In this document: positions 1-64,000 of the stretch, piece after piece | Numbering within the stretch: position 1 is the first letter of the stretch | How the letters are laid out: each line of letters opens with the position of its first letter | Assembly: GCA_039889245.1 (NCBI GenBank) | Contig: JAZGVH010000002.1 | Coordinates: 186,001-250,000 of the forward strand | DNA from: Dermatophilaceae bacterium Soc4.6 | GTDB taxonomy: Bacteria > Actinomycetota > Actinomycetes > Actinomycetales > Dermatophilaceae | DNA length: 64,000 bases | Direction: 5' to 3' | Translations under genes and position numbers: made by a program | Notes under the pieces: generated by a model | Told to the model about the DNA's origin: nothing | The model's database searches: none | What the model saw: the letters and a program-made list of their open reading frames with translations, nothing else

Positions 1-101
1 CTCAACTCTAGGTGGGACCGTCTAGGCTCACGGTCACCGGGGTATGGAGCCCTGTGCAGTGGTCCGACCGATCGGGCTGCCCTAGGTCGAAGGAGTGTCT
101 C

Positions 102-278
102 GTGGAGTGGTGGGGCTGGCTCATCGTGGTCGTCGGGGTGATCGTCATCCTGGTCGGGCTCTTCGTCGGACTGCAGGCGCGACGGCGCCGCGGCGGGGTC
201 ATCGTCAACCCGGCCGCCGGGACCGGCTCCGATGCCGGCCAGGGACCGGGCGACGCAGGGGCAGGGGGCCCGGCATGA
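102..278 (+). CDS. small single-pass membrane protein
   Basis: A 58-residue protein starting at a GTG with a good AAGGAG ribosome binding site about 7 bases upstream. One hydrophobic helix spans about residues 5-22, followed by an RRRR-type basic stretch that should stay in the cytoplasm, then a Gly/Ala-rich tail. Its stop overlaps the ATG of the next gene (ATGA), so it is translationally coupled to the PRC-barrel pair that follows. I do not recognise a named family. The position suggests a membrane anchor or accessory for the PRC-barrel/DUF2254/CorA operon, but that is inference. Confidence 0.7.
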   Translation: MEWWGWLIVVVGVIVILVGLFVGLQARRRRGGVIVNPAAGTGSDAGQGPGDAGAGGPA

Positions 279-865
279 GTCGCCTGATGCGCACCTCCGA
301 GATCGCGAAACGTCCCGTCGTGACCCACGCCGGTGAGGACGTCGCGCAGGTCAAGGACATCGTCTTCGCAGCCAACGGCGGTCGGGTCGGCGGATTCACC
401 CTCGCCGGTCGCGGGCTGTTCTCCGGCCCCAAGAAGGAGGCTCTCGCCTGGGAGTCGGTCGGCTCCCTCGGGGCGGACGCCGTGATGATCGAGTCGGACG
501 AGGTGCTCGAGCCCTTCCAGAGCGTGCTCGACAAGTCAGCGAGCTCGGGTGGCTCGGGCGGCGACGTGCTCGGGTCGAAGGTGCTGACCGACGCCGGCAC
601 CGACCTCGGGGTGGTCGTCGACGTCGTCGTCGAGGTCGACGACGAGGCGCACCGGTGCGAGGTCATCGGCTACGAGATCGAGGCGTCCGAGGCCCTCGAG
701 ACCAAGGGCACGAAGGTGCTCATCCCCCTGCCGGCCACGCTGTCGGCCTCCAAGGAGTTCCTCATGGTCCCCGACAGTGCCCGCAACTTCGTCGGTCGCG
801 ACCTGGCGGGCTTCGGCGCCTCGGTCGCCGCCTTCCGAGCCCAGCTCGAAGGGGGCGAGGCCTGA
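275..865 (+). CDS. PRC-barrel domain protein
   Basis: A 196-residue soluble protein. Residues about 1-80 (MSRLMRTSEIAKRPVVTHAG onward, then AQVKDIVF) have the PRC-barrel pattern of short beta strands, and a second, related unit lies after a Gly/Ser linker near residue 95 (GDVLGSKVLTDAGTDLGVV). PRC-barrels are small beta-barrels first known from RimM and photosynthetic reaction centre H subunits, and they usually act as protein- or membrane-docking modules. The start overlaps the upstream stop, and its own stop overlaps the ATG of the next PRC-barrel gene, so the pair is made together. The biochemical role is unknown. Confidence 0.8.
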   Translation: MSRLMRTSEIAKRPVVTHAGEDVAQVKDIVFAANGGRVGGFTLAGRGLFSGPKKEALAWESVGSLGADAVMIESDEVLEPFQSVLDKSASSGGSGGDVLGSKVLTDAGTDLGVVVDVVVEVDDEAHRCEVIGYEIEASEALETKGTKVLIPLPATLSASKEFLMVPDSARNFVGRDLAGFGASVAAFRAQLEGGEA

Positions 866-1305
866 TGTTGTTCTCCGTCGCCAAGGGCCACAAGGTCGTC
901 TCCACCGACACCGCCGAGCAGGTCGGCAAGATCAAGGACGTCGTCGTCGACCCGGCCACCCACAGCGTGGTGGCCCTGCTGCTGAAGAAGGCCGACAACG
1001 GCTCGATCCTGAAGTGGTCGGACCTGACCGGCTTCGGCTCCGACGCCGCGACGGTCACCTCGGCCGCGCTGGTGGTCGAGGCCGACGACCAGGTCGACGC
1101 GCTGCGTGGCAAGGACCACGAGGTGCTCGGCAAGCGGGTGCTCGACACCCGCGGCGACGACCTCGGCACGGTCAAGGACCTCGACATCGACCCCACGACG
1201 GGGGCGATCACGTCGATCGTGCTCGAGCGCCGGTCGGTGCCCGGGCCGATGCTCGTGGGGGTCGGCTCCTATGCCGTGGTGGTCGCGCACGCCACCACGT
1301 CCTGA
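865..1305 (+). CDS. PRC-barrel domain protein
   Basis: A 146-residue protein built of two PRC-barrel-like units, each with a GKIKDVVVDP or GTVKDLDIDP strand motif (about residues 23-32 and 98-107). It follows the preceding PRC-barrel gene with a TGATG overlap and is probably a diverged tandem duplicate of it. No catalytic motif is visible. It may form a heterodimer with its neighbour at the membrane, but this is inference from the coupling. Confidence 0.8.
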   Translation: MLFSVAKGHKVVSTDTAEQVGKIKDVVVDPATHSVVALLLKKADNGSILKWSDLTGFGSDAATVTSAALVVEADDQVDALRGKDHEVLGKRVLDTRGDDLGTVKDLDIDPTTGAITSIVLERRSVPGPMLVGVGSYAVVVAHATTS

Positions 1306-1336
1306 GCCCCGCCGACCGACCACCACCGAGGACGTG

Positions 1337-2716
1337 ATGACACACCGGCTCGCGACGATCGGCGATGCCGCGAGGTCGCGGCTGTGGCCCCTGCCCGTGC
1401 TCGCCATCGCGCTCGCCCTCATCCTGGGGGTGCTGCTGCCCGCCGTCGACACCCGGCTCGACGGCCCGGGCACCGGTGACCCGGGCGGGCTCCAGTCCCT
1501 GATCTTCGGCGGCGACGCTGACGCCGCTCGGACCGTCCTGTCGGCCGTCGCCGGCTCGCTGATCACCGTCACCTCGCTCACGTTCTCGCTGACCGTGGTG
1601 ACCCTCCAGCTGGCCAGCAGCCAGTTCTCACCGCGGCTGCTGCGCACCTTCACCGGCGACCTCTTCGTCCAGGGCACGCTGGGGGTCTTCCTGTCCACCT
1701 TCACCTACTCGCTCGTGGTCCTGCGCCGGGTGCGCACCTCGCACGGCGCCTCCTCCGAGTTCGTCCCCCGGCTCTCCGTCTCGTTCTCCTTCCTCCTCGG
1801 TGTGGCCAGCGTGGTCATGCTCGTGCTCTTCCTGGCCCACCTGACGGGTCAGATCCGACCCGAGACGATGCTGCGAGACGTCCACTCCGACGCCCGGTCC
1901 GTGCTGGAGGGCATCCGGAGTCGCCAGGCAGGTGCGCAGGCCCCTCGCCGGATCCCCGTCGAGCGACTGCCGCAGGTACCCCCCGAAGCGCGCAGGCTCC
2001 TCGCCCCGCAGTCAGGCTTCATCACCAGCATCGACACCTCGGTCCTGCTGCGTCGCTGCACCGAGGTCGGCCTCGTGTGCCTCGTCGAGCGACCCATCGG
2101 TCGATCGGTCGTCGAGGGCACCCCCATCGGCTGGGTGTGGGCATCGAGCGCTCCGGCGCCCAGCGACCTGGAGGCGATCGCCACAGCCCTGGCGTCCGAC
2201 GGCGTGCAGACCGGTTACGAGCGCACCGCCGTCGACGACATCGGCTACGGCCTGCGTCAGCTCACCGACGTAGCGGCCAAGGCCCTGTCCCCCGGGATCA
2301 ACGACCCCACCACGGCGGTCCACGCCCTCGGCCACATCTCGGCGCTGCTGTGCGAGCTGTCCAGCCTCGACCTCGACCCCGTCGTCGCCCACGACGACGA
2401 CGGCATCCTGCGCACCGTGCTCCTGCAGGAGTCCTTCGCGAGGCTCGTCGACGAGGCCCTCACCCAGCTGCGCCGGTATGGCGCCGGCGACCCCCAGGTG
2501 ATGTCGCGCCTGGCCCAGCTCCTCGACGAGATCGCCTACCGGTGCGCACCCGGCCAGCGTGAGGTCGTGCGCGGTCAGGTCGGCCGGCTGCGCGCGACGG
2601 TCGCCGCCCAGGACTTCGACGACACCGAGCGGGCCCAGCTCGAGCTCGCCCTGGCGGGTGTCGGACACATCCTCGACGCCCGCGGAGGGGCCAATGGTGG
2701 TGGACTGACCACGTGA
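1337..2716 (+). CDS. DUF2254 family membrane protein
   Basis: A 459-residue protein with four predicted membrane segments in the first 170 residues (about 17-36, 63-90, 108-128, 145-168), followed by a long cytoplasmic domain containing GYGLRQLTDVAAKALSPGIN near residue 310. This layout and that motif are typical of the DUF2254 family of predicted membrane proteins, whose function is not established. The ATG is preceded by GAGGAC. The gene sits 31 bases after the PRC-barrel gene, and its stop overlaps the GTG start of the CorA gene (GTGA), implying co-translation with an ion channel and perhaps a shared role in ion or envelope homeostasis. Confidence 0.8.
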   Translation: MTHRLATIGDAARSRLWPLPVLAIALALILGVLLPAVDTRLDGPGTGDPGGLQSLIFGGDADAARTVLSAVAGSLITVTSLTFSLTVVTLQLASSQFSPRLLRTFTGDLFVQGTLGVFLSTFTYSLVVLRRVRTSHGASSEFVPRLSVSFSFLLGVASVVMLVLFLAHLTGQIRPETMLRDVHSDARSVLEGIRSRQAGAQAPRRIPVERLPQVPPEARRLLAPQSGFITSIDTSVLLRRCTEVGLVCLVERPIGRSVVEGTPIGWVWASSAPAPSDLEAIATALASDGVQTGYERTAVDDIGYGLRQLTDVAAKALSPGINDPTTAVHALGHISALLCELSSLDLDPVVAHDDDGILRTVLLQESFARLVDEALTQLRRYGAGDPQVMSRLAQLLDEIAYRCAPGQREVVRGQVGRLRATVAAQDFDDTERAQLELALAGVGHILDARGGANGGGLTT

Positions 2717-3723
2717 TCGTCGACCAGGCCATCTACCGGGACGGTGTGCGGCAACCGTGCAGCGACCTGAGCGACTCGCTCGCGATGCTGCGCTACGACC
2801 ACACCGGCTTCCTCTGGATCGGGTTGAAGGACCCGACCGATGCCGAGTTCGACGTCGTCAACGACGAGCTCAAGCTGCACCCGCTCGCGGTCGAGGACGC
2901 AGTGCGCGGCAACCAGCGGGCCAAGATCGAGCACTATGACGACAGCCTCCTCATCGTCCTCAAGACCCTGCGATACGTCGAGGCGACCTCTGACGTCGAG
3001 ACCGGCGAGGTCATGGTCTTCCTCGGCGACCGCTTCGTCGTCACCGTGCGGCGTGGTGAGGCCAACCCGCTGCAGGAGGTGCGCCACCGGCTCGAGCTCT
3101 CTGAGGAGCACCTCGCCCTCGGGCCGGCCTCGGTGCTGCACGCGGTCATGGACTCCGTCGTCGACAACTACATCCGGGTCGACGGCGAGATCCTCATCGA
3201 CCTCGAGGAGATCGAGCGCTCGGTCTTCGGCGGCTCCCGCGACGTCGACGCGACGGCCATCTACCGGCTCAAGCGCGAGGTGCTCGAGATCCGTCGCGCG
3301 ACGGGCCCGCTGGCCGAGGCGATGACCCGGCTGTTCCAGCCGCCGCACAGGACCCTCCTCGAGGCCGACGACCACGAGACCCTCGCGTTCTTCCGCGACG
3401 TGCAGGATCACCTGCTGCGCGTGAACGACCACGTCGAGTCGTACGACCGCTTGCTCACCGACATCCTCAGTGCGCACCTGGCCCAGATCTCGGTGCAGCA
3501 GAACGACGACATGCGCCGCATCTCGGCCTGGGTCGCGATCGCGGCCGTGCCGACGATGATCGCCGGCATCTACGGCATGAACTTCCACTACATCCCCGAG
3601 CCCCAGGCCTCGCTGCGGGTCGAGGGCCGCGAGGTCTACTACGGCTACTTCGTCATCCTGCTCGTGATGCTCTCCTCCTGCCTCGGGCTCTACCGCGCGT
3701 TCAAGCGGTCACGCTGGTTGTAG
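2713..3723 (+). CDS. corA: CorA-type magnesium/cobalt channel
   Basis: A 336-residue protein of the CorA family, pentameric channels that admit Mg2+ and other divalent cations. A large cytoplasmic N-terminal domain is followed by two C-terminal membrane helices. The signature GMN tripeptide (IYGMNF, about residue 288) closes the first helix, and the short loop after it (HYIPEPQASL) is the periplasmic-side loop. The length fits the family. The start is a GTG overlapping the stop of the DUF2254 gene, and it is the last gene of the operon that begins near position 102. Confidence 0.92.
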   Translation: MIVDQAIYRDGVRQPCSDLSDSLAMLRYDHTGFLWIGLKDPTDAEFDVVNDELKLHPLAVEDAVRGNQRAKIEHYDDSLLIVLKTLRYVEATSDVETGEVMVFLGDRFVVTVRRGEANPLQEVRHRLELSEEHLALGPASVLHAVMDSVVDNYIRVDGEILIDLEEIERSVFGGSRDVDATAIYRLKREVLEIRRATGPLAEAMTRLFQPPHRTLLEADDHETLAFFRDVQDHLLRVNDHVESYDRLLTDILSAHLAQISVQQNDDMRRISAWVAIAAVPTMIAGIYGMNFHYIPEPQASLRVEGREVYYGYFVILLVMLSSCLGLYRAFKRSRWL

Positions 3724-3758
3724 CCTGCCCTCACCGACCGTCATCCCGAGGAGCCTCC

Positions 3759-4220
3759 ATGTCTGCCCGTGTCTTCCCGTCGCTCGCCGACTTCCGCGCC
3801 GCCGCCGGCGAGGAGCTCGGCACCAGTGAGTGGCACCAGATCACACAGAGCCAGGTCGACACCTTCGCCGAGGCGACCGGCGACCACCAGTGGATCCACG
3901 TCGACCCCGAGCGGGCGAAGGCGGGCCCCTTCGGCGGCCCCATCGCCCACGGCTACCTCACGCTGTCGCTGCTCCCGATGCTGGGCAAGGAGTGCTACGA
4001 GGTGCAGGGGCTGGCCATGGGAGTCAACTACGGCGCCAACAAGATCCGCTTCCCGCACCCGGTGCCGGTCGGCTCGCGGCTGCGGGCGACGGCGACGCTC
4101 AAGGACGTCGCCGACATCGCCATCGGCACCCAGGCCACGATCGTCTTCGTCATCGACATCGAGGGCGCCCCGAAGCCGGCGTGCATCGCCGAGGTCATCT
4201 ACGTGATGGCCGCCGCCTGA
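3759..4220 (+). CDS. MaoC-family (R)-specific enoyl-CoA hydratase
   Basis: A 153-residue single hot-dog-fold protein. The hydratase motif FAEATGDHQWIHVDPERA (about residues 32-49) contains the Asp and His expected to activate water, and PIAHGYLTLSLLP follows. Proteins of this size hydrate trans-2-enoyl-CoA esters to (R)-3-hydroxyacyl-CoA. A GAGGAG ribosome binding site precedes the ATG. It is transcribed toward uppP, with only 7 bases between the two stops, so any terminator must lie inside coding sequence. The physiological acyl substrate cannot be told. Confidence 0.88.
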   Translation: MSARVFPSLADFRAAAGEELGTSEWHQITQSQVDTFAEATGDHQWIHVDPERAKAGPFGGPIAHGYLTLSLLPMLGKECYEVQGLAMGVNYGANKIRFPHPVPVGSRLRATATLKDVADIAIGTQATIVFVIDIEGAPKPACIAEVIYVMAAA

Positions 4221-4227
4221 CCGTGCG

Positions 4228-5127
4228 TCAGGTCGCGGTCATCGCCCCGGTGGCGAGCACCACGACCAGGACGAGACCCAGGACGACGCGGTACCAGACG
4301 AAGGCCTTGAGGCTGTGGCCGGCGACGAAGCGCAGCAGCCAGGCGATCGAGGCCAGGGCGACGACGAAGGCGACGACGATTCCGGCCGCCATCTGGCCCT
4401 TGCCGAGCCCTGACAGGTCGGTGGAGACGGCTTCGTAGAGGCCGGCTGCCGTCAGGGCCGGGATCGCCATGAAGAACGAGAGACGAGTGGCGGTCACCCG
4501 GTCGAGGCCTCGCAGCAGCCCCGCCGAGATCGTGGCGCCCGATCGAGAGACGCCCGGGACGAGCGAGAAGCACTGCACGAGACCGATGACCAGGCCGTCG
4601 AGCACGGTGACCTCGCCCTCGCCGCGCACCTGGGTGCCCTGGGCGAGGGCGGAGTGGCGGGTCTCGGCCACCCACATCACCGCACTCCACAGGATGAGGG
4701 CGGCAGCGATGACCCACAGGCTGCGCAGGCCGCCCGAGATGACGTCCTTCGCCGCGAAGCCGACGAGGGCGACCGGCACCGAGCCGATGATCACCGCCCA
4801 GGCGAGCGAGTAGTCGTGGTGGGTGCGAGCCTCCGCAGAGACCAGTCCTCGGAACCAGGCACCGAGCAGCCGCACGATGTCACGGAAGAAGTAGAGGATG
4901 GTCGCGGCGATCGCCCCGAGCTGGATGATCGCGGTGTAGGCGGTGACGGCGGCGTCGTCGACCTTCAGGCCGAGCAGCTTCTCGGTGATAGTGAGGTGCC
5001 CGGTGGACGAGACCGGGAGGTACTCCGTCAGGCCCTCGACGACGCCGAGGATCAGGGCTGAGACGTAGGACAGGTCGCTCACGAGGAAGGGTTCGCTCTC
5101 GGTCAGAGGGTGGTGAAGACGGCCCAT
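4228..5127 (-). CDS. uppP: undecaprenyl-diphosphatase (UppP/BacA)
   Basis: A 299-residue polytopic membrane enzyme that dephosphorylates undecaprenyl pyrophosphate to recycle the lipid carrier for cell-wall synthesis, and confers some bacitracin tolerance. The two active-site motifs are present: VEGLTEYLPVSSTGHL near residue 30 and PGVSRSGATISAGLLRG near residue 190. The assigned ATG has GGAGG directly abutting it, which is unusually close. A GTG 15 codons downstream (VSDLSYVSAL) is an alternative start that would match shorter family members. Confidence 0.93.
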   Translation of the reverse strand: MGRLHHPLTESEPFLVSDLSYVSALILGVVEGLTEYLPVSSTGHLTITEKLLGLKVDDAAVTAYTAIIQLGAIAATILYFFRDIVRLLGAWFRGLVSAEARTHHDYSLAWAVIIGSVPVALVGFAAKDVISGGLRSLWVIAAALILWSAVMWVAETRHSALAQGTQVRGEGEVTVLDGLVIGLVQCFSLVPGVSRSGATISAGLLRGLDRVTATRLSFFMAIPALTAAGLYEAVSTDLSGLGKGQMAAGIVVAFVVALASIAWLLRFVAGHSLKAFVWYRVVLGLVLVVVLATGAMTAT

Positions 5128-5223
5128 CCTCCCGTATGACGACCTGCCCTGGCGGCCGATCAGGGCCAGGCAACCCTGAGAGTTTGCCCAACCGCCCCCA
5201 CCGTGACCCTCACGGACCGTCGG

Positions 5224-6273
5224 TCAGGGCATCAGCTCGGCCATCGTGCGCACCATCTCGAGACGTTCGTCGAGCGTGGGCGCCATGCTCGAGACCGACA
5301 GCGTGGTGACGCCCGCCTCGGCATACCGCTGCAGGCGGTCCTTGATGCGGTCCTTCGGCCCCAGCAGGGCGGTCGAGTCGAGGAACTCCATGGGCACGGC
5401 CGCCGCGGCGTCGCGGTGCCTGCGCTCGAGGTAGAGGTCCTGCACCTCCTTGGCGGCCTCGTCGAAGCCCATGCGGACGGCCAGCTGGTTGTAGAAGTTC
5501 TTGTCGCGGGACCCCATACCTCCGACGTAGAGCGCGGCATGGTCCCGCACCTGGTCGGCGCACGCGGCGACGTCGTCGCCGATGACGACGGGCACGGTCG
5601 GGGCGATGTCGAAGCCGGCGAGCGGGTCGCCGCCGTCAGTACCCTTGCCCCCGCGGCGGGCACCGCTGCGCACCGACTCCACGAGCTCACCCGAGTGCTC
5701 CGGGCTGAAGAAGATGGCCAGCCAGCCGTCGGCGATCTCACCGGCCAGCTCGAGGTTCTTCGGCCCGACCGAGGCGAGGTAGACCGGGATCTGCTCGCGC
5801 ACGGGGTGCACCGTCAGGCGCAGGGCCTTGCCGGGGCCATCAGGCAGCGGCAGCGTGAAGTGCTTGCCGTCGTAGGCCACCTTGTCGCGACGCAGCGCCA
5901 TCTTGACGATGTCGACGTACTCCCGGGTACGCCCGAGCGGTGAGGCGAAGGGCACGCCGTGCCAGCCCTCGCTCACCTGCGGGCCCGACACACCCAGACC
6001 GAGGCGGAAGCGGCCACCCGACAGGGTGTCGAGGGTGGCCGCGGTCATGGCCGTCATGGCGGGCGTCCGAGCCGGGATCTGCATCACGGCCGCACCGATG
6101 CCGATCTGCTCGGTCTTGGCTCCGACCCAGGACAGCACGGTCGGGGCGTCGGAGCCGTAGGCCTCCGCCACCCAGGCCACGCTGTAGCCGAGGCGGTCAG
6201 CCTCTTGGGCGAGCACGATGTTGTCGGCGTCGTTGCCGGCACCCCAGTAGCCGAGGTTGATTCCCAGTCGCAT
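5224..6273 (-). CDS. LLM-class F420-dependent oxidoreductase
   Basis: A 349-residue luciferase-like TIM-barrel protein. It begins with MRLGINLGYWGAG, and the middle has GRFRLGLGVSGPQVSEGWHG, the usual flavin/F420-binding landmark of the family. Close relatives in mycobacteria and other actinobacteria are predicted to use coenzyme F420, though the substrate is generally unknown. I chose the ATG at this position because the fold starts there and a TAGCCT -10 box lies just upstream, giving a leaderless message. The longer upstream reading frame has no family similarity. It is divergent from an aldo/keto reductase gene. Confidence 0.88.
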   Translation of the reverse strand: MRLGINLGYWGAGNDADNIVLAQEADRLGYSVAWVAEAYGSDAPTVLSWVGAKTEQIGIGAAVMQIPARTPAMTAMTAATLDTLSGGRFRLGLGVSGPQVSEGWHGVPFASPLGRTREYVDIVKMALRRDKVAYDGKHFTLPLPDGPGKALRLTVHPVREQIPVYLASVGPKNLELAGEIADGWLAIFFSPEHSGELVESVRSGARRGGKGTDGGDPLAGFDIAPTVPVVIGDDVAACADQVRDHAALYVGGMGSRDKNFYNQLAVRMGFDEAAKEVQDLYLERRHRDAAAAVPMEFLDSTALLGPKDRIKDRLQRYAEAGVTTLSVSSMAPTLDERLEMVRTMAELMP

Positions 6274-6278
6274 GCCTC

Positions 6279-6329
6279 GCAGGCTATCCGGCGGGGCACA
6301 CGAGGCACGAGGGCGGTGGGGACTAGCCT
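6279..6329. promoter_or_regulatory. back-to-back leaderless promoters, two TAGCCT boxes
   Basis: Reading the minus strand, TAGCCT (6279-6284) lies 5 bases before the LLM ATG. Reading the plus strand, TAGCCT (6324-6329) lies 8 bases before the aldo/keto reductase ATG. Both fit the TAnnnT -10 consensus of actinobacterial housekeeping sigma factors. The plus-strand gene also has GGAG between the box and the ATG. Confidence 0.5.
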
Positions 6330-6337
6330 TCGGAGAC

Positions 6338-7276
6338 ATGCGCCACAGACACCTCGGACGGTCGGGCCTGCGGGTGTCCCGTCTCGCCCTCGGCACGATG
6401 ACCTGGGGGTCGGGAGTCGACCACGAGGGTGCGCGTGACCAGCTGGCCCTCTTCGTCGAGGCCGGCGGCACCCTGCTCGACACGGCCTACGGGTATGCCG
6501 GGGGCGCCTCCGAGGAGATCATCGGCACCCTGCTCGGCGACGTCGTCGCCCGCGACGACGTGGTGCTGTGCACCAAGAGCGGGATCTCGAGGCAGGGTGA
6601 CGACCGGGTCGTCGACACCTCCCGGCGCGCCCTGGTGCGTCAGCTCGACGCGTCGCTCGAGCGGCTGGGCACCGACCACGTCGACCTGTGGCTGGTACAC
6701 GCCTGGAGCGACGAGACGCCCCTCGACGAGACCCTGTCGGCCCTCGCGCAGGCCGTCAGCAGCGGCCGGGCCACCTACGTCGGGGTCTCGAACTACTCCG
6801 GCTGGCAGACCGCGAGAGCGCTGACGCTGCTGGAGCAGGAGCGAGTGTCGTTGGTGGCCAACCAGACCCACTACTCCCTGCTCCACCGGGTGCCGGAGGA
6901 CGAGCTGGTCCCGGCGGCCCTGGCCCTGGGCTTCGGACTCCTGCCGTGGTCACCCCTCGGCCGGGGTGTGCTCTCCGGGAAGTACCGCAGCGGGGTGCCG
7001 AGCGACTCGCGCGCCGGGTCGCGCGACTTCCCCCACTTCGCCGAGCGCTACCTCGACGAGCGGTCGATGACGATCACGGAGGCCGTGGTGACCGCGGCGC
7101 GGGGGCTGCAGGTCAGCCCCGCCGAGGTCGCGCTGGCCTGGGTGCGTGACCGGCCCGGCGTCACGGCCCCGGTGCTCGGGGCCCGCACGCTGCCGCAGCT
7201 GCGCACCGCCCTCGCGAGCGAGGACCTCGAGCTGCCGCCCGAGATCGTCGAGGCGCTCGACGAGGTCTCGGACTGA
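6338..7276 (+). CDS. aldo/keto reductase
   Basis: A 312-residue (alpha/beta)8 NADPH-dependent reductase. The catalytic tetrad is visible as Asp48 and Tyr53 in LLDTAYGY, Lys80 in LCTKSG and His121 in LWLVHAW. The C-terminal cofactor region has PVLGARTLPQL. The family reduces aldehydes and ketones to alcohols, and the cellular substrate cannot be predicted. The start was placed at the ATG with GGAG 4 bases upstream, just after a TAGCCT -10 box, because the family N-terminus MRHRHLGRSGLRVSRLALGT begins there. Confidence 0.9.
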   Translation: MRHRHLGRSGLRVSRLALGTMTWGSGVDHEGARDQLALFVEAGGTLLDTAYGYAGGASEEIIGTLLGDVVARDDVVLCTKSGISRQGDDRVVDTSRRALVRQLDASLERLGTDHVDLWLVHAWSDETPLDETLSALAQAVSSGRATYVGVSNYSGWQTARALTLLEQERVSLVANQTHYSLLHRVPEDELVPAALALGFGLLPWSPLGRGVLSGKYRSGVPSDSRAGSRDFPHFAERYLDERSMTITEAVVTAARGLQVSPAEVALAWVRDRPGVTAPVLGARTLPQLRTALASEDLELPPEIVEALDEVSD

Positions 7277-7277
7277 C

Positions 7278-7327
7278 CCTGCGTCCGCGTCGAGGAGGGC
7301 AAGGACCCACCGGGCGACGGACGCAGG
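7278..7327. terminator. inverted repeat between convergent genes
   Basis: CCTGCGTCCG (7278-7287) and CGGACGCAGG (7318-7327) are perfect 10-base inverted arms around a 30-base loop. They sit just after the aldo/keto reductase stop and before the stop of the oppositely directed esterase. A bidirectional terminator is plausible from the position, but there is no U-tract and the loop is long. Confidence 0.35.
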
Positions 7328-7344
7328 CCGGGGTGGGCCACAGG

Positions 7345-8271
7345 TCAGGGGCCGAAGGCCCCGGTGGAGGTGCCGAGGGCGTCGCTCAGGCGGGCGACGA
7401 CGAGGTCGAGCACCCAGCGGGCCTGCGTGCGGTCCTCGGCGACCATGACGTAGTGGTCTCGGTGGGGCACCACGTGGTGGGTGACGGTGACCCCGTCGTC
7501 GGCGAGGCGGGCCGCAAACACGTCGCCCTCGCTGCGCAGCACGTCGTACTCCGCCGTGACCACCAGGGTCGGTGACAGACCCGTCAACGAGGGGGCCAGC
7601 AGGGGTGAGGCATAGGGTTCGGTCCGCCGTGAGACGTCACGGAAGTACGTCGTGCGCACGAGATCGAGCAGACGGGCGTCGACCATCGGGTGGGCGATGG
7701 TCGCTCGCTTGGCCGAGCCGGGCTCGTGCACGTCGAGCGCCGGCACGACCAGCACGACGTAGGCCGGGTCGAACGTCCCCCGGTCACGGGCCTGGAGGGC
7801 GGTGGAGGCCGCGAGGTTCCCCCCGGCGCTGAAGCCGCTGAGGGCCAGCCGCGACCCGTCGAGCCCCAGCTCGTGGCCGTGCACGGCGAACCACGCGGCC
7901 ACGTCGTGGGCCTGGTGCTGGGCCACCGGATAGGCCCGCTGGGGCGCGACGTCGTAGTCGACCGAGACCACGGCGGCCCCGACCTCGGCGGCGAGGAGTC
8001 GGGTGTAGAACGCGTCCATCTCGGGATGGCGCATGATGAACGCGCCCCCGTGCAGGTGCACCACCACGGGCGCAGGCCCCGTCCCGACGCCCTCGGGGGG
8101 CCGCTGCACGGTGCAGCGGACCCGCCCGTGCCTCGTCGGCACGGTGACGCGCTGCGGGCGCGGCAGGCGCGTGCCTGCCTCAGCGGTGAAGTCGAGGCCC
8201 CGGCCGTAGTCGACGGTGTATCGCGCCGAGCGCTGCATCAGCCACGCCGTGACGGCGACTCCAGGACCCAT
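7345..8271 (-). CDS. alpha/beta-hydrolase, HSL-type esterase
   Basis: A 308-residue esterase or lipase of the hormone-sensitive-lipase group. The oxyanion-hole motif HGGAF is at residues 74-78 and the nucleophile elbow GFSAG places Ser148. The likely acid is Asp243 (TAEYDVLRSEGD) and the likely base is His273 (PHRDHYV). Such enzymes cleave short-chain acyl esters. It is monocistronic and convergent with the aldo/keto reductase. No signal peptide is visible, so it is probably cytoplasmic. Confidence 0.88.
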   Translation of the reverse strand: MGPGVAVTAWLMQRSARYTVDYGRGLDFTAEAGTRLPRPQRVTVPTRHGRVRCTVQRPPEGVGTGPAPVVVHLHGGAFIMRHPEMDAFYTRLLAAEVGAAVVSVDYDVAPQRAYPVAQHQAHDVAAWFAVHGHELGLDGSRLALSGFSAGGNLAASTALQARDRGTFDPAYVVLVVPALDVHEPGSAKRATIAHPMVDARLLDLVRTTYFRDVSRRTEPYASPLLAPSLTGLSPTLVVTAEYDVLRSEGDVFAARLADDGVTVTHHVVPHRDHYVMVAEDRTQARWVLDLVVARLSDALGTSTGAFGP

Positions 8272-8313
8272 GCACGGTGTTCGGCACCGACGCCCCCGCC
8301 GATGGGGCGCCGG

Positions 8314-8796
<483 letters not shown>

Positions 8797-8835
8797 GTGA
8801 CGACCGTATCGCCCCATGGGTGAGAATGGCTCCTG

Positions 8836-9021
8836 ATGATCGAGTACGAGTACCGCGTCCTGACCTTCTCGCGCGACCTGACCCGGGCCGAGGTGCGGCG
8901 TGCGCTGGTGGACCACGCCGAGTACGGGCAGTGGGAGCTGGCGCGCACGGTCACCTACCTCGGCGGGCTCCGTAAGGCATGGCTGCGCCGCAAGATCATC
9001 CGCGTCCGGCGCACGGCCTGA
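8836..9021 (+). CDS. DUF5703 family protein
   Basis: A 61-residue basic protein, MIEYEYRVLTFSRDLTRAEV onward, ending LRRKIIRVRRTA. I recognise it as the small DUF5703 family, conserved in actinobacteria beside an M20 metallopeptidase, which is also the case here. No function is known. It is divergent from the poly-aspartate gene with only 39 bases between the two starts, so the two promoters overlap. Confidence 0.75.
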   Translation: MIEYEYRVLTFSRDLTRAEVRRALVDHAEYGQWELARTVTYLGGLRKAWLRRKIIRVRRTA

Positions 9022-9082
9022 GCCGCCACTGCGTCCGTGCGGCGGCGGCCTCAAACCCCCGTCGACGCGGACGTAACGCGGG

Positions 9083-10432
9083 TCAGGCGCGGTCGAGGAA
9101 GTCGCGCAGCACCGTGGCCCCGAAGACCAGCGACTCGACCGGCACCCGCTCGTCGATGCCGTGGAACATCGGGGCGAAGGGCAGGTCGGCCGGCAGCCGC
9201 AGCGGGGCGAAGCCGTAACCGGTGAGACCGAGCAGGGCCAGGGCCTTGTTGTCGGTGCCTCCGGAGAGGCAGTAGGGCAGGACGGCCGCGCCGGGGTCCG
9301 CCGCCAGCAGCGACTGCTTCATCGCCTCGACCAGGCTCCCGCTGAAGGGCGTCTCGAGGGCGATGTCGCGGTGCAGCACCACCACCTCGACGAACTCCCC
9401 CGCCAGCTCACGCACCGTGGCCATGAGGTCGTCCTCGTGCCCGGGCAGGAAGCGGCAGTCGAGGTTGGCCGTCGCCGACTGCGGGATGACGTTCTGCTTG
9501 TAGCCCGCGGCCAGCATGGTGAAGTTGGCGGTGTCGCGCAGGGTGCCACGCACGAAGCCCGCGGCGCCCGGGATCGAGGCGAGCAGACGCTCGAGACCGG
9601 CGTCATCGGCATACGGGATGCCGGTGATCGTGCTGAGGCCGTCGAGCAGCTCGCGCACCGACGCGACGTACTCCCCCGGCCACGCGTGGGCGCTGATGCG
9701 GGCGACGGCCTGCGCCAGGCGCACGACGGCGTTCTCGTCGTTGGGCACCGAGCCGTGGCCGGCGCGGCCGCGGGCCCGCAGCTCCAGCCACGCGATGCCC
9801 TTCTCGGCCGTCTGGAGCAGGTAGGCGCGGGTCGGCTCACCGGTCGCGTGGTGCGGCACGGTCACGCTGTAGCCGCCCACCTCGCTGACGGCCTCGGTCG
9901 CCCCCTCGAACCACTCGGGGTGCTGCTCCACGGCCCAGTGCGAGCCCTTCGTGCCTCCCGCCTCCTCGTCGGCGAAGAAGCAGAAGGTCGTCGTGCGGGC
10001 CGGCTTGGCGCCGCTGCGGGCGAGGTCGCGCACGGCCGCGATGATCATCGCGTCCATGTCCTTCATGTCCACCGCTCCACGGCCCCAGATGCACCCGTCG
10101 CGCTCCTCGGCGCCGAAGGGGTCGACCTGCCAGTCGGCGGCGTTGGCCGGCACGACGTCGAGGTGCCCGTGCACGACCAGACCGGGCCGCGAGGGGTCGG
10201 CTCCCTCGAGCCGCACCATGACGTTGGCCCGGCCCTGCTCGCTCTCGACCAGCACCGGGTCGAGACCGACCTCGGTCAGCTGCCCCACGACGTACTCTGC
10301 GGCCTCGCGCTCGCCCGGCCCCGACCCGTCGCCGTAGTTGCTCGAGTCGATGCGGATCAGGTCGGCGCAGATGCGCGCGACCTCGCTCGCCGGGATGAGG
10401 GGGCTGCTGGACGAATCGGGGGTGACGGCCAT
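9083..10432 (-). CDS. M20/M25/M40 family metallopeptidase
   Basis: A 449-residue zinc-dependent peptidase or deacylase. The metal-binding motifs are in order: HGHLDVVPA near residue 90, WGRGAVDMKD near 120 (bridging Asp), ADEEAGG near 150 (general base and metal Glu), and the C-terminal FHGIDERVP His. The family contains dipeptidases and acyl-amino-acid hydrolases. The ATG at 10432 is preferred over a GTG three codons upstream because a TAGGGT -10 box (10440-10445) ends 8 bases before it, giving a leaderless start. It is divergent from an IclR-type regulator. Confidence 0.9.
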   Translation of the reverse strand: MAVTPDSSSSPLIPASEVARICADLIRIDSSNYGDGSGPGEREAAEYVVGQLTEVGLDPVLVESEQGRANVMVRLEGADPSRPGLVVHGHLDVVPANAADWQVDPFGAEERDGCIWGRGAVDMKDMDAMIIAAVRDLARSGAKPARTTTFCFFADEEAGGTKGSHWAVEQHPEWFEGATEAVSEVGGYSVTVPHHATGEPTRAYLLQTAEKGIAWLELRARGRAGHGSVPNDENAVVRLAQAVARISAHAWPGEYVASVRELLDGLSTITGIPYADDAGLERLLASIPGAAGFVRGTLRDTANFTMLAAGYKQNVIPQSATANLDCRFLPGHEDDLMATVRELAGEFVEVVVLHRDIALETPFSGSLVEAMKQSLLAADPGAAVLPYCLSGGTDNKALALLGLTGYGFAPLRLPADLPFAPMFHGIDERVPVESLVFGATVLRDFLDRA

Positions 10433-10439
10433 GCCTGCC

Positions 10440-10514
10440 ACCCTAGGTCAGCGCAGCGAGCCGCCACGCTGCGCAGACTGTCGCCGCCACTTTCCGCGTG
10501 GTGGATACTTTCCG
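10440..10514. promoter_or_regulatory. divergent promoter region with repeated ACTTTCCG
   Basis: Between the M20 peptidase and iclR-type gene. On the minus strand, TAGGGT (10440-10445) serves the peptidase. On the plus strand, GATACT (10504-10509) would start a leaderless iclR message at 10516. The octamer ACTTTCCG occurs twice, at 10489-10496 and 10507-10514, 18 bases apart and overlapping the regulator's promoter. This is a plausible operator for the IclR protein itself, though IclR sites are often palindromic rather than direct repeats. Confidence 0.4.
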
Positions 10515-10515
10515 T

Positions 10516-11274
10516 ATGACGACACCGCGGGCGCCGGGGGTGCAGTCGCTGGGCCGCGCGTTCGAGATCCTCGAGCTGATGGCCGATGCCGGTGGCACGG
10601 CCAGCGTCTCGCAGCTCGCGACGCAGGCCGCCCTGCCCCTGCCGACCATCCACCGCCTGCTGCGCACGCTCGTCGACCTCGGCTACGTGCGCCAGGAGCC
10701 CTCGCGGCGCTACACCCTCGGGCCACGGCTGATCCGGCTCGGTGAGGCCAGCTCGCGCATGCTGCGCTCGTGGTCCCAACCCCTGCTCGTCGAGCTGGTC
10801 GACGCGCTCGGCGAGTCGGCCAACCTCGCGATGCTCGACCGTGACGAGGTCGTCTACGTCGGGCAGGCGCCGTCACGGCACTCGATGCGCATGTTCACCG
10901 AGGTGGGTCGCCGCGTGCAGCCGCACTGCACGGCCGTCGGGAAGGCCATCCTCGCCACCCGCAGCGACACCGAGGTCAGGGCCCTGCTCTCCCGGGCGGG
11001 TATGCCGGCGCGCACGGTGCACACCCTCACCGACCCCGAGGCCTTCACGAAGGAGCTCGCCCGGGTGCGCGAGCAGGGCTACGCGGTCGACGAGGGCGAG
11101 CAGGAGATCGGCGTGCGCTGCGTCGCCGTCGTCGTGCCCGATGCCCCGACCCCGCTGGCGATCTCGGTGTCGGGTCCCACCGGGCGGATGACCGACGAGC
11201 TGGTCGGCCGGGCCGTCCCCGTGCTGGGTGCGGTCGCGGCGCGGCTGTCGTCCGAGCTGGCCGCCACGGGCTGA
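10516..11274 (+). CDS. IclR-family transcriptional regulator
   Basis: A 252-residue regulator. The winged helix-turn-helix lies at about residues 10-75 (SVSQLATQAALPLPTIHRLL, then RTLVDLGYVRQ). The effector-binding domain follows, with MRMFTEVGRRVQPHCTAVGK, and a C-terminal IGVRCVAVVV/ISVSGP signature. IclR proteins sense small organic acids or aromatics and usually control the divergent or downstream catabolic gene, here the M20 peptidase. The start is set at the ATG 6 bases after a GATACT -10 box; an upstream in-frame GTG is less likely. Confidence 0.9.
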   Translation: MTTPRAPGVQSLGRAFEILELMADAGGTASVSQLATQAALPLPTIHRLLRTLVDLGYVRQEPSRRYTLGPRLIRLGEASSRMLRSWSQPLLVELVDALGESANLAMLDRDEVVYVGQAPSRHSMRMFTEVGRRVQPHCTAVGKAILATRSDTEVRALLSRAGMPARTVHTLTDPEAFTKELARVREQGYAVDEGEQEIGVRCVAVVVPDAPTPLAISVSGPTGRMTDELVGRAVPVLGAVAARLSSELAATG

Positions 11275-11324
11275 GGCTCGACGACGCGGGACCTTCGGCC
11301 CGTGACGCGTGACCGGCGCACACC

Positions 11325-11330
11325 TAGCGT
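11325..11330 (+). promoter_or_regulatory. -10 box for cytochrome b module
   Basis: TAGCGT, matching TAnnnT, lies 55 bases before the first ATG of the three-gene cytochrome b6-like operon. No convincing -35 is visible. Confidence 0.35.
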
Positions 11331-11385
11331 CGGCCACAGCGACGGTCGTCTGGCCGCCAGCCAGCTTCTTCCCCGGGAGGCCGCC

Positions 11386-11559
11386 ATGTCGGCGCTGACG
11401 TCGTCCATCACCCTCGCCACGAACTACGTCGACGTGGGGTTCGTCCACGTCTCGTGGGCCAACCTCGCCGTCGTCGGCGCCATGGTGCTGCTCTTCCTGC
11501 TCGTGCTCGTCCTGCCCTTCCCCGGCGGGCACGGTGGACGAGGAAGGACCGGGCGATGA
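11386..11559 (+). CDS. small membrane protein, cytochrome b module
   Basis: A 57-residue protein with one hydrophobic helix (about residues 26-44, LAVVGAMVLLFLLVLVLPF) and a Gly/Arg-rich cytoplasmic tail. GGGAGG sits 6 bases before the ATG. Its stop overlaps the start of the cytochrome b gene (ATGA), so it is probably a subunit or assembly factor of that complex, comparable in size to the small subunits of b6f or bd oxidases. No family recognised. Confidence 0.65.
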   Translation: MSALTSSITLATNYVDVGFVHVSWANLAVVGAMVLLFLLVLVLPFPGGHGGRGRTGR

Positions 11560-12320
11560 CTACGCTGGTCCCGCCGGGAGCCGAGCACGCCACGCCCACC
11601 GGCCTTGGCGGCCTTGGTGTCACAGCCGAGGGCGACGGGCGCGAGCTCGCCGAGGGCAGCTGGACGGCCTGGCTGCGTGACCGGATTACCCACCTCGTCC
11701 CTCCCGGGCAGGCACTGCCCGACCGCCAGCCGGCCTACGTGGCCTCGTGGGCCTACGTCCTCGGCGTGATGACCCTCGCGGCCCTGGCGGTCGTCGTCGT
11801 CACCGGGTGCCTGCTCGCCGCCGGAGGCACCACCTGGTGGCACGTCGCGTCGCTCGGACACTTCGTCAACTCGATGCACTTGTGGTCCGTCGAGCTGTTC
11901 TTCGTCTTCATGGTCGTGCACCTGTGGTCGGCGTTCTGGATGGCCGCCTGGCGCGGGCACCGAGGCCTGACCTGGGTCACCGGCGCCGTGGCTTTCCTGG
12001 GCTCGATCGGAACCGCCTTCACCGGCTACCTCTCGCAGACTAACTTCGACTCGCAGTGGATCGCCGGCGAGGCCAAGGACGGGCTCAACTCCGTCGGCAT
12101 CGGGGCCTTCTTCAACGTGCTCGACCCCGGGCAGATGCTCCTCGTCCACGTGACCCTGCTGCCCATCGTCGTCGGGCTGCTCGTCATCGCGCACCTCGTG
12201 CTCGTCCGGCGACACGGTGTCGTCCCCCCGATCGGTGGGCCGCTCGACCTCGACCGTCCGGGAGCCACCGACACGACACCTGACGAAGCCGCCCACCACG
12301 CCACGGGGAGGGTGTCATGA
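11556..12320 (+). CDS. cytochrome b N-terminal domain protein (b6-like)
   Basis: A 254-residue membrane protein equal to the haem-binding half of cytochrome b. Four candidate haem ligands are visible: His108 and His122 (14 apart) in one helix and His198 and His213 (15 apart) in another. This 14/15 spacing is that of cytochrome b6. Membrane helices lie at about 66-90, 105-130, 142-160 and 195-218. There is no C-terminal quinone-site (PEWY) domain. The gene is coupled by start-stop overlaps to a small membrane protein before it and a 321-residue membrane protein after it; no Rieske or c-type cytochrome gene is nearby. Confidence 0.85.
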   Translation: MTTLVPPGAEHATPTGLGGLGVTAEGDGRELAEGSWTAWLRDRITHLVPPGQALPDRQPAYVASWAYVLGVMTLAALAVVVVTGCLLAAGGTTWWHVASLGHFVNSMHLWSVELFFVFMVVHLWSAFWMAAWRGHRGLTWVTGAVAFLGSIGTAFTGYLSQTNFDSQWIAGEAKDGLNSVGIGAFFNVLDPGQMLLVHVTLLPIVVGLLVIAHLVLVRRHGVVPPIGGPLDLDRPGATDTTPDEAAHHATGRVS

Positions 12321-13282
12321 CCGCTGTCGTCCCGCTTCCGGCATCCCCCCGTCGCACCCCGGCCCCAGCCTCCGCCGCCACCTCCGTGACCGCCGGCACC
12401 CGACCCTATGACCTCGTCAAGGAGCTCGTGATCGCCCTTGTCGCGGTCATCGTGCTCACCATTGGCCTCGCCGCCGTGTTCTCGTCACCCGACGAGCCGG
12501 CGATCACGATGAGCCGCTGGGCCACTGCCGCGCCGGCCGACGTCGTGGCCACAGCCGCCGGCGAGCTCGCGGGGACGACGACGAGCGCGGGATACGGCGC
12601 GCCCTACAACATGGCCTCCGACGGACAACAGCTGGGACCGCTGACCCTGCAGAAGTGGGGCGGGGTGCGGACTCCGGTCGACTCGGCCGAGGACCTCGTG
12701 CTGACCCCGCTGCGACACACCACCGGTGACGCGGCCCTCACGTCGGCACTGCGCGCGTGGGACGGCGCGGCCGCCGACCAGCGAACGACATGGGCCACGG
12801 CCTACGGGGACGCCCTCGCGGACGCCCCGGGCGGCGACCCGGCGAGGGTCACGGCCGGAGTCTACGGCCCGGTGCCCACACTGACCTCGTCGTTCCTGCG
12901 GCTCGCCTCCTCGGGTGGGCTGGAGGGCTCGCTCACCCAGAACGGCACGTTCTACGGCAGCGATGCGACCCGCTCGCTGCTCCTGCTGTCGGACGGCGCC
13001 TTCCTCGAGGACCAGGCCAGGGCCCAGAGCCTCGGCGGCGACCAGTGGGGGATGATGAACGAGACCGGCAACTACCCGGGCCAACCGTGGATGTGGCTCT
13101 ACACCTTCTGGTACCAGATCCCCCCGTTCTCCACCTCCGACAACGCAGACGCGCAGGTGTGGGGTCTGATGATGCTGCTGAGCCTCGGCCTCGTCCTGGT
13201 CCCCTTCACCCCGGGGGTGCGCTCGATCCCCCGGATGATCCCGCTGCACCGACTGGTCTGGCGCCAGCCCCGCCGCCACTGA
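12317..13282 (+). CDS. membrane protein partner of cytochrome b
   Basis: A 321-residue protein with a membrane helix near residues 35-55 (LVIALVAVIVLTIGLAAVF), a large extracytoplasmic domain of about 215 residues, and a second helix near 280-300 (GLMMLLSLGLVLVPF) with a basic C-terminus. Its ATG overlaps the cytochrome b stop. There is no CxxCH haem c site and no Rieske cluster motif. Trp- and Tyr-rich segments (QPWMWLYTFWYQIPPF) precede the second helix. It probably supplies the missing extracytoplasmic part of the redox complex. I do not recognise a characterised family. Confidence 0.7.
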   Translation: MTAVVPLPASPRRTPAPASAATSVTAGTRPYDLVKELVIALVAVIVLTIGLAAVFSSPDEPAITMSRWATAAPADVVATAAGELAGTTTSAGYGAPYNMASDGQQLGPLTLQKWGGVRTPVDSAEDLVLTPLRHTTGDAALTSALRAWDGAAADQRTTWATAYGDALADAPGGDPARVTAGVYGPVPTLTSSFLRLASSGGLEGSLTQNGTFYGSDATRSLLLLSDGAFLEDQARAQSLGGDQWGMMNETGNYPGQPWMWLYTFWYQIPPFSTSDNADAQVWGLMMLLSLGLVLVPFTPGVRSIPRMIPLHRLVWRQPRRH

Positions 13283-13313
13283 GCCGAGAGGTCCGCCCGC
13301 CGGGCGCTCCGGG

Positions 13314-13745
13314 TCATCCCCGCGCGAGCAGCACCACGAGGGGGATCTCGCGGGTCGTCCGTCGCTGGTAACCCGCGTAGTTCGGGTGACGCTGCGTGAT
13401 CAGCGGCCAGATCCGCGCGCGTTCCTCGGCGGTCGCCACGTGCGCCGTCATGGGCCGCGAGGCACCACCACGCAGCGACACCTCGACGTCGGGGTCGTCG
13501 CGCAGGTTGAGGAACCAGGCCGGGTGCTGGTCGTCACCCCCGCGTGAGGCGACGACGACGAGGTGGCCGTCGTCGGTCAGGGGTGAGGTGAGCATGACCG
13601 ACCGCCGTTGCCCGCTGCGGCGGCCCGTCGTGGTCAGCTCGACCACCGGCATCCCCATCGCCTCACGACCGAGCCGTCCACCGCTGAGCCGCAGCGCCAG
13701 GCGGTGGGCACCGTTCATGGCCTTGAGGGCGAGGTCGGAGGGCAT
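13314..13745 (-). CDS. Ddn-like deazaflavin (F420)-dependent oxidoreductase
   Basis: A 143-residue split-barrel protein of the nitroreductase/F420H2-dependent quinone reductase group. The diagnostic stretch PVVELTTTGRRSGQRRSVML (about residues 33-52) is followed by VASRGGDDQHPAWFLNL (about 65-81), which binds F420 in relatives such as Mycobacterium Ddn. A TAAACT -10 box (13752-13757) lies 6 bases before the ATG, predicting a leaderless transcript. With the LLM gene upstream, this is a second F420-type enzyme in the window. The natural substrate is unknown. Confidence 0.87.
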   Translation of the reverse strand: MPSDLALKAMNGAHRLALRLSGGRLGREAMGMPVVELTTTGRRSGQRRSVMLTSPLTDDGHLVVVASRGGDDQHPAWFLNLRDDPDVEVSLRGGASRPMTAHVATAEERARIWPLITQRHPNYAGYQRRTTREIPLVVLLARG

Positions 13746-13769
13746 GGCCGCAGTTTAGGGGTCGGCAGG

Positions 13770-15965
13770 TCAGGACGAGCGTGGTGTCAACAGGGCCAGG
13801 GAGTCGGCGAGGCGGCGGACGACGACCCGCACGCGATCGGTGGCGGGGTCGCTCGGCATCGCGTCGAGGACAGCGCCCACCCGCTCGCTGATGCCCTCGC
13901 CCGTGGTCCGCGGCGGTGAGGTGATCAGCGTCGGGAGGTCGACGAGACGCCGAGCCTCCGCCTCGATGAGGCGGCAGGCCCGCGCGAGCGCGGGGCTGGA
14001 CCCGGCAGGTGACGCCTCGACCCTCGCGGCGAGGGTGCGGGCCACGGCATCAGCCGACCCCAGCACCGAGATCCGGTGCTGGAGGGCCTCCCGGCCCGCG
14101 CCAAAGACCCGCCCCCGAGTGAGGGCCTGGTGGGTGCGCACCACCTGGCGGGCGGCCGCTCCCGAGCGTACGACCAGGGCGATCAGGTCACGCTCGCCCG
14201 ACACGCCCTCGAGATGGTCGGCGCACGCTGCCAGCAGGTCGGCGAGAGCGGTGAGGAAGGACCGCCGCGCGACCCGCAGGGTGGCCCGGGTGCCAGACGG
14301 CAGGACGACGACGCAGACGCCGATACCGACGACGGCGCCCACCGCCGTCTCCTCCAGACGCAGCAGCAGCAGCGAGTCGGTGAAGGTGTGCAGCAGCGCA
14401 TAGAGCTCCCCGAGCATCAGGGTGATGAAGAAGGTCATCCCCGTGTAGGACACGGCCTGCAGGTAGAACGCGAAGAAGATGCAGGCCCCGAGGGATGCGA
14501 GCACCATCACCGTGCTGCCCGCGGTGACGTTGGCCAGCGCGACGGCGACGACGAGGCCGGCGACCGTGCCCGTTATGCGGCCGAGGCTCTTGCGGATCGT
14601 CTCCCCGGCCGTGGACGTGCCAGTGAAGGCGATGAACGAGGCGATGACGGCCCAGTAGTAGCGCTGCGGTGAGATGAGGTCGCCGATGACGATCGACAGC
14701 CCGGCGGCGACCGCAGCCTGCACCGCCTGACGCGTGCTCAGGCGCCAGCGGGACGGTGACCACCTGCGGGCGCCCTCGCGGGCATGGGTCTGCTCCGCGA
14801 GCGGCGCCGAGCCGGGCAGGTTGCCAGAGAAGAGGGTGACCACCGGCTCGAACTGCGGGTCGTCCAGCACCTCGTCGCTGCGGTCCGGCCGCAGCGCCGG
14901 GTGGTCGAGCTCGTCGACCGTCTCGAGGAGCAGCACGGCGGCGGCACCGAGGCGGCGGGCCGGCACGACGCCCTCGTGCCCGTGCGACTGCAGGGCCCGC
15001 GCGTGCTCCAGCGCGACGACCGTCGGCGCCCACCCGACCGAGCCGAGCACCGCACGCACGTCGTGGCGCACCCCCTCGGGCAGGTGCGGCAGCTGGGACA
15101 GGTCGAGGACGGCACCACACACCTCGTCGAGAGCCACCTCGATGTCGACGACCCACCGCCGCATGAACCCTGGGCTCAGATGGGCCGGCAGCGAATCGGC
15201 CTGCGAGAGCTGCCCATCGAGCAGCAGCGACACCTCCGAGAGCGCCACCAGCTGCCCGCGCATCGCCCGCACAGCCTTGAGGTCGTGGGGTGAGTCGAGC
15301 ACGTCGATCGCGGTCGAGATCGCCGCTCGAGCCCTCGCCCGCAGGGCTGTCACGGTGCGGGTCAACGCCACACCGGGGTCCACCCGCAGCACGGTGACGA
15401 GCAGCACGCCGACCCAGCCGGTGGCAAGCACGATCGCCGCGACCATGAACGGCAGCGCGGCCACCGGGGGGTCGAGGAAGAGGGAGAAGAAGAAGGCCTG
15501 CCAGCCGAGGAACCCGAGGGTGAACCAGCGCGGGCCGAAGCGGCGCAGCCACACCGCGACGAAGGTGACGACGGTGAAGGCCACCAGCCCCAGCACGTGG
15601 ACCTGGGCCGTGGTCACCCCCACGACCGCCCCGAGCGCTGCGGCGACCGCGCCACTGGCCACGGTGACCACTGCCGTGCGTCGGTCGCTCTCGCGCACGG
15701 AGGTCGACAACGGCATCGCGACGACGGCTCCGAGCAGGATGCCGAGCAGGCCGGTCTGGGACGAGGCACCCACGAGCCGCACGAAGACGGCCTCGACCGC
15801 CACGGTGGTCGCGACCGCCAACAGCGCGCTGACCCCCTGCCGCAGACGGGTCAGGCCGGGGTCGCTGGCGAGCACGCGGTCACGGGCGTCGCGAGCCTCC
15901 ACCGAGAGCCGGCTGCGCCCCGAGACCAGCAGGTCGCGGGAACGGGCACTCGCGGGGCTGCTCAC
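13770..15965 (-). CDS. FUSC-family membrane transporter-like protein
   Basis: A 731-residue protein with two blocks of membrane helices (about 42-195 and 415-555), separated and followed by cytoplasmic domains. The second block contains SPQRYYWAVIASFIAFTGTS followed by TIRKSLGRITGTVAG, the signature of FUSC/aromatic-acid exporter-like proteins. Relatives are predicted efflux proteins for aromatic acids or other small molecules, and substrate assignment is not possible here. The GTG start follows a TACAGT -10 box (15972-15977) by 6 bases and has GAGG directly before it. It is divergent from nagA. Confidence 0.85.
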   Translation of the reverse strand: MSSPASARSRDLLVSGRSRLSVEARDARDRVLASDPGLTRLRQGVSALLAVATTVAVEAVFVRLVGASSQTGLLGILLGAVVAMPLSTSVRESDRRTAVVTVASGAVAAALGAVVGVTTAQVHVLGLVAFTVVTFVAVWLRRFGPRWFTLGFLGWQAFFFSLFLDPPVAALPFMVAAIVLATGWVGVLLVTVLRVDPGVALTRTVTALRARARAAISTAIDVLDSPHDLKAVRAMRGQLVALSEVSLLLDGQLSQADSLPAHLSPGFMRRWVVDIEVALDEVCGAVLDLSQLPHLPEGVRHDVRAVLGSVGWAPTVVALEHARALQSHGHEGVVPARRLGAAAVLLLETVDELDHPALRPDRSDEVLDDPQFEPVVTLFSGNLPGSAPLAEQTHAREGARRWSPSRWRLSTRQAVQAAVAAGLSIVIGDLISPQRYYWAVIASFIAFTGTSTAGETIRKSLGRITGTVAGLVVAVALANVTAGSTVMVLASLGACIFFAFYLQAVSYTGMTFFITLMLGELYALLHTFTDSLLLLRLEETAVGAVVGIGVCVVVLPSGTRATLRVARRSFLTALADLLAACADHLEGVSGERDLIALVVRSGAAARQVVRTHQALTRGRVFGAGREALQHRISVLGSADAVARTLAARVEASPAGSSPALARACRLIEAEARRLVDLPTLITSPPRTTGEGISERVGAVLDAMPSDPATDRVRVVVRRLADSLALLTPRSS

Positions 15966-15971
15966 CCTCGC

Positions 15972-15977
15972 ACTGTA
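15972..15977 (-). promoter_or_regulatory. -10 box of FUSC gene
   Basis: TACAGT on the minus strand, 6 bases before the GTG start, consistent with a leaderless or nearly leaderless transcript. Confidence 0.45.
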
Positions 15978-16044
15978 GGCGTGAGGCGACGGTGCCGTGC
16001 GCGAGGGGACGGAGCTGGCGGCGCCGCTGCGACCCCGTCATCGG

Positions 16045-16050
16045 CATGAT
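16045..16050 (+). promoter_or_regulatory. -10 box of nagA
   Basis: CATGAT lies 7 bases before the GTG at 16058, so transcription would begin at about that GTG. This decides the start over the ATG codons at 16046 and 16049, which fall inside the box. Confidence 0.4.
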
Positions 16051-16057
16051 GGGTGAC

Positions 16058-17281
16058 GTGACCGGCCCCGCCACACCCTGTCCGCCCGCGGCCCGCCTCG
16101 CGCTCACCGGGCGGGTGGTGGCCCCCGACGGCGTGCTCGAGCACGGGGTCGTGGTCGTCGAGGGCGACCGGGTGCTGTGGGCGGGGGTCGCCGCCGAGGT
16201 GCCCGGGCCACTGCGCGGAGGGCGGGTCCCCGCGGGCTGGGTGCCGGGCCGCACGATCCTGCCCGGCCTGGTCGACACGCACTGCCACGGGGGCGCGGGG
16301 GGCGAGTTCGGCCCGTATGCCGAGGGCGCGCGGAAGGCCGTGGAACACCACCACAGGTCAGGAAGCACCAGTGTCGTCGGCAGCCTGGTGTCGAACACCC
16401 CGGCGCGGCTGCTCGCCGGAGTCGCCACCTGCGCCGGCCTCGTGCGGGACGGCCAGCTCGCCGGCGTGCACCTCGAGGGGCCCTTCCTGTCGATCGCTCG
16501 GCGCGGTGCACAGAACCGCGACGTGCTCACCGACGTCGACCCGGCCCTGCTGGGTGCGCTCGTCGAGGCCGCCGCAGAGGCCGGCGCCGAGAGAGCGATC
16601 GTGCAGATGACCTACGCCCCCGAGCGCCCCGGTGGGGCCGGGCTACCGCGTCTGCTGGCGCACCAGAGCATCGTGCCGGCCGTCGGGCACACCGACAGCG
16701 ACGTCGACACCGCCCGGGCCGCACTGCGTCTCGGGCGAGAGGTCGCACCCCGCGGAGGACGACCACTGGTGACCCACGTCTTCAACGCCATGCCGCCCCT
16801 GCACCACCGCGACCCGGGCCCGGTCGCTGCCTGCCTCGAGCGGGGTGCCGCGGGCGATGCCGTGCTCGAGGTCGTCGGGGACGGCGTGCACCTCGACGCC
16901 GGCACGGTGCGGATGCTCTTCGAGGTCGTCGGCGCCCAGGGGCTCGACCTCGTGACCGACGCGATGGCGGCCACCGGGATGGCCGACGGCCCCTCGTCGC
17001 TCGGGGGCCAGGACGTCCTCGTCTCCGCCGGGACGGCCCGACTCGCCGAGGGCGGTTCCCTCGCCGGTGGGGTGTCCACCCTGCTCGACGTCGTCCGCTG
17101 GTGCGTCGAGGAGGCCGGGGTCTCGCTGGCGGATGCCGTCACGGCCGCCGCCACCACCCCGTCGCGCACGCTGGGTCTCGATGACGTCGGGCGCCTGGCC
17201 CCCGGGACCTTCGCCGACCTGGTGGTGGTCGACGGCGACCTTCGCCCCCTCAGCGTCATGCGCCGGGGCGCCTGGCTCTGA
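16058..17281 (+). CDS. nagA: N-acetylglucosamine-6-phosphate deacetylase
   Basis: A 407-residue amidohydrolase that removes acetate from N-acetylglucosamine 6-phosphate in amino-sugar and cell-wall recycling. Family landmarks in order: DTHCHGGAGGEF near residue 73 (metal site), HLEGPFLS near 140, GHTDSD near 210, THVFNAMPPLHHRDPG near 240, and TDAMAATGMADG near 305 with the catalytic Asp. The C-terminus has the usual LAPGTFADLVVVD strand. It is followed 19 bases later by a tiny ORF and FGE, which look independently transcribed. Confidence 0.92.
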   Translation: MTGPATPCPPAARLALTGRVVAPDGVLEHGVVVVEGDRVLWAGVAAEVPGPLRGGRVPAGWVPGRTILPGLVDTHCHGGAGGEFGPYAEGARKAVEHHHRSGSTSVVGSLVSNTPARLLAGVATCAGLVRDGQLAGVHLEGPFLSIARRGAQNRDVLTDVDPALLGALVEAAAEAGAERAIVQMTYAPERPGGAGLPRLLAHQSIVPAVGHTDSDVDTARAALRLGREVAPRGGRPLVTHVFNAMPPLHHRDPGPVAACLERGAAGDAVLEVVGDGVHLDAGTVRMLFEVVGAQGLDLVTDAMAATGMADGPSSLGGQDVLVSAGTARLAEGGSLAGGVSTLLDVVRWCVEEAGVSLADAVTAAATTPSRTLGLDDVGRLAPGTFADLVVVDGDLRPLSVMRRGAWL

Positions 17282-17288
17282 TCAGGAC

Positions 17289-17294
17289 TAGCAT
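17289..17294 (+). promoter_or_regulatory. -10 box for uORF-FGE transcript
   Basis: TAGCAT ends 6 bases before the ATG at 17301, so the transcript would begin at or next to that ATG (leaderless). Confidence 0.45.
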
Positions 17295-17300
17295 CGCCCG

Positions 17301-17384
17301 ATGTCACGCGAGCGCACGGGGTCGGCCGAGCATCCGCCGGGTGCTGCCGGCGACACCGCGGGCCTCGGGGACGACCGCCGGTGA
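17301..17384 (+). CDS. 27-residue leader ORF coupled to FGE
   Basis: A 27-codon ORF (MSRERTGSAEHPPGAAGDTA onward) starting where a leaderless transcript from the TAGCAT box should begin. Its stop overlaps the GTG of the FGE gene (GTGA), so ribosomes finishing it could reinitiate on FGE, which itself lacks a clear ribosome binding site. The peptide is hydrophilic and of no known family; its role is probably in the coupling. Too short for composition to prove coding. Confidence 0.4.
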   Translation: MSRERTGSAEHPPGAAGDTAGLGDDRR

Positions 17385-18400
17385 CCGGCTGCTGCACTCC
17401 CGACCGCCACCAGAGCCTCGGCACCGAGACGGCAGCTGGCCCGGGTCCTGCGGTGGCGCCCGGGGCGCCCCCTGCGCCGCGCACCCCGGCCGCGATCACC
17501 CGGCTCCTCGCCTCGGGTGAGCTGCGGCCGGGCAGTCCGCCCGACGACCTCGTGGACGTGCCCGCAGGGGCCTTCCGGATGGGGAGCGAGGCCGAGCACG
17601 CGATCACCGCCGACGGCGAGGGACCGGTCCGGCTCGTCACCACCGCCGCCTACCGGATCGCCGCCGCCACGGTGACCAACGAGCAGTTCGCCGAGTTCGT
17701 CGACCACACCGGCTACCTCACCGAGGCACAGACCTATGGCTGGTCCTTCGTCTTCGCCGGGCTGCTCGGGCCCCGGGACGAGCCGCACGTCGTGCCGGGG
17801 ACGGTGCCCGGCGCTCCCTGGTGGCGAGCCGTGCGCGGAGCCACCTGGTGCACCCCCACCGGCCCGGACTCCGGGGTCGACGACCGGCTCGACCATCCCG
17901 TCGTCCACGTCACCTGGGAGGACGCCTCGGCCTACTGCCGATGGCGGGGGCTGCGCCTGCCCACCGAGGCGGAGTGGGAACGGGCCGCCCGCGGAGGTCT
18001 CGACCAGGCGACCTACCCGTGGGGGGACGACCTCGTCCCGCCAGGCGGGCGCCGCATGAACGTCTGGCAGGGCTCGTTCCCTGACGCCGACACCGCGGGC
18101 ACAGCGCCGGTGACGGCGTACCAGCCCAACGCCCTGGGTCTGTGGAACACCACGGGCAACGTCTGGGAGTGGACGGCCGACTGGTTCTCTCCACGGTGGC
18201 ACCGGGCCGCCAAACCGCAGACCAGGCACGACCCGCGGGGCCCGTCACTGGGCACCGGGCGCGTGGTCCGTGGGGGTTCCTACCTGTGCCACGCGTCCTA
18301 CTGTCACCGATACCGGGTCTCGGCCCGCACCCAGACCACCCCGGACTCGTCGCTGGGGCACACCGGGTTCCGGGTCGTAGCCGACGGTGTCGGCCCCTGA
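17381..18400 (+). CDS. formylglycine-generating enzyme
   Basis: A 339-residue SUMF1-type enzyme that oxidises a cysteine in type I sulfatases to the catalytic formylglycine. The paired active-site cysteines are present as Cys303 and Cys308 in GGSYLCHASYCHRYRV, spaced exactly as in characterised copper-dependent FGEs. DVPAGAFRMGS (about 59-69), RLPTEAEWERAARGG (192-206) and TGNVWEWTADW (258-268) mark the FGE fold. The N-terminal MTGCCTPDR Cys pair is common in bacterial FGEs. No sulfatase gene is visible in the window, so its client is elsewhere. Confidence 0.93.
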   Translation: MTGCCTPDRHQSLGTETAAGPGPAVAPGAPPAPRTPAAITRLLASGELRPGSPPDDLVDVPAGAFRMGSEAEHAITADGEGPVRLVTTAAYRIAAATVTNEQFAEFVDHTGYLTEAQTYGWSFVFAGLLGPRDEPHVVPGTVPGAPWWRAVRGATWCTPTGPDSGVDDRLDHPVVHVTWEDASAYCRWRGLRLPTEAEWERAARGGLDQATYPWGDDLVPPGGRRMNVWQGSFPDADTAGTAPVTAYQPNALGLWNTTGNVWEWTADWFSPRWHRAAKPQTRHDPRGPSLGTGRVVRGGSYLCHASYCHRYRVSARTQTTPDSSLGHTGFRVVADGVGP

Positions 18401-18431
18401 GCCGGCGGCCACCCCCGCGCGGACGAGCCGG

Positions 18432-18930
18432 TCAGCGAGACCATCCGGCCGGGCCGGTCCGCAACACCTTGCCCGTGGGGTTGCGAGGCAGCTGGTCGAC
18501 GAAGTGCACGTCACGGCGTACGGCGATGCGGGCCAACCTGCTGCGGACGAGCTCGCGCACGAGGTCGCCTGGCCCCCTTGGGGGTGCCGGTCGTGCCCGA
18601 GGTGAGCACGATCATCCGGCTGTGAGGGGGCTTTAGCGGCAGGGACAGACCGGTGTTGAGCAGGACGACGTCGGCCCCGATCTTGCCGGCCGCGCACCTC
18701 ACCTGGATGGGGGCCCGCCCGTTGCGCCACAGAAGGCCCACGGGTGCGCCCGGTCCGGCACCCCGATCCGTGAGTGCCCGGGCCAGGGCGTCGGTCGTCC
18801 TCTCGAGCTCGGCGTAGGTCAGCTCGCCGTCGTCGTCGACGACCGCGGGACGGGCAGGAAGGGGGGTGCCAGCGTTGCCCACCTCGTTGCCATAGCGGCA
18901 GTCTGGCAGGGCCCTCTCCGCTCCACGCGG
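18432..18930 (-). pseudogene. decayed AMP-dependent acyl-CoA synthetase
   Basis: On the minus strand, a frame reads PAVVDDDGELTYAELERTTD, continues through GPGAPVGLLWRNG and IGADVVLLNTGLSLP, and reaches the AMP-binding signature LTSGTTGTPKGA (18565-18606). Within a few bases the frame changes and only the enzyme's C-terminal end remains: RSRLARIAVRRDVHFVDQLP then RNPTGKVLRTGPAG and a TGA at 18432-18434. The central several hundred residues are missing. Seen directly: signature halves adjacent and out of frame. Inferred: one large internal deletion plus N-terminal decay. The precise 5' limit is uncertain. Confidence 0.8.
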
Positions 18931-19150
18931 CACTCGGGGTGTGGCCTGGACCACCCTGCTCACCGCAGCCGGGCTCCTCGTCGCCTCGCCCCTCATGGCG
19001 GTCGAGGCCAGGCGCTCGCAGCCCGGGCAGAGCGCCTCGGTCGGGGTGGGCGGTCCACCGGAGCCCGAGGGTGCGACATGATCGGGAGGTGCCCCCACCA
19101 AGCAGAGCACTGCGCCCCCACCCACCCACGTTCGACAGCAGGAGAGCCCG

Positions 19151-21391
19151 ATGAGCGACAGCCCGCACCAGGAGGGCCCGGAGGTGGAGGACGCAGCCGA
19201 CGCACCCACACCCGAGGAGCTCAACTACGACGGGCAGTTCTACCCTGCCCGCCCCGCGCGGCTGCGCCCGCGTGGGCGGTTGCGGCTGTTCCCGTGGCAG
19301 CGCCGCGTCCGGGGCGACGGTCCGCCTGACGGCTCCAACCCGGCCTACGTCGAGTGGCTCCAGCACGAGTCGATGCTCGCTGACGCCAAGGGTTTCGCCA
19401 CCCAGTTCACCGGCCAGGGCAGCATGTGGCAGAACCCGTATGCCGACCCGGACCCGCGGGCGGCGATCGAGAAGGCTCCGGTGTGGTTCACGGCCTACCC
19501 GATCTCGATGATCACGCGCACCGGGTCGTCCTTCCTGGGGACGCTCGGTGACCCCGACCTGTGGGCGGCCTTCGCCCGCGTGGGGATCTCGGCGGTGCAC
19601 ACCGGGCCCGTCAAGAAGGCCGGCGGCATCTCCGGGTGGGACCTGACCCCCAGCGTGGACGGGCACTTCGACCGCATCTCCACGCAGTTCGACGAGGAGT
19701 TCGGCACCGAGGACGAGTTCCGGCTGATGTGTGACGTCGCGACCGAGCACTCCGGCACCGTCATCGACGACATCGTCCCGGGTCACACGGGCAAGGGTGC
19801 GGACTTCCGCCTGGCCGAGATGAAGGTCGACGACTACCCCGGCATCTACCACATGGTCGAGATCCCGCGGTCCGACTGGCACCTGTTGCCCAAGGTGCCG
19901 CGCGGGGCCGACTCGGCCAACCTCGACCAGGCCACCGAGGACCGCCTGTCGCGGGCGGGCTACATCGTCGGCCAGCTGCAACGGGTGATCTTCTACGCGC
20001 CGGGCCTCAAGGAGACCAACTGGTCGGCCACCGCCGCCGTGCTGGGCCCGGACGGCGAGGAGCACCGCTGGGTCTACCTGCACTACTTCAAGGAGGGACA
20101 GCCGTCGCTCAACTGGCTCGACCCGACGTTCGCGGCGATGCGGCTCGTGATCGGTGACGCCCTCCACTCCCTGAGCGACCTCGGCAGCGGCGCGCTGCGG
20201 CTCGACGCCAACGGGTTCCTCGGGGTCGAGAAGAGCGCCGAGGGTGGGCCGGCCTGGTCGGAGGGGCATCCGCTGTCCGAGGCCGCCAACCAGCTCATCG
20301 CCAGCATGGTGCGCAAGGTCGGGGGCTTCACCTTCCAGGAGCTGAACCTCTCGATCGACGACATCCGCGACACGCAGGAGCGCGGTGCAGACCTGTCCTA
20401 CGACTTCGTCACGCGCCCCGCCTACCACCACGCCCTGGCCACGGCCGACACCGAGTTCCTCCGGCTGACGATGAACATCGCCCGCGACAGTCGGGTCGAC
20501 ACGGTGTCGCTCGTCCACGCCCTGCAGAACCACGACGAGATGACCTACGAGCTGGTGCACTTCGCGGCGGTGCACTCGGCCGACGAGTACACCTTCCGAC
20601 GGTCGACCATCACCGGTGCCGAGCTGGCCATCCTCATCCGCGCGGAGCTCACGGACCGGCTCACCGGTGAGGCCGGTCCCTACAACGCGACCTTCACGCA
20701 GAACGGCATCGCGTCGACGACCGCCACCGTGATCGCCGCGTCGCTGGGCTTCACCGAGCTGGCGGCGCTCACACCCGACGACATCGAGCGCATCAAGGCG
20801 GCCCACCTGCTGCTCGCGATGTACAACGCCTGGCAGCCGGGGGTCTTCGCCCTCTCCGGGTGGGACCTCGTCGGTGCCCTCACGCTCGAGCGCAGCCAGG
20901 TGGCCGACCTGATCCGTGAGGGCGACACCCGGTGGATCCACCGCTCGGCCTACGACCTCATGGACTACCAACCGCTCGCGCACGAGTCGACGTCGAAGAT
21001 GCCCAAGGGGCGGGCGCTCTACGGCGGCCTACCGGCTCAGCTCGAGGACCCGACCTCGTTCGCGTCGAGGCTGAGCCGCATCCTCGACGTCCGCGCCCGC
21101 CACGGCATCGCCACGGCCCGCCAGCTGGACGTGCCGGCCGTGTCGCACAAGGCCATGATCGTCATGATCCACGACCTGGAGCACGGACAGCAGGTCACGG
21201 TGCTCAACTTCTCCAGCGAGCCGATCTCGGGGACGGTGCTCTCCCCCACCATCGTGCCCGGCAGCGTCGTGACCGACCTGATGACCGACGAGGTCGTCGG
21301 AGAGGTCGACGACCTGCACAGCCTCCACGTCGACCTCGCCCCGCACGAGGGCAAGGCGCTGCTGCTCGTGGCTACGACCACCGCCCCCTGA
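19151..21391 (+). CDS. GH13 alpha-glucan enzyme, trehalose synthase-like
   Basis: A 746-residue glycoside hydrolase family 13 protein. The retaining catalytic residues are visible: Asp352 in [10 protein letters not shown] (nucleophile), Glu397 in FTFQELNLS (acid/base) and Asp462 in [12 protein letters not shown]-terminal beta domain follows (about 640-740). The sequence differs from the common TreS/amylase group but resembles large actinobacterial proteins annotated as maltose/trehalose interconverting enzymes; the exact reaction is uncertain. AGGAG precedes the ATG. No signal peptide, so cytoplasmic. The GH65 phosphorylase near 47 kb could use its product. Confidence 0.75.
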
Positions 21392-21395
21392 GACG

Positions 21396-21426
21396 GGAGC
21401 GCGAGTGGCTCCGCGCGGAGCGCTCC
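21396..21426 (+). terminator. hairpin after GH13 gene
   Basis: GGAGCGC (21396-21402) pairs with GCGCTCC (21420-21426). The 17-base loop contains a further palindrome, CTCCGCGCGGAG. It begins 4 bases after the stop codon. There is no U-tract, so terminator function is inferred from position only. Confidence 0.35.
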
Positions 21427-21508
21427 TCGCATCGAGGTGCGCTCCACGCGGAGGGGGTCGTCTGACCTGGGTAGCGAGCTGGGCGACCTCCTCGTGGGCG
21501 GGCGGAGA

Positions 21509-21700
21509 TCACGGCGACGGCCCGGTGAACCGCGAGTGCATCTCGTCTCCAGCGATCGCCCCAGACGTGAGCTCGAACGAGCGCGGGTGCGCGAGCAGCA
21601 CGGCGATCTCGTCGCGGACGCCTCGACCTGATGACTTCCTCAGGTCAAGGGGCGCAGAGCCGATTCGTCGGATATCGCCCTTGTCCAAGTGCGTCGTGCA
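21509..21700 (-). other. relic or short ORF in the 21.4-21.7 kb gap
   Basis: The 329-base gap between the GH13 and EAL genes has, on the minus strand, an open frame of 63 codons that reads like protein (RIGSAPLDLRKSSG, then RDEIAVLLAHPRSFELTSGA, AGDEMHSRFTG, stop at 21509). It has no ATG or GTG start, only a TTG at 21688. It may be the C-terminal end of a lost gene. I do not recognise a family. The rest of the gap holds the GH13 hairpin and the EAL ribosome binding site. Confidence 0.3.
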
Positions 21701-21720
21701 CTAGGAGGTGTCGTGCGGTG

Positions 21721-22998
21721 ATGGGGATGGCTCCGAAGTCCGCCGCGGTGCTGGATCTTGTGCGCTCCGGGGGCGTCCGGTCGGTCTACCAGCCGATCGT
21801 CGACCTCGACACCGGTGCCACGGTCGCCTTCGAGGCGCTGGCGCGTGGCCCGCACGGCCACCCCCTCGAGCGCCCCGACCGGATGTTCGACTCGGCGCGG
21901 GAGCACGGCTGCGTGGGCGAGCTGGACGAGGCGTGTCAGTGGTCGGCGATCACGTCGGCGGTCGCGGCCGGCCTCGGCGCACCGTGGAGCCTCTTCGTCA
22001 ACGTCGAACCAGCCGCCCTCGACTGGGCCATGGTGCGGACGGACGCTGCGGCTGAGGCGGCCGGCGTGGATCGACAGCGCTACCGCGTCGACCTCGACCT
22101 GCCGATCGTGGTCGAGATCACCGAGCGCGACCTCAGCGTCGACCCCCCGTCGCTGCTGCGCTTCGTCGACCGGATCCGCGGCTGGGGCGGTGGTATCGCC
22201 CTGGATGACGTGGGGGCGGAGCGGGCGTCGTTGGCCCTCCTGCCCCTGCTGCGCCCGGATGTCATCAAGCTCGACCTCCGGGTCGTCCAGGAGCGGCCCG
22301 GTCGTGAGATCGCGGAGATCGTGGCGGCCGTCGATGCCGAGGCAGAGCGTTCTGGCACCATCGTCCTCGCGGAGGGGATCGAGACGCCCGAGCACCTCGA
22401 GCACGCGCGTGCTCTCGGTGCCCGGCTCGGCCAGGGCTGGCTCCTGGGCCGCCCCGGCCCGCTCCCCGACCTGTCCACGCTGCCCGCCCCGGCCCCCGGT
22501 GCGATCCGCGTCGAGCACCGGGCCGGGCTGGTCCGCGAGGACTCGCCGTTCACGGTCGCCGCCGCGCACTCGGACCCGCGGACTGCTCGCAAGCTCCTGC
22601 TGACCGAGATCAGCAAGCACCTCGAGAACGAGGCCCTGCATCTGGGCCGAAGTGCTGTCGTCGTCACCGCCCTGCAGCACGTGCGCTTCTTCACCCCGAG
22701 GACGGCCCGGCGGTATGAGCGCCTGGCCGACCAGGTCGCGTTCGCCGCGGTGCTCGGCGAGGACGTGCCCACTCATCCGCTGCCCGGCGTGCGCGGCGGT
22801 CCTCTCCACACCGGCGACCCTCTCCTCGGCGAGTGGGACCTCGCGGTGCTCGGTCCCCACTTCGGGGCAGCGCTGGTCGCCCGAGACCTGGGCGACAGCG
22901 GACCCGACGCGGAGCGCCGCTTCGAGTACGTCCTGACCCACGACCGCGCCGTGGCCGTCGCCGTCGCCGCCGCCCTCCTCTCCCGCGTCACCGGATAG
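21721..22998 (+). CDS. EAL-DICT c-di-GMP phosphodiesterase-like protein
   Basis: A 425-residue soluble protein. An EAL domain fills about residues 5-250: FEALARG near 36, VNVEP near 90, EITERD near 130, DDVGAERASL near 158, KLDL near 180 and AEGIET near 215. All metal and catalytic residues of active EAL phosphodiesterases appear conserved, although the usual DDFGTGYSSL loop is DDVGAERASL. A DICT domain follows (about 280-425), a module found with c-di-GMP enzymes and histidine kinases. There is no GGDEF. AGGAGGTG (21703-21710) serves this ATG or the GTG one codon earlier. A close paralogue lies at 38354. Confidence 0.88.
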   Translation: MGMAPKSAAVLDLVRSGGVRSVYQPIVDLDTGATVAFEALARGPHGHPLERPDRMFDSAREHGCVGELDEACQWSAITSAVAAGLGAPWSLFVNVEPAALDWAMVRTDAAAEAAGVDRQRYRVDLDLPIVVEITERDLSVDPPSLLRFVDRIRGWGGGIALDDVGAERASLALLPLLRPDVIKLDLRVVQERPGREIAEIVAAVDAEAERSGTIVLAEGIETPEHLEHARALGARLGQGWLLGRPGPLPDLSTLPAPAPGAIRVEHRAGLVREDSPFTVAAAHSDPRTARKLLLTEISKHLENEALHLGRSAVVVTALQHVRFFTPRTARRYERLADQVAFAAVLGEDVPTHPLPGVRGGPLHTGDPLLGEWDLAVLGPHFGAALVARDLGDSGPDAERRFEYVLTHDRAVAVAVAAALLSRVTG

Positions 22999-23002
22999 CC
23001 GT

Positions 23003-23095
23003 GAGCTGGCGGCACTCGTCGCCCGGCTGCTCGCCGAGGACCCGGACGACCGGCCCCAGAGCGGCCACGAGCTGGCGCTCGTCCTCGGCGAGTGA
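23003..23095 (+). pseudogene. C-terminal relic of a Ser/Thr protein kinase
   Basis: The 101 bases between the EAL gene and the prepilin peptidase read, in one frame to a TGA, ELAALVARLLAEDPDDRP then QSGHELALVLGE. LVxxLLxxDPxxRP is the last helix of Hanks-type serine/threonine kinase domains. Nothing upstream encodes the rest of a kinase. It is a scrap of a lost gene, only 30 codons long, so the identification rests on one motif. Confidence 0.5.
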
Positions 23096-23099
23096 GTGC

Positions 23100-23882
23100 T
23101 CAGTGCGGATAGACCGCAGCGATGGTGTCTGCCGCGAAGATCGCGAAGACCGCGCCACCGATCATGAAGGGTCCGAAGGGGATCGCGGTCTTGCGGCTGG
23201 CGGCGCCCGTCGCCATCAGGAGCACGCCGACCACGGCGCCGAAGACGAACCCCGCGGCCGCCCCCACCAGCAGGGCAGCCACCGACAGGTAGCCGAGCAC
23301 GAGACCGAGCACCCCCGCCAGCTTCAGGTCGCCGGCGCCCATCCCGCCGGGGTAGGCCGCGACGAGCACTGCATACAGGGCCAGCATGGCTCCGGCGCCG
23401 AGGCCGGCACGGGCGAGGGGCCACCAGTCCCCGTCGACCCCTGCCGAGACCGCGAGCAGCGCGCCCAGCACGGGGTAGGACGGCAGGACCAGCACGTTGG
23501 GCAACCTCCGGCAGTCGAGGTCGATGGCGCCCAGAGCGACGCCCAGGGCGGCGAAGGTGAGGTAGGCGGGGAGGGCGCTGACGAGCCCGAGCTGGTCCAG
23601 CCGCCAGGCCAGCGCCACGAACAGGGTCGCGGTGCCCACCTCCACCAGCGGGTAGCGCGCACTGATCCGTGCACCGCAGTCGGCGCAGCGCCCCCGCAGG
23701 GAGAGCCATCCCCACACCGGCACGTTGTGCCGCCGGCGGATGGGCGCGTCGCAGGAGGGGCAGTGAGAGGGCGGCAGCACCAGCGACTCGCCGCGGGGCA
23801 CCCGGTGGATCACGACATTGAGGAACGACCCGATGACCAGGCCCAGTGCTCCAAAGAGGAGCAGGAGGGGCGCACTCGACAT
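23100..23882 (-). CDS. pilD: type IV prepilin peptidase / N-methyltransferase
   Basis: A 260-residue polytopic membrane aspartyl protease (A24 family) that cleaves prepilin leaders after Gly and methylates the new N-terminus. The two CxxC zinc motifs typical of the bifunctional type are at about residues 40 (HCPSCDAPI) and 66 (CADCGARI). Catalytic aspartates are in GAIDLDCRRLP (about 117) and GMGAGDLKL (about 181). The start is the ATG before SSAPLLLLFGALGLVIG; a longer N-terminal extension in the same frame is unlike the family. It is divergent from the major pilin it should process. Confidence 0.93.
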   Translation of the reverse strand: MSSAPLLLLFGALGLVIGSFLNVVIHRVPRGESLVLPPSHCPSCDAPIRRRHNVPVWGWLSLRGRCADCGARISARYPLVEVGTATLFVALAWRLDQLGLVSALPAYLTFAALGVALGAIDLDCRRLPNVLVLPSYPVLGALLAVSAGVDGDWWPLARAGLGAGAMLALYAVLVAAYPGGMGAGDLKLAGVLGLVLGYLSVAALLVGAAAGFVFGAVVGVLLMATGAASRKTAIPFGPFMIGGAVFAIFAADTIAAVYPH

Positions 23883-24002
23883 GACTCCTGCGATCGGTCG
23901 GGGGAGGTGAGCGCCGCAGCACAGGGGCCCACGTCGGTGGCACCCCCTGCTGAGGTCCTCACAAAGATTCTCAACGAAGGGTACGGCGGGTGGCGGAATT
24001 CG

Positions 24003-24039
24003 CACACTTTGACCGTATATATGCTACCTTAATAGGACT
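24003..24039 (+). promoter_or_regulatory. AT-rich promoter of the pilin operon
   Basis: In otherwise GC-rich DNA, this stretch contains TTGACC (24009-24014), the TA-rich run GTATATATGC, and TAATAG (24030-24035). TTGACC with TAATAG leaves 15 bases, slightly short; other registers are possible. The pilin ATG is 67 bases beyond TAATAG and has an AGGAGG site at 24091-24096. The base composition makes a strong promoter likely, as expected for an abundant pilin. Confidence 0.5.
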
Positions 24040-24101
24040 TACCCCCACCACGCGACCCGTCGCGCACCCCCACCTCTCCAGTTCGAGCCCAGGAGGCTCC
24101 C

Positions 24102-24548
24102 ATGTTGGTCAAGAAGCTCCAGACCCTGCGTGCCGAGCGCGAGCGCGGTGAGCACGGCTTCACCCTGATCGAGCTGCTTGTGGTCGTCGTGATCATCGGC
24201 ATCCTCATCGCCATCGCCATCCCCCTCTACCTCAACTACCAGAAGGGTGCGAAGAACAGCACCGCTGCCTCCGACACCCGCAACGCCGTCGCGGCCGTCG
24301 AGGCCTGCTACGCCGAGAACTCCAACGCCTACCCGGCGAACCCCGCTGCGGCACCAGCAGCCGGAGCCGCGGTCACCCTGACGTGCGGGTCCTCGACTCA
24401 GACCCTCAACGTCAGCCCCGACAACGTCCTGACCTACAACAAGGGGACGACGGGCTACACCGTCCTGACCGTCGCCGGGAACCCCGGCACCCAGAAGTAC
24501 ACCTACGACAGCCTGACGGGCAAGACCACAAGCGCTCCGAAGCCCTGA
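24102..24548 (+). CDS. pilA: type IV major pilin
   Basis: A 148-residue prepilin. The 19-residue basic leader ends GEHG, and cleavage before Phe20 leaves FTLIELLVVVVIIGILIAIA, a textbook N-methylated pilin helix with Glu5 of the mature chain. The globular part has two cysteines (EACYAEN and LTCGSS) that could form a disulfide, and Thr/Ala/Pro-rich loops. AGGAGG lies 5 bases upstream. It heads a run of assembly and minor-pilin genes and is preceded by the strongest-looking promoter in the window. Confidence 0.95.
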   Translation: MLVKKLQTLRAERERGEHGFTLIELLVVVVIIGILIAIAIPLYLNYQKGAKNSTAASDTRNAVAAVEACYAENSNAYPANPAAAPAAGAAVTLTCGSSTQTLNVSPDNVLTYNKGTTGYTVLTVAGNPGTQKYTYDSLTGKTTSAPKP

Positions 24549-24625
24549 CCACTGACATGACCAGGTGAGGTGGGCCCGCTCAGGGCCGCTCCATCGCCGG
24601 ACAACGACCTGACGGGAGACGTCAC

Positions 24626-25729
24626 GTGTGGCACCATCAGCGCGGTAGCAGGAAGGCCCGGACGGCCGGCCGTTTCAGGATCGTCAACACCGACGGCCGC
24701 ATCATCGGTCTCGACATCGGGGCCACGGCGGTCCGGGCCGCCGTCCTCACCCTCACGGTGAGCGACGAGGGCCACCCGGTGGTGGACTCCCACGGGCTGG
24801 GCCAGGCGGCCCTGCCCGTGGGAGCGGTGGTCAACGGTGCCGTCGTGGACTCGGCCGCTGTCACGGCGGCCCTCAAGGAGCTCTGGCGTGCCCACGGGTT
24901 CACGTGCCACAACGTCATCCTCGGGGTCAACAACCAGCAGGTGGTCGTCCGCGACCTCCAGATGCCGGTGCTGCCCCCCGCGCAGATGGCGATGGCGCTG
25001 CCCTTCAGGGCCCGTGACATCGTCGCCCTCCCGCTCGAGCAGGCCCTCATCGACTTCATGCCGCTGGGCGATCCCGACCCGGCCACCGGGCTCCAGGGCG
25101 GGCTCCTCGTCGCCGCTCCCCGCGCCCCCGTGCTCGGGGCCGTGCAGGCCGTGGAGCGAGCCGGTCTCCACGTCGCCCGGGTCGACCTGTCGAACTTCGC
25201 CGGCCTGCGGTCGACCGCCCGTCAGGACATGGCGGCTGAGGCGGTCATCGACCTCGGTGCCCACCTCAGCGCCCTCGTCATCCACCACCACGGGGTGCCC
25301 CGGATCGTGCGCACCATCGCCCAGGGCGGTGAGGTGCTCACCAGGAGCCTCGTCGAGGCCATGGAGCTGAGCCGCGGCGACGCCGAGTGGGCGAAGATCG
25401 ACAACGGGCTCATCGGCTCGCACGCCGAGGTCGTGCGGGTCCTCACGAGGGCGGTCCGACCCCTCCTGGCCGAGATCCGCAGCTCGATCCAGTACTTCGC
25501 CTCGGTCAGCAACGGCGGCCAGGTGGAGAGCGTCGCGCTCACGGGCGCCGCTGCCGCTCTCCCGGGTCTCGGGTCCCTCCTGAGCGAGCAGATCGGGGTC
25601 CCGGTGCGGATCGTCGCGCCGCTGGAGCACGTGCGCCACGGCTGGCGGGGCTCGCGCGACGCTCACGTCGACGACGAGCGCAACGCCACGGCGGTCTCGG
25701 TCGGTCTTGCCATGGGGGCAGCGGCATGA
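24626..25729 (+). CDS. pilM: type IV pilus assembly protein PilM
   Basis: A 367-residue actin-like ATPase-fold protein (FtsA/PilM family) that sits on the cytoplasmic face and binds the PilN N-terminus. GLDIGATAVRAAVL near residue 28 is the phosphate-1 motif, EAVIDLGAHLSALVI near 205 is phosphate-2, and VALTGAAAALPGLGSLL near 310 is the adenosine motif. The GTG start has GGGAG about 10 bases upstream. Its stop overlaps the PilN start, so M, N and O are translationally coupled. Confidence 0.92.
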   Translation: MWHHQRGSRKARTAGRFRIVNTDGRIIGLDIGATAVRAAVLTLTVSDEGHPVVDSHGLGQAALPVGAVVNGAVVDSAAVTAALKELWRAHGFTCHNVILGVNNQQVVVRDLQMPVLPPAQMAMALPFRARDIVALPLEQALIDFMPLGDPDPATGLQGGLLVAAPRAPVLGAVQAVERAGLHVARVDLSNFAGLRSTARQDMAAEAVIDLGAHLSALVIHHHGVPRIVRTIAQGGEVLTRSLVEAMELSRGDAEWAKIDNGLIGSHAEVVRVLTRAVRPLLAEIRSSIQYFASVSNGGQVESVALTGAAAALPGLGSLLSEQIGVPVRIVAPLEHVRHGWRGSRDAHVDDERNATAVSVGLAMGAAA

Positions 25730-26421
25730 CCGCCGTGGCCACCCCGGAGCGGCCGTTGTGGGTCGTGGCTGCCGGGTGGGGCATTGCCGCCGACCTCACC
25801 CCCCCGGAGGTCGTCGCGTCCCGACGCCTGAGTGGGCTGCGCCGCCGGATCACCATCGCCCTCACCGTGCTGGCCGTGGTCATCGCGGGAGGCTATACCG
25901 CGGCCATGAGGGAGAACTCCACGGCCCACGACCAGACCGTCGCCGAGCAGGGGCGCACCGCAGCACTGCTGGCCCAGCAGCGGCAGTATCGCGACCTCAC
26001 CCAGACCCAGGCCAAGCTCACCCTGACGCGCATCCAGGTGGCCTCGCTGATGTCTGCTGACGTCGACGTCAGCAGGCTGCTCACCACGGTGAACGGCCCC
26101 CTCCCGACGACCATGAGCATCAAGACCCTTGCGGTGAACCTCATCCAGGCCACCGTCACCACGGGCGTCGGGAGCGCCGGGGGCCTCGACACGTCAGGTC
26201 GGGCGCCGATCGGCACCGTCGTCATCGGTGGCACCGCGGCCAGCTTCGACGACGTCGCCCACTACGCCGACACGCTGGCCCGAACCGCCGGCGTGGTCGA
26301 CGTCGTCCCGACGTCCTCGCAGGTCGACGACACCGGCCTGCAGTACAGCCTGACCTTCACCCTCACGGACACCCTGCTCAGCAAGCGCTTCGACCTCAGG
26401 ACGGGAGCCGACACGCCATGA
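25726..26421 (+). CDS. pilN: type IV pilus inner-membrane protein PilN
   Basis: A 231-residue bitopic protein with a short cytoplasmic N-terminus, one membrane helix (about 42-61, ITIALTVLAVVIAGGYTAAM), a coiled-coil stretch (about 65-110) and a small alpha/beta domain with the pattern GTVVIGGTAASFDDVAHYAD. This is the PilN architecture. It should bridge PilM in the cytoplasm and PilO outside the membrane. It overlaps pilM and pilO by four bases at each end. Confidence 0.85.
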   Translation: MTAVATPERPLWVVAAGWGIAADLTPPEVVASRRLSGLRRRITIALTVLAVVIAGGYTAAMRENSTAHDQTVAEQGRTAALLAQQRQYRDLTQTQAKLTLTRIQVASLMSADVDVSRLLTTVNGPLPTTMSIKTLAVNLIQATVTTGVGSAGGLDTSGRAPIGTVVIGGTAASFDDVAHYADTLARTAGVVDVVPTSSQVDDTGLQYSLTFTLTDTLLSKRFDLRTGADTP

Positions 26422-27104
26422 GAACCCTGTTTGCCGAGCGGCGCGCGTGGATGGGTCTGGGGGTCCTGCTCGCGGTCCTCCTCGTCGCCACCGGCTGGTT
26501 CGCGCTCATCGGCCCCCTGCAGGCGGACACCGCGTCCCTCGCGAGCCAGGAGACCGACGCCCGCGACCAGAACGTCGTGCTCGCGCAGCGGATCTCGGTG
26601 CTCAAGAGGGACGAGGAGAAGCTGCCTGCGTTGCGGGCCGCTCTCGGCTCTCAGGTGCGCGGCCTGCCCGCCGGCAGTGGCCTGCCCGAGCTCACCCGGC
26701 AGCTGACCGCTCAGGCCAGGACGGCCAGGGTCGACCTCACGAGCGTCGCTGTGGGCGCCATCGCCGCGGTCGTCCGGTCGGCACCGCCGGCCGCAGCGGG
26801 TGCATCGGCCAGCCCGGCGGGCCAGCTCTTCGCGATCCCCGTCACCATCACCACGACCGGCGCCGCCACCAGCCAGATCGCCTTTCTCGCCGCCGTGCAG
26901 CAGGACGGCCCACGACGGGCGCTCCTGGTGTCGACCCAGCTCGCCCCCAGCCCCGTCTCCGCAGCGACCGCACCGGCGGCGGCGGCGACATCGATCAAGG
27001 ACCGCTCGACGATGACGACGGTGCTCACCGTCTTCTCGGCACCACTGAGCCCCGACGACCAGGCGCAGCTCACCCGGCTGATCGCTGGTCCGAGCACGAG
27101 CTGA
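26418..27104 (+). CDS. pilO: type IV pilus inner-membrane protein PilO
   Basis: A 228-residue bitopic protein: a membrane helix at about residues 11-31 (MGLGVLLAVLLVATGWFALI), a coiled coil (about 35-70) and an Ala/Thr-rich extracytoplasmic ferredoxin-like domain. Order, size and coupling to PilN identify it as PilO even though sequence conservation in this family is low. It ends 7 bases before the first of the large pilin-like genes. Confidence 0.82.
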   Translation: MRTLFAERRAWMGLGVLLAVLLVATGWFALIGPLQADTASLASQETDARDQNVVLAQRISVLKRDEEKLPALRAALGSQVRGLPAGSGLPELTRQLTAQARTARVDLTSVAVGAIAAVVRSAPPAAAGASASPAGQLFAIPVTITTTGAATSQIAFLAAVQQDGPRRALLVSTQLAPSPVSAATAPAAAATSIKDRSTMTTVLTVFSAPLSPDDQAQLTRLIAGPSTS

Positions 27105-27111
27105 CCAGCGC

Positions 27112-29391
27112 ATGTCACCCGGCCCGCGGCGGAGCGAGGACGACGGCTTCGTCCTCCTCGAGACGATCGTCTCGATCAGCCTCATCACCGTCATCATGGC
27201 GGCGCTGACGTCGCTCTTCGTCACCGTGATCCGGGTGAACAGCGAGCAGCGGGCGCTCCAGGTGGCTGTGCAGGTGGCCGACAGCACCGCGAGCTACGTC
27301 CGCAGCCTCCCGACCTCAGACCTGCTGACCGGCCGGACTGCTGCCGCGGTCACCGCACAGTGGTCGAGCGCACCCAGCGACGTGCTGCCGTACCTCGCGT
27401 CGATGGAGCAGGGCCTGCCGACGCTGGCCGGTGGCACCGCCGTGCTGCCGATGACGCTCCCGGCGAAGGTCGTGCACGGCATCCCCTACACGGTCAACGT
27501 CTACCTCGGCTGGTGCCACACGGCGGGTGTCGCGGGCGCCGTGGCCCCGACCGCCTGCCTGACGCCGGCCACCGTGCACGACCAGCTGCGCGCAGTGGTC
27601 GCCGTGAGCTGGCCGGACCGGCACTGCGCCACGTCGCCCACCGACCCGGCGCCGACCTGCGCCTACGTCAGCGCCACCCTCCTCAGCACCGGCGTCGATC
27701 CCGTCTTCACCCTCAACCAGGCCGCCGCCGCCGTCCCGGTGATCGCGCTCCCGTCGTTCGCCGACTCCGCGGTCGGCGACCTGGTCGACCTCCAGATGGG
27801 CGTCCAGCCCGGCACCGGCGTGCCGGTGCTGACCTGGACGAAGACCGGCGGCACGTGGCCCCCCGGCGTCAGCATGGACTGGACCGGTCACATCACCGGT
27901 CGCATCACGGCGCAGTCGTCCGGACCGATCACGGTCACCGTGACCGACAGCTTCGTGCGCACGGCGTCTGCGACCTTCACCTGGTCGGTGCTGCCGGCCC
28001 TGCAGGGGTCGGGCCCCGCCACCCGCGACGACGTGCTCGGTGCGCCCATCCCCGCCCTGACCCTCAGCGCGACGGGGGGCGCCGGAGGGCCCTACACCTG
28101 GTCCGACCCCACAGGTAGCCTGCCCGTCGGCCTGAGCATCACCTCTGCCGGCGTCGTCAGCGGCACGCCGACCGCAGTAGCCCCGCCCTACCCCCACGCC
28201 TATGACGTGCTGCTGACCGTGGCCGACAAGACCGTCAACCGCAAGGCGACCGTCGCCGTCAGGTGGACGATCCGCTACCCGCCGGTCGTCGTCGTCAACC
28301 CGGGCACACGGACGGACTCCGTGGGTCACCCGGTCACCCCTCTCCAGCTCGCGGCCACGGGCGGGCAGGCTCCCTACACCTGGAGCGCCACCGGGTTGCC
28401 GGCGGGTCTCACGGTGACCTCGTCCGGCCTGGTGACCGGCACCGTCAGCTCCGTCGGCAGCAGCGCGGCGACGATCACCGCGAGGGACCAGCAGGGCACC
28501 ACAGCTCCCGTCACCTTCACCTGGACGGTCGTCGCCGGGCCGACGATCGCGACCCCGCCGACGCAGTCCACCTCGGCGGGGGCCACCGTCAGCGTCGCCG
28601 TAGCCACGACCTGTACCCACAGCCCGTGCACCTACTCCGCGAGCGGCCTGCCGGGCGGGCTCAGCTTCGTCGGCGGCGTGATCACCGGCGCACCCACGAC
28701 GCAGGGGACCGTCACCGGTGCCACCGTCAGCGTCACCGACGTCGACGGCGTCACGGCGACGTCCGGGTCCTTCACCTGGGTGGTAACCCCTCCTGTGCCC
28801 CCGACCGTCACCACCCCCGGCACGCTCACCTCCAGTGTCGGCTCGCCGGTCAAGATCCGTGTGGCCTCGACGTGCTCCGTGGGTCCCTGCACCTACACCC
28901 TCGTCAACGCACCGACCGGCGTCAGCATCGACGGCACCGGCGTGTTGACCTCGACGGCCATCGGGGGGACCGCGACAAGCTACACCACGACCAGGGTCAG
29001 CGTCACGGACAAGAACGGCGCCACGGCGACGAGCGCAGCCTTCACGTGGACCGTGGCCAGCCAGCGATTCATCTCGGCGACGTGGCCGGTCGCGACCAGC
29101 CCGGGTGACACGCCTGACCAGCCACTGGCCTACAGCTGTCAGCCCTCCAATGGCATCGGCACCTGCACCGTGAGCGTCACGGGGCTCCCCTCGGGGATCG
29201 GTCTCAGCACCACCGCCGGCAACACCACGACCAACCACCCCGCCTCGATCCAGGTGTCGCCGGGCACCGGCACCCTGTGGTTGAACGGGACGGTGGCCGG
29301 CAATGCCGCGCGCGTCGGCGCGACGGTCACCCTGAGCGTCTCCGGGGACCTCTGGTCCGGCACCGACTCCGGCACCTGGACCGTCCAGTGA
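27112..29391 (+). CDS. giant pilin-like protein with five Ig-like repeats
   Basis: A 759-residue protein with a prepilin N-terminus: short leader SEDDG, predicted cleavage after Gly12, then FVLLETIVSISLITVIMAAL with Glu at mature position 5. After a pilin-like region to about residue 200 come five repeats of 85-95 residues (about 205-293, 294-390, 391-477, 478-562, 563-650). Each has a P-x-TW/CTYS-x-GLPxGLS core and a closing FTW(T/S)V strand, as in He_PIG/putative-Ig domains. A related C-terminal unit follows. This is likely a minor pilin at the tip presenting an adhesive rod. It is coupled to the next pilin gene by a GTGA overlap. Confidence 0.87.
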   Translation: MSPGPRRSEDDGFVLLETIVSISLITVIMAALTSLFVTVIRVNSEQRALQVAVQVADSTASYVRSLPTSDLLTGRTAAAVTAQWSSAPSDVLPYLASMEQGLPTLAGGTAVLPMTLPAKVVHGIPYTVNVYLGWCHTAGVAGAVAPTACLTPATVHDQLRAVVAVSWPDRHCATSPTDPAPTCAYVSATLLSTGVDPVFTLNQAAAAVPVIALPSFADSAVGDLVDLQMGVQPGTGVPVLTWTKTGGTWPPGVSMDWTGHITGRITAQSSGPITVTVTDSFVRTASATFTWSVLPALQGSGPATRDDVLGAPIPALTLSATGGAGGPYTWSDPTGSLPVGLSITSAGVVSGTPTAVAPPYPHAYDVLLTVADKTVNRKATVAVRWTIRYPPVVVVNPGTRTDSVGHPVTPLQLAATGGQAPYTWSATGLPAGLTVTSSGLVTGTVSSVGSSAATITARDQQGTTAPVTFTWTVVAGPTIATPPTQSTSAGATVSVAVATTCTHSPCTYSASGLPGGLSFVGGVITGAPTTQGTVTGATVSVTDVDGVTATSGSFTWVVTPPVPPTVTTPGTLTSSVGSPVKIRVASTCSVGPCTYTLVNAPTGVSIDGTGVLTSTAIGGTATSYTTTRVSVTDKNGATATSAAFTWTVASQRFISATWPVATSPGDTPDQPLAYSCQPSNGIGTCTVSVTGLPSGIGLSTTAGNTTTNHPASIQVSPGTGTLWLNGTVAGNAARVGATVTLSVSGDLWSGTDSGTWTVQ

Positions 29392-30032
29392 CACGCGCTC
29401 GGCCGCTGCAGCGGCTGACGGACGACGAGGGCAGCTCGCTCCTCGAGCTGCTCGTCGGCATCGCGATCACCGCCGTCTTCGGCGCGATGTTCAGCGGAGC
29501 CATCTTCATGATGACGAACTCCACGAAGACCGCCCAGTCGATCACGACGTCCTCGACCCAGCTCAGCACCGCGTTCACGAAGCTCGACAAGACCGTGCGG
29601 TTCGCCGCCGCGTTGAGCCCACCGGGCCGCTCCACCGGGAGCCTTGGCCCGGTGAGCTGGTACGCCGAGTTCCGCACCACGAACACCGGCGCGGAGGTGT
29701 GCACCCAGCTGCGGGTGGACCAGGCCACGCAGCAGCTCCAGTCGCGCACCTGGACGGTCGTCGCCGGTGTCGGTACGGGCGCGACGGGCTGGACGATCCT
29801 GGCCCAGGGGATCGTCAACGGCGACGTCACCGATCCGACGGCGGACCGGCCCGTGCCCTTCGTGCTGGTCCCGACGAGCGGAAGCGCGCGGTACCCCAGC
29901 CTCACCGTGGGCCTCGTCGCGACCAGCGGAGACGCCTCGACGACCTCGATGTCCCTGACGACCTATCCCGCCGTCAACGCGACGACCACGACCTCGACGT
30001 CCGGGGTCTGCCAGGAGATGGGACGACCATGA
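29388..30032 (+). CDS. minor pilin / pseudopilin (PilW-like)
   Basis: A 214-residue prepilin-like protein starting at a GTG that overlaps the preceding stop. The leader ends DDEG, with predicted cleavage after Gly15 and mature sequence SSLLELLVGIAITAVFGAMF (Glu5 retained). The remaining domain is Thr/Ser-rich with two cysteines. Size and position between the Ig-repeat pilin and the PilX-like protein resemble PilW/GspJ-type minor pilins that prime assembly. Function is inferred from family and context. Confidence 0.85.
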   Translation: MTRARPLQRLTDDEGSSLLELLVGIAITAVFGAMFSGAIFMMTNSTKTAQSITTSSTQLSTAFTKLDKTVRFAAALSPPGRSTGSLGPVSWYAEFRTTNTGAEVCTQLRVDQATQQLQSRTWTVVAGVGTGATGWTILAQGIVNGDVTDPTADRPVPFVLVPTSGSARYPSLTVGLVATSGDASTTSMSLTTYPAVNATTTTSTSGVCQEMGRP

Positions 30033-31699
30033 CCGCCACCCCCGCACCCCGGGCACACCACCACACCTCCACAGGGCCTCGCCTCGACCTGCGTGACGAG
30101 CGAGGCTCCCTGCCCGTGCTCATGATGGTCATCATCGTCGGAGTCGTCCTCAGCACCTACATGATCTCGGTCGTCGTCTCCCAGACCACGTCCACCCGCC
30201 TCACGACGAGCCGTGAGCAGGCCCTGAACGCCGCCCAGGCTGGCACCGACGTCGCGCTGGCGGCGATCAGGGCGTCCACGGCTGCCGGAGCGGGTGCGCT
30301 TGCGGGTCTCCCGTGCTGGACCCATCGCAACGCCGCCGCTCGGGCCGGCGCGGTGGTCAGCGACCTCGCCGGCACCCAGGTCGGCAGCAGCAGCTACTCG
30401 GTGTTCATCGACTACTACATGAGCGACCCGGTCGTGTCGGGCCTCGACCCGGTCACCAGCCCGCTGAGCACGATGGTCTGCTCACCCGGATACGGCACCT
30501 ACGACCCGGCGAGCGGGCAGTCGACCCCCAGCTATGCCCTCATCACGTCCACGGGCACGGTCGCCGGCGGCGGGAGCAACGGCACGAGTGGCGGCCGGAC
30601 CCTGATCAGCACCTACGTCTTCCGCGTGGACAACCGCAACATCGCGGGAGGCCTCATCCGGCTGTATCCCTCAGGCACGAACCAGCCCGTGTGCCTGCAG
30701 TCGGCCACGTCGACACCGGATCCGGCCACAGCGACACCGGTGACGCTGGCGCCCTGCAGCGGCACCAAGCCGCCCTCGCCCAAGCAGGTCTTCGCCTACC
30801 GCACCGACCTGACGATCCAGCTCATCTCGTCAGTGACCGCGACCAACGCGGACGGCGTGTGCGTGGACGGCGGGAACCCTCCCGGCAACGGCACAGCCGT
30901 CGTCCTCACCCGGTGCCGCCCACTCGACCCGACGGCAGACATCTTCTCGAACTCCAACTGGTGGCAGCAGTGGAGCTTCAACGACAACGGGCACCTGCAG
31001 GCGTCCAGCAGCACCTCCCGGGCGAACGGCACCCTCTCGACCCTGTGCATCACGGCGACGTCGCAGGACCCGGCCATCGCCGTGGTCAACCTCGGCGGGT
31101 GCGCGGGCAGCATCGACGACCCCCGACAGGCCTGGATACCCTCTCCCGACGTGGGAGCCGGGGCGGCCACGGAGCCACGCGTCGACGGGCGTCAGTTCGT
31201 CAACTTCGGGCAGTTCGGCCGATGCATGGACGTGACGAACCAGAACGTGAGCTCCGACCACTTCATCCTCTATCCCTGCAAGCAGAACCCGAGCCGCCTG
31301 CCCAACACGGTGGCCTGGAACCAGCGGTTCACCTACACCGCCCTGCCGCTCACCCCCACCTCCGGACAGCTGACGACCGTCACGGGCGGCAAGACGTGGT
31401 GCGTCACCAGCCCGGGGACCGCCGGCGGCTACGTGCAGCTCTACGAGTGCACGTCGACGAATCAGGCCCTGGCCTACCGGCAGCGCTGGGTGCAGAACGA
31501 CGGCAACAACGCACTCCCCTACTCGGTGAAGTACACCGTGGTCGACGCCTCGGGCTACTGCCTCGGGCTGACCGCCCCGGTGAACGCCTCAGCCTGGTCC
31601 ACCCTCGACGTCAAGGCGTGCGACGGGTCTCGCGAGCAGAAGTGGAACGCCTCCCCCGCTCTCACGGACTCCGCCGTGCAGAACGTCAAGGAGAAGTAG
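30029..31699 (+). CDS. PilX-like pilus protein with ricin-type lectin domain
   Basis: A 556-residue protein. The N-terminus has DERG followed by SLPVLMMVIIVGVVLSTYMI, a PilX-like membrane helix. Residues about 210-550 contain five or six repeats of a beta-trefoil pattern: a C-(L/M/V) strand, a second Cys about 15-20 residues on, then QxW-type closings (WWQQWSF near 313, YRQRWVQ near 485, EQKWNA near 537). This is the layout of ricin-B (QxW) carbohydrate-binding domains. It is coupled to the preceding minor pilin. A pilus-borne sugar-binding adhesin is the likely role; ligand unknown. Confidence 0.83.
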   Translation: MTATPAPRAHHHTSTGPRLDLRDERGSLPVLMMVIIVGVVLSTYMISVVVSQTTSTRLTTSREQALNAAQAGTDVALAAIRASTAAGAGALAGLPCWTHRNAAARAGAVVSDLAGTQVGSSSYSVFIDYYMSDPVVSGLDPVTSPLSTMVCSPGYGTYDPASGQSTPSYALITSTGTVAGGGSNGTSGGRTLISTYVFRVDNRNIAGGLIRLYPSGTNQPVCLQSATSTPDPATATPVTLAPCSGTKPPSPKQVFAYRTDLTIQLISSVTATNADGVCVDGGNPPGNGTAVVLTRCRPLDPTADIFSNSNWWQQWSFNDNGHLQASSSTSRANGTLSTLCITATSQDPAIAVVNLGGCAGSIDDPRQAWIPSPDVGAGAATEPRVDGRQFVNFGQFGRCMDVTNQNVSSDHFILYPCKQNPSRLPNTVAWNQRFTYTALPLTPTSGQLTTVTGGKTWCVTSPGTAGGYVQLYECTSTNQALAYRQRWVQNDGNNALPYSVKYTVVDASGYCLGLTAPVNASAWSTLDVKACDGSREQKWNASPALTDSAVQNVKEK

Positions 31700-31714
31700 G
31701 GCCGGGGCCGGCCC
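31699..31714 (+). terminator. GC hairpin at the end of the pilin operon
   Basis: GGGCCGG and CCGGCCC are perfect inverted arms with a 2-base spacer, beginning on the last base of the stop codon. It is a candidate terminator or 3' stabiliser. There is no U-tract. Confidence 0.4.
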
Positions 31715-31803
31715 AGCTCGGTCCTCGACCACGTCGCGATCCTCCCCGTCCGGAGGCGAGTGATGGCTCGGTCGGGTCCCTCGTCGACGGCTGGACCAGT
31801 ATC

Positions 31804-32379
31804 GTGAGCATCACCGCTGGCTGGCGGCGCACCCTGGCCGTCTGTGCCGACGGGAGAGCTCTGGCAGCTGGTCGTCGGAACGAGGGAGCAGGCGATGTCG
31901 AAGGGTGGAGCGAGCTCGTCGCGGCCGCAGCCGGAGACTGGCACACCATCGGGCTGCGAGCCGACGGCACGGCTGTCGCAGCGGGGAACAACCGAAGAGG
32001 GCAGTGCGCGGTGGCCGAGTGGCGCGACCTGCGCTCGGTGGCTGCGGGCCACCTGCACACGGTCGGCCTCACCCGAGACGGACGGGTGATCGCGACCGGG
32101 GACCGGATGGTCGGGGGGCACGATGTGTCAGCCTGGCGTGACGTCGCGGCGGTGTCCGCAGGGAGCCAGCACACGGTTGCGGTGCCCGACGACGGACGAG
32201 TGCTCGCGGCCGGCGACAACAGCAGCGGGCAGTGCGACGTCGCGGCCTGGCGTGGCGTGGTTGCGGTGGCCGCGGGTTCGACTCACACGCTCGGCCTCCG
32301 CTCCGATGGAACCGTCCTCGCGTCAGGCAGTGCTTCCGGGGGCCGGTGCAACGTCACAGGCTGGCGGCTGTCCTGGTGA
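31804..32379 (+). CDS. RCC1-type repeat protein, probably 5'-truncated
   Basis: About 191 residues made of five tandem repeats of roughly 38 residues: each has a W-xx-V-x-x-xAAG segment, HT(V/I/L)GL, a DGxVxAxG turn and a GxCxV-xxW end. These are RCC1/beta-propeller blades, which normally need seven to close. The frame is open upstream without an ATG; the first GTG (31804) would begin inside the first blade and has no ribosome binding site. Either the gene lost its 5' part or it is a small propeller fragment. It lies between the pilin operon and the convergent pilC. Confidence 0.6.
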   Translation: MSITAGWRRTLAVCADGRALAAGRRNEGAGDVEGWSELVAAAAGDWHTIGLRADGTAVAAGNNRRGQCAVAEWRDLRSVAAGHLHTVGLTRDGRVIATGDRMVGGHDVSAWRDVAAVSAGSQHTVAVPDDGRVLAAGDNSSGQCDVAAWRGVVAVAAGSTHTLGLRSDGTVLASGSASGGRCNVTGWRLSW

Positions 32380-32407
32380 TGACCCTCAAGCTCGTGCCGG
32401 CAGGACG

Positions 32408-33634
32408 CTACTTCTGGATGTTCGAGTAGATCGAGAACATCGGCAGGTAGAGGCAGATCACCATGGTGCCGATCACCGAGCCCAGCAGCACCACGAGCAG
32501 CGGCTCCATCGTCGAGGTGAGCCCGTCGGTCGCGGCCTGCACCTCGTGGTCGTAGTAGTCGGCGACCTTGTCGAGCATCTCGGTGATCTGGCCCGTCTCC
32601 TCACCGACCTCGAGCATCTGCACGACCATCGCGGGGAACAGCGGGTTGCGGGACAGCGGCGCCGACATCTGAGAGCCGGTCCGGACAGCGTCGCTGACGT
32701 CGATCATGGCCTCGGTGACCACCGCGTTGCCCGACGTGTCGCCGACGACGTCGAGGGCCTGGATGATCGGTACGCCGACCTCCAGCAGGCTGCCGAGGTT
32801 GCGGGCCCAGCGGCTGATCGCCAGCTTGGTGGCGAGGCTGCCGAACACCGGCAGCCGGAGACGCAGCCGGTCCACCCTCAGGCGGAAGGCGGCGTTGTTG
32901 CGCACGCCCCGGCGGAAGAAGTGGTTGCCGACGACGGCAGTGACGACGACCAGCGGACCGGACCACCAGATGTTGTGGGAGAGGTTCACCATGACCTGGG
33001 TGGGCGCCGGCAGGTTGCCGCCCAGCTCCTCGAACATCTTCTCGAAGATGGGCACGATGAAGATGATCACGCCCGTCCCCATCAGCAGCGAGAAGATCAG
33101 GACCATGACCGGGTACATCATGGCGCTCTTGATCTTGGCGCGGAGGTTGGAGTCGGCCTCGTACATCGTCGCGATGCGCGCGAGCGCCTGGTCGAGGAAA
33201 CCGCCCGTCTCGCCGGCCTTGATCATGTTGACGGCCATGAGCGGGAAGTGCTCGGGGTGGGCGGCCAGCGCCGTGGACAGGGTGCTCCCGGCCTCGACGT
33301 CGGTGCGCACCTGGGTGATGGCCGTCTTGAGACCGTTCTTGGTGGTCTGGTCCTCGAGGATGCCCAGCGCCCGGATCAGGGACAGGCCCGAGGTCGTCAT
33401 CGACGCGAACTGCCGCATGAGGACCGCGAGGTCCTTGAGCGTGGTACGGCCACCGAACCCGGGGATCGTGATGGTGCGCTGGAGGCCTGCTCCGGCTGCG
33501 GTGATCCCCAGGGGGATGAGGTGCTGGTCGGCGAGGGTGACCGAGGCCGACTGGCTGTTCTCGGCGTCGACGGTGCCCTTGACCACCGCCCCGGATGCGT
33601 TGATGGCCTCGTAGCTGAAGGTCTGGGTGGTCAC
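32408..33634 (-). CDS. pilC: type IV pilus platform protein PilC
   Basis: A 408-residue inner-membrane platform protein of the GspF/PilC family, with two homologous cytoplasmic domains (AVLMRQFASMTTSGLSLIRA near 70, then RWARNLGSLLEVGVPIIQAL near 275) and three membrane helices (about 175-195, 225-245, 375-398). It couples ATPase motion to pilin insertion. The start is a GTG 3 bases after the pilT stop codon, so it is the last gene of the B-T-C operon. Confidence 0.94.
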   Translation of the reverse strand: MTTQTFSYEAINASGAVVKGTVDAENSQSASVTLADQHLIPLGITAAGAGLQRTITIPGFGGRTTLKDLAVLMRQFASMTTSGLSLIRALGILEDQTTKNGLKTAITQVRTDVEAGSTLSTALAAHPEHFPLMAVNMIKAGETGGFLDQALARIATMYEADSNLRAKIKSAMMYPVMVLIFSLLMGTGVIIFIVPIFEKMFEELGGNLPAPTQVMVNLSHNIWWSGPLVVVTAVVGNHFFRRGVRNNAAFRLRVDRLRLRLPVFGSLATKLAISRWARNLGSLLEVGVPIIQALDVVGDTSGNAVVTEAMIDVSDAVRTGSQMSAPLSRNPLFPAMVVQMLEVGEETGQITEMLDKVADYYDHEVQAATDGLTSTMEPLLVVLLGSVIGTMVICLYLPMFSIYSNIQK

Positions 33635-33637
33635 GAC

Positions 33638-34759
33638 CTAGATCCTCGCCAGCCGCTTGAACTCGGTGATGTCCTGACAGACGTCCAGGGCGGTCCCGCG
33701 GCTCACGAGCTGCGAGTGGTAGAGCTCGGCGAGGTGCTGGTCGAAGCCGATCATCCCCAGCTCCCGTGAGGACTGGAGCACCGACGGGATCTGGTGGGCC
33801 TTTCCTTCGCGGACCAGGTTGCGGATCGCCGGCGAGGCGATCATCACCTCGCAGACCGCGACCCGGCCCCTGCCCTCCTTGCGTGGGATGAGCGACTGGG
33901 TGACGACACCCTGGAGGCAGTTGGCGAGCTGGGCCCGGATCTGCCCCTGCTGGTGCGGTGGGTAGATGTCGATGACCCGGTCGATGGTCTGGGCGGCCGA
34001 CTGGGTGTGCAGGGTGGCCAGGACCAGGTGCCCGGTCTCGGCTGCCGTCAGGGCCACCGACGTCGTCTCGAGGTCGCGGAGCTCACCGACGAGGATGATG
34101 TCGGGGTCCTGGCGCAGGGCGTGCCGCAGGGCGGTGGGGAAGCTCTCGGTGTCGCCCCCCACCTCGCGCTGGTTGACGACGCACCGCTTGTGGGTGTGGA
34201 GGTACTCGATCGGGTCCTCGACGGTCATGATGTGGCCGGTGCGGGTGCGGTTGGCCACGTCGAGCAGGCTGGCGAGCGTCGTGGACTTGCCCGACCCCGT
34301 GGGTCCGGTGACCAGCACGAGGCCGCGCGGCAGCCCGGCGAAGGACTCGACCGCGGCGGGCATCCCGAGCTCGTCGAGGCCGCGGATGGCGAAGGGGATC
34401 GCCCGCATCGCCGTCCCGACGGCGCCACGCTGGCGGAAGACGTTCATCCGGAACCGTCCCACTCCCGGCAGCGAGTAGGCGAGGTCGAGCTCACCGTCGC
34501 GGGTGAAGGTCTGCCACTGCTCCGAGGTGAGGATCGAGCGCACCATGATCTCGGTGTCGGCGTTGCTGAGGGGCTCACGCCCGGGCACGCGGGCCAGCAC
34601 ACCGTCGATGCGGTAGCACGGCGCGATCCCGGTGGTCACGTGCAGGTCGGACCCGCCGACCGCCACCATGGTGGTGAGCAGCTCGTTGATGTCGCGACGT
34701 TGGCGGGTGTCCTCGTAGACGGAGGGGGATGCCTCGGTGTAGGTCTCGAGCGTCGTCAT
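33638..34759 (-). CDS. pilT: pilus retraction ATPase PilT
   Basis: A 373-residue hexameric AAA-like ATPase. Walker A GPTGSGKSTT is near residue 150, the Asp box VEDPIEYLH near 182, Walker B ILVGELRDLET near 220, and the His box ATLHTQSAAQTIDR near 245. PilT powers pilus retraction and twitching. The length and an N-terminal PAS-like region without the MshEN domain separate it from PilB. A functional retraction ATPase argues that the pili are dynamic. Confidence 0.95.
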   Translation of the reverse strand: MTTLETYTEASPSVYEDTRQRRDINELLTTMVAVGGSDLHVTTGIAPCYRIDGVLARVPGREPLSNADTEIMVRSILTSEQWQTFTRDGELDLAYSLPGVGRFRMNVFRQRGAVGTAMRAIPFAIRGLDELGMPAAVESFAGLPRGLVLVTGPTGSGKSTTLASLLDVANRTRTGHIMTVEDPIEYLHTHKRCVVNQREVGGDTESFPTALRHALRQDPDIILVGELRDLETTSVALTAAETGHLVLATLHTQSAAQTIDRVIDIYPPHQQGQIRAQLANCLQGVVTQSLIPRKEGRGRVAVCEVMIASPAIRNLVREGKAHQIPSVLQSSRELGMIGFDQHLAELYHSQLVSRGTALDVCQDITEFKRLARI

Positions 34760-34807
34760 GCGGTTCTCCAGGGTGTGGGGGGTGAGCCGGCGGCATACGG
34801 GGAGGCG

Positions 34808-36544
34808 CTAGATGGTCACGCGGAGGACCTCCGCGACGGTGGTCTTGCCCTGCGCCGCCTTGAGCAGGCCGTCGTCGCGGAGGCTGATCATGCCTTCGGC
34901 ACGGGCGACCTTGGCGATCTCGGTTGCCGGGGCCTGGGCCACCGTGAGGCGGGCGATCTCCTCACTGACGGGCATGATCTCGGTGACGGCGAGGCGCCCG
35001 CGAAATCCAGTGTGGGAGCAGGAGCGGCAGCCCACGGCGCGCCACAGCCGGGTCGGCGCAGGGATCGTCTCGACGGGCCAACGGGCGGCGTCGAGCTCTG
35101 CGGTCGTCGGGCTGTAGGCCTCACGGCACCAGTGGCAGAGCAGCCGCGCCAGCCGCTGCGCGAGGACGCAGTCGAGGGACGAGGCGACGAGGAAGGGCTC
35201 GATGCCCATCTCCACGAGCCTCGTCATCGAGCTGGGCGCGTCGTTGGTGTGCAGGGTCGAGAGCACCAGGTGACCGGTGAGGGCCGCTTCGATCGCGAGC
35301 TGGGCCGTGGCGCGGTCACGGATCTCGCCGATCAGGACGACATCGGGGTCCGAGCGCAGGATGGCCGGCAGGACGGCCGCGAAGGTGAGCCCGGCCTTGG
35401 GGTTGACCTGGACCTGGTTGACCCCGTTGACCCGGTACTCCACCGGGTCCTCGACGGTGATCACGTTGACCTCCGAGCTGGAGATCTTGGTGAGCGTGGC
35501 GTAGAGCGTGGTCGACTTGCCCGACCCGGTCGGACCGGTCACGAGCACCATGCCGTGAGGCTTGGTGAAGCTGGTCCGGAACAGGTCGTAGTTGGAGTCG
35601 GTGAACCCGAGCTTCTTGAGGTCGAGGTCGAGCCCCCCGGTGTCGAGGACCCGCAGGACGACCTTCTCGCCCCACACGGTGGGCAGGGTCGCGACCCGCA
35701 GGTCGATGCCGCGATTGCCGATGTCCATCGTGATCCGCCCGTTCTGGGGGACCCGGCGCTCGGTGATGTCGAGGCCGGAGACGATCTTCAGCCGAGAGAT
35801 CAACGCCGACTGGATCCCTCGGGGCACCGAGTCGACCTCGTGCAGGACACCGTCGATCCGCAACCTGATCCGCATCGCGTGCTCGCTCGGCTCGAGGTGG
35901 ATGTCGGATGCCCTGGCCGTGATCGCCCGCTCCAGCAGGGAGTTGACGAAGCGGACGACCGGCGTGTCGTTGGTCGAGGCGCTGAGCGACTCGGTGGCCG
36001 CCGCACCGTCGTCGGCGACGACCTGGGTCGCGACGTCACCGAGGTCGGCGTTGTCCCGGGTGTAGCGGTTGAGCAGCCTGGTCAGCTCCTCCGCCGAGGC
36101 GACCACGGGCTTGACCGTGAGCCCGGTGGCCGAGCGGATGTCGTCTAGGGCGAGGACGTTGCCGGGGTCGGCGACCGCGACGACGATGACGTCACCGTCG
36201 ATGGCGACCGCCAGCATCCGGTGCCGGCGGGCGATCGCCAGCGGCACGCGGTCCATGGCCTTGGGGTCCAGTGGGTAGTTGGCGAGGTCGAGCGGCTCGA
36301 GGCCGTAGGCTTCGGCCACCGCGGACGCCATCTCGAACTCGGTGATGACGCGATCCTCGACCAGGATCGACTGCAGCGGACGCCCGGTGTGGCGCGCCTT
36401 CGTGGTCGCCTCGCGCAACGCCTCCCGGCTCATCCCCGCGGAGAGGAGCGCCGCGATGACCCCGCGCAGGTCGCTGTCCCGCCGGCGCAGTCGCCCGTCG
36501 ACGTCGCTGACCGCAGCGTCGTCGAGGGCCGCTTCTGTCGTCAT
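34808..36544 (-). CDS. pilB: pilus assembly ATPase PilB
   Basis: A 578-residue GspE/PilB extension ATPase. An N-terminal MshEN-type domain (about 30-150) contains the RVPLAIARRHRMLAVAIDGD pattern; in other bacteria such domains bind c-di-GMP. Walker A GPTGSGKSTT is near 337, Walker B VLIGEIRDRAT near 400, and the tetracysteine zinc motif is LLCHWC near 468 with CRSCSH near 505. It is first in the minus-strand B-T-C operon. The c-di-GMP enzymes on both flanks make ligand control of this ATPase plausible. Confidence 0.95.
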   Translation of the reverse strand: MTTEAALDDAAVSDVDGRLRRRDSDLRGVIAALLSAGMSREALREATTKARHTGRPLQSILVEDRVITEFEMASAVAEAYGLEPLDLANYPLDPKAMDRVPLAIARRHRMLAVAIDGDVIVVAVADPGNVLALDDIRSATGLTVKPVVASAEELTRLLNRYTRDNADLGDVATQVVADDGAAATESLSASTNDTPVVRFVNSLLERAITARASDIHLEPSEHAMRIRLRIDGVLHEVDSVPRGIQSALISRLKIVSGLDITERRVPQNGRITMDIGNRGIDLRVATLPTVWGEKVVLRVLDTGGLDLDLKKLGFTDSNYDLFRTSFTKPHGMVLVTGPTGSGKSTTLYATLTKISSSEVNVITVEDPVEYRVNGVNQVQVNPKAGLTFAAVLPAILRSDPDVVLIGEIRDRATAQLAIEAALTGHLVLSTLHTNDAPSSMTRLVEMGIEPFLVASSLDCVLAQRLARLLCHWCREAYSPTTAELDAARWPVETIPAPTRLWRAVGCRSCSHTGFRGRLAVTEIMPVSEEIARLTVAQAPATEIAKVARAEGMISLRDDGLLKAAQGKTTVAEVLRVTI

Positions 36545-36573
36545 GGAACACCCCGAATCCTGGAGGGTAAATC

Positions 36574-36602
36574 ATCATCTAACTGGGCATTTCGCCCAAC
36601 AA
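36574..36602 (-). promoter_or_regulatory. promoter of the pilB-pilT-pilC operon
   Basis: Reading the minus strand, TTGTTG (36597-36602) is followed after exactly 17 bases by GATGAT (36574-36579), about 30 bases before the pilB ATG. The spacer contains a small hairpin, TGGGC-GAAAT-GCCCA. The region is locally AT-rich. Confidence 0.5.
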
Positions 36603-36699
36603 TACACGACGATTCAGGCGGGTGGAACGGGCCAGACCATGGCAAAACCCGCCTCCGCAACGGCCTCAGGTCGGTGCGGAAGCGGCCGATAGCAGACAC

Positions 36700-38247
36700 G
36701 TGAGACGACGCTCGGGGCTACCGTGGGCATCCGTGGCACCGCTGGCTGCGACCATCGCGTCGTTCATGCTCCTGGTGCGGTTCCAGCCTGCCGGACCGCA
36801 GGTCGGCCGGGCGGTCGACGACGTCGGTCAGCTCCTGGCGGCGGCGGCGGCGGCGGTCGTGTGCGCCTGGCGCGCCCGACGATCAGCACCGCAAGTGGCT
36901 CGATCCTGGTGGTGGCTGGCCGCCGGGACCGCCTCGTGGGCGCTCGGCGAGACCACATGGTCCTATTACGAGCTGGTCGCCGATCGTCAGACCCCCTTCC
37001 CGTCGGTGGCGGACGCCGGCTTCCTGCTCTTCCCCGTCCTGGCGGCGATCGGGCTCCTCCAGTGGCCCTCGACGGTCTCGCGGGGCACGACCCGATGGCG
37101 GTCCCTGCTCGACGGGGTCCTGGTGGCCGGTGCCCTGCTCATCCTGAGCTGGGTCACCGCACTGGGAAGCACGGTGACCGCAGGCGGGACCAGCGGGCTC
37201 GGGTTCGCCGTCTCGCTGGGATATCCGCTCTTCGACCTGATGCTGCTGACGCTGACCGTCGTCATCGTCACCTACACGCGAGCGACCCGGTCAGGTCTTG
37301 CGGTGCTGGCGGTCGGTCTGGCCTGCCTGTGCGTCGCCGACTCCGGCTTCGCCTACCTCACCGCGGCAGGCAGCTACGCCACCGGCTCCCCGGTCGATGC
37401 CGGCTGGTTCGGTGGCTTCCTCCTGATCACCGTCGCGGCCTACCGGGCCACGCCACCTGAGACCGACGCGTCGCAGGGTGCGACGGCAGCACTGGAGTCC
37501 ACGCCGCGGGCCATGCTGCCCTACCTCCCCGCCGGCGTCGGCCTCGGTGTCGCCGTGCACGGCCAGTTCGCGGGCAACGGTGACACGGTCACCCTCGCGG
37601 CCGCCGCCGTGGTGATCGCCGCCCTGCTGGCGAGGCAGCTGCTCGCCGTGCTCGACAACCGGGCGCTGGTCCGCCAGATCCTGGCCGCCCAGCAGGAGCT
37701 GCATCACCTGGCGTTCCACGATCCCCTGACCGGGCTGCCCAACCGCGTCCTCTTCGACGACCGGCTCCGACACAGCCTCGAGCTCCACCAGCGTGACCTC
37801 CGGCCCCTGAGCGTGCTCTACTGCGACCTCGACGGGTTCAAGACCGTCAACGACACGTTCGGGCACGATGTCGGCGACATCGTGCTGCGCAGCGCCGCAG
37901 AGCGCCTCACTGCCGTCACCCGCACCGGCGACACCGCGGCGCGCATCGGCGGTGACGAGTTCGCGATCCTCCTCGAGGACGGCGGAGACCCCCACGAGGT
38001 CGCGAGCCGGATCTTCGCAGCGTTCAGCCGCCCGGTCTCCACGGGGTTGGACGTGGTCCCCCTCGCCACCAGCATCGGGATCGCCCAGCTGCGGCCGGGT
38101 GAGGTCACCCCCACGGCTGAGTCGATGCTCCAGCGCGCCGACAAGGCGATGTACGAAGCCAAGCGCGTGGGCAAGGGAACGGTCGTCACCTGGACAGAGC
38201 AGCCGCGGGCAGCGCCCCAACCCGTGACCCTCGCGACTCCCGCCTGA
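36700..38247 (+). CDS. membrane-bound diguanylate cyclase (GGDEF)
   Basis: A 515-residue protein with eight to ten membrane helices in the first 330 residues (a MASE-like sensor of unassigned type), then a GGDEF domain from about residue 350. LAFHDPLTGLPNR opens the domain and ARIGGDEFAIL carries the intact active site. RTGD, five residues before GGDEF, is a canonical RxxD inhibitory site, so product feedback is expected. It makes c-di-GMP. The GTG at 36700 is chosen because sensible hydrophobic sequence begins soon after; an in-frame GTG at 36622 is possible. It is divergent from pilB. Confidence 0.88.
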   Translation: MRRRSGLPWASVAPLAATIASFMLLVRFQPAGPQVGRAVDDVGQLLAAAAAAVVCAWRARRSAPQVARSWWWLAAGTASWALGETTWSYYELVADRQTPFPSVADAGFLLFPVLAAIGLLQWPSTVSRGTTRWRSLLDGVLVAGALLILSWVTALGSTVTAGGTSGLGFAVSLGYPLFDLMLLTLTVVIVTYTRATRSGLAVLAVGLACLCVADSGFAYLTAAGSYATGSPVDAGWFGGFLLITVAAYRATPPETDASQGATAALESTPRAMLPYLPAGVGLGVAVHGQFAGNGDTVTLAAAAVVIAALLARQLLAVLDNRALVRQILAAQQELHHLAFHDPLTGLPNRVLFDDRLRHSLELHQRDLRPLSVLYCDLDGFKTVNDTFGHDVGDIVLRSAAERLTAVTRTGDTAARIGGDEFAILLEDGGDPHEVASRIFAAFSRPVSTGLDVVPLATSIGIAQLRPGEVTPTAESMLQRADKAMYEAKRVGKGTVVTWTEQPRAAPQPVTLATPA

Positions 38248-38353
38248 GCTGGAAGACGGTGAGCGGGGGTAGCCTGCTCAGGTTCGTGCGGCCGACGCCG
38301 ATGCCACGGGCAGCGCCCTGTTCGAGTGGCGTCCTATCTTGGTCTGGGGGTGT

Positions 38354-39637
38354 GTGGCGTTGACGGTGGGGTCATCTGCTCGTTCGGACGTCCTTGAGCT
38401 CGTGCAGGCAAAGGGTCTCCGCTCCGTGTACCAGCCGATCGTCGACCTCGACACCGGTGCCGTGGTGGGCTTCGAGGCCCTGACCCGTGGTCCGGTCGGC
38501 CATCCTCTCGAGCGCCCCGACCGGATGTTCGAGGTCGCGCGGGCAGACCGGTGCGTGGGAGAGCTGGACGAGGCCTGCCGGTGGTCCGCGATCGACGGCG
38601 CCGTCGCAGGCGGCCTCCGGACGCCGTGGAGCCTCTTCGTCAACGTCGAACCGTCGGGCGTCGACTGGATGATGAAGCGGGCAGCGGCCAGCAGCGAGCG
38701 GGCCCAGGCGCGCCGTCGGGTCGCGCGCGACCTGTCGCTCATCCTCGAGATCACCGAGCGCGACCTCCTCCTCAACCCGCCCGCGCTGCTGCGCTACGTC
38801 GACCAGGTGCGATCCTGGGGCTACGGCATCGCCCTGGACGACGTGGGGGCCGAGCGGGCATCGTTGGCCCTCCTGCCGCTGCTGCGTCCGGATGTGATCA
38901 AGCTCGACCTGAGCCTCGTGCAGGGGCAGCCCGGCAGCGACGTCGCCGAGGTGGTCTCCGCGGTCAACGCCGAGGCCGAGCGTTCGGGGGCGCTCATCCT
39001 CGCCGAAGGCATCGAGACCCCCCAGCACCGCGAGTTCGCGCGCGGTCTGGGGGCCCGACTGGGTCAGGGCTGGCTGCTCGGGCGACCGGGACCCCTGCCA
39101 GACCTCTCGGCCGTGCCGACGCCGGCGCCGGGGACGATCCCTGTCGAGCGTCGCACGGGGCTGGTCCTCGACGCATCCCCCTTCGAGATCGCCTGGGCCC
39201 ACTCCAGCCCGCGGACCGCGCGCAGGGAGCTGCTGGTCGAGATCGGCGAGCACCTCGAGCGCGCGGCGCTGAGTCTTGGTCACAGCGCCGTCGTCGTCGC
39301 CGCGATGCAGCACGTCTCGTCCTTCACCCCCGCGACCGCCCAGCGGTATGCCGAGCTGTCCGACACCGTGGCCTTCGCCGCGGTGCTCGGTGTGGGGATG
39401 CCGGCCCAGCCGCTCCCCGGCCTCCGGGGCGGTTCCCTCGCGGCGACGGACCCCGTCGTCGGCGAGTGGGACATCGCGGTGATCGGTCCCCACTTCGGGG
39501 CGGCGCTGGTCTCCCGTGACCTCGGCGACAGCGGACCGGACGCCACGCGGCGCTTCGACTACGTGCTCACCCACGATCGCGACGTCGCCGTCGCCGTCGC
39601 CGCCGCCCTCATCTCGCGTGTCTCCCGCGCACCCTAG
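38354..39637 (+). CDS. EAL-DICT c-di-GMP phosphodiesterase-like protein
   Basis: About 427 residues, a close paralogue of the protein at 21721: same QPIVDLDTGAVVGFEALTRG opening, DDVGAERASLALLPLLRPDV loop, AEGIET, then a DICT domain with WDIAVIGPHFGAALVSRDLG. EAL catalytic residues are retained, including Asn in VNVEP and Glu in EITERD. There is no ATG; GTG codons at 38354 and 38366 are candidates and the choice is uncertain. It follows the GGDEF gene by about 100 bases and overlaps the 3' end of the convergent GGDEF-EAL gene by four bases. Confidence 0.87.
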   Translation: MALTVGSSARSDVLELVQAKGLRSVYQPIVDLDTGAVVGFEALTRGPVGHPLERPDRMFEVARADRCVGELDEACRWSAIDGAVAGGLRTPWSLFVNVEPSGVDWMMKRAAASSERAQARRRVARDLSLILEITERDLLLNPPALLRYVDQVRSWGYGIALDDVGAERASLALLPLLRPDVIKLDLSLVQGQPGSDVAEVVSAVNAEAERSGALILAEGIETPQHREFARGLGARLGQGWLLGRPGPLPDLSAVPTPAPGTIPVERRTGLVLDASPFEIAWAHSSPRTARRELLVEIGEHLERAALSLGHSAVVVAAMQHVSSFTPATAQRYAELSDTVAFAAVLGVGMPAQPLPGLRGGSLAATDPVVGEWDIAVIGPHFGAALVSRDLGDSGPDATRRFDYVLTHDRDVAVAVAAALISRVSRAP

Positions 39638-41895
39638 ACGACCTCGAGCGCAGGCCCTGCCGGATGCGTCGGGGCAGGATTGGGCCGTGTGCTCTTGGCC
39701 AGCAGCAGGCGAGCCTGGTCCAGGGGGACGGGCCGGGACCAGAGGTAGCCCTGCCCATAGCTGCAGTCGGCGGCGGTGAGCCAGTCGGCCTGTCCGGCCT
39801 CCTCGACCCCCTCGGCGATCGTCACCAGCTGCAGGCTCTGGCTCATCGCGATGATGGCCTGCGTCAGGGCGGCGTCGTGGGCGTCGGTCGTGACGTTGTC
39901 GACGAACGACTTGTCGACCTTGACGACGTCCACCGGCAGTCGGCGCAGGTAGGCGAGAGAGCTGTATCCCGTGCCGAAGTCGTCGATGGCGATGCGGACC
40001 CGGAGGCTGCGCAGGGCCTCCAGCCGTGCGCTGATGGTGTCGAGGTCTCCGAGCAGGACGCTCTCGATGATCTCGAGCTGGAGGCACTCCGGCGGGAGAC
40101 CCGTGTCGTGCAGCACCTGCTTCACCTCGTCGCAGAAGGTGGGGCTCGCGAGCTGGGCAGCCGCGACGTTCACCGAGATCGTCACCCGACGCCCGGGTGT
40201 CTGCATTCCGACGGCCGCGACGCAGGCCGTGCGCAGGACCCATTGGCCGAGGGGGACGATCTGGCCCGTGCGCTCGGCCGTCGGGATGAAGGAAATCGGC
40301 GGCAGCAGACCCCGCGTGGGGTGCTGCCAGCGGACCAGGGCCTCGAAGCCGGCGATCTCGCCGGTGGTGAGGTCGACGGTCGGCTGGAAGTGCAGGACCA
40401 GCTCGTCGCTGGACAGGGCCTGCTCGAGGTCCACCCGCACCTGCAGCTGCTCCATGGCCTGCTCGTGCAGCCGGGACTCGAAGACGGCGACGCCGGCCTT
40501 GCCGCGGTCCTTCGCCAGATACATCGCCACGTCGGCGTTGCGCAGGATCTCGGCGCTCGACAGGGGCGTGGCCTCCGGCGAGGGTGCGCCGCCCTCGAGG
40601 GCGGCTGCGGTGTCGGAACCACGGGCACCCGGTCCGCTCGCGGCGACGCCGACGCTGACCCCGACCGCGACCTCGCGGCCCTGGAGGAGGATCGGCTCCG
40701 AGACCGACGCGACCACCCGGTGGGCGACGTCGAGGCCGTCGGCGAGGGACGCCCCCTCCATCAGGATCGCGAACTCGTCGCCGCCGAGCCGGGCGACGGT
40801 GTCCCCGATGCGCAGGGCGGCCTGCACCCGCTCGGCGACGTGGACCAGGACCTGGTCGCCGATGTCGTGGCCCGAGCGGTCGTTGACGTCCTTGAAGTCG
40901 TCGAGGTCGCAGAAGAGGACGACGATCTCGGCGTCGTCCGCCTTGCGCCGCTCGATCGCGTGCGCCAGGCGGTCGTTGAAGAGGCGCCGGTTGGCCAGAC
41001 CGGTCAGCGGGTCGTGCAGGGCCTGGTGGGTCAGCTGCTCCTCCAGGGCGACCCGGTCGGTGACGTCGCGCACCGTCAGGACGAAACCCCTGACGGCGCT
41101 GTCGGCCACGAGGTTGACCAGGCTGCCCTCGACCTGCCGGGTGCGACCGTCGGCATGGTGCATGCGCAGGCGTACGGGGTGCTCGTCGTTCGGGGCACTG
41201 CTGACGAGGTGCTGGGCGAGGATCTGGGCATCCTCGGGGGCGATGATCGAGAGCAGCTGACGGCCGGTGAGGTCCTCCGCCGACAGGCCGACGACGGCGA
41301 GAGCGGATGAGGTCGCATACGTGATGGTCGTCGAGGCGTCGAGGACCGCGACGAGGTCGGAGGCGTTGTGCACCAGCGCCGCCAGGCGCTGCTCGCTGAC
41401 CGAGGACGCCTGCTGCTCGGTGATCTGACGCTGCAGCTCACGGTGACGGCCCACGAGCCGACGGAACCACACCATCCACCCCAGCGAGACCACGACCAGC
41501 AGGGCCACGTAGATGAGGTTGGCCTGGACGTCGATGGAGCGCGCCTGAGCGGCCAGCCGCTCCTGCAGGGCATCGGCGGTCGTCCGCACCGTCAGCAGGC
41601 TCCGGGCGTCAGTGGGTGCGACAGACACAGCGCGCGTGGCCTGCTGGAGTGCCTCGAGCTGTCCGCTCGGCACCCCGGCCGCCAGCAGGCCTGGCATCGC
41701 GGCGTCCACGAGGGCAGGGGCCCGGGAGCCGTCGACCTCGTGCAGGCCGCTCGCCAGCTGGACCGCCAGCGTGTGCTGCGCCCGGACGGGTGCCCCTCGC
41801 GAGTAGACGGAGCTGAGGAACATGAACTCGCCGACCACGATCGCCAACGTCACGAGGACGGTCAGCACCCCACGAATCCGCTGAGGCTTCGCCAT
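39634..41895 (-). CDS. PAS-GGDEF-EAL dual-domain c-di-GMP protein
   Basis: A 753-residue membrane sensor: helix at about 10-30, extracytoplasmic domain of about 95 residues, second helix at about 126-145, PAS domain (about 165-285), GGDEF (about 290-465) with ARLGGDEFAILM, and EAL (about 485-735) with FEALVRW, EIIES, DDFGTGYSSLAYLRRL and AEGVE. Both active sites look intact, so either activity or regulated switching is possible. No RxxD inhibitory site is evident; the equivalent position reads RIGD, which may in fact qualify. It is convergent with the EAL-DICT gene. Confidence 0.92.
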   Translation of the reverse strand: MAKPQRIRGVLTVLVTLAIVVGEFMFLSSVYSRGAPVRAQHTLAVQLASGLHEVDGSRAPALVDAAMPGLLAAGVPSGQLEALQQATRAVSVAPTDARSLLTVRTTADALQERLAAQARSIDVQANLIYVALLVVVSLGWMVWFRRLVGRHRELQRQITEQQASSVSEQRLAALVHNASDLVAVLDASTTITYATSSALAVVGLSAEDLTGRQLLSIIAPEDAQILAQHLVSSAPNDEHPVRLRMHHADGRTRQVEGSLVNLVADSAVRGFVLTVRDVTDRVALEEQLTHQALHDPLTGLANRRLFNDRLAHAIERRKADDAEIVVLFCDLDDFKDVNDRSGHDIGDQVLVHVAERVQAALRIGDTVARLGGDEFAILMEGASLADGLDVAHRVVASVSEPILLQGREVAVGVSVGVAASGPGARGSDTAAALEGGAPSPEATPLSSAEILRNADVAMYLAKDRGKAGVAVFESRLHEQAMEQLQVRVDLEQALSSDELVLHFQPTVDLTTGEIAGFEALVRWQHPTRGLLPPISFIPTAERTGQIVPLGQWVLRTACVAAVGMQTPGRRVTISVNVAAAQLASPTFCDEVKQVLHDTGLPPECLQLEIIESVLLGDLDTISARLEALRSLRVRIAIDDFGTGYSSLAYLRRLPVDVVKVDKSFVDNVTTDAHDAALTQAIIAMSQSLQLVTIAEGVEEAGQADWLTAADCSYGQGYLWSRPVPLDQARLLLAKSTRPNPAPTHPAGPALEVV

Positions 41896-42991
41896 CTTCT
41901 CCCCGCCCGTCGATCACGAGCACGCCCGGAGACCCCGACCATGCGCATGTCCCATCGGCTGCGCCTCGCCAGTGCTGAGCGGAACGCTCGACGTCGTTCC
42001 CGTTACGTGTCCCCGAGCGCGTGGGCGGGACCCGGCTCGGGGCGTACGGCGAGCTCGAGGTGGGGCCGCCGCTGCCAGGCGGTCCACTCCCCCGCTGATG
42101 GCCCCCGCGGTGCGCACCTCGCGGACCGGGACCGCGACAGAGCGCACCCCCCCCGGCGCCAGCTTCTCGTCCGTGTGGTGCAGGTGAACTGGGCTCACGT
42201 AGGCAAGATCACCGGCTCCGAAAAGACATCCGACAGATGAACGCATTCCACCCGATCGATCGCTCGTTCGATAACCCCACCTGATCTGGTCGGCGGGTCC
42301 GGTCCCGGTGAGGCGGTGGTCCGCACGGCCCGGGCTGCAGCAGCTGGGGGAGTGCGTGGTCGCGGTGATCGTCGCTGGCGCCGACAGCATCGACGACCTC
42401 GACGTGCTGTGCCACGGCGGCATGGCCAAGGTCGTGAGCGGGGTTGCGGGCCGGGTCCCTCGCAGGTGCGCCCCGGTGATCGCGGCGTCACGTCTTCGTC
42501 AGAGCAACACGGTCTCTGGGCAGGGCGGGCGAAGGTGGTCGGGGACGCCGCTGCGGGGCAAGACGGGCTGGTCGCCAGCTGGCGCCAGTCGTGGCGGGGG
42601 CGCTGCCCGCGCGTGTGGATCGCCTCAGGTGACGAAGGTCCCGAGTACCCCAACCGGCGATGTCGTAGCGTGGGGAGCGCTGGGACCACAGCCCTCACCG
42701 CACGCACTCGGCCGTCCGCCGTCGAGCGCGAGGAGTTCACACTCCGAGCCGGACAGACCCGGGCACGTCGCGCACTCAAGGACTCTGCAGGCTCCCCCGC
42801 GAACTCCATCCCACCGAGACGAGGCTGTCTCGTCCCGCCCACCCTGACGTCGGCGCTGACCTGTGGTGGGCGCCCCACAGAAGCGGCTGTGCCGCCGACC
42901 GCACCTCCCGCACCTCCGGCGTGAGCCACTCGCCGGTCATCCCAGCCTGACCACCACGATCCGGCGCCACTACTTCTAGGAGACCATTTCC
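41896..42991. other. gene-poor 1.1 kb stretch
   Basis: No convincing intact gene. It contains an IS1380-type transposase scar near 42.4 kb (separate entry). On the minus strand, a frame at 41914-42246 starting MRSSVGCLFGAGDLAYVSPV has some protein-like character early on but degenerates into Arg/Pro-rich sequence and matches nothing I know. The 3' end carries the TAGGAGA ribosome binding site of the PRC-barrel gene. Confidence 0.5.
42320..42455 (+). mobile_element. IS1380-family transposase remnant
   Basis: A plus-strand frame reads GECVVAVIVAGADSIDDLDV followed by LCHGGMAKVVSGVAG. The AGADSIDDLDVLRHGGM motif is characteristic of the N-terminal part of IS1380-family transposases. Sequence on either side does not continue the transposase and I see no terminal inverted repeats. 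It is a scar of about 45 codons. Confidence 0.6.
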
Positions 42992-43444
42992 ATGACCAGC
43001 ATCGACCACGACAGCGCCCTCCACACCTTGGGCGACCGAGGTGAGACCGTCGACGGATCTGCCGACGACGTCCGCGGCCGCGAGGTGAAGGACAAGGACG
43101 GACACGGCATCGGCAAGGTGACCGACCTGCTCGTCGACGACCGCGAGGACAAGATCCGCTTCCTCCTCGTCGAGCACGGGGGGTTCCTCGGCTTCGGCGA
43201 GAAGGAGAGCCTGATACCCGTCGACGCCGTCACCAAGATCACCGAGGACGCCGTCTTCATCGACCAGTCCCGCGAGCGGGTCGCGGCGGCGCCCGGCTAC
43301 GACCCGGACCTCGTCAGCGACCGGCCCCACCATGCCGACATCTACAACCACTACGGCTACACCCCGTCCTGGGTCGGAGGCTACCTGTACCCCACGGGCC
43401 TCTGGGGGGCCGGACACGGATCGCGGGCATATCCGGGTCTTTGA
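42992..43444 (+). CDS. PRC-barrel domain protein
   Basis: A 150-residue protein with one PRC-barrel (about residues 28-95: VRGREVKDKDGHGIGKVTDL, then IRFLLVEHGGFLGFGEKESL) and a Tyr/Gly/His-rich C-terminal tail (DIYNHYGYTPSWVGGYLYPT). TAGGAGA lies upstream of the ATG. It belongs to the same broad superfamily as the two genes near 0.3-1.3 kb but is a different subtype, common in actinobacteria and often associated with stress or membrane proteins. It precedes a P-type ATPase gene by 93 bases. Confidence 0.85.
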   Translation: MTSIDHDSALHTLGDRGETVDGSADDVRGREVKDKDGHGIGKVTDLLVDDREDKIRFLLVEHGGFLGFGEKESLIPVDAVTKITEDAVFIDQSRERVAAAPGYDPDLVSDRPHHADIYNHYGYTPSWVGGYLYPTGLWGAGHGSRAYPGL

Positions 43445-43537
43445 GGGTGGCCGGTAGGAAGCCCTTCTTCACCCGTTTCTCCTTCGCCGCGCACCGGCTC
43501 CTCACCAGATCATTTCTCAGGAAAGAGCAACGGCCTG

Positions 43538-46048
43538 ATGGCTCCCCACGACACGCGGACCCACGCCGGGTCCTCACCCGGCGCAGCACCCGACCCGGCG
43601 ACCGACCTCAGCTCGCTCCCCGTGGCGCAGGTGATGTCACAGCTCGACACCTCGCCCGACGGGCTGACCCAGGCAGAGTCCACCACTCGGCTGGAGACCT
43701 ACGGGCCCAACGAGATCGCTGAGCACCGCACCAACCCGCTGCTGAAGTTCCTGTCCTACTTCTGGGGCCCGATCCCCTGGATGATCGAGATCGCGGTCGT
43801 CCTGTCCGGTGCGGTGGGACACTGGGCCGACTTCGTCATCATCTTCGTGCTGCTGCTGGCCAACGCCGTGGTCGGCTACAGCGAGGAGCGCCAGGCCGGC
43901 AACGCCGTCGACGCCCTCAAGGCCCGCCTCGCGGTCAACGCCCGGGTGCAACGCGACGGCGTGTGGATCACCTCCGCCGCCCGAGCGCTGGTGCCCGGCG
44001 ACGTGATCCGGCTGCGCCTCGGTGACATCGTGCCGGCCGACGTGCGCCTGCTCGACGGCGACGAGATCGAGGTCGACCAGTCGGCCCTGACCGGCGAGTC
44101 GCTGCCCACGACCTGCCCGGCCGGCGCCGCGGTCTACTCGGGCTCGATCGTGCGACGCGGCGAGATCGGCGCGGTCGTCTACGCCACCGGCACCCGCACC
44201 TACTTCGGCCGGACCACCGAGCTCGTGCAGGACGCCCACACCGTGAGCCACTTCCAGAGGGCCGTGCTCACGATCGGCAACTACCTCATCATCCTCGCGG
44301 TCGCCCTCGTGGCGGTGATCGTGCTCGTCTCCCTCCTGCGTGGCGACCCGGTGCTCACGACCCTGCAGTTCGCGCTGGTGCTGACGGTGGCCGCCATCCC
44401 GGTCGCCATGCCGACCGTGCTGTCGGTGACGATGGCGGTCGGCGCGCGGCTCCTGGCCACCAAGGAGGCCGTCGTCACCAAGCTGGTCGCGATCGAGGAG
44501 CTCGCCGGGGTCGACGTGCTCTGCGCCGACAAGACCGGCACCCTGACCCAGAACGCCCTCACCCTCGGCGACCCCTGGACCGCCACCGACGTCACGCCCG
44601 CCGACGTCGTGCTCGCCGGGGCCCTCGCCTCGCGGGCCGACGACGACGACCCCATCGACCTCGCGGTGCTCGGCGGCCTGGCCGACCCGATTGGGCTGCA
44701 GGGCTACTCGGTCACCCACTTCCAGCCCTTCGACCCGGTCCACAAGCGCACACTGGCCACGGTCACCGCCGCCGACGGGAGCACCTTCACCGTCAGCAAG
44801 GGCGCACCCCAGGTCATCATCGCCCTCGCCGCCGGCTCCGACGACGAGACGGCTCAGATCACCTCGGCGGTGGACGACTTCGCCGCCCGGGGCTTCCGGT
44901 CACTGGGCGTGGCCCGCTCCGACGGCGAGGACGACGACCACCCCGACTGGCGGTTCCTCGGGGTGCTGCCCCTCTTCGACCCGCCCCGCGACGACGCCGC
45001 GTCGACCATCGCCACCGCGCTCCAGATGGGCGTCTCGGTCAAGATGGTGACTGGCGACGCGATCGCCATCGCCAGGGAGACTGCGGCCAAGGTGGGGCTG
45101 GGCGACACCATCCTCGACGCCGCCGTCCTGGGTGACGCCAAGGCGCACGAGGCCACGTCGGTGGCCGAGTCCATCGAGACCGCAGACGGATTCGCGCAGG
45201 TCTTCCCCGAGCACAAGTACCACATCGTCGAGGTCCTCCAAGCGCGAGGACACATCGTCGGCATGACCGGTGACGGCGTCAACGACGCACCTGCCCTGAA
45301 GAAGGCCGACTGCGGCATCGCCGTCTCCGGTGCGACCGACGCCGCCCGCGCCGCCGCGGCGATCGTGCTCCTGATCCCGGGGCTGTCGGTGATCATCGAC
45401 GCGATCGAGGAGAGCCGTCGGATCTTCCAGCGGATGAACTCCTACGCCATCTACCGGATCGCGGAAACGCTGCGGGTGCTGCTCTTCATGACCCTGGCGA
45501 TCCTCGTCTTCAACTTCTACCCCGTCACGGCGATCATGATCGTGATGCTCGCGCTCCTCAACGACGGTGCGATCCTGTCCATCGCCTACGACAACGTGCG
45601 CTACCGGATGAAGCCCGAAGCGTGGAACATGCGGCTCGTCCTCGGCGTCTCCACCGTGCTCGGCGTCGTCGGCGTCGTCTCCGCGTTCCTGCTCTTCTTC
45701 CTCGGTGACCGCGTCTTCGGCCTCGACCGGCCCCAGCTGCAGACGATGATGTACCTCAAGCTGTCCGTCGCCGGGCACATGACGATCTTCCTCACCCGCA
45801 CCCGGGGCCCGTTCTGGTCGATCCGGCCCGCGCGCATCCTGCTCACCGCCGTTGTCGGCACCCAGGTCATCGCCACGTTCATCGCTGTCTACGGGCTGTT
45901 CATGGAGCCACTCGGCTGGGGCTGGGCCGCCTTCGTCTGGGTCTACGCCATCGCCTGGGCGCTGGCCACCGACCGGGTCAAGCTGCTGGCGTACCGCGTC
46001 CTCGACCGCGGGGCGAGCTCAGGTCGTCAGGTGGCGCTCTCGCGGTGA
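43538..46048 (+). CDS. P-type (IIIA) plasma-membrane H+-ATPase
   Basis: An 836-residue P-type ATPase. Phosphorylated Asp331 lies in CADKTGTLTQ, the actuator motif LTGESLP is near 190, and the hinge GMTGDGVNDAPALKKADCGI is near 575. The cation-selective helix has TVAAIPVAMPTVLSVT. There is no N-terminal heavy-metal domain, and the compact C-terminus and GVNDAPALKKADCGIAV pattern match type IIIA proton pumps rather than Ca2+ or K+ pumps; ion specificity is inferred. Its 3' end overlaps the convergent GH65 gene by 22 bases. Confidence 0.88.
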   Translation: MAPHDTRTHAGSSPGAAPDPATDLSSLPVAQVMSQLDTSPDGLTQAESTTRLETYGPNEIAEHRTNPLLKFLSYFWGPIPWMIEIAVVLSGAVGHWADFVIIFVLLLANAVVGYSEERQAGNAVDALKARLAVNARVQRDGVWITSAARALVPGDVIRLRLGDIVPADVRLLDGDEIEVDQSALTGESLPTTCPAGAAVYSGSIVRRGEIGAVVYATGTRTYFGRTTELVQDAHTVSHFQRAVLTIGNYLIILAVALVAVIVLVSLLRGDPVLTTLQFALVLTVAAIPVAMPTVLSVTMAVGARLLATKEAVVTKLVAIEELAGVDVLCADKTGTLTQNALTLGDPWTATDVTPADVVLAGALASRADDDDPIDLAVLGGLADPIGLQGYSVTHFQPFDPVHKRTLATVTAADGSTFTVSKGAPQVIIALAAGSDDETAQITSAVDDFAARGFRSLGVARSDGEDDDHPDWRFLGVLPLFDPPRDDAASTIATALQMGVSVKMVTGDAIAIARETAAKVGLGDTILDAAVLGDAKAHEATSVAESIETADGFAQVFPEHKYHIVEVLQARGHIVGMTGDGVNDAPALKKADCGIAVSGATDAARAAAAIVLLIPGLSVIIDAIEESRRIFQRMNSYAIYRIAETLRVLLFMTLAILVFNFYPVTAIMIVMLALLNDGAILSIAYDNVRYRMKPEAWNMRLVLGVSTVLGVVGVVSAFLLFFLGDRVFGLDRPQLQTMMYLKLSVAGHMTIFLTRTRGPFWSIRPARILLTAVVGTQVIATFIAVYGLFMEPLGWGWAAFVWVYAIAWALATDRVKLLAYRVLDRGASSGRQVALSR

Positions 46049-48384
46049 GGCAGGGGGGGTCGGTGTCGCGGCTGGGTCGGCGTCGGACCCACCTGCGATG
46101 CACGGTTGGGCACGGTCACCGGGTCGCCGAGCGAGACCGACACCGGCAGCCCGTCGTGCCGCAGGGACACCGGCCCTCCCTCGAGGACGTCGTACGTCGT
46201 CGTCTGCGGGGTCACGGTCAGCCGCAGGCGGCTGCCCCGGAAGCCGACCGTGGCTCGCAGCCGGGTGAGCCCGGCCGGTAGCCGCGGCGAGAAGGCGAGG
46301 CTCCCGCCGCTCTCGCGTAGCCCGGCGAGCCCGGGTACGAGAGCGATCCAGGTGCCGGCCAGTGAGGCCAGGTGCAGCCCGTCGCGGGTGTTGTGCTCGA
46401 GGTCGTCGAGGTCGATCAGCGCGGCCTCGGTCAGGTAGTCGTAGGCGAGGTCCAGGTGACCCGTCTCGGCGGCCACGACCGCCTGGGTGCACGCCGAGAG
46501 CGAGGAGTCGCGCACGGTGAGCGCTTCGTAGTAGGCGAAGTTGCGCGCCTTCTGCTTTGCAGTGAACGCGTCGCCGCGCAGGTGCATGGCCAGCACCAGA
46601 TCGGCCTGCTTGACCACCTGCTTGCGGTAGAGGTCGAAGTACGGGAAGTGGAGCATGAGGGGGTACTGCTCCGGCGTGGTGGTGTCGAAGTCCCAGACCT
46701 CGTGGCTGGTGAACCCCTCGGACTGCGAGTGCACGCCGAGGGCGTCGTCGTACGCCACGACCATGGCCTGCGCCGCGGTTCTCCACGCCGCCACCTCGTC
46801 GGCCGGGACGCCCAGGTCGTGCGCCCGGTCGGGGTGGCGCTCGACCACGTCGGCCGCACATCGCAGGTTGTGCTGGGCCATGAGGTTGGTGAAGACGTTG
46901 TTGTCGGCGACGGCCGAGTACTCGTCCGGACCGGTCACCCCGTCGATCCGGAAGTGTCCGTGAGGGTCGTGGTGCCCGAGGGAGCACCACAGCCGGGCGG
47001 TCTCGGTGAGCAGCTCGAGCCCTATGCCACGCTCGAACGCCTCGTCGCCGGTGACGAGGACGTGGCGCACCACCGCGTCGGCGATGTCGGCGCCGAGGTG
47101 GAACGCCGCCGTGCCGGCGGGCCAGTAGCCCGAGCACTCGTCCCCGTCGATGGTGCGCCACGGGAAGACCGCCCCCTCCAGCCCCAGCTGGGTGGCACGC
47201 ACCCTGGCCTTCGTCAGCGTCGAGAAACGCCAGCGCAGGGCGTCGGCCGCCGCGCCCGGGGACGTGTAGCTGAGCGCCGGCAGCACGAAGGTCTCGGTGT
47301 CCCAGAACGCGTGACCGTCGTAGCCCGTCCCGGTCAGCCCCTTCGCCGCGACCGCCCGCCCTTCGGCGCGGGCGCTCGCCTGCAGGATGTGGAAGAGGCC
47401 GAAGCGCACCGCCTGCTGCACCCGGGCGTCGCCGTCGACCTCGACGTCCGCCCTCCCCCAGAAGTCGTCGAGGTAGGCACCGTGCTCGGCCACCAACCCC
47501 TCCCATCCCGTCTCGACGGCAACGGTCAGTGCCGCCGCCACCTGGTCGGTGATCGCCGGCTGGGTCCGCACGGCCGACCAGCCGTAGGTGACGAACTTGA
47601 CAAGCTGCAGGCGCTGTCCGGGCTCGAGAGTCGCGGTGACTGTGACCCGGCCCAGGTCGTCGAAGCTCTCGCTCGAGACCTCCACCGACGGCGGACCGTC
47701 GAGCCGGTGGTCCATCGCCGCGCCGAGCCGCAGGTCGCTGACCGCCGTACGGTGCAGCAGTGCCGCACCCGACGCGGTGCAGGAATGTCCCTCCGACAGC
47801 AGGGGCGCCTGCAGGTCGGCGGCCTCGCGTGGGTCGCCGCCCGAGGGCGGCGACGACTCGTTGGCCACCAGCTCCGACTGGAGCACCACCCGTGCGGAGG
47901 TGTCGAGCACCTCGACCTCGTAGCGGACCGCGGCCACCGACCGCTGGGCCAGCGACACCAGCCGGGTCGAGTGGACCCGCACCCGCTGGCCCCCCGGTGA
48001 CACCCACTCGACGGCGCGGGTGAGGAGCCCGGTGCGGAAGTCGAGCACCCGCTCGTGCGAGACGAGCTGCCCGTAGCGCAGGTCGAAGGGCTGGTCGTCG
48101 ACCACGAGGCGGATGAGCTTGCCGTTGGTGACGTTGATGAGCGTCTGACCGGCCTCCGGGTAGCCGAAACCGGCCTCGGCGTAGGGCAGCCGGCGGGCCT
48201 CGAAGAAGCCGTTGAGATAGGAGCCGGGCAGGCCGCACGGCTCGCCCTCGTCGAGGTTGCCGCGCCACCCGATGTGCCCGTTGGACAGGGCGAACGCCGA
48301 CTCGCCCTGCGCCAGCACCCCGAGGTCGAGGCTGGTCTCACGCAGGCACCACGGCTCGGTCGTATAGGCCGGGTGGGCGATCAT
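46027..48384 (-). CDS. GH65 disaccharide phosphorylase
   Basis: A 785-residue inverting glycoside phosphorylase of family 65 (maltose, trehalose or kojibiose phosphorylase). The N-terminal beta-sandwich starts with SNGHIGWRGNL; the (alpha/alpha)6 barrel has KGLTGTGYDGHAFWDTETFV and the acid catalyst Glu488 in GVTGPDEYSAVADNN; the phosphate-binding region follows near 600 (HLRGDAFTAKQKARNFAYYE). It produces beta-glucose 1-phosphate plus glucose. The downstream-acting beta-phosphoglucomutase gene overlaps its start, completing the route to glucose 6-phosphate. Substrate linkage cannot be fixed from sequence by eye. Confidence 0.92.
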   Translation of the reverse strand: MIAHPAYTTEPWCLRETSLDLGVLAQGESAFALSNGHIGWRGNLDEGEPCGLPGSYLNGFFEARRLPYAEAGFGYPEAGQTLINVTNGKLIRLVVDDQPFDLRYGQLVSHERVLDFRTGLLTRAVEWVSPGGQRVRVHSTRLVSLAQRSVAAVRYEVEVLDTSARVVLQSELVANESSPPSGGDPREAADLQAPLLSEGHSCTASGAALLHRTAVSDLRLGAAMDHRLDGPPSVEVSSESFDDLGRVTVTATLEPGQRLQLVKFVTYGWSAVRTQPAITDQVAAALTVAVETGWEGLVAEHGAYLDDFWGRADVEVDGDARVQQAVRFGLFHILQASARAEGRAVAAKGLTGTGYDGHAFWDTETFVLPALSYTSPGAAADALRWRFSTLTKARVRATQLGLEGAVFPWRTIDGDECSGYWPAGTAAFHLGADIADAVVRHVLVTGDEAFERGIGLELLTETARLWCSLGHHDPHGHFRIDGVTGPDEYSAVADNNVFTNLMAQHNLRCAADVVERHPDRAHDLGVPADEVAAWRTAAQAMVVAYDDALGVHSQSEGFTSHEVWDFDTTTPEQYPLMLHFPYFDLYRKQVVKQADLVLAMHLRGDAFTAKQKARNFAYYEALTVRDSSLSACTQAVVAAETGHLDLAYDYLTEAALIDLDDLEHNTRDGLHLASLAGTWIALVPGLAGLRESGGSLAFSPRLPAGLTRLRATVGFRGSRLRLTVTPQTTTYDVLEGGPVSLRHDGLPVSVSLGDPVTVPNRASQVGPTPTQPRHRPPLPHRESAT

Positions 48385-49187
48385 GCCTCGTCGACCCCGC
48401 CGAGCAGGTCGGCAAGGTCGTCGACCACGACGTCGGCACCGTGCTCACGCAGCTCGGCTGCCTGCCCGACCCGGTCGACACCGACCACGAGACCGAAGCC
48501 TCCCGCCCGACCCGCAGCCACTCCGGACAGCGCGTCCTCGAAAATCGCCGACTCCCCCGGCTCCACGTGCAACAGCTTCGCGGCCGCGAGGTAGGTGTCG
48601 GGCGCAGGCTTGCCGGCCAGGTGCTGGTCCTCTGCGGTGAGGCCGTCGACCCGCACCTCGAAGAGGTCAGTGAGGCCAGCGGCCTCGAGGACCTCGGCGC
48701 AGTTGGCGCTGGAGGAGACCACCGCCGTCAGCAGACCGGCCGACCGCACGGCCTTCAGGTAGCGCAGCGACCCCGGGTACGGCTCGACGCCGTCGTGGCG
48801 GATGCGGCGCAGCACGATGGCGTTCTTGGCGGCCGCGAGGCCGGCAACCGTCGGTGCGCCGGGCTCGTCGCCCGGGTCGCCCTCGGGCAGGGCGATCCCA
48901 CGTGAGGCAAGGAAGGCCCGCGTGCCGTCGGCCCTGCTCCTGCCGTCGACGTAGGTGTCGTAGTCCGTGACCTGGTCGAAGGCGTCGTACGGTGTGTGGG
49001 CCTCCTGCGCCCGCGCCGTCAGGAAGCGGTCGAACATCTCTTTCCAGGCGTGGGCGTGAACCGTGGCGGTGTCGGTGAGGACACCGTCGAGGTCGAAGAG
49101 GCAGGCACTGGTGCCGGCACGAAGTCCGGTCGTCGTGATCGCGGATCGGCTCACCGGGGACACGTCCTGACTCAGCAGTTCACTCAC
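48381..49187 (-). CDS. pgmB: beta-phosphoglucomutase (HAD family)
   Basis: A 268-residue HAD-superfamily protein. Motif I is CLFDLDGVLTDTA with Asp32 and Asp34 (phosphorylated nucleophile and acid/base), motif II is VVSSSANC near 152, Lys is in LAGKPAPDTYL near 198, and motif IV is FEDALSGVAAG near 220. With an adjoining GH65 phosphorylase gene (ATGA overlap), interconversion of beta-glucose 1-phosphate and glucose 6-phosphate is the natural reaction. It is about 30 residues longer than the minimal family because of a larger cap. Confidence 0.9.
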   Translation of the reverse strand: MSELLSQDVSPVSRSAITTTGLRAGTSACLFDLDGVLTDTATVHAHAWKEMFDRFLTARAQEAHTPYDAFDQVTDYDTYVDGRSRADGTRAFLASRGIALPEGDPGDEPGAPTVAGLAAAKNAIVLRRIRHDGVEPYPGSLRYLKAVRSAGLLTAVVSSSANCAEVLEAAGLTDLFEVRVDGLTAEDQHLAGKPAPDTYLAAAKLLHVEPGESAIFEDALSGVAAGRAGGFGLVVGVDRVGQAAELREHGADVVVDDLADLLGGVDEA

Positions 49188-49600
49188 CGGGCACCGTCAC
49201 ACGACGCAGGAGCCCTCCCACACTACAACCGGGATGATGATGTGCCTGGTCGCCCACCGATCCATCACATGCGACCGGAGGTCGTCGCCAGCCGTCGGCC
49301 CAAATCTCACCGAGGCGATGGGTAGCGGCCTCCAGGTCAGTAGCACCGACGCGGCAGCACGACGGCCTTGGCGCATCAGCCCCCCGCTCCAGTGGCCCCA
49401 TCCTGGCGGATCCGTTCGGAGGGAAGGGTGTCCGGCGTCGTCCGGTGACATGTCCGATATTTTGTCTTGCTTGCCGCTATGATCCGCTTATGCCTCGGTG
49501 TCAACCGGGACGCAACCGATGGGTGGGCCTCACATGAATTGGGAGGCACCGACCGCGCCCCAGTGGCTGGCCGACCTGTGGGCTCATCGGGTTCGCCAGC
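49188..49600. other. 413-base intergenic region with weak promoter
   Basis: No gene seen. A TATGAT hexamer (49478-49483) in an AT-richer patch may be a -10 box for the sensor kinase gene, with a leader of about 110 bases and no clear -35. Frames on either strand look like shadows. Confidence 0.4.
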
Positions 49601-52348
49601 ATGTCTGACACCCCCACGACGCCGGACGGCGCGCGTGCCGGTGGGGAGCGTCGAGGCGCGGCCGCCGACGCTCTCGACGACGCGGCTGGCCTGCGAGACG
49701 GCGTTGCCGGTCGGCGCGACCTGGATGCCGACCGACGGGACGCGCTGTCGAGCCTCGGTGACCAAGCGGCTGAGGTAAGCGGCAGTGCCGCTTCTGATCG
49801 CGACGCGGGCGCCCTGCGACGCGATGCTGAGGCTACGCGTCGCGACACCAGCGCCACACAGGACGACACCTCGGGTGCAGACCGGGACGACACCGCGCTC
49901 CAGAGGGATCTCGCCGCCGAGGTTCGTGACCTCGGCGCCGCCCGAGCCGACACGGAGGCCGACCAGCGCGACCGGACCGCCGACACACGAGACCAAGACG
50001 TGGAGAAGAGCGCCCGGAGCGCGCGATCGAGGTCCCCCAGCGAGACCCGGAGCTCGGCGGCCATGCTCCCGTACCTGGCCCTGGTCGCTTCGGATCGCCG
50101 ATCGGCGCAGGCAGACCGGTTTGCCGCGGCCCATCAACGCTCTGAGGCAGCAGTTGACCGGGCAATGGGGTCAGCCGACCGGGTCGCCGGGGCTGCGAGA
50201 CGAGACAGGTCCAGGATCGACCGGGGGACGGCCGGGCTCGATCGTGAGACGGCGCAAGCCGACCGGGCTGCGTCGGCCGGCGACCGCGACCTCTTTGCGC
50301 TCCGACGAGGTGTCGCCCTCGCAGACCGGGTCGCAGGAGCCCACGATCGGCTGTCGTCGAGCCTCGACCGGGACACCTCGTCGTCCGACCGGGCAGCGTC
50401 GTCGATCGACCGGTACTGGTCGGTGGCGAACGCCGCGATGGAGCTGGAGCTGGCCGACAGCGAGAGCCGAGCGTGGCGGCTGCTGCAAGCCGTGCCCGCC
50501 CCGGTAGTCGTGATCGACTCCGCAGGGGTGATCGAGCGAATCAACGCGCAAGCGGTAGCGCTGTTCGGGTACCAGCCAGATGAGCTGGTGGGAAGCCCGG
50601 TGCAGGTGATCGTCGGTGCTGACCTCCACGACGCTCTTCGCGCCAGCACGCAGGCCGTGACCAGGGGTGACACCCCCCTCGACCGGATCGCTGGGCCGAG
50701 CATCTTCGCCGTTCGCAAGGACGGCACGACCTTGCCGGTGGAGGTCGACGTCAGCTCGATCACCCTGCCGACTGGTCATGCGGTCTTGGCGAGCATCCGG
50801 GAAGTCAGCGCCTACCAGGTTGCCGACGCCCAGCTGCAGGTCAGTGACGAACGCTTTCGGATCGCCTTCGACCGGGCGCCCATCGGCATGGCGTTGATCG
50901 ACCTGCACGGTGACCGTCCAGGCCGGCTCGTCCAGGTCAACCCCGCCTACTGCGCCCTGACCGGATACTCCGAGGACGAGCTGCTGGCCACCACGTCTAC
51001 AGCCATCACCCATCCCGACGACCGTCAGAGCACCGAGACGAACATCGCGCTCCTGGCCGACGGTGTCACGACGCACTGGGACACCGACAAGCGCTACATC
51101 CGCGCGTCTGGTGAGCCGATCTGGGTCCACTTCGCGGTCACCGTCGTCCGCGATGCCCAAGGACTCCCGTCGTATCTGGTGTCACAGGTCCACGACATCA
51201 CTCTGCGCAAGTCCGCCGAAGCACAAATGGCCGAGCGGTTTCACGAGCTGGCGACCCACACCGACGTCGGCTTCATGCTCGGCCAGCTGGATCCCCCTGA
51301 AGCCTTGTACGCCAACGCCGCCTACCTGACCCTCATGGGTGTCGATCCATCCGGACCCGTTCCCCCGCTTGCCGATTCGTTGGCCGAAGCACACCCGGAC
51401 CAGGTCGGGACCTGTGCGATCCTGACCCGGACCGCCGCGGGCGAGGCGGTGACCTTGGAGTGGCAACTGGTCCGTGCGGACGGGCGGACACGCTGGCTCC
51501 TCACCCGGGTGACCCCGATCGTCGACCCGGACGGGACCGTGCGCCGGTACACCACCATCTCCGAGGACATCACCGCCCGGAAGGCCGCGGAAGCCGCCCT
51601 GGCCGTCGCGCAGGCGGAGGCCGAGCGCGCCAACGCGGCCAAGGACGAGTTCCTCTCGAGACTCAGCCACGAGCTGCGCACCCCACTCAATGCCGTCCTC
51701 GGGTACGCGCAGCTCCTCGAGATCGACCCCCTCAGCCTCAAACGGGAGGGACATGTCAAGCACATCCTCGCTGGAGGCAGACACCTGCTCGCGATGATCG
51801 ACGACGTCCTCGACATCACCGCCATCGATGGGGACCGTCTCACGGTGACCCAGCAGGAGTTCGCCGTGGCCGAGCTCATCGCCGACACCCTGCCGCTCGT
51901 CCAGCCGCGCGCCACACAGCTGAGCCTGGCGCTGCACTTCGACCCGCTCCTGGCGACGGCCTGCCGAGTCACCGCAGATCCGCGCCGCCTGCGGCAGGTG
52001 CTGCTCAACCTGCTGTCCAATGCCGTCAAGTACAACCGCCCCGGCGGCAGCGTCACCATCGAGATCAACGCCGACGACGACACCGGGACCGTCGACATCG
52101 CTGTCATCGATACCGGCCTCGGCATCCCCGAGGTGGACCTCCCCCGGCTGTTCCACGCCTTCGACCGGCTGGGACGTCAGTCGACCGACATCGAAGGCAC
52201 GGGGATCGGTCTGCCGCTGTCCAGACGCTTGGTCAACCTGATGGGCGGCCGGCTCGAGGTCGAGACAGCAGACGGCCTCGGGAGCATCTTCACGGTCACC
52301 CTTCCCGGCATCCTCACCTTCGCTGGAGGCGTCGACAGTGACCTCTGA
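49601..52348 (+). CDS. PAS sensor histidine kinase with Asp/Arg-repeat N-terminus
   Basis: A 915-residue soluble histidine kinase. Residues about 20-275 are almost wholly degenerate heptad-like repeats rich in DRD, ADR and RRD with Ala (for example AASDRDAGALRRDAEATRRD), predicted as a long charged coiled coil. Then come PAS domains (about 290-400, 415-540 and 545-660), a HisKA domain with phospho-acceptor His690 in RLSHELRTPLNAVLGYAQLL, and HATPase motifs LLNLLSNAVKYN, DTGLGIP and GTGIGLPLS. No membrane segment. The next gene is a single-domain response regulator, its probable partner. Confidence 0.9.
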   Translation: MSDTPTTPDGARAGGERRGAAADALDDAAGLRDGVAGRRDLDADRRDALSSLGDQAAEVSGSAASDRDAGALRRDAEATRRDTSATQDDTSGADRDDTALQRDLAAEVRDLGAARADTEADQRDRTADTRDQDVEKSARSARSRSPSETRSSAAMLPYLALVASDRRSAQADRFAAAHQRSEAAVDRAMGSADRVAGAARRDRSRIDRGTAGLDRETAQADRAASAGDRDLFALRRGVALADRVAGAHDRLSSSLDRDTSSSDRAASSIDRYWSVANAAMELELADSESRAWRLLQAVPAPVVVIDSAGVIERINAQAVALFGYQPDELVGSPVQVIVGADLHDALRASTQAVTRGDTPLDRIAGPSIFAVRKDGTTLPVEVDVSSITLPTGHAVLASIREVSAYQVADAQLQVSDERFRIAFDRAPIGMALIDLHGDRPGRLVQVNPAYCALTGYSEDELLATTSTAITHPDDRQSTETNIALLADGVTTHWDTDKRYIRASGEPIWVHFAVTVVRDAQGLPSYLVSQVHDITLRKSAEAQMAERFHELATHTDVGFMLGQLDPPEALYANAAYLTLMGVDPSGPVPPLADSLAEAHPDQVGTCAILTRTAAGEAVTLEWQLVRADGRTRWLLTRVTPIVDPDGTVRRYTTISEDITARKAAEAALAVAQAEAERANAAKDEFLSRLSHELRTPLNAVLGYAQLLEIDPLSLKREGHVKHILAGGRHLLAMIDDVLDITAIDGDRLTVTQQEFAVAELIADTLPLVQPRATQLSLALHFDPLLATACRVTADPRRLRQVLLNLLSNAVKYNRPGGSVTIEINADDDTGTVDIAVIDTGLGIPEVDLPRLFHAFDRLGRQSTDIEGTGIGLPLSRRLVNLMGGRLEVETADGLGSIFTVTLPGILTFAGGVDSDL

Positions 52349-52426
52349 TCGCGTCACCACTGCCCAGGATCGACCATGAGCGACGCCCAGCAGCCGCACC
52401 ACACGGGTTCGGCGGTGTCCTGACCG

Positions 52427-52846
52427 ATGGAGCCCTCCACAGCCGACGCCCACACGAACGGCACATCCGCGCGATCACTCGTGCTGTTGTACATCGAGGA
52501 CCACCTCGAGAGTGTCAGCGTCATGGCAGACATCCTCGAGCTGCGACCAGTCTGGCGACTTGTCCACGCAGGTCTCGTCAGCACCGGGATCGAGGCCGCG
52601 CGCACACAACGTCCAGACCTGATCTTGCTCGACATGCACCTTCCCGACGGCACGGGCGACCAGGTGCTCACGGCCCTCAAGCAGGACCGCGAGACGAGCG
52701 ACATCCCTGTCGTGGTGCTCAGTGCCGGCACGATCGGGGCCAAGGCGGCGCCGCTGGTGGATGCCGGTGCCGACCAGTTCTGGACCAAGCCACACGACCT
52801 CGGGTTGATGCTGGAGTACTTCGACGAGCTCGCCGCCAGACTCTGA
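52427..52846 (+). CDS. single-domain response regulator
   Basis: A 139-residue CheY-like receiver. Acidic pair Glu24/Asp25 (LLYIEDHLE), phospho-acceptor Asp69 (LILLDMHLPDGTG), Ser99 and Lys121 (FWTKP) are all present. There is no output domain, so it must act by binding a partner or relaying phosphate. It lies 78 bases after the PAS kinase on the same strand and probably receives phosphate from it. Confidence 0.9.
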   Translation: MEPSTADAHTNGTSARSLVLLYIEDHLESVSVMADILELRPVWRLVHAGLVSTGIEAARTQRPDLILLDMHLPDGTGDQVLTALKQDRETSDIPVVVLSAGTIGAKAAPLVDAGADQFWTKPHDLGLMLEYFDELAARL

Positions 52847-53590
52847 GTCGCCCCGGTGCTCTACAGCCGAATCCGGTCGTGCTCAGTTCAGCCGAGTGCC
52901 CGCGCAACGGCGGACTGTTGCTGGTCCGAGCGCGCCAGGGCGGGGTTGAGCCGGGCTGCGTGACCGTCGGCCCGTGCGGCAGAACCGGTCGCGGGCGTGG
53001 CTGAGACGCTCCTGGGACGAGGTGCGCGGCTGCCCGAGGCTGGCCGAACACCGCTGCCGGCGAATCCGTCCCGTGAGCCTGGATGCTCCTTCCCCTGGAC
53101 TGGTTTACGTAACGACGCAAACCCCGAGGAGGGAGCCGAGGTGGAGATCGTCCTGTGTGCCGCGAGGCCCGGTGCGGCAATCGACCTGGCCGCCCACGTG
53201 TGCTGCTCGCAGGGTCCCACCGCACCACACTGGTCACCCCGGCCGCAGCGACCCTCCCCGCTCTCAAGGCCGCGCGCACCCCGCCGGTCGCCGCCATGTC
53301 CCGCGACGTCGGTATGGCGCCACGCGGTCTGCGGCTGCGTGGACTGATCGGAGGCGTCGTCCTCGTTGCCGGTGTCGCCATGCTGGCCGTCGGCGTTGGT
53401 CATGGGCCTGTGGTGGTGGGCACCACCGCTACTTGCCGCCTTGGTCTGAACGATCATCCGGGTAGCAATGACCAGAACCTGTGGATGGCCTTCGGTGGGT
53501 GGCCGTGAAGGAGCGCACCTTCCCGAAGATGATCTGACGCCCCGAGAGGTCTGCTCAGGAGGTGTCCCCGTCCGAGCCGGCGGCCCCCCG
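52847..53590. other. gene-poor 0.74 kb stretch
   Basis: No clear gene apart from a doubtful small membrane-protein ORF (separate entry). A short plus-strand segment near 53.14-53.21 kb reads VEIVLCAARPGAAIDLAAHV and may be the remnant of a gene, but it is not followed by recognisable sequence in the same frame. Confidence 0.45.
53296..53508 (+). CDS. possible small membrane protein
   Basis: A 70-residue ORF, MSRDVGMAPRGLRLRGLIGG followed by a hydrophobic helix VVLVAGVAMLAVGVGHGPVVV (about residues 21-41) after a basic N-terminus, which fits a membrane-anchor rule. No ribosome binding site is obvious and no family is recognised. It ends near the convergent Ig-domain membrane protein gene. It may be a chance ORF. 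Confidence 0.3.
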   Translation: MSRDVGMAPRGLRLRGLIGGVVLVAGVAMLAVGVGHGPVVVGTTATCRLGLNDHPGSNDQNLWMAFGGWP

Positions 53591-54553
53591 TCACCCAGGC
53601 GCGACCACACCATCCGCAGGACCAGCGGGCTCCGCGCCGTCGCCCGCCGCATCGCCAGCACCCCCAGCACCCACACCGGCAGCAGCGTCATCCGCTGCAG
53701 CGGCGGGGGCGACGGTGATGGTGACGTCCAGCGTGGCCGCCGGCGGTAGGCCGTTGTTGGCCACCAGGGCGACCTGGGTGGTCCCTGCTGACGTCGGTGT
53801 CCCGTAGATGGCGCCCGTGGCCGCGTCCAAGGTGAGCCCCACCGGCAGAGGGGCGCTCCCGTCGGCCAGCTGCACTGTCGGCGTTGGGGACCCCGAGAGG
53901 CTGGGGGCCCAGTGGCCGGCCTTGCCTGCGGTGAACTGCGGACCGCCCTTCACCGGACGAATCTGGGGCGCCGCCGTAGTGGCAGCGGTCCCGGACCCGG
54001 ACCCGGACGAGGACCCCGCCGCGGTCTGAGCGCCAAAGTAGAACCCCGCGATCGTGGCGACGAGGGTCGTCAAGGACGCAACGACCTGCGACCGCAGGTC
54101 CCGCACGCCCGCTCCGGAGAGGCCGAAAACCCCCAGGACGACAACGAACAAGACGGAGAAACCACCGACAGCCAACGTCGTGCGGGTCGTGCGCTTGCCG
54201 CTGCGAGCCGACGTCGCAAGGGTGCTGATCAGCTCCGGGGTGATGAGTTTCGAGTTGTCTTCCCTAGCTCGCCGTCGAATAGCGTTCAGACCCAGGACGT
54301 TCCTCAGCGTCGACCGCGGCGCGCTCAAGCTCCACCAGCTCAAGACGAACATGGCCGCGACGATGGCCACGACAATGACGACCAGGTCGGTCAGGAGCCA
54401 GTCGGGCAACGCTCCGACGTTGTCCGCACCCCCCGCACCCCCACCGGTCCCCGTCGAGACCGCCGTCGAGGTCCCTGTCGAGGTCGGCAACGACGTCGGG
54501 GTGATGACATCCTGCGGGGTTATCCACGTCGCAAGCTCAGTCCACGCGCTCAT
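53591..54553 (-). CDS. membrane protein with C-terminal Ig-like domain
   Basis: A 320-residue protein. A Ser/Thr/Gly-rich N-terminus precedes a first membrane helix (about 53-72, LLTDLVVIVVAIVAAMFVLS), a basic cytoplasmic segment, and two further helices (about 128-147 and 155-175, SLTTLVATIAGFYFGAQTAA). After a Ser/Gly linker there is one putative-Ig (He_PIG-like) domain: LPVGLTLDAATGAIYGTPTS then AGTTQVALVA. A low-complexity Ala/Gly tail follows. It is 117 bases downstream of the patatin gene on the same strand. No named family. Confidence 0.72.
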   Translation of the reverse strand: MSAWTELATWITPQDVITPTSLPTSTGTSTAVSTGTGGGAGGADNVGALPDWLLTDLVVIVVAIVAAMFVLSWWSLSAPRSTLRNVLGLNAIRRRAREDNSKLITPELISTLATSARSGKRTTRTTLAVGGFSVLFVVVLGVFGLSGAGVRDLRSQVVASLTTLVATIAGFYFGAQTAAGSSSGSGSGTAATTAAPQIRPVKGGPQFTAGKAGHWAPSLSGSPTPTVQLADGSAPLPVGLTLDAATGAIYGTPTSAGTTQVALVANNGLPPAATLDVTITVAPAAAADDAAAGVGAGGAGDAAGDGAEPAGPADGVVAPG

Positions 54554-54670
54554 CGGTCTCCCTTCACGGTGCTACTCGTTGGTCGGGGCTCACGATCAGG
54601 GCTCACTTCCGTGGGCACGAATGGGGGGCGCTCATCACGCACGGGTGGCCGCCGCCGCCTTGGGCGGGCC

Positions 54671-55675
54671 TCATGAGGCAGCGGTGGGGCGGTACTGCGC
54701 CTTCCATCCCTCCCAGTCCCAGGTGTCCACGAACGCCGTCCCGGCTGAGACGCCATTGCTGAACAAGGTGGCCTTGTCGTCAGCGGTCAGGTGGAAGTCG
54801 GTCGCTTTGTAGCCCGTCGTGTCGACGAAGACCGTCCGGGAGGAGAAGGACGGGTCGCTGACGTACAGCTGGTCGTGGGCATTGGTCATCGTCGAGATCA
54901 GCGACGTCGCGAGCTCGAGCGGGCCAGGGTTCGGGTGCCACCCCGGGTCGATGGCTTGCGCCTTCGCCGAGAGCTTGACCCCGAGGGTGGGCCAGCGCGG
55001 CTGGCCCCCGTCGGTGCGGTCGAACAGGTCGATGGGGAAGTTCGACAGCATCCCCCCGTCCGTGCACAGGATCTCGGGGTGGCCGCCGGCGACGGCCGGG
55101 TCCACCCTCATCCGGAACGGGCGGAAGAAGAAGGGGATCGACGCCGACGCCCGGACGGCATCGGCGACGGGCTGGTTGTCCGGGGAGACCCCACACAGCT
55201 TCTGGTAGTCCCACGGCAGGCGGAGCTCGCGGCCGCGGGAGACGTCCGAGACCACGACGACCAGCTTGTACTGCCGTTCGGGCGGCAGGGAGCTGTGGGC
55301 GTCGAGGTCCTTCAGCTGCCCCCACGTGTGCAGCCCCTTCGCCGCCAGCTTCTCGGCGACCCACGAGTGCAGGAAGTCTCCCCGGAAGAGGCCCTCCTCG
55401 AACAGCAGCCCGAACCCCTCGCCGAGCAGCTTGAAGTGACGCAGGACCGGGCTGACGTCCTCGAACTGGGAGAAGTTGAGCTCGTCCATCACCTCCTTCA
55501 GCTCGCCCACGCTGTAGCCGGCCGCGAGCAGCGACGCCACGATGGCCCCGGCGGACGTCCCCGCGATCCGATGGAACCGGTAGGGGTCCGGTGCACCGTC
55601 GAGCACCGACAAGGCCCCAACCAGGGCGGCGCCCTTGACGCCGCCGCCCTCAAGCACCAGATCTGCGTCAGCCAT
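54671..55675 (-). CDS. patatin-like phospholipase
   Basis: A 334-residue patatin-family lipid acyl hydrolase. Oxyanion loop GGGVKG at residues 10-15, nucleophile Ser41 in GTSAG, and catalytic Asp206 in CTDGGML form the Ser-Asp dyad. No signal peptide, so it acts from the cytoplasm on membrane lipids. It is upstream of the Ig-domain membrane protein on the same strand and the two may be co-transcribed. Patatins serve in lipid turnover, virulence and also as effectors in anti-phage systems, but no nucleotide cyclase or sensor gene is next to it. Confidence 0.9.
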   Translation of the reverse strand: MADADLVLEGGGVKGAALVGALSVLDGAPDPYRFHRIAGTSAGAIVASLLAAGYSVGELKEVMDELNFSQFEDVSPVLRHFKLLGEGFGLLFEEGLFRGDFLHSWVAEKLAAKGLHTWGQLKDLDAHSSLPPERQYKLVVVVSDVSRGRELRLPWDYQKLCGVSPDNQPVADAVRASASIPFFFRPFRMRVDPAVAGGHPEILCTDGGMLSNFPIDLFDRTDGGQPRWPTLGVKLSAKAQAIDPGWHPNPGPLELATSLISTMTNAHDQLYVSDPSFSSRTVFVDTTGYKATDFHLTADDKATLFSNGVSAGTAFVDTWDWEGWKAQYRPTAAS

Positions 55676-56594
55676 GACGAACCCCCCTCAGCCCATGGGG
55701 TGCAAGCCGTTCCGCGGCTCGCGCTACCGCCACCCGACTATCCTCGCGGACCGGTGCCTGGTCAACGTCTGCGGCGACGAGCTCCCCGAACGAGCGACGC
55801 GCTCTCGCCCACACACAAGGTTCCTGGTCTGACTCGCGAGACCGGGTGGGCAGAGGTCAGGCTCATGGTTGCTTCCTCGCTGTCCCAGCAGTGAGGAGAG
55901 CACCAAGTGGTCCCGGGACCCTGCGGCCTGTCGCTCAATGCTCGGCGCTCTCCGGCGCATGGCCCTGAAGCCGGTCTGAAGGTCCTGGGCCACCGGACCT
56001 CGCGAAACTCGTGGCCGGACCTCGAAGGTCACGAGCGGGCGGCGATGGCCCGGTGGGGACCAGGGGTTCAACAGCAGACGCGTCACAACAACCCCAAGTC
56101 ACCCGCACCAACACGGGCGGTCAAGACTCTGCGACATTCGACGCTCTTAGGCCATCACCCAATTTCGGATAGGGCCGCCGGGGTCGTGCTGCGTGGGTCG
56201 GCGAGCGGGGTGCGGGTCACCCGGACCCGGGCGCAACGGCCTACGTCCTGCTGCTCCAGGAGCTGCGCCGATCGACCGAGCAGGCATGAGCCTGGGCCGA
56301 CCCATGACCGAGCTGACCCTGGCGCACCATGACGCGACTCGGATGAGCGTCAGCTGGTCGACGTTCCTGGCCCCCATGACCGCGTCGCTGTTCATCTCCC
56401 GGACCGGATGACGGCTCCCCCGCCTGTGCGGGGGCGGAGTTCCTGACAGGGTGCGACCCCCGCCCTCGGCGCGCCCGTCCCGTTAGTCCCGTTTGTGCCG
56501 TACCGTGACACGGGTGCCTGGCTTCGATCTCACGCATCGACCGGAAGCTCGGTACGTGAGCCGTGTTGTCCGCTCCGTCCGCGCTGGTCGCGGC
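55676..56594. other. gene-poor 0.9 kb stretch
   Basis: No supported gene. Frames on both strands are compositionally poor. It includes a hairpin at 56417-56434 (CCCCCGC, loop CTGT, GCGGGGG), which may end a transcript from either side. A short frame near 56.24-56.29 kb ends AYVLLLQELRRSTEQA before a stop and may be the tail of a lost gene. Confidence 0.45.
56417..56434. terminator. strong GC hairpin
   Basis: A perfect 7-base stem with a 4-base loop, in a gene-poor gap upstream of the lipoprotein gene. There is no U-tract, and the orientation and function are uncertain. Confidence 0.35.
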
Positions 56595-57644
56595 ATGGGG
56601 CTGCGGGCTGGCCGGGTGCCGCCGAGTGCTCCCACCGCAGGTGACCGGACTGCCGCCAGCCGGCACCGGCGGTCAGCGCGGTGGACCGTCAGGTGGGCGG
56701 CCGTCGCCGTCGCCATCGCGTGTGGGCTGGCGGCATGCTCGCCGGGCGGGCCGGCGGGTGACTCGCCGGGCGGGGATCGCCCCGTGCGATGGCACCCGGT
56801 GTTCTTCGGTGTCGACGTGCCCGACGCCGAGCCGGCGGCGGTCACCGCGTTCGCCGCCGCCGTCGGCTCGCGTCCGACGGTGTCGAGCATGTTCATCCGC
56901 TACGACGCGACCTGGACCGCCAAGGTCGTGCGGCAGATGGCCGCCGCCCGGCTGACCCCGTTCGTCACGCTCGAGCCGTGGCACCGCGGGGCCGTTGGCA
57001 AGCGCCTCGACCCGGCTGATTCGCTGGCGGCGCTGCTGGCCGGCCGCTTCGACGCCGAGCTGCGAATGCAGGCGCGCGCATTGGCCACCTCCCGCGGCCC
57101 GATCTACCTGCGGTTCGCGCACGAGATGAACGGCGACTGGTACCCGTGGGCGGTCGGCGTCAACGGCAACACCGCCGCGCAGTACGTCGCGGCATGGCGG
57201 CACGTGCACGCCCTGTTCGAGCAGCAGGTCCCGCAGCTGAAGGTGCGGTGGGTGTTCGCCCCTGCCGCGCTCGGCTCGGAACGGAGTGCCGACGACGTGG
57301 GCGCGCTGTACCCCGGCGACGACGTCGTCGACGTGCTCGGCCTGACTGGCTACGAGCACGGCGGTTCCCAGCCGCAGGAGACCTTCGGTCCCACGGTCGA
57401 GGCCCTGTCTCGGCTGGGTCCGCAACCGTTGGTGCTGGCCGAGATCGGGGTCGACGGTGCGGGTAAGGCGGCGTGGCTGCGCAACCTAGGGCCCTATCTG
57501 CGGCAAACCACCCGGGTGTCGGGGTTCGTCTACTTCAACACGACACCGCAGACGACTGGGGCGACCGGGCACTATGCGCTGGGCAGCGGTGACGTGCCGG
57601 CGTTCCGAACCACCTTGGAGCAACTCGCAGCCCCGCCCCGCTGA
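56595..57644 (+). CDS. GH26-like glycosidase lipoprotein
   Basis: About 349 residues. After a long basic N-terminus comes a lipoprotein signal, WAAVAVAIACGLAAC, with the lipidated Cys48, so the protein should be anchored outside the membrane. The TIM-barrel domain has YLRFAHEMNGDWYPW with acid/base Glu177 and PLVLAEIGVDG with nucleophile Glu283, the arrangement of GH26 beta-mannanases and related glycan hydrolases. The substrate may be mannan, a beta-1,3/1,4-glucan or a self-made exopolysaccharide. The start is uncertain: several GTG/ATG codons occur upstream. Confidence 0.78.
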   Translation: MGLRAGRVPPSAPTAGDRTAASRHRRSARWTVRWAAVAVAIACGLAACSPGGPAGDSPGGDRPVRWHPVFFGVDVPDAEPAAVTAFAAAVGSRPTVSSMFIRYDATWTAKVVRQMAAARLTPFVTLEPWHRGAVGKRLDPADSLAALLAGRFDAELRMQARALATSRGPIYLRFAHEMNGDWYPWAVGVNGNTAAQYVAAWRHVHALFEQQVPQLKVRWVFAPAALGSERSADDVGALYPGDDVVDVLGLTGYEHGGSQPQETFGPTVEALSRLGPQPLVLAEIGVDGAGKAAWLRNLGPYLRQTTRVSGFVYFNTTPQTTGATGHYALGSGDVPAFRTTLEQLAAPPR

Positions 57645-58287
57645 CCCGATGAGAGCCCCCAGGTCGGCGTCGTGATGTGAGAGCTTGGTGCTGCAGCCGC
57701 CGTTTGGGTGAGCGGTGTCGGCCCAGCAGGTCATGTGCACACGGATGACGAGGTGGTACGGGACCGCCTGGTCAGGTGACGGGACGCACTCGTGGTCAGC
57801 ACCGCAGAGGGGGCGTGGTGCCTCACTCGGTTTAGTGAAGGGCTGTGATCCGGGTGGAGAAGTTGGAGAACGGTGAGCGGGTGTGTCGCAGGTGGGGTCG
57901 GCCTGGAACTCGGTGAAGCTGCATCCCTGTGCGATGTCCTCGTTGGCGAGGAAGAACGTCGAGCCGTCCCACGCCGCCGCGCCCCGGAGGCCGGGCCGGG
58001 CACCGCGCGCGCCTCGGCGACCAAGACCTCGAGCTACGACGTGGGCAGTCGCTGCCCGTCGACCTTGCCTCCCTCTCGGTACTCGCCGACCCGCACCCCG
58101 ACACGGTCCCTGAGCACCTCGACACCCTGACCGGTGCGCGCCTCGTCAAGAGGACCGGGCCCGTGCCGAAGGCAGACGCCGTCGACCTGCTCGACGACCT
58201 CGGCTTCGGCCCCCTTCTCAACGAGACGAACGGCCAGGTCGTGCGGCTCACCCACTCCCCCCTGGGACCCGGGACCCTCCGGCCGGC
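57645..58287. other. gene-poor stretch before marR
   Basis: No intact gene. A plus-strand frame ending at 58291 reads PVDLASLSVLADPHPDTVPE, then LDTLTGARLVKRTGPVPKAD and LLDDLGFGPLLNE, which looks like real protein but lacks a start and a recognisable family; it may be the 3' remnant of a gene. On the minus strand around 57.9 kb, STFFLANEDIAQGCSFTEFQ is similarly protein-like. Confidence 0.4.
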
Positions 58288-58316
58288 TTGACAGCAGTCC
58301 TGTTCAGCACTGAACA
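58288..58316 (+). promoter_or_regulatory. marR promoter with operator
   Basis: A consensus TTGACA (58288-58293) is followed by the perfect palindrome TGTTCAG-CA-CTGAACA (58301-58316), 8 bases before the marR ATG. Repressor bound there would cover the -10 region, the usual way MarR proteins autoregulate. Confidence 0.7.
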
Positions 58317-58323
58317 TACTCAC

Positions 58324-58740
58324 ATGAGCGCGCGTGAGCAGTCGGCCAGGCGGCTGTTCGGCGAGCTGTGGCTGGTGATGAACGACATCACGCGGGGCGT
58401 CGAGGCCGAGCTGAAGCCGTTCGGCCTGACGCACGCCCAGTTCCAGGTCCTGCTCCACGTCATCAGCGCCCCGGACCTGTCTCAGCGCGAGCTGAGCGAG
58501 CGCCTGAACGTCACCACCGGCAACGTGTCGATGCTCGTCTCCAAGCTCGAGGCTGCCGGGCTCGTGGACCGGGTGCCGGCCGGCGCGGCCGTCCGCCTGA
58601 GGGCGACCGAAGCCGGCCGGCAGACCTTCGACTCGCTCGGGCCCACCCGGGCCCGGTTCATGCTGACGCTGTTCGCGCACCTGTCGGTGTCGCAGATGGA
58701 CCTCACCGCCGACGTGCTCCACACCATCCGCGAGAGGTGA
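58324..58740 (+). CDS. MarR-family transcriptional regulator
   Basis: A 138-residue winged helix regulator: dimerisation helices at both ends and DNA-binding region SQRELSERLNVTTGNVSMLV followed by SKLEAAGLVDRV (about residues 59-90). The ATG at 58324 is chosen because the promoter and palindromic operator lie immediately before it. A second copy of the operator precedes the downstream dehydrogenase gene, indicating that MarR controls both. The effector is unknown; such pairs often respond to phenolic or quinone-like compounds. Confidence 0.9.
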   Translation: MSAREQSARRLFGELWLVMNDITRGVEAELKPFGLTHAQFQVLLHVISAPDLSQRELSERLNVTTGNVSMLVSKLEAAGLVDRVPAGAAVRLRATEAGRQTFDSLGPTRARFMLTLFAHLSVSQMDLTADVLHTIRER

Positions 58741-58777
58741 CGTCGCACAGAGGCGCCCCTTCGACAACCGTCCAAAT

Positions 58778-58791
58778 GTTCAGTCCTGAAC
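58778..58791 (+). promoter_or_regulatory. second MarR-type operator
   Basis: GTTCAG-TC-CTGAAC, a perfect palindrome identical in both half-sites to the core of the marR operator at 58301-58316, placed 43 bases before the SDR start codon. Confidence 0.65.
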
Positions 58792-58834
58792 TTCAATCAG
58801 TCACCACCTCACTCACTCACGAGAGGCCCACCTC

Positions 58835-59708
58835 ATGACCGCATCATCTCGCCACGCCGGCCGCACCGCCGTCGTCACCGGAGGCACCAACTGCCGCAAC
58901 GGCCCGCCTGCTCCGCCGTCACGGCGCCCGGGTCGTCATCCTCGGCAGGTCCGCGGAGAAGGCCGAGCACCTGGTGGCTGAGTCGGCTGCGCTCCGGCTG
59001 CCCGGCTCGATGCAGGCCATCGTCAGCGACTTCAGCTCGATGCGAGCCGTCCGGACCGCCGTCGACGACCTCGCCGCGATCACCCCGAACATCGACGTGC
59101 TCGTCCACGGGGTCGGGGTGTTCCTCACCCGACCCGAGCACACCCCCGAGGGCATCGAGAAGGACCTCGCCGTCAGCTACCTTTCCCGCTACGTCTTCCT
59201 CGAACAGGCACACCGCCGCGGCCTGCTCGGTCCCCAGACCCGCCTGGTCAACATCGCCGCCGCCGCACCCCGACTGCCCAAGCGCGCCCGCACCGAGTTC
59301 CATGACCTCGACGCCGTCTCCGCCCGCACCGGGTTCGCCAGCCACAGCCAAGCCCAGACCGCGAACGACCTGCTCACCGCCCAGGCCGGCATCCGCTACG
59401 GCATCGCCGCGCTCGGATACGGCCCCGGCAACACCGACACCGCCATCCTGCGCGAACTGCCCTGGACGACCCGGGCCCTGTTCTTCCCGTTCACCCGCAA
59501 CAAGCGGACCCCCGACCAGGTCGCCCAGCACCTGCTCGAGCTGCTCGAGGACGAACACTGGTCTCCCGCGTCACCCGGCTTCGCCGGCAAGCGCGGACGG
59601 TTCACCCCCGACCCGTTCATCACCGACGTCACCCGCCAGCGAGACCTGCTCGCCGCCAGTCAGGGTCTCGCGGACCGCGCCAGTAGGGACACACGTCCTG
59701 GTGATTGA
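58835..59708 (+). pseudogene. short-chain dehydrogenase, frameshifted near the start
   Basis: The ATG with GAGAGG upstream gives MTASSRHAGRTAVVTGGTN, the beginning of a Rossmann-fold SDR. There the frame breaks: where the NGIGRATARLL glycine motif should be, only TGCC separates AAC from GCA, so about 8 bases are missing. The following frame then continues as a normal SDR: RLLRRHGARVVILGRSAEKA, VLVHGVGVFLTRPEHTPEG, VNIAAAAP, and a full C-terminus to 59708. Loss of the Gly-rich loop would abolish cofactor binding. Either a true mutation or a sequencing error. It is under the MarR-type operator. Confidence 0.8.
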
Positions 59709-60264
59709 CCTGCCCTGACAGATTCAGTCGCCCAGCGCCGCTCTTCTGGCCATCGCCACGGCCTCCATCGGGCGAGCTCAAGATCTGCCATGAGCGGGCG
59801 CGACCGTCGAGGACCAGAGCGAGTGCGTGCTCGAACTCGTCACCGAGGTTGTCGCCAGTCTTCGGGACGTGGTCGACGGTCAGCTCCACCAGGTGTCGGG
59901 TCCTCGCCGACCGGCAGCTGCTCGGTGATCGCCTCGGCGACCTGGGTCACATCCTGCCCGCTCGTGGCGCAGGTCAGCCTGGCGCCTCAACTGGTGGCGC
60001 CGGCGGGATGCATGATCGTCGGGGTGTTCTTCGACATTGGTCGCTCGCGGTCCCTCCCGTGGAAGCGCCGCCCTGAGGCCTGTCGGCTCCTCGCCGCACT
60101 CGCCGATGAGCAACGAGGCTTCAGTGTCGTCGTCATCGGCGAGCCCCAGAGGGCCTTCTACGGCAACCGGTTCAGCTTGACGCTCCCCGTCTTCACGCAC
60201 TGCGGTACGACCCCGAGGGATCCCGCGTCACCGCAACCGCCTCCGCAGTGTGTGTCCATCATCG
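59709..60264. other. gap holding recombinase relic
   Basis: Besides the serine-recombinase fragment, the minus strand has VELTVDHVPKTGDNLGDEFE and LPVGEDPTPGGADRR-type stretches in two different frames near 59.8-59.95 kb, which may be another broken gene. No intact gene seen. Confidence 0.4.
59965..60205 (+). pseudogene. serine recombinase (integrase) fragment
   Basis: A plus-strand frame reads AQVSLAPQLVAPAGCMIVGV, FFDIGRSRSLPWKRRPEACR, LLAALADEQRGFSVVVIGEP and QRAFYGNRFSLTLPVFTHCG. This is the catalytic-domain segment found in actinobacterial large serine recombinases (EPQRAFYGNQF-type motif). The serine-bearing N-terminus and the rest of the protein are missing. It lies about 60 bases from tRNA-Leu, a classic integration neighbourhood. 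Confidence 0.75.
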
Positions 60265-60347
60265 TGTCCGGAGGGGGACTTGAACCCCCACGCCCGTTAG
60301 GGCACTAGCACCTCAAGCTAGCGCGTCTGCCATTCCGCCACCCGGAC
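60265..60347 (-). tRNA. tRNA-Leu (anticodon GAG)
   Basis: An 83-base type II tRNA on the minus strand. The acceptor stem pairs GTCCGGG with TCCGGAC (one G-U pair), the anticodon loop is CTTGAGG, the variable arm is TGCCCTAACGGGCG, and the T arm is GGGGGTTCAAGTCCCCC. The discriminator is A; CCA is not encoded. The D arm has GGCGGAATGGCAGACGC, as in leucine tRNAs. Confidence 0.95.
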
Positions 60348-60447
60348 AGGGTGCTTAGCAGGGCCCGTTTCGTCGTTCCCTGCTGCGCCAGAAACGTTAG
60401 CACGCACGGTCGTCCACCTCCCAAACGGCGTCGGAGCCGCAAGTGCA

Positions 60448-61773
60448 TCAGACGCGGCGCAACACCCGTGCGCCCTCCTCGCGCAGCTCACCGATGGACG
60501 TCATCCCGGATAGGCCGAGGGTGAGGTCGAGCTCGGCCACGAGGTTCTCCAGCACGGCCAGCACGCCGGCCCGGCCGTCGATCGCCAGACCGTAGACGTG
60601 CGGGCGCCCGACCGTCACGGCGTCGGCCCCGAGTGCGAGCGCCTTGACCACGTCGGCGCCGGTCCGGATGCCGCTGTCCAGCAGCACGGGGACCCGACCC
60701 CGCACGGCCGCCACCACGTCGGGCAGGGCGTCGAGCGAGGCGATCGCCCCGTCGACCTGGCGCCCGCCGTGGTTGCTGACGACCAGCCCGGAGACACCGA
60801 GGTCGAGGGCCCGACGGGCGTCGTCGGGGTGCAGGATCCCCTTGAGCAGCACGGGAAGGCGGGTCCGCGAGGGCAGGGTGGCGATGTCGTCCCAGGTGAG
60901 CGACGGCTTGGAGTAGATCTCGAGGAAGGTCTCGACGGCGGCTCGGGGATAGGGCGAGCGGAGGTTGTCGACGAACCCTCCCGGCGTCTCCCGGGCCATC
61001 GAGACCAGGGTGCGGATCGCCCCCGGCGTCAAAGAGACACGGTCACCCGACGGGGTCGCGGACCCGGCCCGACGGGCAGCCACCTTCTCGCGCACGATCT
61101 GCCGGAACCGGGGGTCCGAGGTGTACTGCGCGATACCGATGCCCCGGGCGAAGGGCAGCGATCCGAGGTCGAGGTCGTGCGGTCGCCACCCGAGCATCGT
61201 CGTGTCGAGCGTGACGACGAGGGCGTCGGCTCCCATCCGCTCGGCCCGCCCGATGAGGCTGTCGACCAGCTGCTCGTCGGTCGACCAGTAGAGCTGGTAC
61301 CACCGTGGCGACTCCCCCATCCCGGCGGCCGTCTCCTCCATCGGCGAGCTTCCCTGGTTGGAGAAGATGTAGGGCAGCCCGAGCAGCGCTGCCGCGGCCC
61401 CGATGTGCACGTCGGCGTCACGCGCCACCAGGCCCGCAGCACCGATCGGCGCGAGCAGGAGCGGGGCCGGCAGCCGCCGGCCGAGCAGCTCGGTGCCCAG
61501 GTCGCGCCTCGAGACGTCGCGCAGCATCCGCGGCACGATCGCCCAGCGGTCGAACGCAGCCCGGTTGGCCCGCATCGTGGCCCCGGCTCCCGCTCCCCCG
61601 CCGACGTAGGCCCAGGCCTCCTTGCTCATCGCCCGCCGGGCCTGCGCCTCCAGCTCGTCGGGGCCAGTCGGCACGACTGGTCGACGGCCGAGCGCCCCCG
61701 CCCGGTAGATGGCGTTCTGGCGGGCTCGGCCCGGCCCGATGGCCGGGCCGGTCGGCGTGGGTCCTGCAGCCAC
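60448..61773 (-). CDS. FMN-dependent alpha-hydroxy-acid oxidase (lactate 2-monooxygenase-like)
   Basis: A 441-residue TIM-barrel flavoenzyme. WYQLYWSTD near 157, LKGILHPDDARRA near 308 (FMN-binding Lys), VVSNHGGRQVDGA near 331 (catalytic His and Arg) and LLDSGIRTGADVVKALALGA near 364 are the family signatures. The family oxidises L-lactate, glycolate, mandelate and other 2-hydroxy acids; size and sequence around the active site resemble lactate 2-monooxygenases and quinone-independent oxidases of actinobacteria, but the exact substrate and acceptor are not certain. The long N-terminus (about 45 residues) is unusual. Confidence 0.88.
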   Translation of the reverse strand: MAAGPTPTGPAIGPGRARQNAIYRAGALGRRPVVPTGPDELEAQARRAMSKEAWAYVGGGAGAGATMRANRAAFDRWAIVPRMLRDVSRRDLGTELLGRRLPAPLLLAPIGAAGLVARDADVHIGAAAALLGLPYIFSNQGSSPMEETAAGMGESPRWYQLYWSTDEQLVDSLIGRAERMGADALVVTLDTTMLGWRPHDLDLGSLPFARGIGIAQYTSDPRFRQIVREKVAARRAGSATPSGDRVSLTPGAIRTLVSMARETPGGFVDNLRSPYPRAAVETFLEIYSKPSLTWDDIATLPSRTRLPVLLKGILHPDDARRALDLGVSGLVVSNHGGRQVDGAIASLDALPDVVAAVRGRVPVLLDSGIRTGADVVKALALGADAVTVGRPHVYGLAIDGRAGVLAVLENLVAELDLTLGLSGMTSIGELREEGARVLRRV

Positions 61774-61872
61774 GGCATACCTCCTGCGGCGGGCGCACGC
61801 CCCTCGGTGGATGATGCGGCGGCCGCGACACCATCTGCTGCAGGCACGCTACCCGCCTGCCAGGATGCTGGG

Positions 61873-63285
61873 GTGTCAGAGATCGCCCTGAGATCGCGGA
61901 CCGGGCGCGGGGTCGTCGTCGCCGCGGTGCTCGGCAGCGGGATGGCGATGCTCGACGCCACCGTGGTCAACGTCGCCGTCGTGCGCATCGGAGCCGACCT
62001 GCACGCGACCCTCGCCGACCTGCAGTGGGTGAGCAACGGCTACCTGGTCACCATGGCCTCGCTCATCCTGCTCGGCGGCTCGCTGGGCGACCGGCTGGGT
62101 CGACGCCGGGTCTTCGTCGTCGGTGTGGCGTGGTTCGCGGTCGCCTCCGCCGCCTGCGGGCTCGCGCAGTATCCCTCCCAGCTCATCGTGGCACGGGTCG
62201 TGCAGGGGGTCGGGGCGGCGCTGCTCGTGCCCGGCAGCCTCGCGATGATCCACGCGAGCATCCGCCCCCCCGACCGGGCCAGGGCCATCGGCTCGTGGAC
62301 CGGTCTTGGTGGGATCGCCTCTGCCGCAGGGCCCTTCGTCGGCGGCTGGCTGGTGCAGTACGCCAGCTGGCGCTGGGCCTTCCTGATCAACGTGCCCCTC
62401 GGGGCCCTCACCGTCGCCGTCGCGCTGCGGCTCGTGCCCGAGACGCGCGACGAGCTCGCCGACCACCACCTCGACGTCACGGGGGCCCTCACGGCCACCC
62501 TCGCCCTCGCCGTGACCACCTACGGCTTCATCCAGGCCGGGTCGCTCGGCGCGCTGCGGGCGACCGCGGTCGTCCTGACCGGGCTGCTCCTGCTGGCGGG
62601 CTTCGTCATCCTCGAGGACCGCCAGCGCCACCCCATGGTGCCGCCCCGGCTGTTCGCGTCGCGACAGTTCACCGCGGCCAACCTCATGACCCTCCTGACG
62701 TATGCCGCCCTCGGCGCCGTGCTCTTCTTCCTCACCCTCCAGCTGCAGACCACCTTGGGCTACCCGCCGCTGGCCGCAGGTCTGGCCACCCTGCCGCTCA
62801 CCGTCCTGATGTTGCTGCTCGCCGCCCGCGGGGGGCAGCTGTCCACGCGGATCGGGCCCAGGGTGCCGATGACGCTCGGACCACTCACCTGCGCGGGCGG
62901 TGTCCTGCTGCTCAGCAGGGTAGGTGCGGGTGACAGCTATGCGTCCGGGGTGCTCCCCGGGGTCGTCGTGTTCGGCCTCGGGCTGTGCCTCCTGGTGGCC
63001 CCCCTCACCGTGACCGTCCTCGATGCTGCCCCCGACCGCTACGCCGGTGTGGCCAGCGGGGTCAACAACGCGGTCGCCCGCACCGGGAGCCTGCTCGCGG
63101 TGGCTGCCCTGCCGGCAGTCGTCGGACTGTCGGGCGCCGACTACGCCCGCCCCGCAGCGCTCAGCGCCGGCTTCCGGGCCGCGATGCTCGTGGCCGCCGC
63201 CCTGCTGGCGGCCGGGGCCGGCGTCTCCTGGGCCCTGATCCGTGGCGATGCTCGGCCGGAGCCCACCGCCGACCCCGCTCCCTGA
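61873..63285 (+). CDS. DHA2-family MFS exporter
   Basis: A 470-residue major-facilitator protein of the 14-helix drug:H+ antiporter-2 (EmrB/QacA) type. Motif D1 LDATVVNVAV is near residue 27, motif A GDRLGRRRVF near 72, and motif C GLGGIASAAGPFVGGWLV near 145. Such proteins pump hydrophobic toxins or metabolites out. It starts at a GTG just after the divergent hydroxyacid oxidase gene; no strong ribosome binding site is seen. No regulator gene adjoins. Confidence 0.9.
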   Translation: MSEIALRSRTGRGVVVAAVLGSGMAMLDATVVNVAVVRIGADLHATLADLQWVSNGYLVTMASLILLGGSLGDRLGRRRVFVVGVAWFAVASAACGLAQYPSQLIVARVVQGVGAALLVPGSLAMIHASIRPPDRARAIGSWTGLGGIASAAGPFVGGWLVQYASWRWAFLINVPLGALTVAVALRLVPETRDELADHHLDVTGALTATLALAVTTYGFIQAGSLGALRATAVVLTGLLLLAGFVILEDRQRHPMVPPRLFASRQFTAANLMTLLTYAALGAVLFFLTLQLQTTLGYPPLAAGLATLPLTVLMLLLAARGGQLSTRIGPRVPMTLGPLTCAGGVLLLSRVGAGDSYASGVLPGVVVFGLGLCLLVAPLTVTVLDAAPDRYAGVASGVNNAVARTGSLLAVAALPAVVGLSGADYARPAALSAGFRAAMLVAAALLAAGAGVSWALIRGDARPEPTADPAP

Positions 63286-63290
63286 CCCAC

Positions 63291-63296
63291 TAGCGT
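63291..63296 (+). promoter_or_regulatory. -10 box of pta
   Basis: TAGCGT ends 6 bases before the ATG at 63303, again suggesting a leaderless transcript. Confidence 0.45.
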
Positions 63297-63302
63297 GGCG
63301 TC

Positions 63303-64000
63303 ATGGCGACCAGCCTCTATCTCGCCTCCGCCGAGGGGTTCTCCGGCAAGTCGGCGGTGGCGCTCGGCCTGCTCGACCAGCTCAGCCGTCGGGTCGGCCG
63401 CGTGGGGGTCTTCCGCCCCATCGTGCGCACCGACGACCCCGCGGCCGACCACGTGCTGGCGCTCCTCCTGTCGCGACTCGGCACGGGCCTGACCGCTGCG
63501 GATGCGGCCGGTGTCTGTTACGACGACCTCCACCACGACCCCGACCGGGCGATGGGCACCGTCGTCGACCGCTTCCACGCGCTGGCCCGCACCTGCGACG
63601 TCGTGCTCGTCGTCGGCTCGGACTACACCGACGTCGCGACGCCGACGGAGTTCTCCACCAACGCGACCATCGCCGCCAACCTCGACGCGCCGATGGTGCT
63701 CGTGGTCACCGGGGCGGGACGCACCCCCGAGCAGATCGCCACCGCGGCGGTGGTCACCGTCGACGACGCGCGGGCCCACCACGCCACCATCCTGGCCGTC
63801 GTCGCCAACCGCGTCGCGCCGGTGATCCTGTCGAGCACCGCCGACCGGCTGAATGAGGCGCTCGGCGGGCTCGCGGCCTACGCGCTGCCGGCCGACCCGG
63901 TGCTCGACTCCCCCACCGTGCGCGAGCTGTCGGCCGCTGTGGGCGGTCGGCTCCTCCACGGCGACGACGCCCTCCTCGACCGTGAGGCGACGGGTCTGGT
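63303..64000 (+). CDS. pta: phosphate acetyltransferase, N-terminal part (cut by window end)
   Basis: The first 232 residues of a long-type Pta, running off the window. MATSLYLASAEGFSGKSAVA is the P-loop-like start of the N-terminal dethiobiotin-synthetase-like/AAA domain, followed by RVGVFRPIVR and a region leading toward the DRTGG domain. The enzyme interconverts acetyl-CoA and acetyl phosphate; the catalytic PTA_PTB domain would lie beyond the window. The N-terminal domain is regulatory in the long-type enzymes. An acetate kinase gene commonly follows, but cannot be seen. Confidence 0.88.
   Translation, partial: MATSLYLASAEGFSGKSAVALGLLDQLSRRVGRVGVFRPIVRTDDPAADHVLALLLSRLGTGLTAADAAGVCYDDLHHDPDRAMGTVVDRFHALARTCDVVLVVGSDYTDVATPTEFSTNATIAANLDAPMVLVVTGAGRTPEQIATAAVVTVDDARAHHATILAVVANRVAPVILSSTADRLNEALGGLAAYALPADPVLDSPTVRELSAAVGGRLLHGDDALLDREATGL

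Follow-up and report, generated by a model that had tools for sequence, protein, structure and literature searches.

The stretch of DNA analysed here, called the window, comprises 64,000 nucleotides of contig JAZGVH010000002.1 from Dermatophilaceae bacterium Soc4.6, and contains what is, as far as can be told from its genes alone, a complete type IVa pilus locus with c-di-GMP genes at both of its edges. We consider it rather probable that this is a lineage-specific pilus of the Planobispora/Actinoplanes type, that it has a lectin-bearing minor pilin, that c-di-GMP genes have accreted beside it, and that control by c-di-GMP, if there is any, does not operate through the MshEN domain of the extension ATPase PilB. 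The features of the locus, by position in the window, are:

21392..60263, no strand, variable slot containing the pilus locus, between the conserved gene at 19151-21391 and tRNA-Leu(gag)
21631..22998, plus strand, EAL-DICT protein 1, 455 aa (Pfam EAL 1.8e-34, DICT 4e-12), catalytic residues kept, loop 6 DDVGAERAS
23100..24005, minus strand, PilD, prepilin peptidase (Pfam A24_N_bact 2.9e-34, Peptidase_A24 1.8e-09)
24102..24548, plus strand, PilA, major pilin, 148 aa, GFTLIE leader (Pfam N_methyl 6.6e-09; phmmer matches, same place in relatives)
24626..25729, plus strand, PilM (Pfam PilM_2 2.6e-38)
25726..26421, plus strand, PilN, 231 aa, assigned by place and weak phmmer matches in some relatives; a longer reading of the frame gives no Pfam match
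26418..27104, plus strand, PilO, 228 aa, assigned by place and weak phmmer matches in some relatives; no Pfam match
27112..29391, plus strand, minor prepilin 1, 759 aa, leader and Glu5 present, Ig-like He_PIG array (3e-32, 5 stretches)
29388..30032, plus strand, minor prepilin 2, 214 aa, Glu5 present, leader DDEG|SSLLE; matches in some relatives
30029..31699, plus strand, minor prepilin 3, 556 aa, without Glu5, C-terminal ricin-type beta-trefoil lectin (Ricin_B_lectin 2e-18, 2 stretches)
about 31783..32379, plus strand, RCC1-repeat protein, start uncertain (RCC1_2 7e-39, 5 stretches)
32408..33634, minus strand, PilC, platform protein (Pfam T2SSF 3.6e-60, 2 stretches)
33638..34759, minus strand, PilT, retraction ATPase (Pfam T2SSE 9.4e-49; AIRNLVREGK box)
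34808..36544, minus strand, PilB, extension ATPase with degenerate MshEN N-terminal domain (T2SSE 2e-134, MshEN 2.5e-22)
36622..38247, plus strand, GGDEF protein with hydrophobic N-terminal part (GGDEF 3.3e-42), GGDEF and RxxD present
38339..39637, plus strand, EAL-DICT protein 2, 432 aa (Pfam EAL 1.5e-37, DICT 1.2e-06)
39634..41895, minus strand, PAS-GGDEF-EAL protein (EAL 1.6e-71, GGDEF 1.1e-39, PAS 9.7e-12), canonical motifs by eye

A type IV pilus is a grappling-hook fibre, and the window holds the parts expected of the IVa form: a major pilin with a class III leader, a prepilin peptidase, PilC, an extension ATPase and PilM/N/O, plus a PilT identified by its T2SSE match and its AIRNLVREGK box, which we take to be the recognition mark of that protein. 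All of the genes named in the initial annotation are present at roughly the positions it had given, as judged by Pfam, place and phmmer. In such a machine, PilB would extend and PilT would retract a PilA fibre via PilC on a base formed by PilM/N/O. That earlier account did not mention the RCC1-repeat gene, nor that minor pilin 1 carries an Ig array and minor pilin 3 a ricin-type lectin.

An adhesive, sugar-binding tip would probably be formed by all three minor prepilins, of which the first bears the Ig array and the third lacks Glu5 and carries the lectin. The absence of Glu5 from minor pilin 3 recurs in all 8 aligned rows, and its AlphaFold model has a mean pLDDT of 46.6, with the N-terminal helix as its sole usable part. 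Streptococcus sanguinis PilB and PilC are likewise large minor pilins with C-terminal Ig or lectin modules in a proposed tip complex (PMC9934059), whereas the window has a ricin-type beta-trefoil in place of a concanavalin-like lectin and places its Ig array on a separate pilin. By phmmer, the Ig and lectin minor pilins have matches in 6/6 Streptosporangiaceae and 9/25 Micromonosporaceae loci, lying after pilO in the latter nine as in the window, and among 30 loci of its own order the Ig pilin has none and the lectin pilin three. Four relatives scanned with Pfam, all drawn from loci with phmmer matches, each contain four He_PIG stretches and a lectin. Sixteen of the 25 Micromonosporaceae loci are without Ig or lectin matches in the flank covered, so the presumed tip pilins are not a constant of this pilus type; we therefore rejected the idea that they are general to it.

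By sequence comparison, the pilus type matches that of Planobispora and Actinoplanes relatives and is rare in the window's own family. A PilB at E<=1e-100 was found in 4 of 186 family genomes, that of the window included, and two of the other three proteins are only 40% identical to the window PilB; within the genus, one of three genomes, the window's, has this gene. An outgroup-rooted PilB tree (59 of 72 rows, 13 close Micromonosporaceae being left out) places the window as sister to Streptosporangiaceae plus Micromonosporaceae (SH-aLRT 100) and apart from 30 rows of its own order, and an AU test (43 of 69 rows, leaving out 26 close, long or deep ones) gives p = 0.035 against grouping it with that order. 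Together these led us to reject an ordinary own-order PilB, with the caveats that the window row is a long branch, flagged as such by the program, and that the group tested was named after the first tree had been inspected. A five-gene tree without an outgroup (42 of 69 rows) recovers the own-order rows as one group and Streptosporangiaceae/Micromonosporaceae as another, with the window between them. The actinobacterial setting that had been proposed is borne out by these relatives, and this pilus type, lectin-carrying minor pilin included, is now found outside the two families of its nearest relatives.

Within the Actinoplanes group, A. missouriensis has zoospore type IV pili (Kimura 2019, via PMC8325347). 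Loci of this group other than that of A. missouriensis itself contain the same pil set in the order B-T-C-A-D-M-N-O, with PilB 60-62% identical; in the window, by comparison, pilBTC is inverted and convergent, pilD is reversed and the c-di-GMP neighbours are different. The pilus locus was probably gained as a block, not inherited within the family. In the sister species G149 the left flank and the tRNA side of the slot are collinear with the window and enclose ~34 kb of other DNA, with chemotaxis genes and adhesins among the eight proteins scanned, so that synteny breaks at the slot. A tRNA-borne integrative element finds no support: no second copy of the tRNA-Leu end was found within the window, and no integrase in 12 of the 14 ORFs called to the right of the locus (the other two being of 65 and 73 codons).

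The c-di-GMP genes comprise one EAL-DICT gene to the left of the pil set and the GGDEF, EAL-DICT and PAS-GGDEF-EAL genes to its right. These four, of the ~16 c-di-GMP genes in the genome (a hand merge of 12 EAL and 14 GGDEF matches), start within 18.0 kb (P = 2.8e-4 against random placement), which upholds a non-random grouping at the pilus locus. The two EAL-DICT proteins had been described as close paralogues at opposite edges, and they are indeed 69-70% identical to each other, the next best protein in the order reaching 55%; they also hold the only two DICT matches in the genome. Catalytic residues of the GGDEF and EAL enzymes at the locus appear largely intact by eye, and both EAL-DICT proteins possess the EAL, N, E, DD, K, E, Q residues, a list that we assume to mark an active EAL phosphodiesterase.

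This grouping is not conserved with the pilus in the relatives examined. In the flanks searched, no EAL-DICT gene lies near PilB in any of 68 other PilB loci and no pil gene lies near the 35 other EAL-DICT loci. For EAL-DICT, 34 of 35 other-genome places down to E 1e-98 were taken; a separate search contributed 30 of its 42 other-genome places at >=50% identity, its 35 places at 41-46% falling outside the sample. The gene-order comparison that the initial annotation had proposed thus came out as the first half of its own refuting condition describes, and speaks against a conserved, dedicated circuit. In 22 of 25 Micromonosporaceae loci a different GGDEF-EAL gene has its start 4-10 kb upstream of pilB, and the proteins of these neighbours share 60-89% identity with the L033 row. 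The window PAS-GGDEF-EAL gene was rejected as their orthologue, as another gene of the window genome is the better match in 19 of the 22 rows, with two ties and one row in its favour, all at ~38-44% identity.

These comparisons bear on whether the neighbourhood is a coincidence of lineage-specific insertions into a variable slot, the c-di-GMP genes serving other outputs. This explanation, which we regard as unlikely though worth serious weight, draws on the unlike slot contents of sister species, on the unconserved neighbours, and on the finding that 13 of the 35 EAL-DICT loci elsewhere have further c-di-GMP genes within ~10 kb in the absence of pili, so that clusters of such genes are not rare. 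It is opposed by the significance of the clustering and by the recurrence, in Micromonosporaceae, of a GGDEF-EAL gene on the upstream side of pilB. Under the favoured reading of accretion beside the pilus, the four genes would have come to adjoin it in the window lineage; against this reading, the c-di-GMP cluster is non-random and adjacency in a single lineage can yet be functional.

The EAL-DICT pair might instead recruit or gate PilB in the manner of FimX, as c-di-GMP receptors or scaffolds, and so replace a lost MshEN sensor, a very doubtful proposal to which the placement of the genome's only DICT proteins at the two edges of the locus lends some appeal, as does the known partnership of FimX with PilB in other systems (PMC11656802). 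Both proteins lack the GGDEF domain that is present in 30 of 35 homologues, and neither has the canonical loop 6 DFGTGYSS (found as DDFGTGYSS in the window PAS-GGDEF-EAL protein), both reading DVGAERAS. However, the DDVGA change is common to 12 of 13 aligned homologues, the homologue family is without pil neighbours at 35 loci, and the catalytic residues appear intact. In the literature searched, nothing was found on DICT combined with EAL beyond cyanobacterial work.

The initial annotation had also assigned PilB an N-terminal region of the MshEN type, a class of domain known for c-di-GMP binding. The region itself stands, as a Pfam match at residues 80-163 (E 2.5e-22) ahead of the ATPase, and this N-terminal architecture is shared with MshE/PilB-type receptors (PMC5013675; PilF GSPII-B, PMC11731258), but the match spans the C-terminal part of the domain, and the c-di-GMP-binding part that precedes it is degenerate, in both of its 24-residue motifs, unlike those receptors. 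Two tandem motifs of the form (R/K/L)LGxx..G..L..L..Q were not found in the window PilB, which agrees at 13 of 22 relaxed positions; in an alignment read by eye, 3 of 14 key residues are identical (the first turn Gly and the equivalents of Leu25 and Leu39), both motif Gln are Ala, and the first Arg is retained if read ungapped. With the same script, the PilBs of its own order score 20-22 in 12/30, 15-19 in 13/30 and 9-12 in 5/30. All 69 PilB rows were scored, and some low scorers, read in the wrong register, were redone by alignment. Both Gln are replaced in 31/31 Streptosporangiaceae/Micromonosporaceae PilBs as well, and the two are retained in 15/30 and 26/30 of the own-order proteins; these group counts exclude L052 and L054, G101 is poorly aligned, and the first-half columns of motif 1, one residue off at a gap, were unused, the Gln columns being unaffected.

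PilB is therefore predicted from its residues to be without c-di-GMP binding, in line with the second half of the refuting condition, and the sensor role proposed for it finds no counterpart in the double motif of this protein or of its 31 nearest relatives. Weak binding is compatible with the motif loss, since replacing Arg9, Asp12 or Gln32 of MshE weakens binding about fivefold at most (PMC5013675). This corrects the annotation, in that a Pfam MshEN match in PilB does not equate to c-di-GMP binding. The binding residues appear to be lost in the whole group, the 31 PilBs of Actinoplanes/Planobispora relatives and that of the window, which with the many own-order PilBs that retain them makes a natural comparison for the role of MshEN sensing. 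As a long shot, the pilus clade may have lost direct sensing by PilB and the window lineage rebuilt control with GGDEF-less EAL-DICT receptors or phosphodiesterases that gate the pilus, giving the uncharacterised DICT domain a FimX-like role. The circuit first proposed, in which local c-di-GMP enzymes act on PilB MshEN and tune extension and retraction, is highly improbable, as the bracketing by four clustered genes, the Pfam match and the precedent of MshE-type control in other systems (PMC5013675, PMC11656802) are set against a degenerate binding half and an unconserved linkage.

For an accreted set of c-di-GMP genes, tuning of the pilus, if any, would be likelier to act through transcription or through the EAL-DICT and GGDEF proteins themselves than through MshEN binding by PilB. 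The GGDEF gene is divergent from pilB across a gap of 77 nt, which could serve GGDEF plus EAL-DICT 2 on one side and pilBTC on the other as a joint divergent promoter region. A search of 21.0-42.5 kb for WhiG-type promoters, at a spacing of 14-16 that was our choice, gave only one two-mismatch match, inside pilC. In Rubrobacter, an (RsiG)2-(c-di-GMP)2-WhiG switch governs type IV pili and genes for DGCs and PDEs lie in or near the pil clusters (PMC8325347); the window resembles it in having c-di-GMP genes in or beside an actinobacterial pil cluster and differs from its sigma/anti-sigma control, such a promoter not being found at the window pil genes. The earlier remark that such integration is little described in actinobacteria holds in part: for Actinobacteria, a 2019 review named the Tad/Flp type (Tfpc) as the only one that had been studied (PMC6916266), but the switch published for Rubrobacter already puts type IV pili of an actinobacterium under the control of c-di-GMP.

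The pilus encoded by this locus most likely acts as a retractile adhesion fibre, which, as predicted from its genes, would carry a lectin at its tip, and the c-di-GMP genes beside it could plausibly regulate it locally, with direct c-di-GMP action on PilB the least likely route of control. As one joint reading this is the overall best explanation, which we favour with somewhat better than even confidence. The locus is ordinary in kind, and its useful twist is a group-wide loss of the MshEN motif.

The genes named in the initial annotation are all present in the window, which spans G000:C2:186001-250000, as judged from Pfam assignments, translations and the starts of overlapping genes. In the stretch that begins with pilM and ends with minor prepilin 3, neighbouring genes either share 4 nt or are separated by 7 nt, and the stretch is therefore probably a single operon. 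A 77-nt gap separates the divergent pilB and GGDEF genes, and the latter is co-directional with the EAL-DICT2 gene, with 91 nt between them. The PilT sequence contains AIRNLVREGK, which we take to be the retraction box. Next in line after the minor pilin genes is one further feature:

31783-32379, RCC1-repeat gene

Two domains absent from the initial annotation bear on the predicted tip: He_PIG Ig-like sequence, in five stretches of minor prepilin 1, and a ricin-type beta-trefoil lectin in minor prepilin 3. The latter protein lacks Glu5 in 8 of 8 aligned rows, which fits a place at the tip, by analogy with GspK/PilX-type pilins. Both minor pilins were matched in 6/6 Streptosporangiaceae and 9/25 Micromonosporaceae loci, and Pfam confirms the two domains in four matching loci (L019, L022, L026 and L033); among 30 loci from the window's own order, the Ig pilin was matched in none and the lectin pilin in 3. 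Since the other 16 of the 25 Micromonosporaceae loci gave no Ig or lectin pilin match after pilO in the available flank, the tip pilin set is variable among Micromonosporaceae loci of this pilus type; the minor pilins of those 16 were not located (for example in L024, L027, L039, L043 and L053, at ~17-21.6 kb). This narrower sharing of the Ig and lectin minor pilins slightly lowers confidence in the best explanation. Modular minor pilins with lectins are known from a proposed pilus tip complex of Streptococcus sanguinis, a likeness to the lectin-bearing minor pilin described here (PMC9934059).

The slot holding the pilus locus is variable, because in a sister species of the same genus (G149, one contig) the left flank is collinear up to window position 21,364 and collinearity resumes on the right at tRNA-Leu (window 60,264), with ~34 kb of other DNA between them. 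In G149 that slot (within G149:C1:3578000-3616500, L136-L137) has chemotaxis genes and large surface proteins in place of the pilus. Eight proteins scanned there were CheA, CheB, two MCPs, a CshA-repeat adhesin, an RTX-repeat peroxidase, a multicopper oxidase and a solute-binding protein. A specific mobile element is not supported: no second copy of the tRNA end was found in the window, and no integrase among 12 of 14 called ORFs right of the locus. Beyond the locus, towards the tRNA side of the slot, window 42992-49187 carries genes for a PRC-barrel protein, a P-type cation ATPase, a GH65 enzyme and a HAD hydrolase.

PilB (E<=1e-100) occurs in 4 of 186 family genomes, Soc4.6 included, and within the genus in one of three, that of the window. 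In a rooted tree the window PilB joins those of Streptosporangiaceae and Micromonosporaceae (SH-aLRT 100), and an AU test of the ATPase part gave p = 0.035 against its joining its own order, on a long and flagged branch and with a test group that was chosen once a first tree had been seen. This placement agrees with the motif loss common to these PilBs and, partly, with the minor pilins that the loci share. Two types of PilB occur in the order, with 50-58% and 41-46% identity to the window PilB, and several genomes carry both.

The initial annotation had noted in PilB an N-terminal MshEN-type region, of a domain class known to bind c-di-GMP. In the published motif, two copies of 24 residues are separated by a 5-residue spacer, and the key residues are Arg, Leu, Gly and Gln (PMC5013675), of which Arg is replaceable by Lys or Leu (PMC11731258). 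The window PilB has a relaxed motif score of 13/22. By-eye reading of the alignment shows Ala at both Gln positions, Ile and Gln in place of the LG glycines, and Arg for the second turn Gly. Gly and Pro stand at the Arg positions in the alignment, with the first Arg kept in an ungapped reading. Two of the six stacking Leu remain, with Val, Met and Val at three others and Thr at the last. For MshE, it is reported that losing a single conserved hydrophobic residue costs more than tenfold in binding and that losing two or three Leu practically abolishes it, with changes of Arg9, Asp12 or Gln32 costing about fivefold at most (PMC5013675). Given these mutant effects and the replaced residues, c-di-GMP binding by the window PilB has likely been lost, which speaks against PilB as a c-di-GMP sensor. 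All 31 Streptosporangiaceae and Micromonosporaceae PilBs in the alignment likewise lack both Gln. Own-order PilBs (n=30) are mixed in motif retention, with the first Gln kept in 15 and His in 8, the second kept in 26, and scores of 20-22/22 in 12, 15-19 in 13 and 9-12 in 5. PilZ has one match in the genome, far from the locus.

The cluster of c-di-GMP genes beside the pilus is real, as first noticed. When the 12 EAL and 14 GGDEF matches of the 4.81 Mb host genome were hand-merged into 16 genes, 4 started within 18.0 kb around the pil genes (P = 2.8e-4 for random placement anywhere in the genome) and three within 2.1 kb (P = 3.0e-4, random placement). The genome's sole DICT matches are the two EAL-DICT genes of the window, and no described function of DICT was found in the literature searched on this domain with EAL or diguanylate.

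Conservation of this gene order in relatives was not borne out. Besides the window, 68 PilB loci were annotated, 30 from its order (flanks up to ~19 kb per side, shorter where a contig ends) and 38 named loci (up to 10 kb per side), and none had an EAL-DICT gene in these flanks. Any c-di-GMP gene was found in 10 of the 30 own-order loci, at scattered positions, and in none of the 13 loci remaining once the 25 labelled Micromonosporaceae (12 from PilB tree work, the rest from genus names) are set apart. In 22 of these 25, one homologous GGDEF-EAL gene (60-89% identity to the L033 row) starts 4-10 kb upstream of pilB; the upstream flank of L026, one of the other three, is only 4 kb long. Comparison gave no support for this neighbour as an orthologue of the window PAS-GGDEF-EAL gene. 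The neighbour is present in those 22 loci although PilB there has lost the MshEN motif.

Conversely, no pil gene was found near EAL-DICT in 35 loci (34 from the order and one from G149; up to ~10 kb per side, less at contig ends), and in 13 of these the EAL-DICT gene has other c-di-GMP genes nearby. Because 30 of these 35 homologues (L202-L236) are EAL-DICT-GGDEF fusions, the window proteins are cyclase-less versions. Comparing match coordinates by hand gave 27 other genomes of the order with an EAL-DICT-like match (E<=1e-30) as well as PilB (E<=1e-120), on different contigs in 23 and on the same contig, at least ~170 kb apart, in 4. The window's c-di-GMP genes were thus seen beside pili in its own lineage only.

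Control of type IV pili by c-di-GMP has been reported for an actinobacterium, Rubrobacter, and its pil clusters resemble the window in having DGC/PDE genes inside or beside them (PMC8325347). WhiG-like sigma factors are said to transcribe the zoospore pili of Actinoplanes (PMC8325347). The pil genes of the window showed no WhiG-type promoter, although the same contig encodes a FliA/WhiG-family sigma at G000:C2:299373-300020, ~50 kb beyond the window.
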